64,000 nucleotides of DNA from Nitrosomonas sp. Lineage in GTDB: Bacteria > Pseudomonadota > Gammaproteobacteria > Burkholderiales > Nitrosomonadaceae. The position numbers were made by a program, and so were the translations under genes. The notes below the pieces were generated by a model. That model was not told where the DNA came from, did no database searches, and worked only from the letters and a program-made list of their open reading frames with translations. Of this stretch, positions 1 through 64,000 are shown one piece after another. The stretch is taken from positions 62,001-126,000 of the forward strand of contig JAHBZZ010000007.1 of NCBI GenBank assembly GCA_019635215.1, read 5' to 3'. The stretch's first letter is position 1, and each line of letters opens with the position of its first letter.

Positions 1-1971
1 CTGCAATTCGATCAGAAATGGCGAAGTGGCGGCGACAACCGTGCCGCCACGCATGAGGAATTGATCGACCGCGAAAAGCTGTTTTGCATCAAGATTCTCG
101 GGCGCCATCAATACCAATAGGTCTGTTTCATCCGGTAGCTGACCGCTTCTCAGATTGGTTGAAACGAGATCATGCTCTTCTGACAGCGTTTTCTGCAACC
201 AGCCATAACGCAGCTGGCGCCCGGGTTGGCCGAATTGCGCCATACTTTGATCCACGGCGGGCGCATGAACCGCAATCGTTTTCAGGAATCCTTTGGAAAA
301 ACGTTTTAACGTCGCCAGAATACTCTGTTCCAGCGCGTTCTTTTCCAGATTTTCCGGCAATGGCACCTGAAACAGCCGGCTATTGCCTTCCAGCATCATA
401 TAAAACCAGAATGTTTCCGTCTCAAAAAAGCCAGCCGTCATCGGCCGCAGGCCAAAATCAGTTTCGATCTGCGCGGCCAGTGCACCTCCACCGTCATCCG
501 GATCCAGAATTTCAACACTGAGCTTACCGTCCGAACGCTGCTGCAGATCCAGCAACACACTGTCCAGATCGGCCCGGAAAGTCTTCAACACTTCAGGTAG
601 TTTGTCATCCGCGGAAATATAGCCTTTAAAACTGACCGGATGCGCAATGTTGTCAAATAATGTGCCACTGCCCTGATAGGCATACAGGGTTTTCTTGATA
701 GCTTGGGTCAGGTCGTATTCCGGATTGCGCAGATCCACAGTCAGATCGCTGTCGCCTTGTATCTTAAGCTCGATCAGATCCTGAAAACCCAGCACAACAT
801 GCTGATCGCCGTACTGAATCAAAATGTTGAAATAGGAATTCACCACAGATGACTGGTATTTACTGGCAAACTGAAACGGTACAGCACGGATACCGTATTT
901 TTCATTGGCTTCCTGCTCGAGTTCCGGGTGTTCCTGCGGATCGACAAATTCGACTCTCAGGCGGCCATCGCCTGCCAGTGCATATTCTTTCAGCAAATCC
1001 CGCAGACGGGGAACCAGCGGCGCCAGCAGTGGATGCGTTTGCGCACTGAAATAGCCACGGATCAGCATCGGTTCCTGCAGTTGCATCAGATAGCCCCGTG
1101 TGACATCGGATATCGAATAAATCCTGCCCTGCGTCATATCGGTACGCAGCGAACTAACCGGCGCCAGCCACAGATTGACAGCGATAAAATTGGCTGCCAA
1201 TAGCCCGATCAACCATTTCCAATTGCGGTGATTGGGATTGGCGGGATTTCCTGCCCAGCGTACCTTCTCCAGCGCCAGAATATTCAACGCCAGAAAAACG
1301 CCAACCAAGCTAACGTAATAATACAGGTCGCGTACATCAATCATACCGCGGGTAATTGAATCGAACCGTGCGCCCGAACCCAGCAACTTCAGCAACTCAG
1401 CCGCCTCATTGCCGAACAATGCAGTCAATTTATCCGCACCGATCAAATAAAAAATGCCGCAGATGCTGACCGTCAGAATCAGACTGAAAATCTGGCTCAG
1501 CGCACGTGAACTGGCGTACAAGCCAATGGCAATATAAGCCGCCGCCAGGAAAACAGCTGCGATATAACCGCCGATCACCGGCCCCCAATCCAGCGGGCCG
1601 ATCAAGCTGACAGTGACAGGCAGCGGCAGCGTCAGCGCCAGAGCCAGTACAATCAACGCCAGGCAGGCGCTGAATTTACCCAACACCAGATGCAAGCTTT
1701 TAACCGGCGCGGTCAACAGAAATTCCAGCGTACCGGAACGGCGCTCTTCCGCCCACATGCGCATCGTGATTGCGGCCACCAGGAAAATCATCAATACCGG
1801 CATCCATTCAAATAACGGACGCACATCGGCGATATTACGGGCAAAAAACGTTTCTACCCAAAAGAAAATGAACAGTGTAATCGCCAGAAAAACGCCAAAG
1901 AAAATATAGGCGACAGGCGTAGAAAAAAAACCGGTGAATTCTTTACGTGCAATTTTTATCACATGATCCAT
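1..1971 (-). CDS. ABC-2 permease fused to GldG-like auxiliary domain (C-terminus beyond window)
   Basis: Translating the minus strand from the ATG at 1971 gives an open frame of 657 codons that runs off the left edge. It begins MDHVIKIARKEFTGFFSTP, followed by about six hydrophobic segments within the first ~260 residues (ABC-2 type permease). The motif RMWAEERRSGTLEFLLTAP is typical of GldF/NosY-like permeases. From about residue 290 the protein changes to a periplasmic GldG/ABC_transp_aux-like region (SSLRTDMTQGRIYSISD, later VDLRNPEYDLTQAIKKTLY). In many bacteria these are two genes (gldF, gldG); here they are one polypeptide. It lies 30 bp downstream of the ATPase gene and presumably forms an exporter with it. 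The substrate is unknown. Confidence 0.85.
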   Translation of the reverse strand, partial: MDHVIKIARKEFTGFFSTPVAYIFFGVFLAITLFIFFWVETFFARNIADVRPLFEWMPVLMIFLVAAITMRMWAEERRSGTLEFLLTAPVKSLHLVLGKFSACLALIVLALALTLPLPVTVSLIGPLDWGPVIGGYIAAVFLAAAYIAIGLYASSRALSQIFSLILTVSICGIFYLIGADKLTALFGNEAAELLKLLGSGARFDSITRGMIDVRDLYYYVSLVGVFLALNILALEKVRWAGNPANPNHRNWKWLIGLLAANFIAVNLWLAPVSSLRTDMTQGRIYSISDVTRGYLMQLQEPMLIRGYFSAQTHPLLAPLVPRLRDLLKEYALAGDGRLRVEFVDPQEHPELEQEANEKYGIRAVPFQFASKYQSSVVNSYFNILIQYGDQHVVLGFQDLIELKIQGDSDLTVDLRNPEYDLTQAIKKTLYAYQGSGTLFDNIAHPVSFKGYISADDKLPEVLKTFRADLDSVLLDLQQRSDGKLSVEILDPDDGGGALAAQIETDFGLRPMTAGFFETETFWFYMMLEGNSRLFQVPLPENLEKNALEQSILATLKRFSKGFLKTIAVHAPAVDQSMAQFGQPGRQLRYGWLQKTLSEEHDLVSTNLRSGQLPDETDLLVLMAPENLDAKQLFAVDQFLMRGGTVVAATSPFLIELQ

Positions 1972-2001
1972 TTGAATATGTTCCCTTAATCCATTCTTTC
2001 A

Positions 2002-2946
2002 CTAATGCTTTTTATTGCTGGAAATTTCATCAAAAATCGTTTCGAGATCATGGCTTTCCGGTTGCAAGGCATACAGTTTCCAGCCCGCCGAAATGACCTG
2101 CGCTGCGACCATCGCTGCCGTTTCGGATAATTCAGATTGATTGCCCAATTCAAGCACATAGCGGTATCCGCAGTATCCGGCATCCTGCGTAGAAAGATGC
2201 GCCACTGACTGCACCGCGCTGAGCGCATTAAAGTGTGCAAGCGCTTGTTCGGGCGCGGCATCGACTGAAACCAGCAACCGCTTGCCGGCGCGCAGTTCCT
2301 GCATGGTGGCATCCAGTGCTTTACGCCCGTTGCGGATGATAATCACACGATCACAAATCGCCTGCACTTCATGCAAAATATGCGTGGACAGAATAACCGT
2401 GGCGTGTTTGGCCAGCGACCGGATCAGATCGCGCATCTGCTGCACCTGCGTGGGATCAAGCCCGTTAGTCGGCTCATCCAGAATCAACAATTTGGGGTTG
2501 TGGAGAATCGCCTGCGCCACACCGACACGTTGCCGGTAGCCACGCGACAAAGTGGCAATGATATCCCCCGCTTTGGCGGCCAGCGCTGTTTTATGAATGG
2601 CATCCTGAATACGCTGCAGACGTTCACCAGGGACAATACCATGCAGTGCAGCGGCGTAATCCAGATAATCAATTACTGTCATCTCGGTATATAACGGATC
2701 GTTTTCCGGTAAATAGCCAATCACCTGCTGCACGGCTTCGCGTTCCCGTCCGATATCGCGTCCGTCTATCAGAATGGTTCCCTCAGTGGGTTCCAGGTAG
2801 CCGGTCAGCACTTTCATGATCGTTGTTTTACCCGCACCGTTATGGCCCAGCAAACCGACAATCTCTCCTGCCCCGATTTCAAACGAGACGTTATCCACGG
2901 CCGTCAAATGACCGTACATCCTTGACAATGCATCGACTTTTATCAT
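2002..2946 (-). CDS. ABC transporter ATP-binding protein, GldA/CcmA-like
   Basis: A 314-aa cytoplasmic ATPase. Walker A is GHNGAGKT (residues 34-41), the signature is LSRGYRQRV, and Walker B is LLILDEPTNGLDP, followed by the ABC-2 exporter pattern STHILHEVQAICDRVIII. The last ~90 residues form the extra C-terminal domain common in this exporter group. It is the first gene of a two-gene unit with the permease/GldG fusion immediately downstream. The family energises ABC-2 exporters (antibiotics, polysaccharides, or gliding-type Gld complexes); nothing here fixes the substrate. Confidence 0.9.
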   Translation of the reverse strand: MIKVDALSRMYGHLTAVDNVSFEIGAGEIVGLLGHNGAGKTTIMKVLTGYLEPTEGTILIDGRDIGREREAVQQVIGYLPENDPLYTEMTVIDYLDYAAALHGIVPGERLQRIQDAIHKTALAAKAGDIIATLSRGYRQRVGVAQAILHNPKLLILDEPTNGLDPTQVQQMRDLIRSLAKHATVILSTHILHEVQAICDRVIIIRNGRKALDATMQELRAGKRLLVSVDAAPEQALAHFNALSAVQSVAHLSTQDAGYCGYRYVLELGNQSELSETAAMVAAQVISAGWKLYALQPESHDLETIFDEISSNKKH

Positions 2947-2974
2947 GTCGGTAACTCCTGAGTATGCGTTTTAA

Positions 2975-3111
2975 AACCTGTTCAAGATCTCGATCAAGGG
3001 GTTCAGCGCAAGGCAAAATTGAATGAAAAAACGGAGCATACTTGCAGTATGTGCGCATTTTGAGTTCGATTAACGCCGCAATGTGTCCTTCAGGGAGATC
3101 TTGAACAGGTT
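2975..3111. mobile_element. MITE-like nested palindromic repeat element
   Basis: The 302-bp gap between the ABC ATPase and the AbgT gene holds a 137-bp element bounded by perfect 17-bp inverted repeats (2975-2991 and 3095-3111; arm AACCTGTTCAAGATCTC). At its centre is a second hairpin, CATACT-TGC-AGTATG (3037-3051 region), flanked by loosely symmetric A-rich and T-rich sequence. There is no ORF. The size, long terminal inverted repeats and central hairpin fit a non-autonomous miniature element or a REP-type intergenic repeat. It could also act as an mRNA hairpin between the two minus-strand genes. No second copy was seen in this window. Confidence 0.7.
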
Positions 3112-3248
3112 CTTAATGTCAGTAGCGCCAAACACAATGGTTCTTTGATAACGCTACGACATGAGTATCTGCAATAAGCTGTCCATCAAAAAAATGGCCC
3201 CTATGATAGCAATCGCAGTCAAATTTTTGCAACAGAAACGCTAGCAGG

Positions 3249-4841
3249 CTAAGGATAGGTATAGCTCGACTGTATGCCCAGCGGCAGCCCTACAAGGGTA
3301 TAGAGCAATAGAAATAGCGTCCAGGCAACAAGAAACGTTACTGAATAAGGCAACATCATCGCTGTCAGCGTACCGATTCCGGTATGCTTCACGTAGCGCT
3401 GGCAGTACACCACCACCAGTGGAAAGTACGGCAGTAGTGGCGTGATGATATTCGTGCTGGAATCGCCAATACGGTAGGCCGCCTGCGTGAGATCCGGCGA
3501 AATGCCGAGCTGCATCAGCATGGGCACGAAAATCGACGCGAGCAACCCCCATTTGGCGCTGGCGGAACCAATGAAAAGATTAATAAAAGCCGTGATCAGT
3601 ATGACGCCGACAATAGTAACGGTCGGCGGCATCGCAAGCGCTTTAAGCCATGCCGCCCCCTGCAGCGCAAGTAGAATGCCCAGATTGGACTGGCCGAACG
3701 CGTAGACGAATTGCGCGATGAAAAACATGATGACCAGATAATAGGCCATCTGGTGCATGGCCCGGGTCATACCATCGATCAGATCCCCGGTGTTTTTCAC
3801 GGTGCCCACCGCAAGCCCGTATACGTACCCCGGTATAAAGAACATCAGGAAAATCAGCGCCACTATGGCACGCATCAGCGGCGCTGTACCCGATGTCAGA
3901 TCGCCCGCCTCATCCCGCCATGGCGAGTCAGCGGGCCAGGCGGTCGCAGCCATAATAAAAACACCGAACAGGAAAACAAGGCCTGCCGCGCGCAATCCCT
4001 TGCGCTCATCCGGTTCAAGCGCCTGCATTGTGGGCAGATCGCCAAGATCGCCATCCAGTTTTGTACCGTTCAGCCGCGGCTCAACAATCTTTTCAGTCAC
4101 ATACCAGCCCAAACCGATAATCAGCAATGACGAAGCCGTCGTAAAAAAATAATTATTCAACGGATTGAGTACAATATCCGGATCGAGAATCCGCGCACCC
4201 GCCTGCGACAATCCTTGCAACATCGGATCCAGCGATGACGGTACAAAATTCGCCGAAAAACCGCCGGATACGCCCGCAAACGCCGCCGCAATACCGGCCA
4301 GCGGATGCCTGCCCGCCGCATAAAAAATCACGCCACCGAGTGGTATCACCAGCACATACCCCGCATCGACTGCCGAATGACTGATGATGCCAGCAAAAAT
4401 GACCATCGGCGTCAACAACCGTCCCGGCGTAATATTCAACAGCGCACGCAAGGCAGCCTTGATGAAACCGGTATGCTCAGCTACGCCAATACCGAGCATC
4501 GCGACCAGTACCACCCCCACCGGATGGAAATGCGAGAAATTGGTCACCATCACCGCTAAAAATTCGGTCATCGCCGTGCCGGAAAGCAGACTGTTGATAA
4601 CGAGCGCTTCGCCGCTGCGCGGATCGACAACATCGAATGTGACGTACGATAACAGCCACGACAATCCCCAGACGGCAAACAGCAGCACGATAAACAGCAC
4701 TGCCGGATCGGGCAGCCGGTTTCCAATCCGCTCAACCGAGGCGAGGATACGTGTCGTTAATGTTGTTTTTGTAGTGTGCTCTTCGGGCATTCCGAACTCC
4801 GCCTGTGAAACTGATTTTTGCTGACCGACATCTTCCGGCAA
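3249..4841 (-). CDS. AbgT family transporter
   Basis: A 530-aa polytopic inner-membrane protein with about a dozen hydrophobic segments. The N-terminal block VERIGNRLPDPAVLFIVLL, the segment VAMLGIGVAEHTGF, ISHSAVDAGYVLVIPLGG and GRHPLAGIAAAFAGVSGG closely follow the AbgT (p-aminobenzoyl-glutamate transporter) family. Near the C-terminus, FINLFIGSASAKWG and RIGDSSTNIITPLLPYFPL match the two re-entrant/gating regions of the fold. Characterised family members import p-aminobenzoyl-glutamate or export sulfonamides; the substrate here is not predictable. It is a single gene, divergent from the FbpC-like ATPase. The ATG at 4841 is used; an internal Met at residue 18 is an alternative. Confidence 0.93.
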   Translation of the reverse strand: MPEDVGQQKSVSQAEFGMPEEHTTKTTLTTRILASVERIGNRLPDPAVLFIVLLFAVWGLSWLLSYVTFDVVDPRSGEALVINSLLSGTAMTEFLAVMVTNFSHFHPVGVVLVAMLGIGVAEHTGFIKAALRALLNITPGRLLTPMVIFAGIISHSAVDAGYVLVIPLGGVIFYAAGRHPLAGIAAAFAGVSGGFSANFVPSSLDPMLQGLSQAGARILDPDIVLNPLNNYFFTTASSLLIIGLGWYVTEKIVEPRLNGTKLDGDLGDLPTMQALEPDERKGLRAAGLVFLFGVFIMAATAWPADSPWRDEAGDLTSGTAPLMRAIVALIFLMFFIPGYVYGLAVGTVKNTGDLIDGMTRAMHQMAYYLVIMFFIAQFVYAFGQSNLGILLALQGAAWLKALAMPPTVTIVGVILITAFINLFIGSASAKWGLLASIFVPMLMQLGISPDLTQAAYRIGDSSTNIITPLLPYFPLVVVYCQRYVKHTGIGTLTAMMLPYSVTFLVAWTLFLLLYTLVGLPLGIQSSYTYP

Positions 4842-5082
4842 TAGCGTACAATAATCACCGGTTTACCCGCCCGGTGTCGCATTCTGATAACATACACACT
4901 GCGTCAGTATCTCGATTACCCTTGTACTGAGTTGGCCGGTTATTCTGAACCACACTTTCACGCTGTCATTTTTCCGTCGATACACGAATGATTATATACA
5001 ACGCTGTCTGGCATGGCATCCGCATTTTTAATCGCTTAATTGCAGCAGATTATCAGAATCACCCTTATCAGAACATAACACC

Positions 5083-6135
5083 ATGACGACGGTGCTGCTG
5101 CAACTCGACCGCATCCGGCAAAGCTACGGCGAACATCATGTGCTCAAAGATTTATCGCTCACTTTGCACAAAGGTGAAATCGGCTGCCTGCTCGGCCCCA
5201 GCGGTTGTGGAAAAACAACCGCATTACGGTGCATTGCCGGGTTCGAATCGATCTCGGGTGGTGAAATTCTGGTGAACGGCAACTGCGTCAGCAGTGCGAA
5301 ATCGTCCGTACCGCCGGAAAAAAGACAAATCGGTATGGTTTTTCAGGATTACGCGTTGTTTCCACATCTGGATGTCGCCGACAATATCGGTTTTGGCCTG
5401 CATCGTTTACCCCGGAACGAACGCAGGCAACGCATTGCCAAATGGCTGAGTATCGTTCAACTCGAGAACACCGCCAGGAAATATCCGCACGAACTCTCCG
5501 GCGGGCAGCAACAACGTGTGGCGCTTGCACGCGCTCTGGCGCCGCATCCGGCGCTGCTGCTGCTGGACGAGCCTTTCTCCAACCTGGATGTCAGCCTGCG
5601 CGAACATTTGAGCCTGGAAGTGCGTGAAATACTGAAAGCGCAACATATCACCGCGATTCTGGTTACGCATGATCAGTCTGAAGCATTCGCCATCGCCGAT
5701 AAAATCGGTGTCATGTTTGAAGGTGAAATTCAGCAATGGGATACTGCCTATAATTTGTATCATTGCCCTGAAACTCGGTCAGTCGCTGATTTTATCGGCC
5801 AGAGTGTCTTTCTGCCCGGCAAAGTGATCGATGCGCATCGGATTGAAACCGAACTGGGCATGCTGCACAGCAGAATTCCACCGGAATGCGCTACGGGAAG
5901 CATGGCCGATGTGTTAATACGCCCTGATGACATTGTTCACGATAAGACCAGCCTGCAACAGGCGGTGATTACCCACAAAACCTTCCGGGGTGCGGAAATT
6001 TTATATACGCTGCGGCTGCCGGGCGGTCATGCAGTGTTATCTCTGGTACCCAGTCATTACAATCATGAAGTGGGCGATAAAATCGGGCTTAAACTCGTCG
6101 CCGATCATTCTGTTGCGTTCAGACCGGAATATTGA
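5083..6135 (+). CDS. ABC importer ATPase, FbpC/PotA type (orphan)
   Basis: A 350-aa ATPase: Walker A GPSGCGKT (38-45), Q-loop FQDYALFPHL, signature LSGGQQQR (138-145), Walker B LLLLDEPFS with D162/E163, and H-loop LVTHDQ. A C-terminal OB/TOBE-type region starts near residue 240. The sequence VADFIGQSVFLPG after the ATPase core is characteristic of iron(III) FbpC-type proteins. No permease or periplasmic binding protein is adjacent, so it must either serve a transporter encoded elsewhere or be a relic of a larger operon. Transport of Fe(III) is the best guess from subfamily resemblance; polyamine, sulfate or other substrates are not excluded. Confidence 0.88.
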   Translation: MTTVLLQLDRIRQSYGEHHVLKDLSLTLHKGEIGCLLGPSGCGKTTALRCIAGFESISGGEILVNGNCVSSAKSSVPPEKRQIGMVFQDYALFPHLDVADNIGFGLHRLPRNERRQRIAKWLSIVQLENTARKYPHELSGGQQQRVALARALAPHPALLLLDEPFSNLDVSLREHLSLEVREILKAQHITAILVTHDQSEAFAIADKIGVMFEGEIQQWDTAYNLYHCPETRSVADFIGQSVFLPGKVIDAHRIETELGMLHSRIPPECATGSMADVLIRPDDIVHDKTSLQQAVITHKTFRGAEILYTLRLPGGHAVLSLVPSHYNHEVGDKIGLKLVADHSVAFRPEY

Positions 6136-6144
6136 GCATCCCGG

Positions 6145-7080
6145 TCATACCGTCCCTTTATACGATGTCTGTACCTGCGTAATATTGCTGCCCGGTGGAA
6201 CACTGTGCGTCAGCCAGACATTGCCGCCTATCGTCGAACCGTGCCCGATGGTGATCCGCCCCAGAATAGTCGCTCCCGCATAAATCACGACATCGTCTTC
6301 CACGATAGGATGGCGTAAATTGCCTTTCACCAGTGTGCCATTTTCGTCGACAGGAAAACGCTTGGCGCCCAATGTCACCGCCTGATACAGCCGGACATTC
6401 TGTCCGATAATCGCCGTTTCACCAATAACTACTCCCGTACCGTGATCAATGAAGAAACTGCCACCGATCTGTGCGCCGGGATGAATCTCAATACCCGTGA
6501 CTGAATGCGCAATTTCCGAAATCATGCGTGCTATCAGCGGCACACCAAGTTTGTGCAGTTCGTGTGCCAGGCGGTAATGCGTAATCGCCATAATACCGGG
6601 ATAACAGACCAAAACTTCATCCACATTACGTGCCGCCGGGTCGCCTTCATAGGCTGCAATAATATCGGTATCGAGTAACGCGCGGATTTCCGGCAGGCGT
6701 TTGGCAAACGCCTGTGTTATCGCTACCGATTTCTCCCGGTCTTCAACACTGAGTGTTTCCAGTCCGGAGCTGTAGTGCAGTTCATGCTGAATCTGCACCA
6801 GCAAATCCCGTAACGTCACATTGAGCGTATGGCCGACATAATGATCGATACCTTCATCCGACAACTCGGATGACCCCAGCCGATTCGGGAATAACGCCGC
6901 ACTCAAACCCTCGGCAACGCCGACCAATATCTTACGCGATGGCAGTTTCGGCGGCCTGTCATGACGCTTACGGCTTTCCAGCGACGCAATACGCAGCGCT
7001 CTGAGTTTTGAAACAATATCATCAATCTCCAGATTAGTGCTTCTGATCTGGATATCCCGCGATCTTTTCATAGGAGCCAC
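6145..7080 (-). CDS. epsC: Serine O-acetyltransferase, EpsC/long CysE type
   Basis: A 311-aa cytoplasmic enzyme transferring acetyl from acetyl-CoA to L-serine, the first step of cysteine synthesis. The C-terminal left-handed beta-helix is visible as hexapeptide repeats ([60 protein letters not shown]). The substrate/catalytic segment [20 protein letters not shown] and the [12 protein letters not shown] motif are intact. The N-terminal extension and ~310-aa length fit the EpsC class rather than the ~270-aa enterobacterial CysE. It converges tail-to-tail with the FbpC-like gene (9-bp gap). Confidence 0.92.
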
Positions 7081-7153
7081 GTTAATTTCAATCCTTGATT
7101 AACCGATAAATTCAACAAAACGGCCTGTCTGCCGCAAAAATATCACTTTAAAA

Positions 7154-7167
7154 ATAATGCGCATTAT
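7154..7167. promoter_or_regulatory. Perfect 14-bp palindrome at the mtfA-like gene promoter
   Basis: ATAATGC-GCATTAT is a perfect palindrome in the divergent epsC / mtfA-like intergenic region. It overlaps a TATAAT hexamer at 7165-7170 that could serve as the -10 for the plus-strand gene, starting 40 bp further on. Its position suggests a repressor operator. The half-site ATAATG resembles Fur-box halves, but the spacing is not the classical 19-bp Fur box, so the regulator is unassigned. Confidence 0.45.
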
Positions 7168-7209
7168 AATGTAATACATCATTCTTCATGTAGGCGTTAG
7201 GAAAGGATT

Positions 7210-7989
7210 ATGTCTTGGTACTTTAATCAATGGCGGCGCAATCATATTCTTCGACATGAGGCAATTCCGGAAATTATCTGGCAGAAACTCATACACCTAC
7301 GATGCCTGAAGGGCTTGCGCCTTGAAGATTTACAACGGTTGCATGAACTTGTTTTATTATTTCTACATATCAAGGTTATCAATGGCGCGCATGATCTGGA
7401 AATTACCGATGAAATGCGCGTCACAATTGCAATCCAGGCTTGTATTCTGATTCTGAACCTTGATCTGGAATATTACGATAACTGGATTGAAATCATCGTC
7501 TATCCCGGTGAGTTTATTCTGGATTACGATTATGCGGACGACACCGGTGTGGTACATCATGCCCACGGAATCGCATCCGGCGAAGCCTGGCATCGCGGAC
7601 CGGTCATCCTTTCCTGGCAGGATATTGCCCATACGGCCCATTCGCCGCCCTTTCCCGCGCGAAATGTCATTATCCATGAGTTTGCCCATACCTTGGACAT
7701 GCTGTATGAGGGCGCGAACGGATGTCCGCCATTACACGTCAATATGAGTGCACTGACCTGGCATGATGTTTTCAGTCAACATTACACATCGTTCTGCGAG
7801 CTGGTAGATGCAGAACAGGAAACGCTCATTGATCCGTATGCGGCGGAAAGTCCGGCGGAATTCTTTGCCGTGCTGAGTGAGGTTTTTTTTGAATCGCCGC
7901 TGATCCTCCAGCAGCATCTACCCGCAATTTATGAACAGCTGGCGCTGTTTTACCGCCAGAATCCGGCGGAACGATGGGCAAACACTTGA
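7210..7989 (+). CDS. mtfA: MtfA-type zinc-dependent peptidase
   Basis: A 259-aa soluble protein. The zinc-peptidase motif HEFAH is at residues 156-160 within VIIHEFAHTLDML. The preceding region (ILNLDLEYYDNWIEIIVYPG, then RGPVILSW) and the downstream YAAESPAEFFAVLSEVFFESP are hallmarks of the MtfA (DgsA anti-repressor) family, where the last motif supplies the third zinc ligand. In E. coli, MtfA binds the repressor Mlc and has aminopeptidase activity; whether Mlc exists here is not visible. It starts at ATG 7210 with GGAAAGG upstream. Transcription appears independent, from the divergent region with epsC. Confidence 0.9.
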   Translation: MSWYFNQWRRNHILRHEAIPEIIWQKLIHLRCLKGLRLEDLQRLHELVLLFLHIKVINGAHDLEITDEMRVTIAIQACILILNLDLEYYDNWIEIIVYPGEFILDYDYADDTGVVHHAHGIASGEAWHRGPVILSWQDIAHTAHSPPFPARNVIIHEFAHTLDMLYEGANGCPPLHVNMSALTWHDVFSQHYTSFCELVDAEQETLIDPYAAESPAEFFAVLSEVFFESPLILQQHLPAIYEQLALFYRQNPAERWANT

Positions 7990-8075
7990 TTACCGGATAA
8001 TTCCCGGTTCCATCTCTGACCGCTTAACAGGCTGTTAACCACCGCCGTCCGTAAAGGATCCGTTCAACCACCTGC

Positions 8076-10178
8076 CTATATACGCACAATCCGGGCGACT
8101 TCCTTTATCCGCCGCAGACCCCGTATCACTTGAGCCAGATGATGACGATTCCTGACCTGCAATATAAAACCCATGGTCGTGTAATCCTTTTCACTTTCCA
8201 TGGCGACATCGTCAATATTGGATTTCGTTTTGGCAATCGCGGCGGCTATCCTTGCGAGTACACCATGCCGGTTTGCCGCAACAATCTTGAGTTTGACCTC
8301 GAAAGTCCGGGTAATATCCTTACCCCATGCGACATCCAGATAGTTCTCCGCGTTTCTTTTGTTTTGCGCGATAACCAGGCAATTATGCACATGAATCACC
8401 AGTCCATGTTCTTTCTTGATCAAGCCGACAATGATATCTCCGGGTATGGGATGACAGCATTTGGCAAACTGTACGGTCAATCCTTCGGTGCCGAGTATCG
8501 TAATCGGCTCACTCGCCACGAGCTTGCTTTCCTGCGACTCCAGCGGAGAGACCAACCGTTTTGCCACCACAGCGGGCAATTGCTTGCCCAATGCCATATC
8601 GGCCAATAACGCTTTCTTGGATTTGGCACCACTGTCGCGTACCAGCTTATCCCATTCCATTTCACTGATCAGCGATGCTTCGACATTCAGCGCGGACAAT
8701 GCCTGGTTCAACATGCGCTCGCCCAATTCAACCGATTCCTCATACTGAATCGTTCTGAGAAAATGCCGGATATGCGAACGAGCACGCCCCGTCATGACAT
8801 AGCTTAACCAGGACGGGTTGGGTTTTGCATAAGGCGCCGTGATGATTTCCACACGGTCGCCATTCTTGAGTTCGCTGCGCAACGGTGCATTCTCACCGTT
8901 AATTTTGGCTGCGACACAACAATTACCGATATCGGAATGAATCGCATAAGCAAAATCGACTGCAGTCGACCTACGTGGCAAGGTCAGGATCTTGCCTTGC
9001 GGCGTGAATACGTAAACATCGCCTGGAAACAAATCGACTTTCAAATGCTCAAGAAATTCCAGAGAGTCGGTGGTATCGCTTAACATCTCCAACAGGCTTT
9101 GCAGCCACTGATTGGTTTTCATATGCAAATCATTCAGATTTGCGTCACTGCTTTTATAAATCCAATGTGACGCTACTCCATCTTCCGCGATACAATGCAT
9201 CTCCCGGGTACGGATCTGAATTTCTATCGGGATATTGAAAGGCCCCAGCAATGTACTGTGCAGCGATTGATACCCGTTTTCCTTGGGAATAGCGATATAA
9301 TCCTTGAATTTTCCAGGTATCGGCTTGTACAGGCCGTGCAAGGCACCCAGCGCAACATAGCAGGCAGGTATATCGCTGACAATGACCCGGAAACCATAAA
9401 TATCAAGTACCTCAGAAAATGACAATTGTTTCTCGACCATTTTCTTATAAATACTGTAAATATGCTTCTCGCGCCCGCTGACCTGGAAATCGAGACCTGC
9501 CTCCTTCAATCGGCTGGTGATTGCCACCTGGATTTTACCAACGACTTCGCGGCGGTTGCCGCGCGCCGCTTTGGTCGCTTTAACCAGAACACGGTAGCGT
9601 AACGGATAGGAATACCGGAAGCCAAGTTCTTGCAGTTCCTGGTAGATGTTATTTAACCCCAAACGCAGCGCAATGGGCGCATAAATTTCCAGTGTTTCAC
9701 GCGAAATTCTGCGCTGCTTCTCAACCGGCATGGCTTCAAGTGTCTGCATATTATGCAGCCGGTCGGCAAGTTTGATCAGAATAACGCGCACATCCCGCGC
9801 CATCGCCAGCAGCATTTTGCGAAAATTCTCTGCCTGCGCGTCCTCCTGGGTCTGGAATTGGATTTTATCCAGCTTGGAAACACCGTCCACCAGTTCCGCC
9901 ACCGGACCGCCGAATCGTTCACTGATTTCCTCTTTGGAAATATGCGTATCTTCCACGACATCATGCAACAGTGCGGCGGTGAGCGTCGGCGCATCCAGAT
10001 GCAATCCACCCAATATCCGTGCAACCGCCAAAGGATGCGAAATATAGGGTTCTCCAGATTTCCGGAACTGCCCCGAGTGTGCGCCTTGCCCGAAAGAATA
10101 CGCAACCTTCAGCTGTGCGACATCTTCCGGCCGAAGGTATCTGGCAACTTCGGAAAACAGCTTATCAGCTTCTGACAT
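8076..10178 (-). CDS. spoT: Bifunctional (p)ppGpp synthetase/hydrolase
   Basis: A 700-aa RelA/SpoT homologue controlling the stringent response. Domain order: HD hydrolase domain (GEPYISHPLAVARIL, LLHDVVEDT, KLADRLHNMQTLEA; HD residues intact, so hydrolase active), synthetase domain (GREKHIYSIYKKM, FKDYIAIPKENGYQSLHST, EIQIRT), TGS domain (VYVFTPQGKILTLPRRSTAVDFAYAIH), then a zinc-finger/helical part (FAKCCHPIPGD) and a C-terminal ACT domain (HGVLARIAAAIAKTKSNI). The KFKD motif in the synthetase corresponds to the RxKD form of bifunctional enzymes rather than the ExDD of RelA. It is the third gene of gmk-rpoZ-spoT. Confidence 0.97.
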   Translation of the reverse strand: MSEADKLFSEVARYLRPEDVAQLKVAYSFGQGAHSGQFRKSGEPYISHPLAVARILGGLHLDAPTLTAALLHDVVEDTHISKEEISERFGGPVAELVDGVSKLDKIQFQTQEDAQAENFRKMLLAMARDVRVILIKLADRLHNMQTLEAMPVEKQRRISRETLEIYAPIALRLGLNNIYQELQELGFRYSYPLRYRVLVKATKAARGNRREVVGKIQVAITSRLKEAGLDFQVSGREKHIYSIYKKMVEKQLSFSEVLDIYGFRVIVSDIPACYVALGALHGLYKPIPGKFKDYIAIPKENGYQSLHSTLLGPFNIPIEIQIRTREMHCIAEDGVASHWIYKSSDANLNDLHMKTNQWLQSLLEMLSDTTDSLEFLEHLKVDLFPGDVYVFTPQGKILTLPRRSTAVDFAYAIHSDIGNCCVAAKINGENAPLRSELKNGDRVEIITAPYAKPNPSWLSYVMTGRARSHIRHFLRTIQYEESVELGERMLNQALSALNVEASLISEMEWDKLVRDSGAKSKKALLADMALGKQLPAVVAKRLVSPLESQESKLVASEPITILGTEGLTVQFAKCCHPIPGDIIVGLIKKEHGLVIHVHNCLVIAQNKRNAENYLDVAWGKDITRTFEVKLKIVAANRHGVLARIAAAIAKTKSNIDDVAMESEKDYTTMGFILQVRNRHHLAQVIRGLRRIKEVARIVRI

Positions 10179-10246
10179 TGATGCGTATCAAACAGGCAGC
10201 GGGGTTAAACAAACAAGATGAAAAAAGGAAATATGCTGACAGAAAA

Positions 10247-10453
10247 TTACAGGGATTTGGGATTTAAAATATCCATATCGACCCTACCCTGGGCAAGTTC
10301 GCGCAGAGCGATAACGGTGGGCTTGTCACGGGCCGATTCAATCATAGGCGTAGCGCCCATTGCCAATTGTCTGGCGCGGGCTGTCGCAACAAGCGTCATA
10401 TCAAAACGGTTAGGTATCTTCATTAAACAGTCATCAACAGTTATGCGTGCCAT
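10247..10453 (-). CDS. rpoZ: RNA polymerase omega subunit
   Basis: A 68-aa protein beginning [19 protein letters not shown], followed by [16 protein letters not shown] and [16 protein letters not shown], the conserved omega core that wraps the beta-prime C-terminus. The length is typical. It lies between gmk and spoT as in most beta- and gammaproteobacteria, with gaps of 36 and 68 bp, and is probably co-transcribed with both. Confidence 0.97.
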
Positions 10454-10489
10454 GTCACTTATCTTTCAGTCGTTAATCACATTTTTGAT

Positions 10490-11119
10490 TTAAAAAGACA
10501 TCAGCCGGGAAACCAGCACTTGATTTTTCTGCATTTGCAGTTGTCTTTCCCTTTTGAGGCGCTCAGCTTTGACGATGCATGCAAGATCGCAAATTGCATC
10601 CTCAAGTATGTTGTTAATAATAACATAATCAAACTCATTTACATGACTGACTTCTTCACACACAGCATCCAAGCGTCTCTGGATAACATCGGCGGCATCC
10701 TTGTCCCGCAGAAACAATCTTTCCTCCAGCGCCTTTGCTGAAGGCGGTAAAACAAAAATCCCGATGGATTGCGGAAAAAACTTGCGCACCTGTGCCGCAC
10801 CCTGGCAATCGATCTCCAAAACGATATCCTGCCCGGATTGCATTGTGTCGCTGATCCAACGCTGCGAAGTACCGTACCAATTGCCATACACCTCCGCACT
10901 CTCCAGGAAATCCCCATTAGCCTGCATCTGCTCGAACATTGCACGGCTGACAAAATGATAATCACGTTCATGCACTTCACCCTCACGGGGAGGCCGGGAT
11001 GTATATGAAATCGACAAACGCAGATCCGCGTCGTTCTCAAGTAAAGCTCTGACTAGACTGGTTTTTCCTGTTCCTGAAGGCGCAGTAATGATAAATAAGC
11101 AACCGGTGCACATAACCAT
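10490..11119 (-). CDS. gmk: Guanylate kinase
   Basis: ATP-dependent phosphorylation of GMP to GDP. The P-loop APSGTGKTSL lies near the N-terminus. The GMP-binding region ISYTSRPPREGEVHERDYHFVS and the motif VLEIDCQGAAQVRKFFP are diagnostic, and FVLPPSAKALEERL matches the lid region. The frame is open further upstream to a TTG at 11137. I prefer the ATG at 11119, with a second ATG at 11113 equally plausible because homologues start only 5-8 residues before the P-loop strand; no strong Shine-Dalgarno sequence decides. First gene of the gmk-rpoZ-spoT unit. Confidence 0.95.
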   Translation of the reverse strand: MVMCTGCLFIITAPSGTGKTSLVRALLENDADLRLSISYTSRPPREGEVHERDYHFVSRAMFEQMQANGDFLESAEVYGNWYGTSQRWISDTMQSGQDIVLEIDCQGAAQVRKFFPQSIGIFVLPPSAKALEERLFLRDKDAADVIQRRLDAVCEEVSHVNEFDYVIINNILEDAICDLACIVKAERLKRERQLQMQKNQVLVSRLMSF

Positions 11120-11255
11120 TTCAGTGTTAACAATCAAATTTTTGATCGCACATATATATAATGCAGCCAGCTAAAGCTGGCCTGCTTCTCAAATAGTATT
11201 GATGATGGCCGTATATACTCAACCGACATATTGATTCCTATCCCACCGACCAGAT

Positions 11256-11903
11256 TTATTGTTTCACTTTCCGTGCCATATCAATGACTTTCTCGAGAGT
11301 GTTCACCATATCCTGCGGCGTACCGCCCTTTTTACCGGTTACCAGATATTTGCCTTCGACTACCAATATGGGTACCCCTTGCAATTGATACTGCTGCATC
11401 ATCTGCTTGGATCGGGCGATCTGATTCTGTGTGGTAAACGAATGGTAAATTTTCACAAACTTATCTTTATCGACGCCCTGCTTCTCCATCCAGCCGAACA
11501 CGGTAGCGTCATCGGTCAAATTGACTTTATCGCGGTGAATTGCATCATAGATTTTATCGTGCAGTTCATCCATACCGCCCATGGTTTCCAGCGTATAAAA
11601 TATTTTCGCACCAGGTTCCCAATTGCTTCTGAGTACCGCCGGTACATAATGGAAGTCGACATCGGCCGGTTTGTTTTTCAACCAGCTCTTAAGCGGCAAA
11701 TGGAGATTATTGCAATGAGGGCAACCATACCAGAAAAACTCGATCACTTCGATCAGCGCTTTATTCTGGGTCGGCTGAGGGTTTGCGAGCACTTTATAAT
11801 CCTGTCCTTCGACAGGATTGGCATAAACACTCACAGCACTACACAGACCTGATATCAGAAAAACAAATAAAACGACACATTCTCTCAACTGTTTCATTTT
11901 CAT
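11256..11903 (-). CDS. dsbA: Thiol:disulfide interchange protein DsbA
   Basis: A 215-aa periplasmic oxidase introducing disulfides into exported proteins. A signal peptide is visible (KQLRECVVLFVFLISGL, cleavage near VYA-NP at about residue 28). The active-site motif C61-P-H-C64 sits in FFWYGCPHCNNLH, and the cis-proline loop is QGVPILVVEGKYLV. Family length and fold order fit DsbA. It is the last gene of the argS-SPOR-dsbA unit, a common betaproteobacterial order. Confidence 0.95.
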   Translation of the reverse strand: MKMKQLRECVVLFVFLISGLCSAVSVYANPVEGQDYKVLANPQPTQNKALIEVIEFFWYGCPHCNNLHLPLKSWLKNKPADVDFHYVPAVLRSNWEPGAKIFYTLETMGGMDELHDKIYDAIHRDKVNLTDDATVFGWMEKQGVDKDKFVKIYHSFTTQNQIARSKQMMQQYQLQGVPILVVEGKYLVTGKKGGTPQDMVNTLEKVIDMARKVKQ

Positions 11904-11944
11904 AATACCCCATTACTCAATGTCAAAACATGACCGGATGGCAA

Positions 11945-12727
11945 TCACCGCATCTTGATCAGCTGCGCGTCGATACCGTTTTCTCTCAATGTGACATGGA
12001 TATTATCCACTTGCGTTTTCTGTGTGAACGGGCCGACACGGACACGGTACCAGACACCTTTTTCAGCCAGATCGGCCGACTGCACAGATGCAATCAGGCC
12101 TAGAAATGCCAGCCTTGCCTTGAGATTATCAGCCTCGGCATGGTTCCGAAACGAACCAACCTGAAGATAATAGTTTTCTGCAGCCACAGGACTGCTCGGC
12201 CTGCTCTGGGGCACGGAGGACGGTGGCGGTGGCGAAATCGTCGCTTGAGGCGGCTCAGGAGGCCGTGGTTGTATCTGCGGCGCGATGTGTTGCGGGACTT
12301 GCAGCTGAAGCTGTGGCTGCAGCTTTGCAATGTCCTGCTGCGGTGGTTTTTCTACCGGCTTTTTTTCTATCAGCTGAGGTTTTTCGGCCTGTTGCGGCGC
12401 TTCATAATCAAACATACCGGTATCTTCGCTGGACAGAATATTATAAAAATCGAACTGTGTTTTCGGTTCTACCTTGGCAGCAGTCGTATCTTCGTTTCCA
12501 GATTCACGATCCGTTTCGCGAGCTTTGGAATCCGTTTTCTCCAGAACCTTTTCATTGACAGAAACCTGTTCCTCGTTGATAAAAGGACTCGGCGCGTTTT
12601 CCAGATAAAACCATATGCCAATGGCACTGACAATACCCAGCGTATAGCCAATAAAAATGCCCAGCATCAAGCTGCCTTTGCTGTCCGCCGATGCTGGTGA
12701 CTGGCGGGACTTATAATCTCGGCTCAT
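11945..12727 (-). CDS. SPOR-domain inner-membrane protein
   Basis: A 260-aa protein with a short cytoplasmic N-terminus (basic, MSRDYKSRQSPASADSKG), one membrane segment (LMLGIFIGYTLGIVSAIGIWFYL), a long Pro/Gln/Glu-rich periplasmic linker (about residues 50-185) and a C-terminal SPOR domain (YYLQVGSFRNHAEADNLKARL through WYRVRVGPFTQKTQVDNIHVTLR). SPOR domains bind denuded septal peptidoglycan, so a cell-division or wall role similar to FtsN/DedD is likely. It lies between argS and dsbA and is probably co-transcribed. Confidence 0.9.
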   Translation of the reverse strand: MSRDYKSRQSPASADSKGSLMLGIFIGYTLGIVSAIGIWFYLENAPSPFINEEQVSVNEKVLEKTDSKARETDRESGNEDTTAAKVEPKTQFDFYNILSSEDTGMFDYEAPQQAEKPQLIEKKPVEKPPQQDIAKLQPQLQLQVPQHIAPQIQPRPPEPPQATISPPPPSSVPQSRPSSPVAAENYYLQVGSFRNHAEADNLKARLAFLGLIASVQSADLAEKGVWYRVRVGPFTQKTQVDNIHVTLRENGIDAQLIKMR

Positions 12728-12752
12728 GAATATCCTATTTTAGCGTCTAAAC

Positions 12753-14510
12753 TTACATTTTTTCCGGTGCATTGACACCCAGCAATTCTAATCCGTTCTT
12801 CAGTACATGCCTGATTGACATCACAAGCGCGAGCCGTGCTTCCATGATCGGAATTTCCGGTACCAGAAAATGCGTTGAATTATAGTAGCTGTGGAATTCG
12901 CTGGCCAATTCACGCAGATAAAACGCGATCAAATGGGGTGAAAATTCCTGTGCCGCAGCTTCAATTGTATCCGGAAAATCAATCAGGCACTGAAGCAGAA
13001 CCCGTTCGGCCGGACCTGTCAGTAAGTCCGTTTCCGCATCAATCAACGATGCAGCATCACCATCCCACTGTGCCAGCACACTACAGATCCGTGCATGTGC
13101 ATATTGCACATAATACACCGGATTTTCATTACTTTGCGATTTAGCCAGATCCAGATCAAAATCAAGATGCTGATCGCTCTTACGCATCACGTAAAAGAAA
13201 CGTGCGGCATCATTACCGACTTCATGGCGCAATTCACGCAATGTCACGAATTCACCCGAGCGGGTTGACATGGATGCTTTCTTGCCATCCCGATACAGCA
13301 CTGCAAACTGTACAAGCGCAATTTTCAGTTTATCCGGATCCTGTTCCAACGCCTGCAAAGCACCTTTAACACGCGGTATATAGCCATGATGATCCGCGCC
13401 CCAGATGTTGATCACTTTTGTATAGCCGCGCTCGAATTTATTGAGATGGTATGCAATATCCGAAGCAAAATAGGTATAGTGACCATTTTCCCTTTGCACA
13501 ACACGGTCTTTCTCGTCACCGAATTCCGTCGAGCGGAACCACAACGCGCCGTCCTGCCGGTAAAGCTGTTTTTTCTCATCGAGCAACCGCACGGCTCTGG
13601 CAACCAGCCCGTTGTCAAACAGTGATTGCTCGGAAAACCAGATATCGAATTCCACGCCGAATTCCATCAGATCGTTACGGCAATCACCGAGCTGCTCGGT
13701 CAAAACAAAATTATGAATATATGCATAATCCTGGCCCAGAATTTTTTTGGCATTGGCAATCATCCGGTCAAGCTGTTCATCGGTATTGATAACCTCTTCG
13801 TGCGCCGCCTCGGACAATCCATCCAGAAGTACGGCGGGTTGATGTACATAGCGGTCTGCATGCGCCTCATAAATCAGTTTAGCCATCTCTTTGACATACT
13901 CACCCTGATAGGCATTTTCCGGAAAAGGAACCTGCACATCATTTAATGCCAGATAACGCAGCCATGCCGACAATGCCAGAATATCCATCTGCCGTCCGGC
14001 ATCGTTGACGTAAAATTCGCGCGTTACCGAAAATCCGGCCTTTGCCAAAACATTCGCCAGGCTTGCACCAAAAGCAGCACCACGACCATGACCGACATGC
14101 AACGGTCCGGTTGGATTAGCCGACACGAATTCGACCTGAATTTTTTCGCCGTTGCCGAAATCGCTGGCGCCATATCTGTCACCCGACTGCAGAATATGAT
14201 TCAAATAGAGCCGCTTGGCATCATCCTTGATAAAGAAATTGATGAATCCTGCGCCGGCGACTTCGATTTTTTCAACATAGGCCGATTCCGGCATTGCATC
14301 AATCAGCATCCCGGCAATCTCACGGGGATTTTTATGCAGTGTCTTGGCCAGCTGCATGGCAAGATTGCAGGAATAATCGCCATGACTCACCTGTTTGGTA
14401 CGCGTTATTTCGATATTCAGCGCATGATCAACCTTCAACGTCAGCGCTGCTTGTTGCAGAAGTTGTGACAAATGCACCCTAAAATTGGGCAATTCTGATA
14501 ATTTCACCAT
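12753..14510 (-). CDS. argS: Arginyl-tRNA synthetase
   Basis: A 585-aa class I synthetase charging tRNA-Arg. The HIGH-type motif appears as NPTGPLHVGHGRGAAFG, and the N-terminal additional domain precedes it (residues 1-110). The KMSKS loop is replaced by ASMSTRSGEFVTL, as usual for many ArgRS that lack the canonical lysine motif. The C-terminal DALR anticodon-binding domain follows (VYYVQYAHARICSVL, AFYLRELASEFHSYYN). Likely promoter-proximal gene of the argS-SPOR-dsbA unit. The 166-bp stretch upstream (14511-14676) shows no gene. Confidence 0.97.
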   Translation of the reverse strand: MVKLSELPNFRVHLSQLLQQAALTLKVDHALNIEITRTKQVSHGDYSCNLAMQLAKTLHKNPREIAGMLIDAMPESAYVEKIEVAGAGFINFFIKDDAKRLYLNHILQSGDRYGASDFGNGEKIQVEFVSANPTGPLHVGHGRGAAFGASLANVLAKAGFSVTREFYVNDAGRQMDILALSAWLRYLALNDVQVPFPENAYQGEYVKEMAKLIYEAHADRYVHQPAVLLDGLSEAAHEEVINTDEQLDRMIANAKKILGQDYAYIHNFVLTEQLGDCRNDLMEFGVEFDIWFSEQSLFDNGLVARAVRLLDEKKQLYRQDGALWFRSTEFGDEKDRVVQRENGHYTYFASDIAYHLNKFERGYTKVINIWGADHHGYIPRVKGALQALEQDPDKLKIALVQFAVLYRDGKKASMSTRSGEFVTLRELRHEVGNDAARFFYVMRKSDQHLDFDLDLAKSQSNENPVYYVQYAHARICSVLAQWDGDAASLIDAETDLLTGPAERVLLQCLIDFPDTIEAAAQEFSPHLIAFYLRELASEFHSYYNSTHFLVPEIPIMEARLALVMSIRHVLKNGLELLGVNAPEKM

Positions 14511-14676
14511 GTAAACGGTACCTTTCTCATTTTAGATTCACGAAAGATGTATTGGGTTGCGATAATGCCTTCTTCGCGATCAAGGCTGACCGTGACCGGA
14601 TTTCTGCGCATGACAATTCAAACATGTCAACTATAGATTATTGCTGTAATGATTACTGTTCCCGAGTGCCAAAAAA

Positions 14677-15423
14677 TTATTTTCCAGTCTGTTGGCGCTG
14701 GCGGTATGTCTCAAACAGGCAGATCCCTGCGCTGACAGAAACATTCAGACTCTCCACACTGCCCTGCATGGGAATGCGGACCAGTTGATCGCAGGTTTCC
14801 CGGGTAAGCCGGCGTATGCCCTTTTCCTCCGATCCGAAAACCCAGGCCACCGCACCTTCGATGCGAAAATCGCTGAGATCATGATCGGCATCGTCGGCCG
14901 TACCAATAATCCAGATATTGCGCGCTTTCAACGCCCGCAAGGTACGTGCCAGATTGGTGACAACAATGTATGGCACGGCATCCGCCGCACCACTGGATAC
15001 CTTGTGAACGGTTGCCGTCAATCCGACTGCCCGGTCCTTCGGTGCGATTACGGCATGAACACCGAATGCATCCGCCACCCGCAGGCAGGCACCCAGATTA
15101 TGCGGATCCTGAATCCCGTCGAGCACAAGCAACTGCGCCGGTTCGCTCAATGTATCCAGTACATCGTCTATACTCACATACGTGGAAAAAGCATCGATCG
15201 CGGCGGCCACACCCTGGTGACGCCGACTGCCGGCCATCTTGTCCAGCCGATCGGAATCGCAGGCAATCAGCGACACTTTCTGTGTCTCGGCAATATTGGT
15301 CAAACTGCGGATACGCTGGTCATTCCGCCCCTCATCGAAAAAAATTTCTTTGATGCTATCGGGGTTCTGGCGCAAACGGCTTGTCACCGCATGAAAGCCG
15401 AAAATCAGACGCGTCGCGGACAT
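14677..15423 (-). CDS. rlmB: 23S rRNA (guanosine-2'-O-)-methyltransferase RlmB
   Basis: A 248-aa SPOUT methyltransferase modifying G2251 of 23S rRNA with SAM. The N-terminal SpoU substrate-binding domain ([36 protein letters not shown]) is followed by the catalytic motifs [42 protein letters not shown] and [22 protein letters not shown], all intact. It sits 54 bp downstream of rnr, an arrangement shared with many proteobacteria (rnr-rlmB). Confidence 0.97.
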
Positions 15424-15477
15424 ATATTAATTTTGTGTGCAATTCAAAGTGGATCGAAAAGATCGTCAACAAACATT

Positions 15478-17727
15478 TTAAGACAGTTTAGGTTTGGTTT
15501 TTTTCCTGGTCTTGGTTGGTTTTTTCTGCTTATTTTGCTTATCCGGCTGCATATTCTGCTTGCTTTCTGCCAGCACAAAGTCAATTTTACTGGTTTCCAG
15601 GTCAACGCGCACCAATTTAACACGTAGCGAATCACCAATGCGGAATTGCATTCCGGTACGTTCGCCGAGTAAGCGTTGCCGTACCGCGTCATAATGAAAG
15701 TAATCGCTGGGTAATTCCGACACATGCACGAGTCCTTCCACATAGAAATCATTCAAAGCCACAAACAGGCCGAATCCCGTAACTGTACTGATAACGCAAT
15801 CAAAGCACTCGCCGATTTTATCTTTCATAAAAAAACATTTCAGCCATGTTTCAACATCACGCGTGGCTTCATCGGCACGCCGTTCGGTCTGTGAACAGTG
15901 ACGCCCAAGTTCGTGCCAGTTATCGCACGGATAGTGTTCACCTCTTAACACCGCCTTTATGGCGCGATGCGTCAGCAGATCGGGATAACGCCGAATCGGT
16001 GAGGTAAAATGCGTATAAGCATCGTAAGCTAGCCCGAAATGACCACAATTGTCGGGACTGTAGAGCGCCTGCGGCAAGGAACGCAGCATAACGGTCTGCA
16101 ACAAACGCGCATCCGGCCTGCCTTTCACTTTCTGAATCGTTTTAGCATAGTCACCCGCTTTCGGTTTTTTTCTGCCACCCAATTGCACACCGACTTCCTT
16201 AAGAAAATTGCGCAGCGCCTCGATTCTGTCTGCTGCGGGCTGCTCATGAATGCGAAACAGCACAGAATGCCGATGTTTCTGCAGAAATTCGGCTGCGCAA
16301 ACGTTCGCCGCCAGCATGCATTCCTCGATTAAGCGGTGCGCATCATTACGCTGCACGGGTTCGATTTTCTCAATTTTTCCCTGGGCGTTAAAAAACATTT
16401 GCGTTTCGGTCGTTTCGAAATCGATGGCACCACGTTTATTTCTCGCCTTCAATAGTGCCTTGAATAATCGGTTAAGCGATTGTAAATGCGGCTGAAGTTT
16501 ACGATATTTAATGGCCAGCCTACCCTCCGGTTCAGCCAGAATCTCGGCTACCGCCGTGTAGGTCAACCGGGCATGCGACTTCATCAATGCCGGGTAAAAA
16601 ACATAATCCAGTCTTTCGCCATGTGTATCAAAACGGATTTCACACACCATGCACAACCGATTTTTGTTCGGATTTAATGAGCACAGATCATTCGACAACA
16701 CTTCAGGCAGCATGGGAATCACACGTTGCGGAAAATAAACCGAATTGCCGCGTTTTAAAGCCTCCTTGTCGAATGCGTCGTCGGGCGTCACATACTGACT
16801 GACATCCGCAATCGCCACATATAATGTATAACCATCGCTATCCTGTTCACAGTAAACCGCATCATCAAAATCACGCGCCGTCTCTCCATCGATGGTCACC
16901 AGCGGCAGCGCGCGGATATCACGGCGTTCGGCATGACTGTTTTTGTGCACAACGGTCGGCATACGAGCGGACAACTGCTCTACTTCCACCGGAAAAACAT
17001 GCGGCAAATCGTGCTTGCGCAAGGCGATCTCAATTTCCATTCCGGGATCGGTATATCCACCCAGAATGGACACAATATGGCCAATCGGTTGCGTGTGTTT
17101 GCTGGGCTGCTGAACAATTTCGACAATGACAACCTGACCGGCTTTTGCATTCAACGACTGATCGTTCGGCACTAAAATCTCCTGATTGATACGCTTGTTC
17201 TCCGCCACCACCACCAGAATGCCATGTTCGATGTACAATCGCCCGACAACCTGTCTGTTGACATGCTCCAGTACTTCGACAATAGTCGCTTCGCGGCGTC
17301 CACGCCGGTCAAGCCCGGATTCCCGCACAAGCACACGATCGCCATGTAGTGCTTTATGCATTTCTTTTGCCGGCAAAAACAGATCAACACCGTCATCGTC
17401 AGGAATCAGAAAACCAAACCCATCGGCATGGCCCTGTACGGTTCCTTTGACCAGATCAAGTTTTTCCATCACGCAGATATCGCCTTTGCGGTTACGGAAA
17501 ATCTGCCCTTCACGCATCATCGCGGCCAATCGGCGCGAAAAGATTTCCTTTTCACTCAGGTCGATATCCAGCTGTTTGAGCAATTCCGTTTCACGCATCG
17601 GCACGCCTTTATCCTTGAGCACTTTAAGCACATGCTCCCGGCTTGGCAGCGGGTGGCTGTAACGCGCCTTCTCTCGTTCAAGAAAAGGGTCCTGGTTTCT
17701 CAGCTTACGTTGCTTCTTAATTGACAA
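15478..17727 (-). CDS. rnr: Ribonuclease R
   Basis: A 749-aa processive 3'-5' exoribonuclease degrading structured RNA. Domain order: N-terminal helix-turn-helix-like region, two cold-shock domains (VQGHADGFGFLIPDD), the RNB catalytic domain with the acidic cluster TIDGETARDFDDAVYCEQ, and the conserved FTSPIRRYPDLLTHRAIKAV, then the S1 domain (FDCVISTVTGFGLFVALNDFYVEGLVHVSEL) and a Lys-rich tail. All catalytic aspartates are visible. The start codon overlaps the -35 box of the divergent tRNA-Leu promoter, so the two may be transcriptionally linked. Confidence 0.97.
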   Translation of the reverse strand: MSIKKQRKLRNQDPFLEREKARYSHPLPSREHVLKVLKDKGVPMRETELLKQLDIDLSEKEIFSRRLAAMMREGQIFRNRKGDICVMEKLDLVKGTVQGHADGFGFLIPDDDGVDLFLPAKEMHKALHGDRVLVRESGLDRRGRREATIVEVLEHVNRQVVGRLYIEHGILVVVAENKRINQEILVPNDQSLNAKAGQVVIVEIVQQPSKHTQPIGHIVSILGGYTDPGMEIEIALRKHDLPHVFPVEVEQLSARMPTVVHKNSHAERRDIRALPLVTIDGETARDFDDAVYCEQDSDGYTLYVAIADVSQYVTPDDAFDKEALKRGNSVYFPQRVIPMLPEVLSNDLCSLNPNKNRLCMVCEIRFDTHGERLDYVFYPALMKSHARLTYTAVAEILAEPEGRLAIKYRKLQPHLQSLNRLFKALLKARNKRGAIDFETTETQMFFNAQGKIEKIEPVQRNDAHRLIEECMLAANVCAAEFLQKHRHSVLFRIHEQPAADRIEALRNFLKEVGVQLGGRKKPKAGDYAKTIQKVKGRPDARLLQTVMLRSLPQALYSPDNCGHFGLAYDAYTHFTSPIRRYPDLLTHRAIKAVLRGEHYPCDNWHELGRHCSQTERRADEATRDVETWLKCFFMKDKIGECFDCVISTVTGFGLFVALNDFYVEGLVHVSELPSDYFHYDAVRQRLLGERTGMQFRIGDSLRVKLVRVDLETSKIDFVLAESKQNMQPDKQNKQKKPTKTRKKTKPKLS

Positions 17728-17748
17728 AATAGTGATTTCCTATAGAAT
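17721..17748 (+). promoter_or_regulatory. Sigma70-type promoter of tRNA-Leu
   Basis: TTGACA (17721-17726) matches the -35 consensus perfectly. It is followed after 16 bp by TAGAAT (17743-17748), five of six matches to the -10 consensus. This places transcription start about 40 bp before the tRNA. The -35 box overlaps the start codon of the divergent rnr gene. Confidence 0.7.
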
Positions 17749-17795
17749 GTGGCACTCTTTATCGGTCTGAATACTCAGATATCAGACCAGACATT

Positions 17796-17880
17796 GCCCA
17801 GATGGCGGAATTGGTAGACGCGCATGGTTCAGGTCCATGTGCCTTCGGGTGTGGAGGTTCGAGTCCTCTTCTGGGCACCA
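17796..17880 (+). tRNA. tRNA-Leu (anticodon CAG)
   Basis: An 85-nt tRNA. The acceptor stem GCCCAGA (17796-17802) pairs with TCTGGGC (17870-17876), followed by discriminator A and genome-encoded CCA. The D-arm contains TTGGTAGACG. The anticodon loop TTCAGGT carries CAG at 17830-17832. The long variable arm (TGCCTTCGGGTG) is typical of class II leucine tRNA, and the T-loop is TTCGAGT. It decodes CUG. It marks the left border of the accessory region. Confidence 0.97.
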
Positions 17881-17962
17881 AACCAATGAATAAGTCACTG
17901 AATAAAAATGATTTATTCTTAATTCCTTATTTCCCATACCAAAGACTATACCATTAAAATAG

Positions 17963-18163
17963 TTACTGTAGATTTTTAGCGTTTATTTGCTCAAAAATAT
18001 GCAAAGCAACATCACCTGTCATTCGGCCTAATAATAATCTGGCACAGTGAGTGATATCCAGGATTTTGAGGGGAAAAACTGGGTTGATGTAGCGCTTTCG
18101 AATAACTCCACGAGTTGAATAATTGGTATCACCAAATTTTTTGAGTTTCTCGACAAGCCCATG
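17963..18163 (-). pseudogene. Remnant ORF next to tRNA-Leu, unknown family
   Basis: An open minus-strand frame of 66 codons ends at TAA 17963-17965. It reads GLVEKLKKFGDTNYSTRG, then VIRKRYINPVFPLKILDITH, then CARLLLGRMTGDVALHIF. It has coding-like composition but no plausible start codon before the upstream in-frame stop at 18164-18166, so it appears to be the 3' fragment of a lost gene. I do not recognise the family. Its position directly behind a tRNA gene suggests the debris of an integrated element, an inference only. The remainder of 17881-18389 is AT-rich with no other gene visible. Confidence 0.4.
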
Positions 18164-18389
18164 TTATATTTAATCAAAAAGGAAATTTCTTACTTCTCTG
18201 AAGTTAAAATCAAGAAATTCTGAATAAAATCATCAAGCCATAAAAATATACAACTATTTAATATTCTAAAGGATTGCCGTTAGCATGATAGTCAATAAAA
18301 CAGCCTCGAATCCGTTATATTCAAATTACTACCGGTAATTCATCGCAAACTCAACCGGCAACCTTAAATACACATCAACTCCGTCAGAT

Positions 18390-19628
18390 ATGTTTGAAAA
18401 CAAACCCATCAAGGTACTGCATGTACTTGATCATTCCCTGCCGTTACATAGTGGCTACACATTCCGCACACGATCGATCTTGACCATACAGCATCAAATG
18501 GGCATAAAGACAGCCATGATCACAGGCTGCAAACACGCTCAAAACAGCGCTTGCGTCGATGCAATTGAATATGTCGACGGACTGACTTTTTATCGCACAT
18601 ATCCAACTTATCTCAGTAAAATCCCCGGTATAAATCAGCTGGACGTCGTTTTGACTCTGAATAAAAGACTTGAATCCGTCATTGCCCGCGAACGACCCGA
18701 TATCCTGCACGCCCATTCACCCTGCCTGAATGGACTGGCAGCGCTCCACGCAGGAAAAAAACATGGCATACCGGTACTCTATGAAATGCGCGCATCGTGG
18801 GAAGATGCGGCCGTAAGTCACGGCACATGCACAGAAAATGATCTGCGGTACAAAATTTCCAGAGCACTGGAGACCTATGTATTAAAACGCGCTGATCATA
18901 TCACCACGATCTGTGAGGGACTAAAAGGCGATATTCAGATACGCGGTATTCCTTCTGAGAAGATGACAGTCATACCCAATGCCGTCAACATCGATCAATT
19001 CAAACCAATAACTGAGAAAGATACTGCGTTATTGACAGATCTCAAACTTGAAGGCAAAAAAATCTACGGATTTATTGGCTCCTTTTATGAATACGAAGGC
19101 TTAGAATTACTCGTCAAGGCAATGCCCGCACTGAAAAATGACTATCCCGATTTGCACCTGCTGCTGGTTGGCGGCGGGCAAACCGAAAATAAACTTAAAG
19201 CAATGGTGGCGCAACTTGATCTCTCCGGCCACGTCACTTTCACAGGTCGCATTAATCATAAAGAAGTAATGCGTTATTACAGCATTATAGATTTATTGGT
19301 TTATCCACGATTGTCAATGCGTCTGACCGATCTGGTCACGCCGCTCAAACCGCTGGAAGCAATGGCAATGGGGCGACCATGCCTGGCTTCTGATGTCGGC
19401 GGTCATAAAGAACTTATAATAGATCAGAAAGATGGTTTATTATTTAAGGCTGGTGATATTGATAGCCTCATCTCACAATTGAGGCAAGCATACACAACAA
19501 GCAATTTTGACGTCATTATTCGAAATGGATTAGATAAAGTAAAAATGGAACGCAACTGGAACGTCAGTGCCGCACCTTACAAATCCATCTATACGGCGTT
19601 ATTGCACAAACAACATACCTCTCGGTAA
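18390..19628 (+). CDS. Glycosyltransferase, exosortase-A-system type (GT4)
   Basis: A 412-aa GT-B fold transferase. The N-terminus VLHVLDHSLPLHSGYTFRTR is characteristic of the PEP-CTERM/exosortase-A-associated glycosyltransferase group. Later motifs include ILHAHSPCLNGLAALHAGKK, VLYEMRASWEDAAV, VIPNAVNIDQFKP (nucleotide-sugar domain start) and the EX7E-type region TPLKPLEAMAMGRPCLASDVGG. It probably adds a sugar to a lipid-linked exopolysaccharide precursor at the cytoplasmic face. It begins a plus-strand cluster with a methyltransferase, a deacetylase and a small protein. Confidence 0.85.
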   Translation: MFENKPIKVLHVLDHSLPLHSGYTFRTRSILTIQHQMGIKTAMITGCKHAQNSACVDAIEYVDGLTFYRTYPTYLSKIPGINQLDVVLTLNKRLESVIARERPDILHAHSPCLNGLAALHAGKKHGIPVLYEMRASWEDAAVSHGTCTENDLRYKISRALETYVLKRADHITTICEGLKGDIQIRGIPSEKMTVIPNAVNIDQFKPITEKDTALLTDLKLEGKKIYGFIGSFYEYEGLELLVKAMPALKNDYPDLHLLLVGGGQTENKLKAMVAQLDLSGHVTFTGRINHKEVMRYYSIIDLLVYPRLSMRLTDLVTPLKPLEAMAMGRPCLASDVGGHKELIIDQKDGLLFKAGDIDSLISQLRQAYTTSNFDVIIRNGLDKVKMERNWNVSAAPYKSIYTALLHKQHTSR

Positions 19629-19653
19629 TCGATATACATTACATTAACGATCA

Positions 19654-20412
19654 ATGAATAAACCGCGTTCATTTGAAAAATTATGGCGCAAGAGATTCGA
19701 AAACTTCGCCGCACGTGCTGAAGACGATGCCGGCATTGCCGGATGGTCGACAACCGGCCTGGATGCACGTTTACGCAAATTCAAGGAGATCTGGAATAAT
19801 AGCCCGGAGCTAAAAAAAAATATCTGGCTGGACGCAGGATGCGGCGCGGGCACTTACACACGCTTTCTCGCCCAGCAGGGTATTGATATCATCGGGCTGG
19901 ATTATTCTTTTCCATCGATACAAAAAGCCAAATCGAGAAGTGACAATTCGATTGCATGGTGCGTAGCGGACATCAATAACATTCCGATCAAACTACACTC
20001 TTTCGATGGCGTCATTTGCTTTGGTGTTATACAAGCACTCGGTAATTCCAATACTGCGATCCAAGGCCTGGCAAAAATAGTCAAACCTGGCGGATATGTC
20101 TGCATAGACGCACTGAACGGTCGATGCCTGCCGCATATCTGGGAGCAATTTATACGCTGGATATTAAATAGACCGATACATTTGCGTTATGAAAACACGC
20201 ACCATCTGTCTCATCTGATGCGGCACAATGGTCTGACCGATATTCAACTCCACTGGCTGCCAATCCTGCCGGCACGCTGGTATCGTTTTCAATGGATTGT
20301 GGAAACGCGCGTCGCCCAATGGATATGGTATCGCATCCCAATCATTGGTCAACTGTTGTGTCATGCATTTATTCTATGCGGAAAACGATCGCAGGATGAA
20401 AACAATACCTAA
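19654..20412 (+). CDS. Class I SAM-dependent methyltransferase in glycan cluster
   Basis: A 252-aa protein. Motif I is LDAGCGAGTYTRFLA, with an acidic residue at the end of strand 2 (IIGLDYS), motif II-like AWCVADINNIPI, and FDGVICFGVIQALGN. The architecture is that of Methyltransf_11/25 proteins. It lies 25 bp after the glycosyltransferase and overlaps the following deacetylase gene by 17 bp, so translation is probably coupled. A role in methylating a sugar or lipid intermediate of the polysaccharide is inferred from context only. Confidence 0.8.
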   Translation: MNKPRSFEKLWRKRFENFAARAEDDAGIAGWSTTGLDARLRKFKEIWNNSPELKKNIWLDAGCGAGTYTRFLAQQGIDIIGLDYSFPSIQKAKSRSDNSIAWCVADINNIPIKLHSFDGVICFGVIQALGNSNTAIQGLAKIVKPGGYVCIDALNGRCLPHIWEQFIRWILNRPIHLRYENTHHLSHLMRHNGLTDIQLHWLPILPARWYRFQWIVETRVAQWIWYRIPIIGQLLCHAFILCGKRSQDENNT

Positions 20413-21415
20413 CTTAGCAGATCGACTAGGCGCCATCCCCGCAAATTTTCTGGCATCAATATTTTCACCTTCGGGCAAGCGCGCGCGATTATCAATCTTG
20501 ATTTACCACAGGGTTCTTACAGAGCCCGATCCATTAACAGGTAATCAGAGTGATAAAAAATTTTTTGACATACAAATTCGCATGCTGTCTCGATATTTCA
20601 ATGTACTGCCATTGTCCGAGGCCATTGAACGACTAAAAGAAAAGAACTTACCCAGCAAAGCAGCTTGCATCACTTTCGATGACGGTTATGCTGACAATGC
20701 CGAAAATGCATTACCTATTTTGCAAAAATACGACGTTCCGGCTACATTCTTTATCGCAGCCGGTTTTATTGATGGCGGTATGATGTGGAATGACAAGATT
20801 ATTGAACTCATCAGGCACGCACCGGGAGACAACCTGAATCTTAGTGCGATCAACCTGGGAAAACATGAAATCGATTCACTTGGGCAGCGCCGTCAGACAA
20901 TGCATACACTGATTAACAAATTGAAATATCAATCGCTTGACGACAGACACACGCTGATCGAACAGCTGTGCCAGTTAATACCGATACCATTACCCGACAC
21001 CATCATGATGACGGCCGATCAACTCAGACAACTTCATCGCGCTGGAATGGAAATTGGTGGCCACACACTCAATCATCCGGTTCTTGCACGTACTGAATAT
21101 GAAACTGCTTATGCTGAGATCGCCAACGGAAAATCAAAACTTGAAGACATCATTCAAGCACCAGTGCGTTTCTTCGCCTACCCCAATGGCAAGCCGGAGC
21201 AGGATTACTTACCTGAGCATGTGGCGATGATTAGAAAAATCGGTTTTGAGGCAGCTTTCGCCACAGCACAGGGTGCTGCGGATTACGGCAGTGACATTTA
21301 TCAGTTGCCCAGATTCACGCCTTGGAATACCGGCCGTACCCGATTTATCTCACGCATGATACACAATATGTTCCGCACTAGTGATACTGTCCCCCTATCT
21401 GAACCGACAAAATAG
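20396..21415 (+). CDS. Polysaccharide deacetylase (NodB domain)
   Basis: Starting at ATG 20396 (overlapping the methyltransferase end by 17 bp) gives 339 aa. The frame is open further upstream, but the overlap start precedes the conserved core LSILIYHRVLTEPDP. The NodB metal-binding motifs are intact: TFDDGYADNAENALPIL (catalytic Asp pair) and GGHTLNHPVLA (H-x3-H). FFAYPNGKPEQDYL matches the later catalytic motif. Such enzymes remove N-acetyl groups from hexosamines in exported or lipid-linked polysaccharides. No signal peptide is obvious. Confidence 0.88.
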   Translation: MKTIPNLADRLGAIPANFLASIFSPSGKRARLSILIYHRVLTEPDPLTGNQSDKKFFDIQIRMLSRYFNVLPLSEAIERLKEKNLPSKAACITFDDGYADNAENALPILQKYDVPATFFIAAGFIDGGMMWNDKIIELIRHAPGDNLNLSAINLGKHEIDSLGQRRQTMHTLINKLKYQSLDDRHTLIEQLCQLIPIPLPDTIMMTADQLRQLHRAGMEIGGHTLNHPVLARTEYETAYAEIANGKSKLEDIIQAPVRFFAYPNGKPEQDYLPEHVAMIRKIGFEAAFATAQGAADYGSDIYQLPRFTPWNTGRTRFISRMIHNMFRTSDTVPLSEPTK

Positions 21416-21422
21416 GCTGTTC

Positions 21423-21704
21423 ATGCAACCCACCGTACTCATCAATCACCACCGTCAAACAGCCATAATCGTTGCGAAACAAGGCAACAAATTGCAACTG
21501 ATCAAACTGGAAAAAGGACAATTAACTGTATCATCACTGACAGCGGCTAAAATTGAAACCTTAGGTTACCGAGTCAGCGATTACTCACCATGCGAAGCCG
21601 CACAGACTTATCTCAGGCATGGCGCAGGTGTCAGCAAACGCGCCAGAATGTATCTGGAACAAATCGTACACAATAGAATTCCTGGCACTCTCAATCTGAT
21701 ATAG
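21423..21704 (+). CDS. Small conserved-looking hypothetical protein
   Basis: A 93-aa ORF starting at ATG 21423, only 7 bp after the deacetylase stop, beginning MQPTVLINHHRQTAIIVAKQ. It has no signal peptide or membrane segment and ends in a basic region (GVSKRARMYLEQIVHNRIP). The tight spacing behind the deacetylase and the open frame support a real gene. I do not recognise a family. Possibly a small accessory factor of the glycan cluster. Confidence 0.5.
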   Translation: MQPTVLINHHRQTAIIVAKQGNKLQLIKLEKGQLTVSSLTAAKIETLGYRVSDYSPCEAAQTYLRHGAGVSKRARMYLEQIVHNRIPGTLNLI

Positions 21705-21902
21705 ATTTGCTATCTGCTCTTATCGCAGCTTCACTCCAATTCTGTCTTACATAGACTGCTCACAGGGCATCCGCCAATTACTGGGCGAAACGCCACCAAA
21801 CTTTTCACCGTACACGTTCCGCACATTGGAAACCAATTATATTTTCATACAACGAAACCCGTTCCGGTTCCGTCTTCGCGGGTTTCTATATCCTCATGTG
21901 GC

Positions 21903-22199
21903 TCAGGACTTATCGTATAATCGCGATAAAGCTATATCGTAGATTTCATTGCGATTACGTTTACCGATAGTGATTACCGTTACCGTGATAATCCGATCGT
22001 CAACGGTATACACAAGCCGATATCCAAGCTGACGTAGCTTGATTTTATATGTATTTTTAGCTCCGGATAAAGCAGCTGAAGACACATGTGGATTTTCCAG
22101 TCGTTCTCTGAGTTTTTTCTTGAATTGCGCTTTAATGGTGTGACCCAGTTTTTCCCATTCTTTAAGCGCGGATTTTTTGAATTCCAGCCTATAGCTCAT
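21903..22199 (-). CDS. relE: RelE/StbE-family toxin
   Basis: A 98-aa type II toxin starting at ATG 22199; the longer frame to 22265 lies inside the antitoxin gene and is unlikely. Motifs FKKSALKEWEKLG, KIKLRQLGYRLVYTV and VITIGKRNRNEIY follow E. coli RelE closely, including the basic Lys/Arg residues and the final Arg/Tyr used in ribosome-dependent mRNA cleavage. It overlaps the antitoxin stop by 11 bp. Activity is inferred from family membership. Confidence 0.9.
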   Translation of the reverse strand: MSYRLEFKKSALKEWEKLGHTIKAQFKKKLRERLENPHVSSAALSGAKNTYKIKLRQLGYRLVYTVDDRIITVTVITIGKRNRNEIYDIALSRLYDKS

Positions 22200-22437
22200 C
22201 GAGTGAAACTTTAATACCGGGTTCATCCTTGCGTTCTTTAACGATCCTGAGTAGCTCAGTATCATCGAGCAATTCCATCATTGCCTCGTAGGCTGCTGCG
22301 GGTACGCAATAAAAGACTGGCTCATTGTGGTTCAAAACAGCGATGGGCATGCCATCACCGCTGGTGACAACCTTCATTGGGTTTGCCTTAAGCTCGGATA
22401 TACTGGCAGCAATTTCGGTGAGTATTTGATTGGGCAT
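22189..22437 (-). CDS. Antitoxin, StbD (Phd/YefM-like) family
   Basis: An 82-aa antitoxin: PNQILTEIAASISELKANPM (DNA-binding N-terminus), then IAVLNHNEPVFYCVPAAAYEAM, then an acidic toxin-wrapping tail ending KVSLDEL. The closest named type is StbD of the StbDE module, paired with a RelE-fold toxin as here. Antitoxin-first order with overlap to relE is typical. A promoter and palindromic operator lie just upstream (22464-22495). Confidence 0.9.
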   Translation of the reverse strand: MPNQILTEIAASISELKANPMKVVTSGDGMPIAVLNHNEPVFYCVPAAAYEAMMELLDDTELLRIVKERKDEPGIKVSLDEL

Positions 22438-22463
22438 GATTTATGTCCTTACAATAGCATAAT

Positions 22464-22495
22464 GAGACCTGATTATAGTACTCAATAATGGTCTC
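22464..22495 (-). promoter_or_regulatory. Promoter/operator of the toxin-antitoxin operon
   Basis: On the minus strand a TATAAT (-10, 22477-22472) has a weak -35 (TTTACG) 17 bp before it. Lying across the spacer and -10 is an interrupted inverted repeat: GAGACC (22464-22469) with ATTAT (22472-22476) against ATAAT-GGTCTC (22485-22495). The site lies 27-58 bp before the antitoxin start, where an antitoxin or TA complex would autorepress. The remainder of the 300-bp gap up to the luxR-type gene shows no gene. Confidence 0.65.
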
Positions 22496-22737
22496 GTAAA
22501 GACTATGATCAGTCGTGCATGACGATTGCACTACGCACTGACATGAAAAAATGCACTGCTGTAATTTTGTCAGCTTACACTTTTTAACGATACAAACGGA
22601 ATCGAAAACCGGTAGATACCGGATTTTTACATACATCCGTTTTGACTATAACCCGCACAGCGATTATTATCACCCTCTAATTACCCGATATTTAACCGGA
22701 TTTTTATATATATTTATCGAATATTCCCAGCGCCTTC

Positions 22738-23520
22738 ATGCAATCTACAGAAATTGTCTTATCAAATTTCCTCAGAGAAATCGGGTTGGCTAAGAATACC
22801 GAAGAAATGTTCGCCGCACTGGAAAAAGCGGCATTGTCGCTTGGCTTTGATCATATTTCGTATACCTACGTCCCTTTAGTTATCGGAAACAATTTAAACC
22901 AGCTATCCCCCATATTTCTTATTTCACAATCCTATGAGAAGAAATTCATTACACATTACGCTGCAGAAAATTTTGGCCAGGATGACTTCACAATCAAAAG
23001 GATACAAAACGGTGATCTCGAATCCATGATCTGGTGGGATGAATCAAAAAAACAAACATTAACGCACAAAGAAAGCAGGGTGATAGAAGTTGCACGCTAC
23101 GATTACGGCATCCAACACGGCATTACAATACCCACTCACAGCAGTAAAAAAGGCATTGCCGGCGTGAGCGTTACAAGCACTGAAAAAGACAGAACCTTCA
23201 CCATACTTTGTAAGGAAAAACTGGAACACATGTGCATCATCGCGCAAATTTTCAGCGATAGAATTTTAGTTTCACCGAATATGCACATGCGTTTTATCCA
23301 GCCGTTTCTTAAAACTCTGACAAACACAGAAATAATTGTATTAAAGAAGCTTTCTCAAGGTTTAGTGCCTAAAGTCATTGCACATCAACTCAACAGTTCA
23401 CCAAATTATATCAATCACGTCATTACCCGACTCCGTGAAAAATTCGGCAGCCTCACACGGGATCAGTTGCTTTACTACGCTGGTCTAATTAATTTTGATG
23501 AAATTTACCCTGGGGGTTAA
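22738..23520 (+). CDS. LuxR-family regulator with autoinducer-binding domain
   Basis: A 260-aa two-domain regulator. The N-terminal ~170 residues follow the Autoind_bind fold (LGFDHISYTYVPL, KKFITHYAAENFGQDDFTIKR, WWDES, YDYGIQHGITIPTHSSKKGIAGVSV), with the usual Tyr, Asp, Trp and Gly positions recognisable, although DDF replaces the common DP. The C-terminal GerE-type helix-turn-helix (LTNTEIIVLKKLSQGLVPKVIAHQL, then VITRLREKFG) is divergent, with YINHVI in place of the usual TVxxH recognition-helix start. No luxI is adjacent. It may respond to an exogenous signal or to the product of the acyl-synthase gene at 52756. Confidence 0.85.
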   Translation: MQSTEIVLSNFLREIGLAKNTEEMFAALEKAALSLGFDHISYTYVPLVIGNNLNQLSPIFLISQSYEKKFITHYAAENFGQDDFTIKRIQNGDLESMIWWDESKKQTLTHKESRVIEVARYDYGIQHGITIPTHSSKKGIAGVSVTSTEKDRTFTILCKEKLEHMCIIAQIFSDRILVSPNMHMRFIQPFLKTLTNTEIIVLKKLSQGLVPKVIAHQLNSSPNYINHVITRLREKFGSLTRDQLLYYAGLINFDEIYPGG

Positions 23521-23588
23521 ACACCATAATAATTGAATTGACAAGATCAAAAGCCAGGATCCGATTGCATCTCCATTATTTCACTAAC

Positions 23589-24914
23589 TCATAAGAACAC
23601 GCCGCCAGTATCGGTAAATAAATCGGTTCTGCCGGTTTCGATCAGCTCCAGCATCGATACCGTGGTAACACCGATCAGTGACGTAATCAGAATATCATCA
23701 AAATCATTTCGCATAATGTCATCAATCAGCCCATCGGTAACCTGATATACGCCCCGCGCCAGTTGGGCATCATCCCTGTAGATGGGATCTGATGATGGAT
23801 CGCCAAAAACATCGTTCATCAACGCGGTAAATTCGGATGTGACTGTATCGTCGATTGGGTCGGGATGGGAACCAAGATAGGAAACAATCTGAAAAATCTC
23901 CGATTCGTCTATAGCCCGGAATGCATTGATCAGCGTGCCATAAATCAGCGATTCCATCGTTTCCCGGGTTGCCGGCAGATTCGACAAATGCGCGACACCC
24001 AGTTCTTCAGCAGTAAATACACCGTCCGATGCACCCTGGTAATTGCTGGGATTGAAAACTGCGGCATAATCGGGCTCATACGCATCGGGCAAAATATTCG
24101 CTCGTAATGCATCGGTAGACAAAACCCCTGAATTGGCATTGAACACGATCAAATGACTTAACGACGCCAGATTGTCCGGCAACAATTTATGACCGCTAGG
24201 AATAATTGGCGGAATGACACCGTTCAACTCATCGGTATTCATGCCAAACGAAGCAAAGAAGCCGCGAATGACATCGGTAGAAAAACCGCTAATCTCGCTG
24301 AGCATGGGTGCCGTCACACCAAATTGTTTCGCCGTGGAAAAGATCACAGTCGGTTGGCTGGTGTTTGACAGAATAAAATCTTTGGCTTGCTGAACCGTGA
24401 CACCGTAAGTGGCTAAATGCGTCTGTGCTAATGAGGGCGTAACACCACCCGTGTTATTTGATGGGGCAGTGTCGATATCTTCGTAGATGGACAAACTATA
24501 GAAAGAAAACGGATCTGTTTCATTGAATTGCCAACCCGGACTTATATAATACGCACCTGTATAAGGAGCCACCCAATTCCATATCACATCAGGCTGGCCT
24601 AGGGAAGAGCTACCGTCATCAGATTCATTGTTATCCAGAATCGCATTGCCTTGACCATCATATAGGAATACAACAGGGTCTCCGAAGCTATTCACGAAAA
24701 TATCATACGTTGCGCCTTCAATCGCGCTGAATCGATAAAGTGCATCGGGAATATCTCCAAAATTTCCATGCGTGCCTCTGACGACTATAACATTGTTGTC
24801 CCACTCAAGCGCAACTGAAGTGCTTTCGTAAGGACTCAGGGACAACATAACCGCCCCAGCCATCTGCTCAGCAGTCAGATCAGGATAATTATCGAGTGTT
24901 TCATAAGTTGCCAA
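23589..24914 (-). CDS. Acidic, probably secreted protein with PPC-like domain, unknown function
   Basis: A 441-aa, strongly acidic protein with few cysteines and no classical signal peptide. Residues ~55-155 (YRFSAIEGATYDIFVNSFGD, VVFLYDGQGNAILDNNES, VAPYTGAYYIS) resemble a bacterial pre-peptidase C-terminal (PPC) beta-sandwich. A middle part (YGVTVQQAKDFIL, SEISGFSTDVIRGFF) looks helical, and the C-terminal half is unassigned. It is the last gene of the giant-protein array, 120 bp after the 2820-aa gene and behind a terminator hairpin. Type I-like export or association with the giant proteins is inference. Confidence 0.6.
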   Translation of the reverse strand: MATYETLDNYPDLTAEQMAGAVMLSLSPYESTSVALEWDNNVIVVRGTHGNFGDIPDALYRFSAIEGATYDIFVNSFGDPVVFLYDGQGNAILDNNESDDGSSSLGQPDVIWNWVAPYTGAYYISPGWQFNETDPFSFYSLSIYEDIDTAPSNNTGGVTPSLAQTHLATYGVTVQQAKDFILSNTSQPTVIFSTAKQFGVTAPMLSEISGFSTDVIRGFFASFGMNTDELNGVIPPIIPSGHKLLPDNLASLSHLIVFNANSGVLSTDALRANILPDAYEPDYAAVFNPSNYQGASDGVFTAEELGVAHLSNLPATRETMESLIYGTLINAFRAIDESEIFQIVSYLGSHPDPIDDTVTSEFTALMNDVFGDPSSDPIYRDDAQLARGVYQVTDGLIDDIMRNDFDDILITSLIGVTTVSMLELIETGRTDLFTDTGGVFL

Positions 24915-24981
24915 TTTGGTTTCCCCTTAAAAACAGATGGTCGTTGTATACAATAAAAAAAACCGATTTGCATCAATCAAG

Positions 24982-25016
24982 TCCCGTTACGTTATTAAAC
25001 AGCACACGTAACGGGA
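24982..25016 (-). terminator. Hairpin terminator after the 2820-aa gene
   Basis: An 11-bp perfect inverted repeat (24982-24992 TCCCGTTACGT against 25006-25016 ACGTAACGGGA) with a 13-nt loop lies 19 bp past the stop codon at 25035. On the minus strand a run of eight T follows about 15 nt further on. It is probably a transcript end separating the giant gene from the 441-aa gene. Confidence 0.55.
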
Positions 25017-25034
25017 AACACCAAACGATACCTG

Positions 25035-28000
25035 TTAAGCAGCTGTTCCTACCAGCGTTATTTCACCGAATTCAAATTCGACGGCATCCACCAGATATTC
25101 GCTGGCATCCCAAACACCGTTACCCAGATTCTGGGGATCGCTCTGATACTGTCCGGTTGAATCGGACAAGCCGCCGAAGATGAAATCAGTGCCGTTGTAA
25201 ACACCCGCAGTCAGAACAGCGGCAGAGAAACCGGAACCGTGTTCAAGCGTGATTTGCTGATCACTGGCAAATGCATCCGCATTGAAAATCAATTCATCAA
25301 CCACCAGACCGGCATCATCCAGCAATTGCAGCCTGCCCGCATCGAAATGACCGTTGGAACTGTTACCATCAAGACGGGACAAATCAATGGTGACTTTGGT
25401 CGCCGCCTGATCCAGGTCGAAACGCAGTGCTTCCGTACCGTCGATTTCCTGGCGGATCGTACTGGAGGCTAACGTCTGACCGCTCACACCCAGATCACCA
25501 CCAAAGATATCGCCACCGCTGAGTACACCGGCATTGTTTCCGTGAAATGCAGCGCCGCTCCAGGTTTCGGTGGTATCCAGATAATCGGCTTTGTGACTGA
25601 TACTGACCGCTTCATCTGTCCAGGCATTTTCCCACGCATTCGGATCAGAACGGGAAACGCGCAACGGCGCATCGCCGATGCTGACGATTACCGGCTCTAT
25701 AGTTCCTTCGACATTGATGACCAATTGCCCGTCAACAGTGGTCAGGCCATCACTAACGGAATACACAAGATTTTCTGTGCCGAAAAAACCGGCATCAGGC
25801 GTGTAGGTGAATGATCCATCCGCCGACACATTCAGAATGCCATTTGCCGGATCAGAGACAGACACGACCTGTAATAAATCACCATCGTCGTCAGTATCGT
25901 TAGCCAGCAAACCGGATACCGCATCGATATTCAACGTATTGCCTGCCTGCACGACGTAAGTATCGTCGCCCGCTACCGGCGCATCGGGAACAGGTCCGAC
26001 TTCAACCAGCACCGTCCCCAGCACCGCGTTACCCATCCCATCGCCCAGTTGATATGAAATCACCGTTTCGCCACTGAATCCCTGCGCAGGCGTAAAGCGA
26101 AGCAGATCATTCACCACTTCAACCGTGCCGCCGTTTACATCGCCTGCGCCGAGAATGACAAGTGTATCGCCTTCGGGATCTTCGTCGTTTGCCAGCACAT
26201 CGATATCGACGGTACCGTCTTCGTCTACGGAGGCATTGTCCGGATTGGCTATAGGCGCTTCGTTCACTTCAACTGGAACAATGAGCCCAAAATCAGTCTC
26301 GGGATTAAAATCCGGATCAAATGCCGGGATATCCTGAGTTGCCTCGGCGAACGCCGGATCACCTGACAATGCCACATCAAGAACCGTCGTTTCGAACTCA
26401 AATGTTCCGGGAACCAGACCGGCATCTCGGGCAATCTGCTCTGCGGCGGCCCGAACCACTGGATCAAGATCATTGAGCGTGACTATCTCACGTGGGAAGC
26501 TTAGATCCGTAAATGTCTCTGTACTTTCACCTTCCAGGTAGTCGAAAAAGGATTCCTCATTCGTAATCCGCCAGTTGTCTGCAAAAACGCCATAGAGGTC
26601 AGTTGCTGCAACAGGCTGAGTGAGCACCGTACCATCACGAAGTGCGAGATCATTTTCGCGAATACCATCCGCGTTCCCAAACAACCCCTCGACACCAGCC
26701 CCCCGCTCTGGAGCAAGAAAGTTCTGGATTGTCAGAAAATCGGTGAAGCCGCGCCGAACAGCAGCAACAACGCCATCACCGAACTCGTTGGTAACGACGT
26801 AGGTATTGCCATTGCGATAGACGCTGCCATTCCCAACGGCGATGCTTTCGCCATTTTTCAGTTCCACGGCTTCACCATTAATGACCAGAGGGATAATTCG
26901 ATCTGCATAGACCCCAACCGTATTACCGTTAATAACTGTCGCAACTGCGGAGTTGACCGAAACCAAATTATTTCCGGGAAGTGGGGATTGCCGTACCTGG
27001 AACTCAAATTCATCGTTCTGGCCTCGGAACATAATAAACTCACCCACAGTTTGAAATGAGTACCCCAAACCGTCAAAAGTTTGAATATGTGGATCACCTC
27101 CCGTTCTCGGTCGGGGAATCGCTTCAGGAGATACGGAACCACCACCTAGTGGAGGCTGTTCTACAGGTGACGCATCCGACACAGGATTGCTTGTAGGTTT
27201 GTCCTCCGTAGCATCTTCAAGAGCTTGTTTAACTAGCTCTCCATTTTCTAAAGCTTGATCAATTGCATCAGCTGCTTCAGCCAGTTTTTTTAACGTTCCT
27301 CCAATGACACTTGCACCCGACCGTGCAGCAGCAACTACTTTATTGACAAGAATACCATCAACCAAAGTGTCGGCACCATCCTTAAGATTTTGGCCATAAT
27401 CCCGTTGGTAAGCTTCAAGTTCTTCATCTGTTATGCTATCACTCAAATTATAATTGCTTCGCCTATCTTCTCGATCTTTTGCTTTTTGGATTGCATCGTA
27501 GGTAAATGCCCCAAATGCAACTATAGCAGCTGCAACTGCCCACCAATCACCATTCGGATCCACATATTCGTTAGGAGAGTTAAGAGCGAAGCGGTACATG
27601 TTCTCAGGATCCCCGTTTAACCATTTAGGATCTTCAGATTGAAACCTTCCGAGATTATCAGAGTAGTGTCGAGCCCTCATAAACGTGAGTCCATCGCTAT
27701 CCTCAGCAACCCCCAATACCCCATTAAATTCGAAACTGTTGGCAAGACTTTCGACTTCAAAGAGTTCCGTCCCAAACGGCGTAAAAACATAATGGTTCTG
27801 AATATCACCCGACGCCCCGGTCAAAGTCGTAACCGTGCCCACCGCATCCGCATCATAGTAGGCATCCTGCCCGCCAATCTCGCCCGCGGCCAAGCCCAGC
27901 CCATGCGTGTAAGAAGCACTGAGCGACCCGCCAGTAAATTCAGACACGACGTCACCAAGCCCGAACGGATCGACCAGATATTCCGTCTCAACGCCATCGA

Positions 28001-31000
28001 CGGTCTTGGCCACCCGGTTGCCAAATAGATCGTATTCGAACGTCAGCACCGTGCCATCCGCTTCGGTCACCGCAGTCAGGCGGTTATCGAGGTCGTAGGT
28101 GTAGGTTGTCGTGCCGGTACTGTCGGTACGCGAGGTCATGTTGCCGTCGTCATCGTAGGTGAAAGTCGCGCCGCCCACCTGCGTGTACTGATTCAGCGCG
28201 TTGGCGGTGTAGAGCGTTTCCACGCCGTCTTCGACTACGCGGGTGCGGTTGCCTGCGGCGTCGTATTCGTAAACCAATGTCTTGTTTGGAATGGCCGCAT
28301 TGGTGGAAACAAAATTGGCAGCAGTGAGTTGTCCAATCGCATCATAGCCGTAGGACCAGGCGCCATCCTGGGTTTCGTTCGTTACCCGTTGTCCCGCTGC
28401 ATCGTAGGTGTAGGCATTGAACGAGTTGATGCCGCCATCAGGCGCCTGGTTCTCGATGCGGGTCAGGCGGCCTGCGTTATCGTAGGAAAAGATTGAAACA
28501 GTGCCGTTGCCGTTTTCCTCGCGTACCAGATTGCCTGCGCCGTCGTAGGCGTAGCTGACGATCTGGCTGTCCTCGTCGCGCAGTCCGGTGAGTCGACCGA
28601 GCGCGTCGTAGTCGTAAAACACATTGTAGTCGCCACCGTCGGATATCGAAGTACGCAGGCCCGCGTCATTATAGGTGTAGAAAAGCGATTTGCCGGTCAG
28701 GTAATTGATTTCGGTCATTCTGTCCGCGCTATCATAGGCAAGCGAGGTTGTGCCCTGATCATTGGTAGCCGAAATCAACCGTCCACGGTCGTCATAAACA
28801 TAGCTCGTTGGTCCTGCGGAACTGTCGGACTCCGACAAGAGCCGCCCACGCGCGTCGTAGGTGTAATCAACATTGTCGCCGCGCCGGTTGGTGAATGATG
28901 TCAGATTACCTTCCGCATCATAGTCAAAAGCCAGTTGCGTGCCGTCCGGCCAAACTGCCTCAGTAATACGCCCACCGGCATCATAAGTGAAATTGCGCGT
29001 GCCGCCACCGGCATCGGTGAATGCAATCGGCGCTTCACCGGTTTGGTCATAGGTAAAGGACAATTGCGCGCCGTTTGCATCGGTGATTTTGGTCAAACGA
29101 TTCTGACTGTCAAACTCAAATGCGGTAAAGGTGCCGTCCGGTGCACGCACACCCAGCAAATCGCCGCTTTCGTTATACACCAGTTCAGATGTATTGCCAT
29201 CGCCATCAGCAAGCCGGCCGGCAATGCCGCCTGGCAGCAAATTCAACTCGGCAGTACGACCCGCGCCGTCGGTAATGGTCACACCGCCTGTTGCGTCGTA
29301 ACTGTAGCTTTCTGTTTGCAGACCACCCGCCAGAGAAACCTGTTGCAGCCTTCCCGCGCCGTCGTAAGCGAGGTGCGTGGCAATATTGCCCGGTGCGATG
29401 GCACCAACCAGGTCGCCCGCCGCATCGTAGGAAAACTGCGACTGCCCCTGGGAACGGGTCACTGCTGCCAGCTCGCCGTTGGCGCTATAAGACAGAGCTG
29501 CGGTTGATCCATCGGCGTCGATAATCTGGGTAACCAGCCCCTGGCTGTCGCGGGTGAATGACAGGGCATTACCATTCGGCGCGGATAGTCCGGTGATTCT
29601 CCCGGCACTGTCATGACTTGCAAGCACTTGACGGCCATCGGCTGCAATCATTCCCAGAAATCCACCATTTACGTCAAATTCGAGACGATCGCCATCTGAT
29701 TTAATCGCCGTATAACCACTGGTTGTTTTATGCAATGCGCCGTCAAAAGCACCGATTGTACTGAATGAGCCGTCGATTTTACGCTCAAAGGCAGGGCGTG
29801 CTGCCGCATCAAATGCCAGTAAGTTACCACCTAGTGTCATGGTGCGCCCAACCGAAGCGGAGACCGTATAGAGTGCCGCCGAATCAATGGTCGGACTCAT
29901 CAGCGCATCGATTTCAGTGAGGCCGCGCATGCGCACCGAACCACCGTCTATGTCCAGCCCGATATCCGCAATGGTTGACCAGCCTTTACCCAGCGAACCG
30001 GTTTGGCCGCGCTCGGCTATCGAGCCAAAATCACCCGCGCTGTCGATAGCAAAAGCCAGTGCGGAAGTGGCGCTGCGTGCTTCCAGTCCGAATGACGCCA
30101 GCTTGACGCCATGCTCGGCCAGTGCACTGGTGAACGTTGCCACGGTATCCCCCAGACGTAAAACAACATTGTCGGAAAGTTTATTTATAACACCCGCTGA
30201 AAGGTATGTGGGTTGAAGTGCTTCATAGCGTGCGCCGATTTCGGTCACGGCGAAGTGATCGGCGACCTGCGCCTCAACACTGAGTGTTGAACGTGGGCCG
30301 GCGCTGCCCTTGACATTGAGCGCGATCGAACCGCTTTCACCGCGGGACAGAATGCCATCGTCACCACCTGTACCCAGTACAAATACCCGGTCAGAAAATG
30401 TTCCCGTCAACGGGTCTGCAATCAGTCCACCTTTCGCAGCGACAGAAATCAATACGGCATTGGGTGCTTCGATCGTGGTCGAGATGGAATTGCTTGATAT
30501 AACGGTTAATGGATCGTTAGTAGTCGTTGTCGACGGTGCTTCTTCACCTAACCCGCTATTCAGATAAGTTACTTCCGCAATACCAACCTCGCCAGGCGCC
30601 AACCCGTCCTGGATAGTCAGATCCAGTTCAATGGGCGCGGGCGTATCAATATTGACCGTAACCGTTGCAAAATCGAATCCGCCCCGGCCATCGCCAATTT
30701 GATAATTGAAACTATCGGATGCGCTTTGCCCGGTAAGCAGTGTGTCAGCAAGATTCGGATCGGGTGTATAGCTTGCGATACCCGCAGCCGAAATCGATAC
30801 CGTCGCGCCGGAAGGCAGCAGAATGGGAATATCCGGCGTAAATGCCATATCTCCAACGGCTGTAATCGCAAAAGGATCGCCATCGGGATCAGAATCATTC
30901 TGCAACAAATTGATTTCAACAGGCGTGCCGACTTCAGTATCAACTGAATCATTTTGCGCGTTTGGTGGGTGGTTGGTTAATGCGCCGGTTTCATCAACCT

Positions 31001-33497
31001 CGAGCAAATTCAAGTCAATCTGTTGACCGTTGGCAAATTCGATTTGACCGATGACACCGGTAGAAGACGCGGCTATTGATGTGGAGCTGAAAAAGGAATC
31101 GACACGAATACTGTCGGCGCCGACTTCGATAATCAAAGCACGTAGATCATTGGCTGCACGAAAGAAACCTAGGTCATCTGGAACAATGCCTTCGCCAAAG
31201 CGGATAATGCTGTTATCGTCATGGAATGGATAATCTTCGTGGAAAATCCTATCCTGACCAAATCCCAGCTCAAAGTAATAAATATTCGAGCCTCTGCCAC
31301 CAGACATGTGATCGTCTCCAGCAAGACCGATAATTGTATCCGACTGCACCGTCCCATAGATTAGGTCACTTTGATCTGTGCCTGTAAACGTCAACGGCTC
31401 CAAAAGATTAATAGATTCTGCATTAGCAAATTCAATTTGACTGATTATGCCAGTAGGTGATGCAGATGATGACGTTGTATTAAAAAAAGAAGGAATACGA
31501 ATGCTATCAGTATTTGCTTCAATGATCAGATCACGGCGGTCATTGGATGCGCGGGAGAAGCGCAAATCTTCCGCTGTGATTCCCTCGCCAAAGCGGATAA
31601 CTCCACCTTCGTCGCCAGATCCTGTTTCGATAATCGTATCTTGGCCAAATCCAGGTTCAAATTTATAGACATCAAGCCCTCCACGGCCTCTAAGTACGTC
31701 ATCACCTGCCATGCCATTAATCGTATCGCCAAGGCCGCTACCATAAATTGTATCGTTCTGTACTGTACCGGCAAATTCCAGTGATTCCAGAAGATTTATA
31801 AATTTACCATCGGCAAATTCAATACGGCTTATGTTACCTGATGGAAAAATATCAGAGTTTACTGAATCGTAGAACCCATCAATACGGATACTGTTTGTAC
31901 CTGCTAGGATATTCAAATGATAAAAAGAGCTGGAAGGATCTATAACAAAACGTAGCTCCTCAGGTGTAATGCCTTCAGTGAAGCGTATCATACCGCCGTC
32001 TATTACACCGCCATTCTCACCAAAAAAACTTTCATCGATCGTGTCATGACCAAAATTTGACCCAAACTCATAGATATCATAGCCTTTGTTACCCATTAGT
32101 TTGTCATTGCCCGTAAGACCATTAATCGTATCTGCTAACCCACTGCCGTAAATAGTATCGTTTTGCTCCGTACCAATGAATGCTAATGGTTCCAGAAGAT
32201 TTATAGGTTCCGCATTGGCGAATTCAATTCGACTTATAAAACCTGATGGCAAATCTTCATAGCTTGCTGTGTTATAGAACGAATTAATCCTGATGCTATC
32301 TGAATTCGCTTCAATAATTAAATCACCTGAAGCTTTTGAAGTACGAATAAATCGAAGATTCTCTGGCGCTATATCATCGCCAAACCGTATAACTCCGCCA
32401 TCCTCCCCAGAGCCGCGTTCAAAAATTGTGTCCTGGCCAAATCCTTGCTCAAATTCATAGATATCTAATCCGTATCCACCTAAAAGCCTATCATCGCCCG
32501 CGAGACCATTGATGGTATCAGCAAGTCCGGTACCGTAAATATCGTCGTTTTGATTGGTACCGATATATGTGAGTGGTTCCAAGAGGCTTATGGATTCCCC
32601 ACTGGTGAATTCGAGCGAACTTATCCTGCCAAATGGTTCGCTGGAGGAATAATTAGATGAATTATAGAATAAACGAATACGTATACTGTCACCTCCAGCC
32701 TTGATGATCAAATCCTCAAAATTATCTACAGGACGGATAAAGCGAAGATCTTCGGGAATAATACCCTCACCAAATCGTATTACACCACCGTGTAAACCCC
32801 ACCATTGTTCATTAATCGTATCCTGACCAAATCCTTGATCAAAAACATAAACATCAAACCCTCCTTCGCCTATGAGTACATCATTACCAGTCAGTCCATT
32901 AATTGTATCGGCTTCATTACTCCCCGATATCGTGTCGTCTCCTTCCGTTCCGGTAAAAATTGGCGCAAGTACGTGCGGATAAGCGGCAACCGAATTTACA
33001 TCAAAAGGAAACAAGCATTGAAACGGTTTTGTGTAACTGTCCAGATTCCAGTTGGTTTGTGCTCCAAGCTTGCCGATCGGCAACGTAGATGACGCCACAT
33101 CTGCGTGGGTCAGCCGTGCGAGTGTGTGAATAAAGCTTTGACCGATATTACCTTTGGCCAGACTGCATGCATAGACACAAATTCTTGCATCATCCGTAAT
33201 CAGGTTGCGCCAGCTGTAGAGTTCATCTTTGTAGTTTTCCAAAGCGGCCCGGTCGATCGGATAATTAGTAAAATCAATTTGTCCTGGCTGGGCATGCACT
33301 AATAAGGCGATTTCGTTTACCGGTGCAAAAACAGATAAAGACCGGGTTATTTGCAGAATCGGATTCGTTTCAGCTAAGAGCTGGACGACATGAAAATCGG
33401 GATGCAGGTTTTCGAGTAACCGGTTTGATTCCAAAACGCCCGCATCAACAAATAATAACTTTCTTTCATTGCATTTAGATTGACTGGTTAGAAACAT
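25035..33497 (-). CDS. Giant DUF4347-RTX-Rhs-vWD protein (2820 aa)
   Basis: Approximate domain order: 1-170 DUF4347-like (KLLFVDAGVLESNRLLENL, ICVYACSLAKGNIGQSFI); 180-830 five ~135-aa units, each an RTX nonapeptide block (DTINGLTGNDVLIGEGGFD) plus an HCBP-related block (GVIRFGEGI..EDLRF); a cadherin-like module (NHPPNAQNDSVDTEVGTPVE); a conserved linker; ~1280-1960 Rhs/YD repeats (YDAAGNRTRVVEDGVET, YTYDLDNRLTAVTEADG) ending in RARHYSDNLGRFQSEDPKW and NEYVDPNGD; ~1986-2130 a variable segment with one hydrophobic stretch; ~2133-2300 a von Willebrand D domain (GGDPHIQTFDGLGYSFQTVG); two cadherin-like modules; ~2606-2820 the C-terminal domain shared by all three giants. There is no signal peptide; calcium-binding repeats and the small hydrophobic C-terminus suggest type I secretion. 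Probably a surface or matrix protein. Confidence 0.8.
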   Translation of the reverse strand: MFLTSQSKCNERKLLFVDAGVLESNRLLENLHPDFHVVQLLAETNPILQITRSLSVFAPVNEIALLVHAQPGQIDFTNYPIDRAALENYKDELYSWRNLITDDARICVYACSLAKGNIGQSFIHTLARLTHADVASSTLPIGKLGAQTNWNLDSYTKPFQCLFPFDVNSVAAYPHVLAPIFTGTEGDDTISGSNEADTINGLTGNDVLIGEGGFDVYVFDQGFGQDTINEQWWGLHGGVIRFGEGIIPEDLRFIRPVDNFEDLIIKAGGDSIRIRLFYNSSNYSSSEPFGRISSLEFTSGESISLLEPLTYIGTNQNDDIYGTGLADTINGLAGDDRLLGGYGLDIYEFEQGFGQDTIFERGSGEDGGVIRFGDDIAPENLRFIRTSKASGDLIIEANSDSIRINSFYNTASYEDLPSGFISRIEFANAEPINLLEPLAFIGTEQNDTIYGSGLADTINGLTGNDKLMGNKGYDIYEFGSNFGHDTIDESFFGENGGVIDGGMIRFTEGITPEELRFVIDPSSSFYHLNILAGTNSIRIDGFYDSVNSDIFPSGNISRIEFADGKFINLLESLEFAGTVQNDTIYGSGLGDTINGMAGDDVLRGRGGLDVYKFEPGFGQDTIIETGSGDEGGVIRFGEGITAEDLRFSRASNDRRDLIIEANTDSIRIPSFFNTTSSSASPTGIISQIEFANAESINLLEPLTFTGTDQSDLIYGTVQSDTIIGLAGDDHMSGGRGSNIYYFELGFGQDRIFHEDYPFHDDNSIIRFGEGIVPDDLGFFRAANDLRALIIEVGADSIRVDSFFSSTSIAASSTGVIGQIEFANGQQIDLNLLEVDETGALTNHPPNAQNDSVDTEVGTPVEINLLQNDSDPDGDPFAITAVGDMAFTPDIPILLPSGATVSISAAGIASYTPDPNLADTLLTGQSASDSFNYQIGDGRGGFDFATVTVNIDTPAPIELDLTIQDGLAPGEVGIAEVTYLNSGLGEEAPSTTTTNDPLTVISSNSISTTIEAPNAVLISVAAKGGLIADPLTGTFSDRVFVLGTGGDDGILSRGESGSIALNVKGSAGPRSTLSVEAQVADHFAVTEIGARYEALQPTYLSAGVINKLSDNVVLRLGDTVATFTSALAEHGVKLASFGLEARSATSALAFAIDSAGDFGSIAERGQTGSLGKGWSTIADIGLDIDGGSVRMRGLTEIDALMSPTIDSAALYTVSASVGRTMTLGGNLLAFDAAARPAFERKIDGSFSTIGAFDGALHKTTSGYTAIKSDGDRLEFDVNGGFLGMIAADGRQVLASHDSAGRITGLSAPNGNALSFTRDSQGLVTQIIDADGSTAALSYSANGELAAVTRSQGQSQFSYDAAGDLVGAIAPGNIATHLAYDGAGRLQQVSLAGGLQTESYSYDATGGVTITDGAGRTAELNLLPGGIAGRLADGDGNTSELVYNESGDLLGVRAPDGTFTAFEFDSQNRLTKITDANGAQLSFTYDQTGEAPIAFTDAGGGTRNFTYDAGGRITEAVWPDGTQLAFDYDAEGNLTSFTNRRGDNVDYTYDARGRLLSESDSSAGPTSYVYDDRGRLISATNDQGTTSLAYDSADRMTEINYLTGKSLFYTYNDAGLRTSISDGGDYNVFYDYDALGRLTGLRDEDSQIVSYAYDGAGNLVREENGNGTVSIFSYDNAGRLTRIENQAPDGGINSFNAYTYDAAGQRVTNETQDGAWSYGYDAIGQLTAANFVSTNAAIPNKTLVYEYDAAGNRTRVVEDGVETLYTANALNQYTQVGGATFTYDDDGNMTSRTDSTGTTTYTYDLDNRLTAVTEADGTVLTFEYDLFGNRVAKTVDGVETEYLVDPFGLGDVVSEFTGGSLSASYTHGLGLAAGEIGGQDAYYDADAVGTVTTLTGASGDIQNHYVFTPFGTELFEVESLANSFEFNGVLGVAEDSDGLTFMRARHYSDNLGRFQSEDPKWLNGDPENMYRFALNSPNEYVDPNGDWWAVAAAIVAFGAFTYDAIQKAKDREDRRSNYNLSDSITDEELEAYQRDYGQNLKDGADTLVDGILVNKVVAAARSGASVIGGTLKKLAEAADAIDQALENGELVKQALEDATEDKPTSNPVSDASPVEQPPLGGGSVSPEAIPRPRTGGDPHIQTFDGLGYSFQTVGEFIMFRGQNDEFEFQVRQSPLPGNNLVSVNSAVATVINGNTVGVYADRIIPLVINGEAVELKNGESIAVGNGSVYRNGNTYVVTNEFGDGVVAAVRRGFTDFLTIQNFLAPERGAGVEGLFGNADGIRENDLALRDGTVLTQPVAATDLYGVFADNWRITNEESFFDYLEGESTETFTDLSFPREIVTLNDLDPVVRAAAEQIARDAGLVPGTFEFETTVLDVALSGDPAFAEATQDIPAFDPDFNPETDFGLIVPVEVNEAPIANPDNASVDEDGTVDIDVLANDEDPEGDTLVILGAGDVNGGTVEVVNDLLRFTPAQGFSGETVISYQLGDGMGNAVLGTVLVEVGPVPDAPVAGDDTYVVQAGNTLNIDAVSGLLANDTDDDGDLLQVVSVSDPANGILNVSADGSFTYTPDAGFFGTENLVYSVSDGLTTVDGQLVINVEGTIEPVIVSIGDAPLRVSRSDPNAWENAWTDEAVSISHKADYLDTTETWSGAAFHGNNAGVLSGGDIFGGDLGVSGQTLASSTIRQEIDGTEALRFDLDQAATKVTIDLSRLDGNSSNGHFDAGRLQLLDDAGLVVDELIFNADAFASDQQITLEHGSGFSAAVLTAGVYNGTDFIFGGLSDSTGQYQSDPQNLGNGVWDASEYLVDAVEFEFGEITLVGTAA
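31010..32960 (-). repeat. Five tandem RTX/HCBP-related repeat units
   Basis: Within the 2820-aa protein, about five units of ~400 bp repeat the series GTxxxDxIYGxxxADTINGLxGDD, FGQDTI, GVIRFGEGI and a Leu/Ile-rich block ending in SIRI. The calcium-binding nonapeptide part is short in each unit and the HCBP-related part long. The repeats are diverged at the DNA level, so they are older than the repeats in the 2991-aa gene. Confidence 0.8.
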
Positions 33498-33565
33498 GGT
33501 GATTTTCCTATTGTTTTTTTAAGTGTAATGATTTGATTTCTTTCAAATCACGATTCTGGCGCAAC

Positions 33566-33592
33566 ACCCTGTTGATAGGTATCAAACAGGGT
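33566..33592 (-). terminator. Hairpin between PEP-CTERM gene 1 and the 2820-aa gene
   Basis: ACCCTGTTGAT and ATCAAACAGGGT form an 11-bp stem with one bulged base and a short loop. A second weaker hairpin (CTCCGG 33643-33648 with CCGGAG 33673-33678) precedes it in the same 259-bp gap. Neither is followed by a clean T-run, so they may be weak terminators or processing sites; promoter elements for the giant gene were not identified. Confidence 0.4.
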
Positions 33593-33756
33593 ATTCATAC
33601 GCATTGTTTAACCTGAATAACACTCAGGTTCAAAAGAATGAGCTCCGGGGCTAACTGAAAAGATCAGTCAGTCCGGAGTCCGAATTTTGATACGAATTAC
33701 ATCAATCTCATACCGAAGGCAACGCGTGTAGCGCTATGACCCTGGACCGCGTACGA

Positions 33757-34413
33757 TCAGCCGATATTTCTTCTTGCCAGACCGGCAAGCCACAGCATGG
33801 GCAGAAGCATCAAGGACAACGTGAACGGTTCCGGGATGCCGGTTGTCACAGTGTCGGCAGTCAATTGAAACGACATGTTCAGCGTTGCCGAATCGAAATT
33901 CCAGGCATCGCCGTCGGCGGCCCGGCTCCAGCCGGTGTTATTGCCTGTTGCGCTTTCCAGCCAATACCAGCCTTGATTGCCGTCATTATTGAAGACAGAC
34001 AGGTAGTAATTCGTGTTGCCTTGCAGTACTTGATTGACGCCGAGGTCGTATTGATAGACGGTGCCGCCGAATAAGTCAGTCAGACCGACGCTGCTGTTTC
34101 CGGTGCCTGAGAAAACCGATTCAAAAAGAAAACCGGATTGCGGATTGCCGAAACCGTCATCCGCAAAAATACGCACAGTGAGTGATTCCGTAACCGGTGC
34201 AGCCGGATCGTAACTGCCCCACCAGCGGATATTGGTCAGTTGCACATTACCGGTGAACTGAAAATCATCGGTGGCAATTTGTACGCCGGATAGCCCGACA
34301 CTCAAACTGCCGTCTCCGCCATCCAATGGTGCCTGCTCCAGAATTACCGCACTGGCAGACAAAGGTAAAATACTTAGAAATATCAATAAGGTTAGTTTTC
34401 GAATGCTATACAT
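33757..34413 (-). CDS. PEP-CTERM sorting-domain protein, copy 1
   Basis: A 218-aa exported protein. Signal peptide: YSIRKLTLLIFLSILPLSASA. The mature part is a beta-rich domain (ILEQAPLDGGDGSLSVGLSG, NIRWWGSYDPAAPVTESLTV, YLSVFNNDGNQGWYWLESAT). The C-terminus is a textbook PEP-CTERM signal: IPEP, a hydrophobic stretch (LSLMLLPMLWLAGLA) and RR. Exosortase would cleave it and link it to the extracellular matrix or outer surface. A Shine-Dalgarno AAGGACA precedes the ATG. It lies 141 bp after the 2991-aa gene and is nearly identical to the copy at 43662. Confidence 0.92.
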   Translation of the reverse strand: MYSIRKLTLLIFLSILPLSASAVILEQAPLDGGDGSLSVGLSGVQIATDDFQFTGNVQLTNIRWWGSYDPAAPVTESLTVRIFADDGFGNPQSGFLFESVFSGTGNSSVGLTDLFGGTVYQYDLGVNQVLQGNTNYYLSVFNNDGNQGWYWLESATGNNTGWSRAADGDAWNFDSATLNMSFQLTADTVTTGIPEPFTLSLMLLPMLWLAGLARRNIG

Positions 34414-35264
34414 TGTTATTGTCCTTTTAATTCATCATTTAGATGTTCTCGTTACTCTCATAGCGCTTCAAAATCCGGTTTTTAATCATCAATCACCTTC
34501 TCCGGGCAGGAGAAGGTGATTGATATCGAATTCTGAAACGCGATAAGTATTATTTAAGCTGTTGTTCCTACGAGTGTTATATCCCCGAATTCAAACGTAA
34601 CGGCATCCACCAGATATTCGCTGGCGTTCCAGGTACCATTGCCTTGATTCTGTGGGCCGCTCAGGTATTGTCCATTTGCATCGGACAAGCCGCCGAAGAT
34701 GAAATCAGCGCCGTTGTAAACGCCTGATGTCAGAACTACCGATGAAAAACCGGTAGCATGATCCAGCGTAATTTGCTGATCACCGGAAAGTGCATCCGCA
34801 TTGAAAATCAATTCATCCACCACCAGACCGGTATCGTCCAGCAATTGCAGCCTACCCGCATCGAAATGCCCGGTCGAATTGTTGCCGTCAAGACGGGACA
34901 AATCGATGGTGACTTTGGTTGCCGCCTGATCGAGGTCGAAACGCAGCGCTTCCATACCGTCGATTTCCTGATGGATCGTGCTGGCAGCCAACGATTGCCC
35001 ACTGACGCCCAGATCGCCGCCAAAAATATCGCCGCCGCTTAATACGGTAGAATTGTTTCCATGGAGCGCAGCACTGCTCCAGGCTTCTGCTGTATCGAGA
35101 TAATTCGCTTTATGGCTGATACTGACCGCATCGTTTGTCCAGGCGTTTTCCCACGCATCGGGATCGGAGCGGGACACACGCAACGGCGCATCGCCGATAC
35201 GGATTGTCTCGGCAGGAGACGAGGCATTTACGGAAACAGCCAGATTGCCTGCATCGACATGTGT
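33768..35264. repeat. Long direct repeat, copy A (partner 43676-45172)
   Basis: Every position read aligns with 43676-45172 at a constant offset of 9908 bp. It covers PEP-CTERM gene 1, the intergenic hairpin and the 3' ~710 bp of the 2991-aa gene. The part 34089-35264 appears identical in the two copies, while scattered single-base differences occur in 33880-34088 (for example 33886, 34088). Such a pattern fits recent duplication or gene conversion. Confidence 0.92.
34488..34524. other. 16-bp perfect hairpin between giant gene and PEP-CTERM gene (copy A)
   Basis: ATCAATCACCTTCTCC and GGAGAAGGTGATTGAT form a perfect 16-bp stem with a 5-nt loop, 30 bp past the stop of the 2991-aa gene. No T-run follows on the minus strand, so it may be a transcript-stability or processing hairpin rather than a simple intrinsic terminator. 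The identical structure recurs at 44396-44432. Confidence 0.7.
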
Positions 35265-38200
35265 GCCGTCCTCATCAATCAGATCGACACGGATCGTGTA
35301 ATGACCATCGGCAGCAAACGTATGCGTAACTTCTCCGGCACTATTGTAAGTATCGCTGCCGCCATCACCCCAATTGACGATATAGCTCGTCACTGTATCG
35401 TCCCCCGGATCGGTGATCGCACCGAGATTCAATGTGTAGCTGGCACCGGTATCGATTTCAGCAGCGCCTGACAGGGCGATGGTTGGTGCAACATTGTCCA
35501 CATTAACCGTAAATTGCTGTGTCGCGGTATCGTCACTGCCATCCGCAACCGTGATGCTGACCGCATGACTGGCATTGCCGTCTGTAAAAAGATGATTGAT
35601 GTTGAAGTTAAAACCACCTGCGGCAACAGCACCGGTCTCAATTGGTGAGCCATCACCCCAGTCGATGCTGTACGTTCTGCCATCGCTGTCGCTATCGGCG
35701 TCATCGGTAAAGCTGATCAGGCGGTTGAAGGTATCGCCTTCGTTCAATTGTCCATCTCCGCCGGCATTCAGCGAGAACCCCGTAGAAACAGCGCCGAATG
35801 CTTGCAGGATCTCGAACGCAGCCTGCGCGAATTCAATATCACCTGTCAGCGCTACGTCCAGCACGGCATTTTCGAATTCAATGGTACCCTCGGTCAGGCC
35901 GACATTGCGTACCGCTTCTTCGGCTGCCGCGCGCACCGCAGGATCCAGGTCGTTAACGGTGATAATGCGGGCAGGAAAATCCCGATTGGTGAAGGTCTCG
36001 GTGGATTCGCCATCGCCGTAGACGAACAGCGATGTTTCCGGCGTCACGCGCCAGGAATCGGCATAGGCGCCGTACAGGTCCTGTTTCGTCAACGGGCCGG
36101 TTAGTACGGTGCCATCGGCCAGCACGATATCGTTGGTTTTATCGCCATCGGCATTGCCGAGCAGCCCCGCAATTTCGCCCAACCGTTCCGTGCTCAGGAA
36201 CGTGCCTACATCGACAAACGAACCACCGACCAATGCCCAGAAACCATCGCCATGTGCATTGGTCACGATATAGGTGTGCCCAATCCGGTAAATCGAGCCG
36301 TCGCCGATAGCCACCGTTTCGCCATCGGCAATCGCAACAAATTCGCCGTTGATATTAACGGGGTTGGGTTGTCCCCGGTAAATCCCCACCACATCGTCGC
36401 CCACCTGCATCGCCACAGCGGTATTGACGGATACTAGACCACTGCTCCCCCGAGATTCCTGACGCACCTGGATTTCCAGACCGGGATCGGCGCCCTGTGC
36501 CAGCGTGAATTCACCGGCGGCTTGGAAATCGTAATTGTATCCGTCGAAGGTATGAAGATGAGGATCTCCCACGGATCTACCGAGCAAATAGTTTGTTAGT
36601 GCAGCTACTGCTTCTTGAAAAAGAGATAATGCGTTAAATACCAAATCAAAAAGTACCTCAATACTTTGAGATAATGTTTCTTCATTGATATTAAAAAGCT
36701 CCAAATATTTTTTAAATGCGATTACTTGTGGAGCTGGATTAGGATTATCTAGTACTAAAAAAAATAATCCAGCGGCGGCATCAGCAAAAGATTTCTTAGC
36801 ACTATTCCAGTCATCATGAAATAGTGAATTTAATCCATTTAGAAAATTATTTGCACTAGCATCAATTTTCTTCTCAAATTCTATTCCAAATTTTAATTGC
36901 TCTATAATCTCCAGAGGGTTGTTATTGGAAAATCTATACAAATTACTTAATCCTGCACCAATCTGTAATGAATTTTCTGAAATGTATCTACCTATTTCAT
37001 CATTATATGGCCCTGCTCTGAAATAACTCAGACCATTCGCATCTTCTGACACACCCAACGCGCCGTTAAACTCAAAGCTGTTCGCGATAGTTTCGTCTTC
37101 GAACAATTCATTGCCAAAAGGCGTATAGCCATAGCGGTTCACCTCAACACCTGAACCGTCGGTCATACCGATCACCGAGCCCACACCGTCGATGTCGTAA
37201 TATGCGGTCGAACCATCGCCCGCAATGCGGCCAGCCAGCCCCAGACCATGGGCATAGGAGGCGATCAACGCGCCGTTTGCGGCATATTCACCGATCACAT
37301 TGCCCAACCCGAACGGATCGATGAGAAATTCAGTGCGCACGCCATTTTCGATGAGTGCAACGCGGTTACCGAACACATCGTATTCATACTGCGTCACGTC
37401 ACCGGTTGGCGTAGTCACTGACGTCAAGCGGTTTTCCAGATCGTAGGTATAGTTCCAGGCACCGCTCGAATCGGTTTTGGCGATCAGATTGCCGTCCGCG
37501 TCGTACGACAGCGCCGCATTTCCCGCAGTAACATATTGATTCAACGCATTGGCGGTGTAATGCGTGGTGACGCCGTCTTCCGTCTGACTAATGCGATTGC
37601 CCGCCGCGTCGTATACATAGTCGATCTGCTTGTCCGCCAGCCCGATACGGGTTGACGTGAAATGGGCTGAGGTGAGCTGCCCGGTTGCGTCGTAACCATA
37701 CGTCCACGAGCCGTCCGCTGTTTCCATACCGATCCGCTGCCCCGCGATATCGTAACTGTAGATGATGCGGGAATTTTCATTGCCGGTAGCATCAAAGTTG
37801 TGAATTGCCAGCAGCCATCCGACGGCATCGTAACTGTAGGTGGTTGCCGTGCCGTTGCCGTTGTCTTCGCGGATCAGGTTACCTGCGGCGTCATAGCTAT
37901 AACTGACCAGAGTGCCGTTATTGTTGCTGAGATTGACCAGACGGCCTGCGGCATCGTACTGATAGAATTGCGCGTTGCCGTCCTGATCGGTCATCGCCGT
38001 GCGGTTGCTTGCGGCGTCGTAGGTATAACTCAACGAACGGCCGTTGGGATATTCGATTTTGGTGACGCGGTTTGCCGCATCGTACGTTAGTGAGGTAGTG
38101 CCTGCGGCTGTCGTCGCTGTCAGCAGATTCCCCGCGGCATCGTACGTATAACTCACCGCACCGGAAGTACCCGCGGATTCAGTCGTCAGCCGCCCGCGCG

Positions 38201-41200
38201 CATCATAATCATACGTTGCGCTTTCACCACGCCGGTTGGAGAAACCGGTAATCTGGCCATTGGCGTTATAGCCAAAATCCAGATGCGTGCCATCCGCCCA
38301 GGTTGCCTGCACCATTTCGCCCTGATCGTTATAGGCAAATGACCGCGTTGCCCCATTGGCGTCGGTAAAGCTGACGGGCACGTTAAAATGGTCATGATAC
38401 GTATAAGCCAGTGTCGCCCCATTCGCATCGGTAAGCGCTGTCGGGCGGCCCAGAGCGTCAACGGACAATGCTGCGGTGGTGCCATCCGGAAATTCAACAC
38501 CGACCAGTTCGCCCTGTGTGCTGTATAACAATGAAGCGGTTGCCGCCGTGCCGTCGGTAATCGCGGCAACCTGACCGCCGGGTGCAAGACTGATATGCGC
38601 TGATCGGCCCGCACCGTCGGTGACAGTGTAGCCACCCAATGCATCGTAACTGAAGGTGGTTTGTTCGATACCACCCGCCACTGAAACCGATGCCAACCGC
38701 CCCGCGCTGTCGTAAGCAAAATCGATATCCGGCCCGCCAGCGGCTGTTGCCCGACTCAAGTCGCCATTGCCGTCATAGCTGAAATTGGCCGTACCGACAG
38801 TGCCGGTTGCTGCAATTAGTTGATCGCCATCTGTGCTATAGCCGAGCGTCACTGTCTGGCCGTTGGCGTCGGTCATCGATACAACATTACCCGCAGCATC
38901 CCAGTTGATCGTCAGTGTGTTACCGTTCGGGCCGGTAAAACCGGTTATTCGCCCGGCTGTATCGTAAGTCGCGCTAGTTTCCAGTCCATTCACGGTGATG
39001 GCTTTTACGAATACGCCCGACTGATCGAACAGCAACGCATCGCCATGCGCATTTTCCAGCCTGAATCCATCCGCAGTGCGTATGAGCTGTCCGTCAAAAT
39101 CACCGGATGTGGTATACGACCCATTGATATTTTTGCTGAATACCGGACGGGTTGATGCCACGCCGCTTAGTACATTTCCATTCAGACTGACCGTCTGCCC
39201 TACGGACGAGGATACGGTGTAATAGGCCGATTCTTCGGCATTCAGCGTAAACAACGTGCCCAATAACGTTGAGCCTTGCAGGATGGCGTCTCCATCCGCA
39301 GCGATATCCAACTGTAAATCGCCGAGAAAAGCCCAACCGCGGCCTGCCGTACCTTCCGTTGCACGTTCCGCCAGCGATCCGAAGTCACCCGCCTGCTCCA
39401 GTTCAAAACTCAAGGCAGCCGTAGCGCTGTCGCTTCTGACCCCGCGTGAGGACAGATACTGGCCATTTTCCGCCAGTGTGGCGATGAATTCACCTGCATT
39501 GTTTCCGACTTCAGATTGAAAATTGGTGTAAATACGGTGCCATAGCGTAGCGGACATCGAATCGGGCTTGAGCTGCGCCTCAAGCGCAGCCCAGTCAATT
39601 GTCTGGCTGGGATCGGCAATGGCGGCTGATACGGTCATGGAGCCTTTCGGTGCATCGGCCATCCTGGTGTGAAAACTGAGTGTGCCGCTCTCCGTACCCT
39701 CGATTGCCCCTACGCCATCGCCAAGCCCGAGCAGGAAAATACTGTCTGCATACTCGCCGGTCAACGGATCGGCCAGCAAACCGCCGCCAGTAGCCTTGGC
39801 TAACACCAATACACCAGCCAAAGCGGCGGAAGAATTGTTTTGATAAGTCAACTGACTCGTGCCGATTCCGGCTGGATACAGACTGTCAGGCACAGTCAGG
39901 TTGCCGGTAATACTCGGCAATCCCGTCGAATTGACCGCTATGGCGACGGTGGCCGGTGCGCTGTAACCCGTGCCATCAAACGCGCGATAGGTGAAGGTAT
40001 CGGTACCGGTAAATCCAGTGTTCGGCGTATAGTTAAACGAGCCGTCCGCATTCAGATTCAAAACGCCCTGACTCGGCGCATCAACCAACGAGGCCGTTAA
40101 GGAATCGTTTTCCGTATCGGTATCATTGGCTAATATGCCTGACAGCACGTTTACGGCGAGTATCGTATCGCTGACCACGGTATAACTGTCGGGATTTGCA
40201 ACCGGCGGATTTTGCGTATTTTGCGCATCATCCGAAATAATGGTTGCAATCGCCTGGAAAATCTCCCCGCCACCCTGAGGCGTAATCGCCAAGGTGAAGG
40301 TTTCGTCTGTCTCCAGGTCGGTATCACCATTGATTGCCACCTGTATCGTTGCCTGGGTCTGTCCGGCGGGGATGGTCAATGTTCCGTTGGCAGCCATATA
40401 GTCTGATCCGGCAACTGCGCTGTTATCCATCGTCTGGTAATTCAAAACCAGATCGGCTACAAGGGGCTGCAACAGTTTGACTGAGAAAACTGCCTGTTGA
40501 GTGCCCGCATTTCCTTCGACAACATTGGGGCTGCTCACGACAATCGGCGAAACAGTAATTGGAACACTGGTTGGCGCACTATAGCCGATTCCATCGAAGG
40601 CGCGATAGGTAAACGAATCAACGCCAGTAAACCCGGCATCGGGCGTATAGGTAAACGAGCCGTCTGCATTCAGATTCAAGGTGCCCTGACTTGGCGCGCC
40701 GAACAGTGATGCAGTCAACGTGCTGCCTTCGATATCGGTGTCATTATTCAGAACACCGGAGGATGCATTGACGGTGAGCGGTAATCCGTTGATAGTGGCG
40801 TAACTATCGGCAACGGCCACGGGCGGATTCTGCGTATCATCGGAAATAATCGTGGCCGTTGCGGTTACAGTTGCGCCACCACCTTGCGGCGTAATGGACA
40901 AATTGAATGTTTCATCTGCTTCCACATCGTAATCACCATTGACTGACACATGCACCGCCGCTTCAGTCTGCCCGGCCAGAAACGTCAACGTGCCGCTGAC
41001 CGCCGTGTAGTCCGATCCCGCAACCGCACTGCCATTCACCGTCTGGTAATCAAACACTAGATCGGTAGCCGCCGGGCGCGACAGCTTGACGGTAAATATC
41101 GCATCCTTGCTGCCCGCATCGCCTTCCTTCAATACCGGACTGCTTACCAGCAACGCGCGCTTCTCGCTCGTGCCGTCATCGTCCAGAATGATCCCCATCG

Positions 41201-43529
41201 CACTCTGGCGGTCTTCACCGCCCGCAAAGGTTGCGCCATTGATATTGGTGAGTTCGAGCACAACGCTTTCATCCGCTTCATCCGTTGCGTCCGCATTGAT
41301 GCGCACGTTGATAAACGCGCTGGTCTGTCCTGCCGCAATGGTCAATGCACCGTTGTCAAAATTGAGGTTTGAGAGATCGTTTTGATCCGCCGTACCGCCC
41401 AGCGTACGCCAATTCAGCGTCACAGCCGTCGTTGCCGCTTCCGACAGAATCACTTCAAATCTCAGATAATTGGTATCAGAGCTTGTAGTCGCTTCCAGCA
41501 TGCGCGCATCCCGCATCGACAGTACCGGGCCGGTGCCGGTTGTATCATCGTCAAGGATGAATGCCTGACCGGTGCTGCTTTCCGTGCCGTTGCCGATCGC
41601 ACCAACTGAGCCGGCTTGCGGGCGCAGCGATAGCGAGAAGCTTTCGCTCTTCTCCGGAGCAGTGTCGCCATTGACCGGTACGTGCACCGCCGCCTCAGTC
41701 TGCCCGGCCAGAAACGTCAACGTGCCGCTGACCGCCGTGTAGTCCGATCCCGCAACTGCACTGCCATTCACCGTCTGGTAGTCGAATGTCAGATCGGTAA
41801 CCGCGGGACGCGACAGCTTGACGGCGAATACCGCATCCTTGCTGCCCGCATCGCCTTCCTGCAACACCGGATTGCTCACCACCAGCGCGCGTTTTTCTCC
41901 TGTGCCATCGTCATCCAGAAGGATTCCCGTCGCACTCAGTCGATCACCGCCACCTGCAAATTCCGCGCCCTGAATATTGGTGAGTTCGACTATTACGCTC
42001 TCGTCAGACTCGGCTGTACTATCTGAATTTATAGAGAGATTAATAAATCCATTGGTCTGTCCTGCTGCAATGGTCAGCGTGCCGCTTGCAAATGTTGAGT
42101 TGCCAAAATCATACTGATTGGCCGTACCGGCAAGACTGCGCCAGTTTAACATGACGTCGCTGGACGCCGCTTCAGACAATACCACTTCAAAAACCATGAA
42201 ATTCGAAAAGAAACCTGATGGCTTCTCAACTAAACGTGCATCCTGTACCGAAAGTACCGGGCCGGTGCCGCTGGCATCATCATCGAATATAGTTGCTTGT
42301 CCCGTGCTGCCATCTGCTTCATTGCCAATCGCACTGACCGAACCGGCCTGCGGGCGTACCGACAGTGAAAAGTATTCACTGTTTTCGGAAATCGTGTCGC
42401 CATTGACCGGCACATGCACCGCCGCCTCAGTCTGCCCGGCCAGAAACGTCAACGTGCCGCTGACCGCCGTGTAGTCCGATCCCGCAACCGCACTGCCATT
42501 CACCGTCTGGTAATCAAACACCAGATCGGTAGCCGCCGGGCGCGACAGCTTGACGGCGAATACCGCATCCTTGCTGCCCGCATCGCCTTCCTTCAGCACC
42601 GGACTGCTTACCAGCAACGCGCGCTTCTCGCTCGTGCCGTCATCATCCAGAATGATCCCCATCGCACTCTGGCGGTCTTCACCGCCCGCAAAGGTTGCGC
42701 CATTGATATTAGTGAGTTCGAGCACAACGCTTTCATCCGCTTCATCCGTTGCGTCCGCATTGATGCGCACGTTGATAAACGCGCTGGTCTGTCCTGCCGC
42801 AATGGTCAATGCACCGTTGTCAAAATTGAGGTTTGAGAGATCGTTTTGATCCGCCGTACCGCCCAGCGTACGCCAATTCAGCGTCACAGCCGTCGTTGCC
42901 GCTTCCGACAGAATCACTTCAAATCTCAGATAATTGGTATCAGAGCTTGTAGTCGCTTCCAGCATGCGCGCATCCGACACTGAAAGTATCGAAGCAAGGG
43001 TATGTTGATAACCCGCCAAAGAGGTTAATTGGAAAGGTATCAAAACCTCAAACGGCTTTGTCAAAAAATCAAGGTTCCAGTTTTGTTTCTCCACCCATCG
43101 GCCAATCGGCAAGCTTGAAGCCGCAATTTCTGCGCCTGTTAGGTTTTTTAGTTGCTGAATAAAACTCCTGCCAGCTTCACCGGATGCCAGTTCACAGGCA
43201 TAAATGCAAATTCTGGTCTTGTTGTTGATAAAATTGTCTTGCCAAACTTCAAATTCTTCAGAGCGCCTGTGCAGTTCATTTAAATCCAATGTGTAGTTTG
43301 AAAATGCGATCTGACCGGAGCGAGCATGCACAACCAATATCACTTCCTGAACACGCTTACTCATGGAAAGCGCGTCAGTGATCTGAACAATCGGATCGCG
43401 ATTGGACTCGAGTTTTATGATGTGATATTCAGACTGTAAATCTTTTAGCAGGGTCTCTTGATTCAGAATACCTGCGTCGATAAACAAAAATTTTTGTGCA
43501 ATGACGTTGTTCTTTTTGTTTTGAAACAT
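34554..43529 (-). CDS. Giant DUF4347-Calx-beta-Rhs-vWD-PKD protein (2991 aa)
   Basis: Approximate domain order: 1-178 DUF4347-like (KFLFIDAGILNQETLLKDL, ICIYACELASGEAGRSFI); ~178-1150 seven Calx-beta-like units (ALLVSSPVLKEGDAGSKDA type) with two cadherin-like modules near the end (NPPVAVADSYATINGLPLTV); a linker homologous to that of the 2820-aa protein (GGLLADPLTGEYADSIFLLG); ~1510-2190 Rhs/YD repeats (YDAAGNRISQTEDGVTTHY) ending in a degenerate core terminus (YNDEIGRYISENS, LYRFSNNNPLEIIEQ, lacking the DPxG motif); ~2210-2318 a variable AT-rich segment; ~2319-2480 a vWD domain (VGDPHLHTFDGYNYDFQAAG); two PKD-like domains; ~2770-2991 the shared C-terminal domain. No signal peptide. Calx-beta and PKD modules point to an extracellular, calcium-stabilised adhesin-like fibre; the Rhs part may form a shell. 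Confidence 0.8.
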   Translation of the reverse strand: MFQNKKNNVIAQKFLFIDAGILNQETLLKDLQSEYHIIKLESNRDPIVQITDALSMSKRVQEVILVVHARSGQIAFSNYTLDLNELHRRSEEFEVWQDNFINNKTRICIYACELASGEAGRSFIQQLKNLTGAEIAASSLPIGRWVEKQNWNLDFLTKPFEVLIPFQLTSLAGYQHTLASILSVSDARMLEATTSSDTNYLRFEVILSEAATTAVTLNWRTLGGTADQNDLSNLNFDNGALTIAAGQTSAFINVRINADATDEADESVVLELTNINGATFAGGEDRQSAMGIILDDDGTSEKRALLVSSPVLKEGDAGSKDAVFAVKLSRPAATDLVFDYQTVNGSAVAGSDYTAVSGTLTFLAGQTEAAVHVPVNGDTISENSEYFSLSVRPQAGSVSAIGNEADGSTGQATIFDDDASGTGPVLSVQDARLVEKPSGFFSNFMVFEVVLSEAASSDVMLNWRSLAGTANQYDFGNSTFASGTLTIAAGQTNGFINLSINSDSTAESDESVIVELTNIQGAEFAGGGDRLSATGILLDDDGTGEKRALVVSNPVLQEGDAGSKDAVFAVKLSRPAVTDLTFDYQTVNGSAVAGSDYTAVSGTLTFLAGQTEAAVHVPVNGDTAPEKSESFSLSLRPQAGSVGAIGNGTESSTGQAFILDDDTTGTGPVLSMRDARMLEATTSSDTNYLRFEVILSEAATTAVTLNWRTLGGTADQNDLSNLNFDNGALTIAAGQTSAFINVRINADATDEADESVVLELTNINGATFAGGEDRQSAMGIILDDDGTSEKRALLVSSPVLKEGDAGSKDAIFTVKLSRPAATDLVFDYQTVNGSAVAGSDYTAVSGTLTFLAGQTEAAVHVSVNGDYDVEADETFNLSITPQGGGATVTATATIISDDTQNPPVAVADSYATINGLPLTVNASSGVLNNDTDIEGSTLTASLFGAPSQGTLNLNADGSFTYTPDAGFTGVDSFTYRAFDGIGYSAPTSVPITVSPIVVSSPNVVEGNAGTQQAVFSVKLLQPLVADLVLNYQTMDNSAVAGSDYMAANGTLTIPAGQTQATIQVAINGDTDLETDETFTLAITPQGGGEIFQAIATIISDDAQNTQNPPVANPDSYTVVSDTILAVNVLSGILANDTDTENDSLTASLVDAPSQGVLNLNADGSFNYTPNTGFTGTDTFTYRAFDGTGYSAPATVAIAVNSTGLPSITGNLTVPDSLYPAGIGTSQLTYQNNSSAALAGVLVLAKATGGGLLADPLTGEYADSIFLLGLGDGVGAIEGTESGTLSFHTRMADAPKGSMTVSAAIADPSQTIDWAALEAQLKPDSMSATLWHRIYTNFQSEVGNNAGEFIATLAENGQYLSSRGVRSDSATAALSFELEQAGDFGSLAERATEGTAGRGWAFLGDLQLDIAADGDAILQGSTLLGTLFTLNAEESAYYTVSSSVGQTVSLNGNVLSGVASTRPVFSKNINGSYTTSGDFDGQLIRTADGFRLENAHGDALLFDQSGVFVKAITVNGLETSATYDTAGRITGFTGPNGNTLTINWDAAGNVVSMTDANGQTVTLGYSTDGDQLIAATGTVGTANFSYDGNGDLSRATAAGGPDIDFAYDSAGRLASVSVAGGIEQTTFSYDALGGYTVTDGAGRSAHISLAPGGQVAAITDGTAATASLLYSTQGELVGVEFPDGTTAALSVDALGRPTALTDANGATLAYTYHDHFNVPVSFTDANGATRSFAYNDQGEMVQATWADGTHLDFGYNANGQITGFSNRRGESATYDYDARGRLTTESAGTSGAVSYTYDAAGNLLTATTAAGTTSLTYDAANRVTKIEYPNGRSLSYTYDAASNRTAMTDQDGNAQFYQYDAAGRLVNLSNNNGTLVSYSYDAAGNLIREDNGNGTATTYSYDAVGWLLAIHNFDATGNENSRIIYSYDIAGQRIGMETADGSWTYGYDATGQLTSAHFTSTRIGLADKQIDYVYDAAGNRISQTEDGVTTHYTANALNQYVTAGNAALSYDADGNLIAKTDSSGAWNYTYDLENRLTSVTTPTGDVTQYEYDVFGNRVALIENGVRTEFLIDPFGLGNVIGEYAANGALIASYAHGLGLAGRIAGDGSTAYYDIDGVGSVIGMTDGSGVEVNRYGYTPFGNELFEDETIANSFEFNGALGVSEDANGLSYFRAGPYNDEIGRYISENSLQIGAGLSNLYRFSNNNPLEIIEQLKFGIEFEKKIDASANNFLNGLNSLFHDDWNSAKKSFADAAAGLFFLVLDNPNPAPQVIAFKKYLELFNINEETLSQSIEVLFDLVFNALSLFQEAVAALTNYLLGRSVGDPHLHTFDGYNYDFQAAGEFTLAQGADPGLEIQVRQESRGSSGLVSVNTAVAMQVGDDVVGIYRGQPNPVNINGEFVAIADGETVAIGDGSIYRIGHTYIVTNAHGDGFWALVGGSFVDVGTFLSTERLGEIAGLLGNADGDKTNDIVLADGTVLTGPLTKQDLYGAYADSWRVTPETSLFVYGDGESTETFTNRDFPARIITVNDLDPAVRAAAEEAVRNVGLTEGTIEFENAVLDVALTGDIEFAQAAFEILQAFGAVSTGFSLNAGGDGQLNEGDTFNRLISFTDDADSDSDGRTYSIDWGDGSPIETGAVAAGGFNFNINHLFTDGNASHAVSITVADGSDDTATQQFTVNVDNVAPTIALSGAAEIDTGASYTLNLGAITDPGDDTVTSYIVNWGDGGSDTYNSAGEVTHTFAADGHYTIRVDLIDEDGTHVDAGNLAVSVNASSPAETIRIGDAPLRVSRSDPDAWENAWTNDAVSISHKANYLDTAEAWSSAALHGNNSTVLSGGDIFGGDLGVSGQSLAASTIHQEIDGMEALRFDLDQAATKVTIDLSRLDGNNSTGHFDAGRLQLLDDTGLVVDELIFNADALSGDQQITLDHATGFSSVVLTSGVYNGADFIFGGLSDANGQYLSGPQNQGNGTWNASEYLVDAVTFEFGDITLVGTTA
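40947..41511. repeat. Internal direct repeat of Calx-beta units, copy 1
   Basis: About 565 bp encoding a pair of Calx-beta units is repeated almost exactly at 42411-42975 (offset 1464 bp, only a few base differences read). A shorter, more diverged third relative begins near 41680. The repeat ends abruptly at GCGCGCATCC in both copies, consistent with unequal crossing-over within the gene. Confidence 0.85.
42411..42975. repeat. Internal direct repeat of Calx-beta units, copy 2
   Basis: Partner of 40947-41511. It encodes the first Calx-beta pair after the DUF4347 region. The near identity allows unit number to change by slippage or recombination and makes short-read assembly here unreliable. 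Confidence 0.85.
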
Positions 43530-43589
43530 TTCGGCCTCTTTATGAATTTAAAATCAATTTGCGTTTTTACTTCTCAAGTTCAACCCAAT

Positions 43590-43632
43590 AAAAAAGCCCC
43601 GAATTAACAGAATCCATCTGATAATCGGGGCC
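43590..43632 (-). terminator. Rho-independent terminator after PEP-CTERM gene 2
   Basis: On the minus strand GCCCCGATTA (43631-43622) pairs with TAATTCGGGGC (43606-43596) across a ~15-nt loop and is followed by TTTTTTATT. It lies 30 bp past the PEP-CTERM stop and only ~65 bp before the ATG of the 2991-aa gene. That gene must therefore have its own promoter in the short interval 43530-43595. Confidence 0.85.
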
Positions 43633-43661
43633 TGCACAGAAATGAGCGATTTATAAACTAC

Positions 43662-44321
43662 TTACATTTCCGATTTTCTTCTTGCCAGACCGGCAAGCCA
43701 CAGCATGGGCAGAAGCATCAAGGACAACGTGAACGGTTCCGGGATGCCGGTTGTCACAGTGTCGGCAGTCAATTGAAACGACATGTTCAGCGTTGCCAAA
43801 TCGAAATTCCAGGCATCGCCATCCGCGGCCCGGCTCCAGCCGGTGTTGTTGCCCGTTGCGCTTTCCAGCCAATACCAGCCTTGATTACCGTCATTGTTGA
43901 AGACAGACAGGTAGTAATTCGTGTTGCCTTGCAGTACTTGATTGACGCCGAGGTCGTATTGATAGACGGTGCCGCCGAATAAGTCAGTCAGACCGCCGCT
44001 GCTGTTTCCGGTGCCTGAGAAAACCGATTCAAAAAGAAAACCGGATTGCGGATTGCCGAAACCGTCATCCGCAAAAATACGCACAGTGAGTGATTCCGTA
44101 ACCGGTGCAGCCGGATCGTAACTGCCCCACCAGCGGATATTGGTCAGTTGCACATTACCGGTGAACTGAAAATCATCGGTGGCAATTTGTACGCCGGATA
44201 GCCCGACACTCAAACTGCCGTCTCCGCCATCCAATGGTGCCTGCTCCAGAATTACCGCACTGGCAGACAAAGGTAAAATACTTAGAAATATCAATAAGGT
44301 TAGTTTTCGAATGCTATACAT
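43662..44321 (-). CDS. PEP-CTERM sorting-domain protein, copy 2
   Basis: A 219-aa near twin of the protein at 33757-34413, with the same signal peptide, beta-rich body and IPEP-hydrophobic-RR C-terminus (here ending LARRKSEM instead of LARRNIG). Only a few substitutions are visible (for example SSGGL for SSVGL, FDLAT for FDSAT). The tails diverge exactly where the duplicated segment ends, so copy 2 keeps a different stop context. It follows the 1494-aa gene by 141 bp, repeating the giant-then-PEP-CTERM arrangement. Confidence 0.92.
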   Translation of the reverse strand: MYSIRKLTLLIFLSILPLSASAVILEQAPLDGGDGSLSVGLSGVQIATDDFQFTGNVQLTNIRWWGSYDPAAPVTESLTVRIFADDGFGNPQSGFLFESVFSGTGNSSGGLTDLFGGTVYQYDLGVNQVLQGNTNYYLSVFNNDGNQGWYWLESATGNNTGWSRAADGDAWNFDLATLNMSFQLTADTVTTGIPEPFTLSLMLLPMLWLAGLARRKSEM

Positions 44322-45172
44322 TGTTATTGTCCTTTTAATTCATCATTTAGATGTTCTCGTTACTCTCATAGCGCTTCAAAATCCGGTTTTTAATCATCAA
44401 TCACCTTCTCCGGGCAGGAGAAGGTGATTGATATCGAATTCTGAAACGCGATAAGTATTATTTAAGCTGTTGTTCCTACGAGTGTTATATCCCCGAATTC
44501 AAACGTAACGGCATCCACCAGATATTCGCTGGCGTTCCAGGTACCATTGCCTTGATTCTGTGGGCCGCTCAGGTATTGTCCATTTGCATCGGACAAGCCG
44601 CCGAAGATGAAATCAGCGCCGTTGTAAACGCCTGATGTCAGAACTACCGATGAAAAACCGGTAGCATGATCCAGCGTAATTTGCTGATCACCGGAAAGTG
44701 CATCCGCATTGAAAATCAATTCATCCACCACCAGACCGGTATCGTCCAGCAATTGCAGCCTACCCGCATCGAAATGCCCGGTCGAATTGTTGCCGTCAAG
44801 ACGGGACAAATCGATGGTGACTTTGGTTGCCGCCTGATCGAGGTCGAAACGCAGCGCTTCCATACCGTCGATTTCCTGATGGATCGTGCTGGCAGCCAAC
44901 GATTGCCCACTGACGCCCAGATCGCCGCCAAAAATATCGCCGCCGCTTAATACGGTAGAATTGTTTCCATGGAGCGCAGCACTGCTCCAGGCTTCTGCTG
45001 TATCGAGATAATTCGCTTTATGGCTGATACTGACCGCATCGTTTGTCCAGGCGTTTTCCCACGCATCGGGATCGGAGCGGGACACACGCAACGGCGCATC
45101 GCCGATACGGATTGTCTCGGCAGGAGACGAGGCATTTACGGAAACAGCCAGATTGCCTGCATCGACATGTGT
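43676..45172. repeat. Long direct repeat, copy B (partner 33768-35264)
   Basis: Same content as copy A: most of a PEP-CTERM gene, the 16-bp hairpin (44396-44432) and the shared C-terminal domain of a giant gene (here the 1494-aa one). Homology fades just beyond 45172 into related but different PKD sequence. Confidence 0.92.
44396..44432. other. 16-bp perfect hairpin between giant gene and PEP-CTERM gene (copy B)
   Basis: Identical to 34488-34524, inside the long direct repeat and located 30 bp past the stop of the 1494-aa gene. Confidence 0.7.
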
Positions 45173-48100
45173 ACCGTCTTCATCAATCAGATCGACACGG
45201 ATGGTATTGCTACCTGTTACTGAATAAACATGGGCCACATCTCCGGCAGCGCTGAACGTATCGACAGTGCCATCACCCCAATTGACGATATAGCTCGTCA
45301 CTGTATCGTCCCCCGGATCGGTGATCGCACCGAGATTCAACATGTAGCTGTTACCGGTGTTGACCTCGGAAGCGCCGGACAAGGCAATAGTGGGTGCGAC
45401 ATTGTTGACCGTCACATTCAATATTCCGGCTGCAGTGTGCGTACCGTCTTCATCAACAAGGTCCACGCTGATCAGCGGATTGCCCGCGCCGTCTGCATAA
45501 ACGTGAGTCACATTGCCTGACAGGGCTTGTATTTCCGCTGACGTCAGTGCCGTAGCCGTTCCGTCACCCCAGTTGATGATGTAATCCGTTATGGTATCTG
45601 CACCGGGATCGAAAACAGATCCCGTTAGCGTATAGATTGATCCTTCATCGACCGACGCATCGCCAATCAATGTCATCACCGGCGCAACATTATTGACACC
45701 CAACACAAACTGCCGTGTATCCGTATCGCCCGCGGTATCAGCCACGGTGACACTGACGGTATGCGACGCATCGCCATCGGCAAACAGGCGGCCGATATCG
45801 AAGGTATTTGCACCAGCTGCAATCACGCCATTCTCAACAGCAGAACCGTCACCCCAGTCCACGCTGTACGTCCAGCCGTCTGCTCCGGCATCCTCACCGT
45901 CATTGAAAGTGATTGTGCGGGTAAAGAGGCTGCCTTCGTTAATGACTGCATCGACCCCGGCATTCACCGAAACGCCATCGGGGATAATGACCGTGTTGAC
46001 TGCAACAGCCAGCGTGCCTGCGGCAGTATGCACACCGTCCTCGTCCACCAGATCGACACTGATCGTGTAATTGCCTTCGGCAGCAAATGTATGGATAACC
46101 TCTCCGGCGGTATCATAGATATTACTGCTGCCATCGCCCCAATTGACGATATAGCTCGTCACCGTATCGTTACCCGGATCGGTGATGGCACCCAGATTCA
46201 GCATATAGTCAGCGCCCGTATTGATCGTATCAGCGCCCAGCAGCGCAATCGTCGGCGCGACATTATTGACGTTAAGCTGGAATTGTTGCGTATCGGTATC
46301 ACCCGCAGTGTCGGTCACGGTGACACTGACCGTATGCAATGCGTCACCATCGGCAAAGAGGCGGCTGATATCAAAAGTATTCTCACCAGCTGCAATGCTG
46401 CCTGTCTCAGCCAGAGAACCATCTCCCCAATCCACGCTGTAAGTCCAGCCGTCCGATCCGGCATCTTCACCATCGCTGAAGATGATCGTGCGGGTGAAGA
46501 AGCTGCCTTCATTGATGACTGCATCGATGCCGGCATTTATGGAAACGCCATCAGGGATGATTATCGGGTTGACTGCAACAACCAGCGTACCGGCGGCAGT
46601 ATGAGTGTCATCCTCGTCGACCAGATCAACACTGATCGTGTAATTGCCATCGGTAGCAAACGTATGCGTAACCTCTCCGGCAGTATCGTAAGTATTACTG
46701 CTGCCATCGCCCCAGTTGACGATATAGCTGGTGATCGTATCATCACCGGGATCGATGATTTCTCCCAGATTCAGGGTATAGCTGACCCCCGCATCCACTT
46801 CCGGCAGTCCTGACAATGCAATCGTCGGGACCACGTTGTTCACATCGAGCTGGAATTGTTGCGTATTCGTATCACCCGCAGTGTCAGTTACGGTGACGCT
46901 GACGGTATGTGATGCATCACCGTCAGCAAAAATGCGGCTAATATTGAAACTATTGACACCGGCTGCAATTGCACCATTTTCAGCGGCGGAATCACCCCAG
47001 TCGATACTATAGGTCCAGCCATCTGCGTCAGTATCCTCACCATCCGTAAATAAAATCGTACGAGTGAAAAGGCTGCCTTCGTTTAAAGAAAAGTCTTCTC
47101 CAGCATCCAGAGTGATTCCTGCAGGCGGCGTATTGACGGCAACCAGAAGACTGCCTGCATTGGTATGCGTGCCGTCTTCATCAACCAGGTCAACGGTTAT
47201 CGCGGTATTCCCCACCGTTGAATAGACATGTGTAACATCACCCGCGCTGTTATACGTTTCACTGCTGCCATCCCCCCAGTTCACAATGTAACTGATGACC
47301 GTGTCTAGCCCGGGATCGGTGATTGCGCTCAGGTTCAGCGTATAGTCAGCGCCAGTATTTACCGTATCAACGCCCAGCAACGCAATCGTCGGCGCAACAT
47401 TATTGACGTTAAGCTGGAATTGCTGCGTATCGGTATCACCCGTAGTGTCAGTCACGGTGACGCTGACAGTATGTGATGCGTCGCCATCGGCAAAGAGGCG
47501 GCTGATATCGAAAGTATCCGCACCGGCTGCAATGCTGCCTGTTTCAGCCGGAGAACCATCACCCCAGTCTACGCTGTAAGTCCAGCCATCTGCATTAGTA
47601 TCCAGGTCATCAATAAAACTGACGGTACGAGTAAAAAGGCTACCTTCATTTACATTTGCAGTGTTGCCGGCATTGACCGTAATGCCTTCAGGTGGCGGTA
47701 AAATATCGCCATCAAGAATCGTTATGGTACCCGTAGCGCCCGCCGATCCATTGGCTATGGCCGGTGTCGGCGTCACTGTCAAGCTGAATGTCTCGCTGGG
47801 TTCATCAATAGCATCGCCAATAATCGGTATGATCGCTGCCGCCGAGGTCTGTCCGGGTAAAAAAGTCACTGTTCCCGTCTGCGAAGTATAGTCCTGACCT
47901 GCAATAGCGTTGCCATCCGACGTCTGGTATTGGAATGTCAAAGTCTGATCTGAAGGGCGGGATAAATGAACAGGCACCGCGACTTCCCGTGTTACACCAT
48001 CCGCGCCTTCGACGATTTCCGAATTCCCAACGAACAACCCTAAATCATTGCCAACACCGTCATCATCATGAATCAGGCCGATCGCTTGCAGGGTATTTAC

Positions 48101-48946
48101 ACCATCAGGGAATACCGCATTGCTGGGATTGTACAATTCCAACACCACGCTTTCGTCAGCCTCGTCAGCATTGTCACCATATACCTGAACATAAACCGTC
48201 CCGCTGCTCTGACCGGCTGCAATCTGGATATAACTGGATGCTTCGTTGTAATCCACTTCGCCCGTCGCCGTACCGACATCATCCAGTGTCCGGTAGTAGA
48301 TGCGTACCGTATCTGCCGCAGGCTCCGATAACGTAACCGTGAATTCCATGTACCGGTAGCTGCTGTTACCTTCACCGACATGCAAAACAGATGTGCTTCG
48401 ATTAACAGAGATCACAGATTCAAGTGTATGCGCATAATTTAGCAATGAATCTTGATGAAACGGATTTGAAGCAGAAAAGAATGTTGTAAAGCGATCAAAA
48501 TTCCAGTTTTTACCTTTTCCGGTATCACCCATTTGCAAACTCGACGCTGCAACTTCGGCGCCGGTAAAATCTTTGAGCGTATCGATAAATGCCAGCCCTT
48601 CCTTGTCTGCAGCCAGTTGGCACGCATAAATACAGAGTTTCGCATCCGTTGACAGTGATTCGCGCCATGTCTGCAATTGTTGACGATGCCACTCCAATTC
48701 TTCAGTACCCACCAACCCGCCGGAAAAATGAATTTGACCTGGTATCGCATGCACAACCAGAACAATTTCTTCTACAGGTGAATGTGCGTGGACCGCATTG
48801 GTGAGTTGTGCGATAGGTTCTGATTCCGGATCGAGCCGGATGACCCGATAACCCGGCCTGAGGTCTTTGAGCAGGATTTCCGTATCCAGAACATTTGCGT
48901 CGATAATCAGCAGTTTGTTTGCATTGATTTTATTCTTTTGAGACAT
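44462..48946 (-). CDS. Giant DUF4347-Calx-beta-PKD protein (1494 aa)
   Basis: Approximate domain order: 1-170 DUF4347-like (KLLIIDANVLDTEILLKDL, LCIYACQLAADKEGLAFI); ~176-416 two Calx-beta units (VILHV-type start, SEIVEGADGVTREVAVPVHL); ~419-1256 a chain of paired PKD-like domains (WTYSVDWGDGSPAETGSIAAG, TSYIVNWGDGSSNTYDTAGE); ~1273-1494 the C-terminal domain, identical in sequence to that of the 2991-aa protein. It lacks the Rhs and vWD modules of the two larger relatives. No signal peptide; Shine-Dalgarno GGGGAGAA precedes the ATG. Probably an extracellular fibrous protein exported by a type I system encoded elsewhere. Confidence 0.82.
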   Translation of the reverse strand: MSQKNKINANKLLIIDANVLDTEILLKDLRPGYRVIRLDPESEPIAQLTNAVHAHSPVEEIVLVVHAIPGQIHFSGGLVGTEELEWHRQQLQTWRESLSTDAKLCIYACQLAADKEGLAFIDTLKDFTGAEVAASSLQMGDTGKGKNWNFDRFTTFFSASNPFHQDSLLNYAHTLESVISVNRSTSVLHVGEGNSSYRYMEFTVTLSEPAADTVRIYYRTLDDVGTATGEVDYNEASSYIQIAAGQSSGTVYVQVYGDNADEADESVVLELYNPSNAVFPDGVNTLQAIGLIHDDDGVGNDLGLFVGNSEIVEGADGVTREVAVPVHLSRPSDQTLTFQYQTSDGNAIAGQDYTSQTGTVTFLPGQTSAAAIIPIIGDAIDEPSETFSLTVTPTPAIANGSAGATGTITILDGDILPPPEGITVNAGNTANVNEGSLFTRTVSFIDDLDTNADGWTYSVDWGDGSPAETGSIAAGADTFDISRLFADGDASHTVSVTVTDTTGDTDTQQFQLNVNNVAPTIALLGVDTVNTGADYTLNLSAITDPGLDTVISYIVNWGDGSSETYNSAGDVTHVYSTVGNTAITVDLVDEDGTHTNAGSLLVAVNTPPAGITLDAGEDFSLNEGSLFTRTILFTDGEDTDADGWTYSIDWGDSAAENGAIAAGVNSFNISRIFADGDASHTVSVTVTDTAGDTNTQQFQLDVNNVVPTIALSGLPEVDAGVSYTLNLGEIIDPGDDTITSYIVNWGDGSSNTYDTAGEVTHTFATDGNYTISVDLVDEDDTHTAAGTLVVAVNPIIIPDGVSINAGIDAVINEGSFFTRTIIFSDGEDAGSDGWTYSVDWGDGSLAETGSIAAGENTFDISRLFADGDALHTVSVTVTDTAGDTDTQQFQLNVNNVAPTIALLGADTINTGADYMLNLGAITDPGNDTVTSYIVNWGDGSSNIYDTAGEVIHTFAAEGNYTISVDLVDEDGVHTAAGTLAVAVNTVIIPDGVSVNAGVDAVINEGSLFTRTITFNDGEDAGADGWTYSVDWGDGSAVENGVIAAGANTFDIGRLFADGDASHTVSVTVADTAGDTDTRQFVLGVNNVAPVMTLIGDASVDEGSIYTLTGSVFDPGADTITDYIINWGDGTATALTSAEIQALSGNVTHVYADGAGNPLISVDLVDEDGTHTAAGILNVTVNNVAPTIALSGASEVNTGNSYMLNLGAITDPGDDTVTSYIVNWGDGTVDTFSAAGDVAHVYSVTGSNTIRVDLIDEDGTHVDAGNLAVSVNASSPAETIRIGDAPLRVSRSDPDAWENAWTNDAVSISHKANYLDTAEAWSSAALHGNNSTVLSGGDIFGGDLGVSGQSLAASTIHQEIDGMEALRFDLDQAATKVTIDLSRLDGNNSTGHFDAGRLQLLDDTGLVVDELIFNADALSGDQQITLDHATGFSSVVLTSGVYNGADFIFGGLSDANGQYLSGPQNQGNGTWNASEYLVDAVTFEFGDITLVGTTA
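45400..47690 (-). repeat. Four tandem ~571-bp PKD-pair repeats
   Basis: Within the 1494-aa gene, the anchor sequence AGGCTGCCTTCGTT and its variants recur at about 45922, 46494, 47067 and 47632, giving a period of 565-573 bp (190 codons, one pair of PKD-like domains). Neighbouring units are very similar at the DNA level, so unit number may vary between strains. Confidence 0.8.
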
Positions 48947-49260
48947 CTTTTCTCCCCGTCATTTTTCATATTCGTTTTTAATTTTCGATAAATGCCAATC
49001 AAGCTTTCTGGGCATCGAGAAACAAAGTCTTCATTCCATGCTGTTGCGATCATTGGGCGCATTTCATCCAGAAATAATTGATTTATTATTTTTCCTGCCT
49101 AACCAGGAAATTCTCCCTTTTTGGGATTGTAAAGCATGAATAAAGCAGGAAAAATATGGTATTTATCACTTGACAAATCTTAAAAAATAAAATCTATCTG
49201 TGATAGATGGTTATAGCAGTGTATTAGAAAATATAGGCAGCCTGGATGGATTCGATACGA
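48947..49260 (-). other. 314-bp intergenic region upstream of the giant-gene array
   Basis: Besides the terminator at 49182-49208, it holds a small inverted repeat TTTCCTG-N6-CAGGAAA (49091-49110) and a related GCAGGAAAAATA sequence (49145-49156). These may be regulatory for the 1494-aa gene. No clear sigma70 or sigma54 promoter could be assigned, and no ORF of note is present. Confidence 0.4.
49182..49208 (-). terminator. AT-rich intrinsic terminator of the NACHT gene
   Basis: ATCTATC (minus strand 49208-49202) pairs with GATAGAT (49198-49192) across a 3-nt loop, followed by TTTATTTTTT. It lies 53 bp beyond the stop of the NACHT gene. Confidence 0.65.
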
Positions 49261-52200
49261 TTATGCGATTACCCGATGACCATCCGGGCCGATGACATAG
49301 TCGTTAAATACAAGAAATCCCCAGCGGTGGGCTTTGATCAGGACAGATTCAATCTGCGTTTTGCCTGTGTTGTTACGGAATGATGCGGCTAAGCGAATCA
49401 CATCCGGTGCTGATGCCGGGTGTGCTGTAAAAAGTGCTGTCGTCAGCGTATCCGATAATGCAGCGTGGTCTTTATCGATCGCTTCAGACAGCATATCCAT
49501 GAATTTTTCAAGTTCCACCTGGGTCAACATCGATGGCATAAGTGCCGAAACGGCCAGAGCCTTGATGTCTTCCGGAAGCTCGGTATTCATAACCAACCGC
49601 ATTAAGATTTGCTGGATGGTCTGTTTATTTTTTCTTTTCTGTAAAAGATCGACATGCTTGAGCGTACATTTGTGAATCGGCGTTGCTTCTCCTTTAAGCA
49701 GTTCATTCAGCACATTGTCCATATAAGGCGTCAATACCTTGCCAATCGGGTGATTTCCGAATTGCCGCAGCGTGCGTAAAAACAGTAAAAGCAGGAGCTG
49801 TTTTTCATGCTTGTGGTTGTCAAGTGTCAGGAAATACCCCCACAACCAGGCGTAATCATAATCAACAGGAATATATGAGCAGGCACTCATTAACTGATTG
49901 CGAATTTTTTTATGGGGCTCTTTTTTCAGCAAATCGACAGCTCTCGCTATTGAGCAAGCATCCGTTATCCCACGGAATACACTGACTACAGTTTTACGCA
50001 ACTCGGCATCTTCTTCCGTATTTTCGAGTATTTCCAGCAGTCGTTCTGGCGGACAGGGGATGACAGTTCCTTCCAGTGCATTCAGAGCCAGTTTGAGACT
50101 ATCGATGTCAGTAATGACATTGATCCTGGAGAGTAGGTAATCCCGGGAATATGACTCGATGACACCATAGCCATCGACAGTCAATGCGTTTAACAGTGTA
50201 GAAAATGTTTCTATACATACCGGTGTTTTCAACAACAACTCGGCCATTGCCATCGCAACCTGACGGCCGCCGATTTTTCCAAACATTTCAATGGCTGCAT
50301 TGGCGATCTCTGTATTTTCATCATTCATCAAATTCAATAACCGCGGTACACACGCTATTACCCTTCCCGCACCCAAATCACGTAAAGCAGCGATACGATC
50401 CGCTTCGGCCAATTGCGTATCCAATGCGCATGCAATCAGTTCTTCTATTACCTCTTTTGCAGGAAATGCTCTGGCAGGCAAACCGATCATCCAGCTATAT
50501 ATAGGATCCGCTCGCAATTGTTCATCAAGTAGGCTGCGGCGAAAATGAAACGGAATTTTGCGGTAGATAACTTCATTCAGAATCCCGTCTTCTATTTCTT
50601 TTTCCTGAATTTTCTGCACCAGGAATTCAGTATCCAGAACCAGCAACGCCGACAGATTTTCTTCCAGCAGAATGCGTTCGGGCTCTTTAATTTTTTGCCA
50701 GAGCAATTCTCGCAGATCAGAATTCAGCAAGAAACATCCGCCATCCTCAACACCGATGACCGAGAGTATGCCCGCTATACGCCGTATTATTTCACCGCCT
50801 GAATCCGGTGTTTCAAGCCAGTACTTCAGTGTAGACCAGAACGCATTATCGGCATCGCCTGCCAGCTCACCACCGATAAAGCCGATTTCTTCACGCCATG
50901 CCAGTGATAAAAATTTATTCGCTATCCAGCCGGTATTTTTCAATACATCTGTCTTGATCACATACTGAGCGGCAAAGAATTCCTGCAACCGCAAATGGGA
51001 AAATTCAAAGTTGCAGTCGCCAGGTACAGCATGCTGATTTTTCCGGCTCACGTTGAAAAACCGGGATATTGCCAATGATGAATCCAGAAAATCTTTTCCC
51101 GACGGCAATTGCATCTGTGCAGCCGAAAAAATGGTTCTTTTTTCATGCGCACCGAATGACAGTTGAAAAGCGATATTTTTGATGGTTTCAAAATCGGATT
51201 CCGCAATATGGCGCTGATCCGGGGTAATAAAAATGAAGTTATGATCGTCTCTCATCAGCTGTGATGCCTGCATCATTACCCAGTGGGGTGCATAAGCCTG
51301 ATAATCCGGGAGTTTGATATGCTCAAAGTAAACTTCGCAGAATAGCGTTAAAAGATAGGGGTTCTTTGCGACCGGCATCAAAGACGGGGTGCACTCCAGT
51401 ATATTGAACAATTCCGGGATACGCTGCATGGCGTTACGTTGCTTTCCATACTGCTGGCACAGCTTCGCAATTGCATAGTCTGTTAATGGGCCGATTTCAT
51501 AAAATGCTGTCCGCCCGTCCTGAAGCAAGTCGGGCATGCCGGATTGCCGTGCAGTAATCAGCGTACAGTATCGCGATGTTTCTGCATTGATCTTGTCGCG
51601 CACGCGATTGCGCATGGAGAGCGGCACTTCATCCCAGCCATCCAGTAAATAGATCATAGCGGGAATATCACCGCTTTTCAGCGGTGCCTGCAGAATACGG
51701 CTACCTGTTTCAATCTTAAGCTGCTGCCAGGCAAATTGCAGCAATGTGCAATCTTCATCGTCTTGTAATTGATCTGCGTATTTTCGCAACTGAACCGGGA
51801 TCGGATACAACCCAAGCTGTTCGATTGCATCCAGCAGATAAACACACAACCAGCGCAACAAAGTCGATTTGCCGGACCCGGGCGGCCCCACGAGTACACT
51901 GCGATGCTTTGACCGGGTTAACAGGCTTTCAGCATTCATGTAATGTGTTGCACGGTCTTTCTGGTAAAAATCGTTCTCAACTGTAAAATCTCTGCAGCCA
52001 TAAGTACTCAAGCCTTGCCGTGCATCCGCCAGTATCCTGAGTTCAACGTACAGTTCTCGGATATCGATATTCGGACTCCTTCGCAGCACGGACGGTACAG
52101 TCGTCCACTGTTCACTCCGCATCAGTATTCCGGCCAATTGTCCCAGGTCATGGCCCGCGTTTTTTTCTACTGCCGTTAATTGTGTTTTTTCCGGCAATGT

Positions 52201-52563
52201 CTGACCCAGTTGACGCCATGCCTGGTCATAAAACTGCACCGCGGATACTTCCTCTTCCTGATAAACTGTTTTCCGATGCTTGTTAATTGCGTGACATATT
52301 TGGGTAATATCATCAAATATGATACCGAGTTCCTCTCGCCGTTTAACACCGGGTTTAAAACAATCGTTCTTCAGATCATACGCATAAAGCATCTTAACCA
52401 ATGCATGTTTACTAGCCACAGTTTTACCATTCAATTGGTGAGCTAGCTTTCCTTGCGTGATCCCCTGCGCTTCGATTGCCAGCCACTGGGCGGTGAACTT
52501 GTATTGAGTCTCGGCAGGCAAAGCATTAAACCAAGCTGCCAGTTTTCTTACTTCTTGTTCCAT
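49261..52563 (-). CDS. NACHT-domain NTPase with HEAT-like repeats (NLR-like)
   Basis: An 1100-aa STAND NTPase. Residues 1-200 are an N-terminal region of unrecognised family (LAAWFNALPAETQYKFTAQW; FDDITQICHAINKHRKTVY). The NACHT core follows: Walker A GPPGSGKST (226-234), Walker B with the NACHT acidic pattern MIYLLDGWDEV (303-313), sensor-like CTLITARQSGM, then GPLTDYAIAKLCQQYGKQ and the helical part with FEFSHLRLQEFFAAQYVI, a hallmark of NACHT proteins. Residues ~680-1100 are helical HEAT/armadillo-like repeats (LNLMNDENTEIANAAIEMFGK; LLKKEPHKKIRNQLMSA). Bacterial NACHT proteins of this build are known to sense phage and trigger cell death; the effector here would be the N-terminal region. 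It is a single gene with its own terminator, divergent from the acyl-synthase operon. Confidence 0.85.
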   Translation of the reverse strand: MEQEVRKLAAWFNALPAETQYKFTAQWLAIEAQGITQGKLAHQLNGKTVASKHALVKMLYAYDLKNDCFKPGVKRREELGIIFDDITQICHAINKHRKTVYQEEEVSAVQFYDQAWRQLGQTLPEKTQLTAVEKNAGHDLGQLAGILMRSEQWTTVPSVLRRSPNIDIRELYVELRILADARQGLSTYGCRDFTVENDFYQKDRATHYMNAESLLTRSKHRSVLVGPPGSGKSTLLRWLCVYLLDAIEQLGLYPIPVQLRKYADQLQDDEDCTLLQFAWQQLKIETGSRILQAPLKSGDIPAMIYLLDGWDEVPLSMRNRVRDKINAETSRYCTLITARQSGMPDLLQDGRTAFYEIGPLTDYAIAKLCQQYGKQRNAMQRIPELFNILECTPSLMPVAKNPYLLTLFCEVYFEHIKLPDYQAYAPHWVMMQASQLMRDDHNFIFITPDQRHIAESDFETIKNIAFQLSFGAHEKRTIFSAAQMQLPSGKDFLDSSLAISRFFNVSRKNQHAVPGDCNFEFSHLRLQEFFAAQYVIKTDVLKNTGWIANKFLSLAWREEIGFIGGELAGDADNAFWSTLKYWLETPDSGGEIIRRIAGILSVIGVEDGGCFLLNSDLRELLWQKIKEPERILLEENLSALLVLDTEFLVQKIQEKEIEDGILNEVIYRKIPFHFRRSLLDEQLRADPIYSWMIGLPARAFPAKEVIEELIACALDTQLAEADRIAALRDLGAGRVIACVPRLLNLMNDENTEIANAAIEMFGKIGGRQVAMAMAELLLKTPVCIETFSTLLNALTVDGYGVIESYSRDYLLSRINVITDIDSLKLALNALEGTVIPCPPERLLEILENTEEDAELRKTVVSVFRGITDACSIARAVDLLKKEPHKKIRNQLMSACSYIPVDYDYAWLWGYFLTLDNHKHEKQLLLLLFLRTLRQFGNHPIGKVLTPYMDNVLNELLKGEATPIHKCTLKHVDLLQKRKNKQTIQQILMRLVMNTELPEDIKALAVSALMPSMLTQVELEKFMDMLSEAIDKDHAALSDTLTTALFTAHPASAPDVIRLAASFRNNTGKTQIESVLIKAHRWGFLVFNDYVIGPDGHRVIA

Positions 52564-52673
52564 TTGATTCTTAATACCTTAACACCGAGTTATTTTGGGA
52601 TACCTCAGATGCGCTCAAATGCGCCCGGATTATCTTTCCGCCCTACGATAAGCTAACCCCACATGTACATATC

Positions 52674-52705
52674 AATATCGTTCTGTATATACGAAGAACG
52701 ATATT
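52674..52705. promoter_or_regulatory. 11-bp inverted repeat, probable operator upstream of acyl-synthase operon
   Basis: AATATCGTTCT (52674-52684) and AGAACGATATT (52695-52705) are perfect inverted copies with a 10-bp spacer. The total length of 32 bp suits a dimeric or tetrameric regulator. It lies 50 bp before the FeeM-like start and 110 bp before the divergent NACHT start, so it could control either. Confidence 0.65.
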
Positions 52706-52707
52706 CA

Positions 52708-52721
52708 TCCAAGCGCTTGGA
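52708..52721. promoter_or_regulatory. Perfect 14-bp palindrome TCCAAGCGCTTGGA
   Basis: A gapless palindrome two bases downstream of the 32-bp inverted repeat and 34 bp before the acyl-synthase ATG, around the expected core promoter or start of transcription. It may be a second operator or part of a compound site. Confidence 0.6.
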
Positions 52722-52755
52722 CTTCCTTTTAATTTTTTAAACAGGAGAAGTCCTC

Positions 52756-53370
52756 ATGACTAAAGTTTTGACGCAATATATTGATCTGGGAGCCATTTAT
52801 ACACCATTCAAATGCGTTACGGATGCCACGGCTTACAACAGAACTAAGCTATTCTGCCACACGGTGTATCAGCATTTATATCCGGATATCCAATTGCTCG
52901 AACACGACTCGGGCGACCGGAACGCGCTGATATTGTATCGGGAAAATACAGCCGGTGAAATTAGCGCCACGTTTCGCCTTGCGCTGGATTGCAAGAACGG
53001 ACTCCCCGAAGAATGTTTTTTAAAACCTTTACTCGCCAAGCGGCGGGAGCAGGGTATGAAAATCGGCGAATTCGGCAGATGGGTCAACATCGACGGCATT
53101 AAGGGCGTCAAAGAAAGCTATGCGTGTTTGTACCACATCGCAAAATTGCTGCGTCTGGATACGATAGCAATCATCACACGTATGCAGTATGCCAAATTTC
53201 ATACGGAAAAAATCGGCGCCGAACTGCTTTGTCCCGATATTGGCGCGCACTTTGGCAGCCACCATGTATTCGGTGCTTTTGCCTGGGACATTTTGAATAC
53301 TGATGAAAAATTCTTTAAATGGGCTGAAATACAATTACAGGCCGATGCATGGGAGGCTCACGATGACTAA
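52756..53370 (+). CDS. FeeM/LuxI-like N-acyl amino acid (autoinducer) synthase, GNAT fold
   Basis: A 204-aa protein. The segment ATFRLALDCKNGLPEECF followed by MKIGEFGRWVNIDG aligns with the pattern GTxRL..D...GLPxE.F...IGRLxI of FeeM-type N-acyl amino acid synthases and exosortase-associated acyltransferases. These share a fold with LuxI and use acyl-ACP as donor. The later part (ACLYHIAKLLRLDTIAIIT, YAKFHTEKIGAELL) fits the acyl-CoA/ACP-binding half of GNAT proteins. Probable product: an N-acylated amino acid or related small lipid. Shine-Dalgarno AGGAGA precedes the ATG. It is co-transcribed and coupled with the methyltransferase. Confidence 0.6.
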   Translation: MTKVLTQYIDLGAIYTPFKCVTDATAYNRTKLFCHTVYQHLYPDIQLLEHDSGDRNALILYRENTAGEISATFRLALDCKNGLPEECFLKPLLAKRREQGMKIGEFGRWVNIDGIKGVKESYACLYHIAKLLRLDTIAIITRMQYAKFHTEKIGAELLCPDIGAHFGSHHVFGAFAWDILNTDEKFFKWAEIQLQADAWEAHDD

Positions 53371-54028
53371 AAGTAACACAGCGATATACGGACCGGGCAC
53401 CTGGAACACATACGCCAGATATTTCTTCGGTGTTACGACGTCATTTCAACTCGATCTTTATCGAGAAGCCGCGAGACATTCACAAGGTAACGTTATTGAT
53501 CTAGGTTGCGGAACGGCAAAACTGGCGCCGATAGTTTTGGATAATCCAAGCGTAAACAGCTACACCGGTATCGATGCTTCCGAAACGATGATTTCCCTGG
53601 CACAACAATTATCGGAATTGTTCGGCCGGGAAAGATTCAACCTGATTCACGGTGAAATCGAATCCCTGGCGCATCAACGGTATGCTTCCGGTGTTTCCAT
53701 TAACAGTTATTATTCATGGCCCGATCCTGCGAAAACTCTGGCGCATATTTATGACGTGCTGGAAGACGGTGCAATTTTTGTTATGGCGACACCAAACGAT
53801 AAATTAAATATGCCTGAAATTCTTTATCAATGTGAAAAGGAACTGATCGGGCATCCTTATTTTGAGATTTTCAAACAAATGAATCTATCTCTGGCCGAAA
53901 ATGATGATGCCGGATTCCTGGCAATGGATGCACTCATCCGACAAATACAGCACGCTGGATTTCGCGTCCAAAACTGTAATCAATCTTTTTATGCGGATGG
54001 AATGAATTTTCTGGTAGCGGCAAAATGA
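53363..54028 (+). CDS. Class I SAM-dependent methyltransferase coupled to the acyl synthase
   Basis: A 221-aa protein from ATG 53363, which overlaps the upstream stop by 8 bp (ATGACTAA) with GGGAGG eight bases before it, so translation is coupled. Motif I VIDLGCGTAKLAPI, the acidic residue after strand 2 in YTGIDASETMISLA, and motif post-I NLIHGEIESLAH are present. SAM binding is therefore likely; the substrate is unknown. Operon context suggests methylation of the acyl-synthase product or its precursor. Confidence 0.82.
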   Translation: MTKSNTAIYGPGTWNTYARYFFGVTTSFQLDLYREAARHSQGNVIDLGCGTAKLAPIVLDNPSVNSYTGIDASETMISLAQQLSELFGRERFNLIHGEIESLAHQRYASGVSINSYYSWPDPAKTLAHIYDVLEDGAIFVMATPNDKLNMPEILYQCEKELIGHPYFEIFKQMNLSLAENDDAGFLAMDALIRQIQHAGFRVQNCNQSFYADGMNFLVAAK

Positions 54029-54086
54029 TTGTTTGAATAATCTCCATCTATCCGCTATAAGAAAAAAGATAGATGGAGTGATCGCT

Positions 54087-55826
54087 TCAGGCGCAATGCC
54101 TGCGTATCACCTCACCTGCCGCACCGATAACCAGTGCCAGTGAAACAGCACCCGGATCTGGTGAACCGAGGCTTTTTTCCGCATGCGGACGTGCACGGCC
54201 GATTCTGGGCAGCAGATCGCGGGTTTTTTGCGCTGCCCGATCCGCAACATCGGCAGCGTCTTTCCAGGCAGCAGCCAACGGAACACCGCGTGCTGCCGCC
54301 TGATCCAGCGCAGCCGAGAAAGGCTGCAATACATCAACCAGCGTTTTATCGCCAGGTTGCGCGTTGCCGCGCTGCATGATCTCGCGCAGTGCGGCGGCTA
54401 TACCCGCCGCAACGGTTGCGGTATCGGGTATGACCGCATCACCCAGTGCGTGCCCGAGATTGCACAGCATGACACCCCACAGCATACCGGAAGTGCCGCC
54501 CGCACGATCAGCCCAGGCATTGCCAGCCGCTGCCAGCATTGTCCCTGCACCCGCCTGCGCGTCACGGGCTTTTCTTGCGGCTTCAACGGCCGCTGCCAGT
54601 CCACGCTGCATGCCGATGCCATGATCACCATCGCCCGCAACGGCATCCAGGCGTCCGAGTGTTTCCCGCTGTGCGTCAATGATGCATGCAGCCGATTCCA
54701 GCGCTTCCAGAACGATTGCCGCAATCTTTTGCGAATCACGGGAACCGGTTACCCCATGTTGCCGCACGGCTGCAGACGGTGTTACAGCAATATGTCCAGG
54801 ATCACCCAACGTCCTTGACACACTGCCCCGCCTGAATGCCGGCGTATCGGCCGGAGCCAACCAATAGTGTTCGAGTTCATCATTCAGCCAGAACAGCGTC
54901 AGCGAAATACCGGCCATATCGAAGCTGGTGATGACACGGTCGACAACCGGCGCCACAATAATCAGCCCGCGTTCGCGCAACAGCTGATCAATCCTGCGAT
55001 AAACGACAAACAATTCTTCCTGCGCCACGCTACCCAGACTATTCAATATCACACCGATGCGCGCACCATCCGGATGACCGGTAACTGGCGGCATATCCTG
55101 CAGCAGTTTGCCGACAAGCATTTCCGCCAGGCCATCGGCATGCAACGCATCCATTTGGTATAAACCGGATTCGCCATGTATGCCCATACCGACGGCCATC
55201 TTCCCGTGCGCCACGTCAAACAGCGGTTGCCGGGCGCCCGGCAGCGTGCAGCCCGAAAAAGCGACGCCCAGCGTGCGGACGCGCGCATTGGCTTCAGCCG
55301 CGATGCGGCAGACTTCATCCAGCGGTTTTCCGGCATCAGCCGCCGCGCCTGCCGCTTTGAACACCGGCAGCGTACCGGCGATGCCGCGGCGCAGATGACA
55401 TTCTGCTGCCGGTGCGGCAGCGACGTCATCGGTCACCACCACGGCGCGCACATCGACACCCTGTGCCTGCAAACGTTCCTGCGCCTGGTTGAAATTGAGC
55501 ACATCGCCGGCATAATTGCCATAACAAAACATAATACCGCCGCCCGCATCTGCGGTCTGCGCCACATTACAGATTTGCTGCGCCGATGGCGAAGCAAACA
55601 CATTGCCCATCGCTGCGCCGTGCGCCAACCCCGGCCCCACCAGCCCGCCGAATGCCGGGTAATGCCCGGAGCCACCGCCAATGACGACTGCCACTTGCCC
55701 GGCCTTTGTGTTATGCCGCCGGATTACGCCGCCATCAACCGGAAGAATATGGCCCCGGTATGCCGCCGCGAACCCCTGGATCATTTCATCTACAAACGCT
55801 TCCGGTTGATTAAAAAGATAGGTCAT
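54087..55826 (-). CDS. Dihydroxyacetone kinase, DhaK-DhaL fusion
   Basis: 579 aa from ATG 55826, preceded by AAGGAA; the frame is open to 55880 but lacks a ribosome site there. The N-terminal DhaK domain (VIGGGSGHYPAFGGLVGPGL, GNVFASPSAQQI, GMGIHGESGLYQ with the substrate-binding His) is followed after residue ~360 by the ATP-binding DhaL domain (AVAGDGDHGIGMQRG, GGTSGMLWGVML, GDKTLVDVLQPFSAAL). GDGDHG replaces the usual GDGDTG, as in a subgroup of ATP-dependent ketose/tetrulose kinases. It phosphorylates dihydroxyacetone or a related short ketose. Single gene, no dha operon visible. Confidence 0.88.
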   Translation of the reverse strand: MTYLFNQPEAFVDEMIQGFAAAYRGHILPVDGGVIRRHNTKAGQVAVVIGGGSGHYPAFGGLVGPGLAHGAAMGNVFASPSAQQICNVAQTADAGGGIMFCYGNYAGDVLNFNQAQERLQAQGVDVRAVVVTDDVAAAPAAECHLRRGIAGTLPVFKAAGAAADAGKPLDEVCRIAAEANARVRTLGVAFSGCTLPGARQPLFDVAHGKMAVGMGIHGESGLYQMDALHADGLAEMLVGKLLQDMPPVTGHPDGARIGVILNSLGSVAQEELFVVYRRIDQLLRERGLIIVAPVVDRVITSFDMAGISLTLFWLNDELEHYWLAPADTPAFRRGSVSRTLGDPGHIAVTPSAAVRQHGVTGSRDSQKIAAIVLEALESAACIIDAQRETLGRLDAVAGDGDHGIGMQRGLAAAVEAARKARDAQAGAGTMLAAAGNAWADRAGGTSGMLWGVMLCNLGHALGDAVIPDTATVAAGIAAALREIMQRGNAQPGDKTLVDVLQPFSAALDQAAARGVPLAAAWKDAADVADRAAQKTRDLLPRIGRARPHAEKSLGSPDPGAVSLALVIGAAGEVIRRHCA

Positions 55827-56246
55827 GCGTATTTCCTTGTGATATTGCGTTATGGCATTCCAGATAATACATGCCATCAATGTTTAAATGACTGAATGCG
55901 CAGTATATCGCATGGCTGCGCCATTCCGGAAACACACAGAAAAAAGAAAAACTGCACTGCTGTTAACAAAACGAGAATCGATACAAGCCGGTAAAATGTC
56001 ATGACACATATACACGCGCAAGCAATCCGGATTCATATTAAAATTACGGGTTTTGACTGCTGTGTAGTCAATCGAACGCATCATAATCCGTTTATTTTCA
56101 GTGTCATTCCGATCATCGCTGTAGAAATCTATCTGTAAAGAATATGGCGCATAACACAACACATTGAATCATCGCATGGAAAGACAAAAACGCAATAATC
56201 ACACTTTTTAATGTCCTCTTAACTCTCTTAACTTTGAATCAAATTT
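55827..56246. other. 420-bp divergent intergenic region, no gene seen
   Basis: It lies between the divergent kinase and suhB genes and must hold both promoters. The longest open frame (minus, 55884-56162) has atypical composition, no recognisable similarity and no good ribosome site, so it is not called. No strong palindromes were noticed. Confidence 0.5.
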
Positions 56247-57077
56247 ATGCATCCCATGTTGAACATCGCGGTTAAAGCCGCTCGCCGAGCCGGCGACATT
56301 ATTGTCCAGGCTTCCCGAAATCTGGATTTACTCAATGTTTCAAAAAAATCGCACAGCGATTTTGTCAGTGAAGTCGATCGCACAGCGGAAGACGCGATCA
56401 TCAGAATTTTGCATGAATCCTATCCGGATCATGCGATTCTGGCGGAAGAAAGCGGCGCAAGCGGTGATGCCCGGAATACCGAATATCAATGGATTATCGA
56501 TCCACTCGACGGCACCACGAATTTTCTGCATGGTTTCCCGCAATATTCGGTTTCGATCGCGCTGAAACACAAGGGCGTCTTGACTAGGGCCGTTGTTTAC
56601 AATCCCAATAACAATGAATTGTTCACTGCCAGTAGAGGCGGCGGTGCTTATCTCAACAACCAGCGTCTGCGCGTAAGCAAACGTATCCGTCTCGAGGATT
56701 GCCTGATCGGCACCGGCATCCCGTTCAGGGATTTAACCCACATGGATGCTTATTTGAATATCTTCAAGGATATTATTCCCCGCGTCGCCGGTATCCGCCG
56801 CCCCGGATCTGCGGCGCTCGATTTATCTTATGTCGCCGCGGGGCGCTATGACGGATTCTGGGAAATCGGTCTGGCGCCCTGGGACATGGCCGCCGGCGCT
56901 TTGATGATCCAGGAAGCCGGCGGATTGGTCGGCGATCTGGAAGGCGACGATACCTACCTCGAAAGCGGCCAGGTTCTGGCGGGAAATCCCAAGGTTTTTT
57001 TCCAGTTGCTGCAAATTATTGCGCCGCACCTGACCGAAGTGCTGAAAGCCAATCATCGTGCAGCCAAAAAGAAATAA
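56247..57077 (+). CDS. suhB: Inositol-1-monophosphatase family protein SuhB
   Basis: A 276-aa Mg-dependent phosphatase. Metal-binding motifs: [13 protein letters not shown] (motif with Glu), [17 protein letters not shown] (core DPLDGT), and the C-terminal [23 protein letters not shown] (WDxAAG). The length and motif order are standard. In E. coli, SuhB also joins rRNA transcription antitermination complexes; that is known for the family, not shown here. Single plus-strand gene. Confidence 0.95.
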
Positions 57078-57220
57078 CCGGCGATGAGCCGGGGCAGTAA
57101 GATGCATCATTATCGAATCAATTTTTTAGTATCTTAAAAAATGGGAATCCGTTCTGTGAGGATTGCGGAGATCTCTTTATGGATTGCCTAAATTTCAGGT
57201 TTTCTCAAAATTGACACACT

Positions 57221-57247
57221 TAGTGGTAAAAATAGTGGCGTATTTAT
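57221..57247 (+). repeat. Upstream direct repeat 1 of fic gene (TAGTGG motif)
   Basis: 27 bp containing two TAGTGG motifs 12 bp apart around an A-run. It is nearly identical (25/27) to 57288-57314. Its location in the promoter region, just after a TTGACA hexamer (57211-57216), suggests an operator. Confidence 0.55.
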
Positions 57248-57287
57248 TCATACAAAACAAACTAACCTTATGCTATAAATAGACTAT

Positions 57288-57314
57288 TAGTGGCAAAAAT
57301 AGTGGCATATTTAT
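57288..57314 (+). repeat. Upstream direct repeat 2 of fic gene (TAGTGG motif)
   Basis: Second copy, 67 bp after the first and ending 10 bp before the fic ATG, so a bound protein could cover the translation start region. The four TAGTGG motifs in total suggest cooperative binding of a regulator; the Fic protein's own C-terminal winged-helix-like part is a candidate. Confidence 0.55.
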
Positions 57315-57324
57315 AGGTCATTCT

Positions 57325-58506
57325 ATGACAGAAAACACCGGGTTAATGGAACCGCTTTTACCACCCGAAGGCACGGGCAGATTGGACGATCTTGTGGTTG
57401 ATCTCGTCTCCAAGGCAAGCAGTTTTGCAGGGATGCTCAATCCTGTCGTTGGCCGATCTATAGGGAATCTTGTTCGATCGATGAACTGCTACTACTCGAA
57501 TTTGATTGAGGGGCATGATACGACACCCAGAGAAATTGATAGCGCACTTGCGGAAGACTATTCAAATGAACCGAAAAAGCGTGCTCTTCAAAAAGAAGCT
57601 GTTGCCCATATTGCCGTTCAAAAAATGATTGATGATGGTCTCGCGCCGGATTGCTATCCCATCTCTTCCGAGTATGGACAGTGGATACACAAGGAATTTT
57701 GCGACCGCCTGCCGGAAGAATTGCTGTGGGTTAAAAACCCCGATACGGGAGAAAAAATAAAAATTATTCCCGGCAAACATCGACGCGGGATGGTTATGGT
57801 TGGACGGCACATACCCCCTCTGCCTGAAAACCTGGACAGGTTCCTGAAACGCTTTGATGAAGCGTATGACGCAAGCAAGCTTTCCAAGCTTCAGCGCATT
57901 ATTTCCATTGCGGCTTCACACCATCGTTATGCGTGGATACACCCTTTTTATGATGGAAACGGGCGGGTTGTACGCCTGATGTCCTACGCCGCCCTTAAAA
58001 AAACTGATGTTGGCAGCGAATTGTGGTCGGTGGCAAGAGGGCTTGCTCGCCGAAAGGATGAATACAAAGCCTTATTACACGCGGCGGATGAGCCACGCCG
58101 TGGTGATCTGGACGGGCGCGGCACTTTATCTCAAATCGCATTGGTGGATTTTTGCGAATTTTTCCTGAGCATCTGTATAGATCAAGTGGAATATATGAGT
58201 AGCCTTTTGGACTTTAAAACATTATCCCAGCGCATAAGGATTCATGTCGAGGAAATGATCGCCATGAAAGAACTGCCGAAAGGAAGCTATGCGCTCTTGC
58301 GGGAAGCGCTGCTGATTGGTGAGTTTGAGCGCGGCAGGGTTGATGAGATTACGGGTCTTAAAGACCGTGCAGCCAGAGCGATTCTATACGCGCTGACCAA
58401 AAAAGGCTTGTTGATTTCGGATACCCCGAGAGGGCCGGTGCGGTTAGGATTCCCCATTGATGTTGTAGAAAGGTGGTTTCCGTTGCTGTATCCGAATACG
58501 AAGTAA
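57325..58506 (+). CDS. Fic family protein (class II, intact)
   Basis: A 393-aa putative AMP-transferase. The catalytic motif HPFYDGNGR starts at H206 and matches HPFx(D/E)GNGRxxR completely. The inhibitory helix motif (S/T)xxxE(G/N) is present N-terminally as SNLIEG (58-63), so autoinhibition is expected. A flap-like region (KHRRGMVMVGRHIPPLPENL) precedes the core. The last ~90 residues (GSYALLREALLIGEFERGR, TKKGLLISDTPRG) resemble a winged helix-turn-helix, so it may also bind DNA. No separate antitoxin gene is adjacent. It sits between suhB and scpB, interrupting otherwise core genes. Confidence 0.92.
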   Translation: MTENTGLMEPLLPPEGTGRLDDLVVDLVSKASSFAGMLNPVVGRSIGNLVRSMNCYYSNLIEGHDTTPREIDSALAEDYSNEPKKRALQKEAVAHIAVQKMIDDGLAPDCYPISSEYGQWIHKEFCDRLPEELLWVKNPDTGEKIKIIPGKHRRGMVMVGRHIPPLPENLDRFLKRFDEAYDASKLSKLQRIISIAASHHRYAWIHPFYDGNGRVVRLMSYAALKKTDVGSELWSVARGLARRKDEYKALLHAADEPRRGDLDGRGTLSQIALVDFCEFFLSICIDQVEYMSSLLDFKTLSQRIRIHVEEMIAMKELPKGSYALLREALLIGEFERGRVDEITGLKDRAARAILYALTKKGLLISDTPRGPVRLGFPIDVVERWFPLLYPNTK

Positions 58507-58646
58507 GGGTAAAGTTTTTGGTGCGGGCCGGACTCGAATGTTGTTCAAGCAAAGGAGTAATTAATGCTCGAACAGACCACAAAACATCATTCTCCTTGCT
58601 GCCTGTGCATGACGCGAGTTTTTGACGAAAACCGCGCCAAGCAAAC

Positions 58647-59342
58647 TCATTCCTGGTCTTCAGGATCGATTGTTGTTTCCGCTTCAGCGGATGACGCATG
58701 CCCGGCATCCACCTCCACCAGCGCACCGAGTTCCTGCAAAGGCGGCAGCGCTTCGAGTGACTGCAATCCCAGATCATCCAGAAACTGTCGCGTTGTTACG
58801 AGCAGCGCCGGTTTTCCAGGTACGTTGCGATACCCGACCTGATCGACCCAGCCGCGTGATGTCAGTGTTTTCAGCACCGATGATGATACGCTGATGCCGC
58901 GTATTTCTTCGATGTCACCGCGCGTGACCGGTTGATGGTAAGCAATAATCGCGAGCGTTTCCAGCACCGCACGGGAATAACGCGGTGCTTTTGGGGGATC
59001 GAGACGGTTAAGAAAAGGCTGCATTTCCTGCCTGGCCTGGAAACGCCAGCCGCTCGCTACCTGAACAAGCGCCATGCCGCTATCTGCCCAGTCTCTGGCG
59101 ATTTCATCGATCACGCCGGAAATCTGCCTGGCACTCAATGCATTGTCGAACAATTTACGCAGCGCCACTATGGGCAACGGTTCTTGTGCTGTCAACAACG
59201 CGGCTTCCAGTACACGCTTAATCTGTGCCTGCTCATAGCGTAGCGGGGATTCCGGTGGCGTTCCTGTTTCCATATCCGCTGTATCGGCATCGGCAATGAT
59301 TTGCGCGCGCTGATCAGGCTGTGTCATCGACGGATCGGACAT
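58647..59342 (-). CDS. scpB: Segregation and condensation protein B
   Basis: A 231-aa protein made of two winged-helix domains that dimerises and binds ScpA in the SMC complex. Conserved blocks: LEAALLTAQEPLPIVALRKL, WRFQARQEMQPFLNRL, RYSRAVLETLAIIAYHQPVTR, then DIEEIRGISVSSSVLKTL and RGWVDQVGYRNVPGKPALLV. It overlaps the scpA end by 29 bp (scpA upstream on the minus strand), which indicates coupled translation. The C-terminal tail is acidic. Confidence 0.95.
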   Translation of the reverse strand: MSDPSMTQPDQRAQIIADADTADMETGTPPESPLRYEQAQIKRVLEAALLTAQEPLPIVALRKLFDNALSARQISGVIDEIARDWADSGMALVQVASGWRFQARQEMQPFLNRLDPPKAPRYSRAVLETLAIIAYHQPVTRGDIEEIRGISVSSSVLKTLTSRGWVDQVGYRNVPGKPALLVTTRQFLDDLGLQSLEALPPLQELGALVEVDAGHASSAEAETTIDPEDQE

Positions 59343-60117
59343 AAATGGTTCCCAGTGATTCCGGTTGCAGGATTTCGATCAATGTTTCCTTGGCGAGTTC
59401 GAGTATAGCCAGAAACGTGACAATCACTTCCGCAGTCGTTGCCGCCGGATTGAACAAATCGTAAAAAGCGGTCTGTCCGCGACGCTGCAACGCCCGCAAC
59501 ACCAAGCTCATATAAGCCCGCACTGACAAGGCCTCGCGGCTGATCTGATGTTTACGGTTGATTCTGGCTCTGGCCAGCAACACCAGCCAAATCTGGCGCA
59601 GGTCGTCAACCGTAACATCCGGCAGGTATTCAGGCAACTGTGCATCCATCCATACCCTGGCAACCATGAAATCACGGTCGATCTGCGGCAGCTCGTTAAG
59701 CCGTACAGCGGCCAGTTTAATCTGTTCGTATTTCAACAGCCGCTGCACAAGTTCGGCTCTGGGGTCTTTTTCTTCATCGGTTTCACTGACAGGCGCAGGC
59801 AACAGCATGCGCGACTTGATTTCGATCAGTAAGGCTGTCATGAGCAGATATTCGGCCGCCAGCTCAAACTGCTCCACACGCATCGCTTCCACGTAGGCCA
59901 TATATTGCTGCGTCAACTGCGCCATGGGTATATCGAGAATATCGATATTATGTTTGCGTATCAGATAAAGCAGCAGATCCAGCGGCCCCTGAAACGTGTC
60001 CAGAAACACTTCCAGCGCATCGGGCGGAATATACAAATCCTGCGGGATTTCCATCAACGGTTCGCCGCAGATTCTGGCGAATGGTTTTTTTTCCAGCGTA
60101 CTGGCAGTCACTGTCAC
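59314..60117 (-). CDS. scpA: Segregation and condensation protein A
   Basis: A 267-aa kleisin bridging SMC heads. The N-terminal signature FQGPLDLLLYLIRKHNIDILD and MAQLTQQYMAYVEAM, the central EYLLMTALLIEIKSRMLLP and the C-terminal winged-helix region (FLAILELAKETLIEI) are all present. It lies 71 bp after trpS and overlaps scpB, so the three genes probably form one unit. Confidence 0.95.
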   Translation of the reverse strand: MTVTASTLEKKPFARICGEPLMEIPQDLYIPPDALEVFLDTFQGPLDLLLYLIRKHNIDILDIPMAQLTQQYMAYVEAMRVEQFELAAEYLLMTALLIEIKSRMLLPAPVSETDEEKDPRAELVQRLLKYEQIKLAAVRLNELPQIDRDFMVARVWMDAQLPEYLPDVTVDDLRQIWLVLLARARINRKHQISREALSVRAYMSLVLRALQRRGQTAFYDLFNPAATTAEVIVTFLAILELAKETLIEILQPESLGTIYVRSVDDTA

Positions 60118-60188
60118 AACGGATATTCTATCCTTTTGCCGTCAAACCCCGTTCGGCTTGATCGAATAAAAACTGCGGATGCAGCGCA

Positions 60189-61391
60189 TCACGAATAATC
60201 GAGCCCCATCGCCGCACGGATATCGCGCATGGTTTCTTCAGCCAACTGATTGGCTTTTTCACAACCATCTTCAATGATATTACGCACCAGAACAGGATCT
60301 TCTTCGTACATACGGGCGCGCTCATGCATCGGCTCCTGCTCGGCCAGCACCTTATCGATGACCGGTGCTTTACAGTCCAGGCAGCCGATAGACGCGCTGC
60401 GGCAACCCTGCTGTACCCAGTTGCGGGTTTCGTCGTCGGAATAAACCAAATGGAACTGCCATACCGGGCAGACATCGGGATTACCGGGATCGGTACGCCG
60501 CACGCGCGCGGGATCGGTCGGCATGGTGCGGATTTTTTTGCGCACACTGTCCGCACCCTCGCGCAAACTGATGGTGTTGTTATACGATTTCGACATTTTC
60601 TGGCCATCCAGGCCCGGCATGCGCGATGCTTTAGTCAGCAATGTTTCCGGCTCGCACAGTATCATTTTGCCGCCGCCCTCAAGATAACCGTATAACCGTT
60701 CCTGATCGCCCATGCTCAGATTCTGCTGTTCCTCCAGCAGGGATTTGGCTTCCGCCAGGGCATGTTCATCGCCCTGTTCCTGATAACGGTTACGCAGTTC
60801 GATGTACAACCTGGATCTCTTCGAACCAAGTTTTTTAATCGCAGCCTGTGCCTTTTCTTCGAACCCGGCTTCCTTGCCGTAAATATGATTGAAGCGGCGG
60901 CAGATTTCACGCGTGAACTCGATATGCGGCGCCTGGTCTTCCCCGACAGGCACACGGTTCGCGCGATAGATCAGGATATCCGCGCTCTGCAGCAATGGAT
61001 AGCCCAGAAAACCGTAGGTGCTGAGATCCTTTTCACTCAGTTTTTCCTGCTGGTCCTTGTACGTCGGCACACGTTCGAGCCAGCCCAGCGGCGTCATCAT
61101 GGACAACAGCAGATAGAGTTCGGCATGCGCGGGAACTTTAGACTGGATAAACAAAACAGCTTTTGCAGGGTCTACACCCGCGGCAAGCCAGTCGATTACC
61201 ATGTCCCACGTATTTTTTTCGATGATCTCGGGGGCATCGTAATGCGTCGTCAAAGCATGCCAGTCCGCCACAAAAAACAGGCACTCGTATTGCTGCTGCA
61301 GTTCTACCCAGTTTTTCAATACCCCATGATAATGCCCCAAATGCAGATTCCCGGTAGGACGCATACCTGACAAGACACGATCAGCAAACAT
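60189..61391 (-). CDS. trpS: Tryptophanyl-tRNA synthetase
   Basis: A 400-aa class I synthetase, the longer betaproteobacterial type. HIGH-equivalent: SGMRPTGNLHLGHYHGVL. KMSKS is present in GLDGQKMSKSYNNTISL. Residues ~185-260 form a helical, charged insertion (RSRLYIELRNRYQEQGDEHA) absent from the short ~330-aa enzymes. The gene follows the M50 peptidase gene by 104 bp. Confidence 0.96.
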   Translation of the reverse strand: MFADRVLSGMRPTGNLHLGHYHGVLKNWVELQQQYECLFFVADWHALTTHYDAPEIIEKNTWDMVIDWLAAGVDPAKAVLFIQSKVPAHAELYLLLSMMTPLGWLERVPTYKDQQEKLSEKDLSTYGFLGYPLLQSADILIYRANRVPVGEDQAPHIEFTREICRRFNHIYGKEAGFEEKAQAAIKKLGSKRSRLYIELRNRYQEQGDEHALAEAKSLLEEQQNLSMGDQERLYGYLEGGGKMILCEPETLLTKASRMPGLDGQKMSKSYNNTISLREGADSVRKKIRTMPTDPARVRRTDPGNPDVCPVWQFHLVYSDDETRNWVQQGCRSASIGCLDCKAPVIDKVLAEQEPMHERARMYEEDPVLVRNIIEDGCEKANQLAEETMRDIRAAMGLDYS

Positions 61392-61495
61392 GTTTTAAAT
61401 CCTAGAAGTTAATCGTTATAAGTGAATTTCCGGTGGAAACAATGAACCGCTATCGATCATCTGTGCCGCAGATCGGACTCAAATCCGGCAGATGC

Positions 61496-62167
61496 CTAGA
61501 CATATAATCCGAAAAAAGAAACGATCATCAATTTGATCAATTTAATCATCGGCCAGACGATCACACCCAGCACGCCGCTGATCAGCAGAACCAGCAGAAT
61601 CATAAAACCGTAAGGCTCAATTCTGGAAAACGGATAGGCTATCCGGTGCGGCAACAGACTCATTGCCATACGGCCCCCGTCAAGCGGCGGCAAAGGCAGC
61701 AGATTCAGTACCATCAGAATGACATTGATTTCTATTCCGGCAATACCCATTAAAATCATTGGCTTGGTGAATTCAGTGATGGGTAGAATCATCGCCAGTT
61801 TGATAAGTAGCGCCCAGAAAAAAGCCATCAACAGATTCGCACCGGGCCCTGCGGCGGCAACCCACAACATGTTCTGCTTGGGATGACGGAGATTTGAAAA
61901 ATTCACCGGAACTGGCTTCGCCCAGCCAAACAGAAAACCGGCGCCCATTGTCATTTTACTGATGATAAACAAAGCCACAGGCACCAGTATGGTGCCGACC
62001 GGATCGATATGCCTGGCCGGGTTGAGGCTGATACGCCCGGCATTGAATGCGGTAAAATCACCAAAATGCCGGGCGACGTAACCATGCGCCGCTTCATGCA
62101 TCGTGATGGCCAGAATGACCGGCAGCGCATAAATCGCGATGCCTTGGATAATGCTGTCAAAATCCAT
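61496..62167 (-). CDS. Site-2 protease family (M50B) membrane metalloprotease
   Basis: A 223-aa polytopic protein. Zinc motif HEAAH in ITMHEAAHGYVARHFGD near the N-terminus, and the second motif NLLPLPPLDGGRMAMSLL (with the conserved Asp). About five membrane segments are visible. It resembles the small YwhC/Rip3-like zinc proteases without PDZ domain. The substrate is unknown. The start overlaps the preceding yciO-like gene by 11 bp, so translation is coupled. Confidence 0.92.
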   Translation of the reverse strand: MDFDSIIQGIAIYALPVILAITMHEAAHGYVARHFGDFTAFNAGRISLNPARHIDPVGTILVPVALFIISKMTMGAGFLFGWAKPVPVNFSNLRHPKQNMLWVAAAGPGANLLMAFFWALLIKLAMILPITEFTKPMILMGIAGIEINVILMVLNLLPLPPLDGGRMAMSLLPHRIAYPFSRIEPYGFMILLVLLISGVLGVIVWPMIKLIKLMIVSFFGLYV

Positions 62168-62792
62168 CTGTAAGTCCGAAAGGCGCTAGGCTCCCTTTCC
62201 CGGTCCGCACCAGTTCCGGCGCATCACCGGTCAAGTCGATTACCGTGGTCATTTCCAGTCCGCAGGAGCCGGCGTCCATGACCAGATCAACTTGATGTTC
62301 CAACCGCTCGCGGATTTCTTCGGCATCATTCATCGGAAATTCATCATCAGGCAGGATCAATGTCGAACTCAGCAGCGGCTCATTCAATTCTTCCAAAAGC
62401 GCCAACGCCACGGGATGATCCGGAATACGCAGGCCTATCGTATAGCGCTTGGGATGCTGCAAACGGCGCGGCACCTCGCGGCTGGCCTGCAAAATAAATG
62501 TATAGCTGCCGGGCGTATTGGCCTTGAGCAAACGGTATTGGGCGTTATCCACGCGGGCATACAACGAGATTTCGGCAAGATTCCTGCACACCAGCGTAAA
62601 ATGATGTTTGTCATCGACCTGACGAATGGCGCGTATTCGTGTCATCGCATCTTTATCGCCAATCTGACAGCCCAGCGCATAGCAGGAATCAGTCGGATAT
62701 ACGATCACACCGCCGTTGTGCACGATATTGACAGCCTGCTTGATCAATCTGGAATGCGGATTGTCCGTATGAATCGAAAAAAACTGGGCCAT
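62157..62792 (-). CDS. YciO/Sua5/YrdC-family protein (threonylcarbamoyl-AMP synthase type)
   Basis: A 211-aa protein with the YrdC fold: GGVIVYPTDSCYALGCQIGD, HHFTLVCRNLAEISLYA, TPGSYTFILQASREVPRRL, YTIGLRIPDHPVALALLEEL and LLSSTLILPD. Sua5/TsaC proteins make threonylcarbamoyl-AMP for t6A37 in tRNA; the YciO subgroup is related but its function is less certain. Adjacency to a PHP-domain gene mirrors the E. coli yciV-yciO pair and points to YciO. Confidence 0.9.
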   Translation of the reverse strand: MAQFFSIHTDNPHSRLIKQAVNIVHNGGVIVYPTDSCYALGCQIGDKDAMTRIRAIRQVDDKHHFTLVCRNLAEISLYARVDNAQYRLLKANTPGSYTFILQASREVPRRLQHPKRYTIGLRIPDHPVALALLEELNEPLLSSTLILPDDEFPMNDAEEIRERLEHQVDLVMDAGSCGLEMTTVIDLTGDAPELVRTGKGSLAPFGLTDGF

Positions 62793-62828
62793 CAGGTTAG
62801 CGTCTTGGATTAGAGATAGGGATGCGAA

Positions 62829-63683
62829 TCATGTTAAGCATGCAGCGGGTATTTTCCAGTCATGCCATACCGGAACACACCCCGGCGGCAGGTCAGGCAA
62901 TTGTCCGAGATCGTAAAAACTCTCATCGGGACCGTGAAAATCCGAGCCGCAGGATACCAGAAAACCCCTTATCCGTGCATAATCGGCAAAAATCTCGACC
63001 TGCTCCCGTGTATGGCTGGCGCTTATCACTTCAATTCCGGTACCACCCAACGCACAAAATTCATCGAACAAATCATTCAGGACATTTTTACCCAGATTAT
63101 ATCTTGCCGGATGCGCGATAACAGCCCTGCCGCCGCTGCCGGTAATCCAGTCGATTGCGCCGCTGAGTTGAATCCACTCATGATGCGCATAACCAGGCTT
63201 GCCTTTAACCAGATATTTTTTGAAAACCGCTTTCATGTCCTTGGCATAGCCCTTTTCGACCAAAAACCGGGCGAAATGCGTGCGGCCGATCAAGCCGCGT
63301 TCACCCACATAAGCAAACGCGCCTTCGAAGCTGCCTTCGACGCCAACCTTTTCCAGTTCATCCGCAATCGTGCGGGCGCGCTGTGTGCGCCCATCGCGAA
63401 TACTTGTCAAACCCTCAAACAATGGCTTGTAGTCAGGATCAACATTCAGACCCAGGATATGAATCGTCCGCCCCCGCCACGTGACGGATATTTCCACGCC
63501 GTTTATAAATGTGATATTTTTCTCGGCAGCGACACGGCTCGCTTCATCTAGTCCGGCAACATCATCATGATCAGTCAGCGCAAGCACCATAACCCCGCGC
63601 CGGTGTGCGCGTTCAACAAGCTGCGTTGGTGTCAGGACTCCGTCAGAGACATTAGAATGGCAATGCAAATCAATATTGAGCAT
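62829..63683 (-). CDS. PHP-domain phosphoesterase (TrpH/YciV/RNase AM type)
   Basis: A 284-aa metal-dependent enzyme. PHP motif 1: IDLHCHSNVSDGVLTPTQLV; motif 2: VLALTDHDDVAGLDEA; further ligands FINGVEISVTW, RAVIAHPARYNLGK and SCGSDFHGPDES. Members hydrolyse 3',5'-nucleotide bisphosphates or act as 5'-3' exonucleases maturing rRNA 5' ends. First gene of the run yciO-M50-trpS-scpA-scpB and divergent from nnrS. Confidence 0.93.
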   Translation of the reverse strand: MLNIDLHCHSNVSDGVLTPTQLVERAHRRGVMVLALTDHDDVAGLDEASRVAAEKNITFINGVEISVTWRGRTIHILGLNVDPDYKPLFEGLTSIRDGRTQRARTIADELEKVGVEGSFEGAFAYVGERGLIGRTHFARFLVEKGYAKDMKAVFKKYLVKGKPGYAHHEWIQLSGAIDWITGSGGRAVIAHPARYNLGKNVLNDLFDEFCALGGTGIEVISASHTREQVEIFADYARIRGFLVSCGSDFHGPDESFYDLGQLPDLPPGCVPVWHDWKIPAACLT

Positions 63684-63821
63684 GAAGAACCTTGAACTTT
63701 GTTGCGCATCACTGGACTGAAAAGGACACGCATCATAACAAATAACCGGATATTAGAAAAACAAACATCGGAAATGCATTATATCAAATGCTAAAACAAA
63801 GAACGCAAAAGGAATTTTTAA

Positions 63822-64000
63822 ATGCAAAATAATTCAGGTCTCTGGCATCATATTTCGGCTGCACCGCACCGCAGTCTTTTTCTCATGGGTGCATTGCAAG
63901 GCGTTCTCACCTTGGCCTGGTGGCTCTATGATCTTGCCGGACGTTATGCGGTTGCAGGCACGGTTACCGTGTGGAGCACCACACCGACATGGGCGCATGC
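63822..64000 (+). CDS. nnrS: NnrS family protein (N-terminal fragment, runs off window)
   Basis: The ATG at 63822 is preceded by AAAAGGAA. The 59 visible residues begin MQNNSGLWHHISAAPHRSLF, then LMGALQGVLTLAWWLYDLAG. The APHRxxFLxGA motif followed by a membrane segment with WW is the typical start of NnrS, a haem/copper membrane protein tied to nitric oxide and nitrosative stress. The remainder lies outside the window. Confidence 0.85.
   Translation, partial: MQNNSGLWHHISAAPHRSLFLMGALQGVLTLAWWLYDLAGRYAVAGTVTVWSTTPTWAH

Follow-up and report, generated by a model that had tools for sequence, protein, structure and literature searches.

The window analysed here, a stretch of 64,000 nt from Nitrosomonas sp. 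contig JAHBZZ010000007.1, contains an array of three giant genes, all on the minus strand (Table 1). With a probability of roughly 0.6, the array represents a family of modular, adhesin-like surface proteins arranged in tandem, which bind calcium and are secreted by a type I system. It is a version of an already known giant-adhesin type, not a new type of system. What the data show is the anatomy of the genes, a gene pairing that recurs, orthologous arrays whose middles differ, blocks left by recombination, and genes for both an exosortase and type I secretion in the genome; export route, adhesion, retention, proteolysis and partnership are inferred.

Composition of the array

The frames of all three giants are open across 4.5-9 kb. 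Both the ORFs and the three differing middles given in a preliminary description of this DNA were recovered by ORF calling and a Pfam search. A stalk of repeated Ig-like, Calx and cadherin-like modules is present in the giants, and RHS repeats with Rhs_assc_core occur in genes 2 and 3 (Pfam, NCBIfam). RTX matches in Pfam were confined to gene 3, with the best stretch at residues 182-216 and not near the C-terminus as in type I secreted adhesins of the LapA/AhLap kind. The G+C content of the giants (50.0-53.1%) is close to that of the window (49.6%), so base composition does not point to recent import. Promoter and terminator patterns within 33400-49300 were at chance level only, and no RNA families except tRNA came above threshold. 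A NACHT protein of the window gave a weak PADLOC match only.

Table 1. Position of the array features in the window.
Feature	Position	Strand	Description
Giant gene 1	44462-48946	-	1494 aa; DUF4347, Calx-beta, PKD repeats, C-terminal domain (ORF, Pfam)
Giant gene 2	34554-43529	-	2991 aa; DUF4347, Calx-beta, cadherin-like/Big_9, RHS, VWD, PKD, C-terminal domain (ORF, Pfam)
Giant gene 3	25035-33497	-	2820 aa; DUF4347, RTX, Big_9/cadherin-like, RHS, VWD, cadherin-like, C-terminal domain (ORF, Pfam)
DUF4347 of gene 1	48422-48913	-	residues 12-175, Pfam E 1.2e-36
DUF4347 of gene 2	42996-43487	-	residues 15-178, Pfam E 1e-34
DUF4347 of gene 3	32967-33458	-	residues 14-177, Pfam E 1.4e-33
C-terminal ~210-aa domain of gene 1	44465-45094	-	G000:C44:106465-107094
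C-terminal ~210-aa domain of gene 2	34557-35186	-	identical to that of gene 1
C-terminal ~210-aa domain of gene 3	25038-25667	-	82-83% identical to genes 1 and 2
Small gene 1	43662-44321	-	219 aa; hydrophobic N-terminus, PEP-CTERM-like tail by eye, DUF7901 match
Small gene 2	33757-34413	-	218 aa; 98% identical to small gene 1
441-aa gene closing the array	23589-24914	-	no Pfam match
1,176-bp exact repeat, copy a	34089-35264		
1,176-bp exact repeat, copy b	43997-45172		

The two ends of the giants

The DUF4347-like N-terminus proposed earlier is common to all three giants, starts at residue 12-15 and scores over the gathering cut-off of PF14252 (116.4, 120.1 and 126.3 bits versus 24.6 bits). 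A fourth gene elsewhere in the same genome is also a member of this family. The ends had been described as constant, which holds for the C-terminal domain (pairwise identity 100/83/83%), but "fixed" is too strong for the N-terminal 180 aa, where the corresponding values are 43/40/44%. DUF4347 was found in 44 of 85 Nitrosomonas genomes and the C-terminal domain in nine; most DUF4347-bearing genomes are thus without the latter.

In the DUF4347 alignment, viewed for the His/Cys dyad of clan CD (caspase-like) peptidases, a Cys is kept in 34 of 34 sequences and a His in 33, one relative having Asn instead; this set omits five of 30 loci (L038, L057, L059, L060, L061) as well as L082 and the G006 giant. 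Comparison with CHAT, represented by 20 of 25 places, gave an hhalign probability of only 7.7%, with a score of 25.3 versus at most 15.8 in 40 column shuffles and 12.0 for the reversed alignment. Pfam matches of DUF4347 members outside DUF4347 were at or near noise. Since unrelated families were matched at E 0.011-0.13 (Ig_C17orf99 in three of 12 members, best E 0.011; ETF_alpha, 0.023; others to 0.13), the Pfam match to CHAT at E 0.12 is within the noise. Peptidase_C80 was matched by one of 12 members (E 8.9e-4), at 20.0 bits and below the cut-off of 23.8. A sequence search of the PDB returned one entry, 9qpe chain G, named "DUF4347 domain-containing protein" (E 0.0013). The literature searched, which covered few subscription papers, contained no paper devoted to DUF4347 itself; the name occurs in four papers, a single time in each. 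In viral contigs, a single-protein query found no DUF4347, and an alignment query found it at three loci.

Pfam, searched to E 0.01, and NCBIfam, searched to E 1, gave no match for the C-terminal domain. The search across genomes suggested in the preliminary description showed that it is not a common known domain and that it is linked to DUF4347 in nine of 12 full-length places; one further place is cut by a contig end and two are without DUF4347. The domain carries a conserved motif, GGDxxxGDxGVSG. Its predicted model is of moderate quality (pLDDT 74.5, pTM 0.79), with the weakest stretches, residues 56-63 and 70-84, beside the most conserved motif. In this model the domain looks like a carbohydrate-binding-module-like (CBM-like) ligand-binding domain and not merely a signal, with the reservation that query TM-scores from Foldseek alone were at most 0.39 among the 50 matches listed, and that a second look at structural matches also included the unrelated-looking Elapor1, Eph receptor and meprin. 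The C-terminal profile found no relative in the PDB, only a single chance-level match (E 0.51), and one scan of viral contigs gave no relatives. PHROG at E 0.1 had no match for the C-terminal domain of gene 3, small protein 2 or the 441-aa protein.

Partner genes and export context

Small genes 1 and 2 sit between the giants, one after each of the first two. A PEP motif, a hydrophobic helix and a basic end are visible by eye in both, while the NCBIfam matches of small gene 2 were all under cut-off; an exosortase is encoded in the genome, over cut-off. Orthologs of small gene 1 occupy the same position in other species. The relatives in genomes G069 and G065 stand alone, and pairing of giant and small gene is therefore not obligatory; in the G006 copy the PEP letters are absent. 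A PDB sequence search with small protein 2 gave chance-level matches only, and a kinship between the small protein and the C-terminal domain was considered but abandoned at an hhalign probability of 0.29%. Homologues of the 441-aa gene occupy the corresponding position in Nm51 (445 aa, 65% identical) and in Nm71 (a 306-aa frame near the contig end).

Type I secretion genes, to be looked for elsewhere in the genome according to the preliminary description, are there: PrtD, HlyD and TolC were over their cut-offs on contig C43, not adjacent to the array. The LapB-type TIGR03375 was not above its cut-off in this genome. PrtD also occurs in 32 of the 41 Nitrosomonas genomes without DUF4347, and the DUF4347-bearing G094 shows no PrtD. 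LapG (PF06035) was matched in none of the 85 Nitrosomonas genomes; among 14 control genomes, Caulobacter was positive.

Repeats and recombination

At the DNA level, genes 1 and 2 have the same C-terminal domain sequence, which belongs to an exact repeat of 1,176 bp. Outside this repeat, 0-8 differences per 50 bases separate the copies in the remainder of the small gene, and more on the other side; the two are consequently distinct sequences. Orthologous arrays with the same order and diverged sequence are found in assemblies of two other species, Nm51 and N. marina Nm71; at the same array position, the giants of the three genomes are related at their ends and differ in their middles. The second giants of two species share sharp blocks of identity, also at fourfold-degenerate sites. 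A comparison of gene 2 of the window with its Nm51 counterpart points the other way, the N-terminus being less conserved there than the RHS-VWD middle. The swapped middles and the sharp blocks support the earlier proposal of a modular family diversifying by recombination. As judged from these alignments, species exchange modules, and the breakpoints fall within the gene. No common regulator is proposed for the window and Nm51 arrays, the nearby LuxR-like genes being only 27% identical.

Proposed function and alternatives

In the adhesin reading, the C-terminal domain would leave the cell first and form a CBM-like ligand-binding tip, as the model suggests, whose last residues would carry the export signal. 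An exchangeable stalk would be built from the Calx-beta, cadherin-like, PKD, RTX, RHS and VWD modules. DUF4347 would exit last and probably retain the protein at the surface, perhaps also releasing it by means of the conserved His/Cys pair. Most giants are followed by a small gene that probably encodes an exosortase substrate, possibly a co-anchored partner, and homologous recombination, both among tandem copies and from species to species, would generate new versions. Counting against this reading are the moderate quality of the C-terminal model, the weak likeness of DUF4347 to CHAT, the confinement of RTX matches to gene 3, the genomes with only one of PrtD and DUF4347, the small genes that stand alone, and the location of the type I genes away from the array. 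Ammonia oxidisers would thereby gain a defined, variable set of candidate adhesins, and the unexplained DUF4347 would be linked to probable type I export, in a genus that gave no LapG match. Such intragenic exchange from one species to another also opens the roles of the two ends to direct testing. A bolder version, which we consider unlikely, is an undescribed display system where DUF4347 acts as a caspase-like self-releasing plug, tethering type-I-exported giants in an outer membrane channel without LapG; a lectin-like tip would be homogenised between tandem copies by gene conversion, along with part of its exosortase-anchored partner gene, and stalks would be freely exchanged, also between species.

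The C-terminal domain could instead be a type I export signal region only, with no ligand, binding being left to the middles. It closes the chain in all eight Nitrosomonas giants examined, each with ITLVG near the end, and its type stays constant while the middles change. However, about 210 aa with a CBM-like predicted fold and the conserved motif go far beyond a signal, and a Pseudomonadales relative has a further ~46-residue tail after the domain; we regard this alternative as possible, though not likely. The RHS repeats and Rhs_assc_core of genes 2 and 3, where the post-core stretch is the most variable (28% identity in one block, Nm51 versus Nm71), would also suit contact weapons of Rhs type, an RHS shell with an active variable tip and the remainder for delivery. 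Yet the variable stretch is internal, ahead of VWD, and matched no Pfam family, and RHS matches are lacking in gene 1 and in the first giants of Nm51 and Nm71. The chain ends in the C-terminal domain, not in a toxin, and is followed by a PEP-CTERM-like gene or the 441-aa gene, not by an immunity gene; assignment to the Rhs polymorphic toxins was dropped on these grounds, and we find the weapon reading quite improbable. That the array or its repeat is an assembly artefact, or the locus a decaying one, is more improbable still: the assembly has 46 contigs, an exact repeat of this length could mislead short reads, and in a relative, G068, the giant is in two frames next to a transposase-like gene, but the open frames, the divergence of the repeat copies and the same order in two other assemblies speak against it.

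Comparison with known systems

AhLap of Aeromonas hydrophila is an RTX adhesin with split-domain ligand-binding modules (PMC12077191). It shares with the giants a modular extracellular build, an Ig-like stalk and a CBM-like domain in the C-terminal part; its type I export signal is at the C-terminus, where we infer one for the Nitrosomonas giants. The latter differ in having no RTX match in genes 1 and 2, DUF4347 at the N-terminus, the CBM-like domain at the very chain end, a PEP-CTERM-like gene that follows, and a genus without a LapG match. DDxP proteins, reported also from Nitrosomonas, are likewise giant mosaics varying by module exchange, with type I export suggested (PMC7730722). Membership among them was dropped, as neither DDxP nor DGDGD motifs occur in the eight giants checked. 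No description of DUF4347, RHS, VWD and this C-terminal domain in one chain was found in the literature searched, with few subscription papers covered. BapP of Pseudoalteromonas tunicata has an N-terminal beta-propeller and a predicted signal peptide in place of DUF4347; it shares the Calx-beta and Big_9 repeats and an export route likewise unsettled, and Calx-beta, Big_9 and cadherin-like repeats are ordinary in large exported proteins (PMC12153261).

Organization of the array

The preliminary description had reported three giant multi-domain proteins with constant ends and exchangeable middles, and this observation was right, beyond chance. ORF calls and Pfam searches gave three open minus-strand frames with the modules it had listed. 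DUF4347 (PF14252) started at residue 12-15 in each giant, with no signal peptide apparent by eye ahead of it. The final ~210 residues, here called the C-terminal domain, had no match in Pfam or NCBIfam at the thresholds applied. Absent from the preliminary description were two small genes, each located between two giants; they encode proteins that are 98% identical and by eye PEP-CTERM-like, with a hydrophobic start, a PEP motif, a hydrophobic helix and a basic end. Both matched DUF7901 in Pfam (30.2 and 29.3 against a cut-off of 24 bits), and one of them, queried against NCBIfam, matched choice-of-anchor R and PEP-CTERM families below cut-offs. A 441-aa gene comes after the third giant. The genome comprises 3,385,269 bases in 46 contigs.

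Features of the array, its surroundings and related loci
Feature	Position	Strand	Remarks
Giant gene 1	44462-48946	minus	1494 aa; Calx-beta, PKD
Small gene 1	43662-44321	minus	219 aa
Giant gene 2	34554-43529	minus	2991 aa; Calx-beta, cadherin-like, RHS, VWD, PKD
Small gene 2	33757-34413	minus	218 aa
Giant gene 3	25035-33497	minus	2820 aa; RTX, cadherin-like, RHS, VWD, cadherin-like
441-aa gene	23589-24914	minus	No Pfam match
Exact repeat	34089-35264, 43997-45172		1,176 bp
RHS core-to-VWD stretch, gene 2	36570-36929 (approximate)		125 aa from YRF motif to VWD; no Pfam match
RHS core-to-VWD stretch, gene 3	27099-27530 (approximate)		168 aa from YRF motif to VWD; no Pfam match
NACHT/HEAT gene	49261-52563		1100 aa; directly upstream of array; PADLOC match weak, nothing stronger
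LuxR-type gene	22738-23520		Autoinducer-binding domain; adjoins array
Fourth DUF4347 giant, window genome	L018 (G000:C1) 7308-13190		1960 aa; RTX and DUF4214 towards C-terminus; shared C-terminal domain absent; flagellin- and flagellar-cap-like genes nearby (by eye)
Two-frame giant	L126 (G068:C30) 95-5549		Transposase-like gene upstream (by eye)
Small-protein relatives	L123 245-988, L124 309-1181 (G069, G065)		48-50% to window copies; clear PEP-CTERM ends (by eye); no giant adjoining within stretch seen
DUF4347 with Asn for His	L080 129-611		Viral-collection contig
AlaRS pieces, Nm71	L088, L090 (G067:C43), at 38708, 40976, 46484		Three separate pieces, not one gene

The two ends were constant to different degrees: pairwise identity among the three giants was 100, 83 and 83% for the C-terminal domains and 43, 40 and 44% for the first 180 residues. 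The identical C-termini of genes 1 and 2 fall within the exact repeat, which continues through the spacer and into the small gene for about half its length; a few differences separate the copies over the remainder of that gene. The repeat is a recent copy or gene conversion. Since non-coding and synonymous positions lie inside it, its identity does not come from protein selection only.

Recombination between species

Nitrosomonas sp. Nm51 and N. marina Nm71 share one array order (giant, small gene, giant, 445-aa gene or its start), relative to which the window genome has an additional third giant with its small gene. The Nm51 array is preceded by a distant LuxR-like gene, 27% identical to the LuxR-type gene of the window. 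Most N-terminal domains are closest to those at the same array position: gene 1 is 63% identical to the first giant of Nm51, and gene 2 is 66 and 65% identical to the second giants of Nm51 and Nm71, against 40-44% among the paralogs of the window. The exception is the first giant of Nm71, itself a mosaic: its overall identity to gene 1 is 46% and to its Nm51 counterpart 55%, but its initial 80 residues reach 68 and 78%, with ~40% beyond.

The proposed diversification by recombination is well supported by these comparisons. Each of the three species has a different middle at position 1 (Calx-beta and PKD; Calx-beta and cadherin-like/Big_9; Big_5, NIDO, VWD and PKD), and ~1,040 residues of the first Nm71 giant had no match in any of 10 other giants compared. 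At position 2, DNA identity between Nm51 and Nm71 is 98-100% over ~2.4 kb, followed by 68-85%, ~97% and 80-89%, a drop to ~50% past the RHS core, and then 81-86, 96 and 76-89%; the baseline around AlaRS is 80-84%. Fourfold-degenerate sites parallel these blocks, with 93-100% identity at residues 101-900, 42-68% at 901-1400, 98% at 1401-1500 and 96-97% at 2796-2995. Segment transfer can explain blocks that appear also at such sites; protein constraint cannot. Nor is the middle in every pair the region of lower conservation: gene 2 and its Nm51 counterpart share 77-88% in RHS and VWD blocks, 38-57% in Calx-beta blocks and 67% at the N-terminus. The RHS core-to-VWD stretches of genes 2 and 3 are hypervariable between relatives and Rhs-tip-like except for their position inside the chain.

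Distribution of the domains

Among seven loci found by search, the nearest named relatives of the C-terminal domain (60-80%) were in Nm71, Nm51 and two Nitrosomonas MAGs, and those beyond the genus (42-44%) in one Pseudomonadales, one Rubrivivax and one Methylococcaceae MAG. The Methylococcaceae protein also begins with DUF4347, with no PEP-CTERM-like small gene adjoining among the ORFs seen. The other two are truncated on their 5' side. After the Rubrivivax gene comes a small gene whose product has an EP-helix-RRR end (by eye) and shares 24-31% identity with the small proteins.

Among 85 Nitrosomonas genomes, DUF4347 occurred in 44, the small protein in 11 (weakly in three) and the C-terminal domain in nine, at 13 places. 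Twelve places, in eight genomes, were full-length; the thirteenth, in G012 (L075, G012:C10), is a 42-residue fragment with stops, the only such case. DUF4347 accompanies nine of the 12 (three in the window, two each in Nm71 and Nm51, one each in G006 and G068, where the two domains occupy separate frames of a presumed single broken gene); one more is clipped by a contig end (G084) and two lie in ORFs without DUF4347 (G022, G080). Next comes the small gene in eight cases (two in the window, one each in Nm71, Nm51, G006, G080, G084 and G068), the 441/445-aa gene in three (window, Nm71, Nm51) and neither in G022. G068 retains its PEP-CTERM-like neighbour, although at only 23-32% identity to the other small proteins.

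Probable export and the N-terminal domain

Type I secretion genes, suggested earlier as something to look for elsewhere in the genome, were found on its contig C43, away from the array, where PrtD, HlyD and TolC scored above cut-offs. PrtD (E 1e-120 or better) occurred in 43 of the 44 DUF4347 genomes (exception G094) against 32 of the 41 others (p 0.006, relatedness of genomes ignored), and in all eight with a full-length C-terminal domain. G012, with its decayed fragment, gave no PrtD match, as one of 10 such genomes among the 85. The C-terminal-domain gene of the Pseudomonadales MAG adjoins PrtD and HlyD. Type I export begins at the C-terminus, so the C-terminal domain would leave the cell first and DUF4347 last, a position that would correspond to that of the retention plug in LapA-like proteins; LapG was found in none of the 85 genomes. 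A function as giant type-I adhesins is plausible: the array would resemble these in its manner of working, although by the features tested the giants are members of neither the RTX-adhesin nor the DDxP family.

DUF4347 may itself be a peptidase. Clan CD is characterized by a His/Cys dyad. Of 34 DUF4347 sequences, all had the Cys of Y-x-C and 33 the His of the H-G/A motif, with Asn in L080. Single members among 12 canonical ones scanned matched Peptidase_C80 (E 8.9e-4, below cut-off) and CHAT (E 0.12, the level of unrelated matches). Aligned with 20 CHAT domains, DUF4347 scored 25.3 in hhalign, where 40 column shuffles reached 15.8 at most and the reversed set 12.0, but the probability was just 7.7%; in this alignment His-Gly stands opposite His-Gly and Cys opposite Cys. 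From such sequence comparisons we put a caspase-like fold at about even odds.
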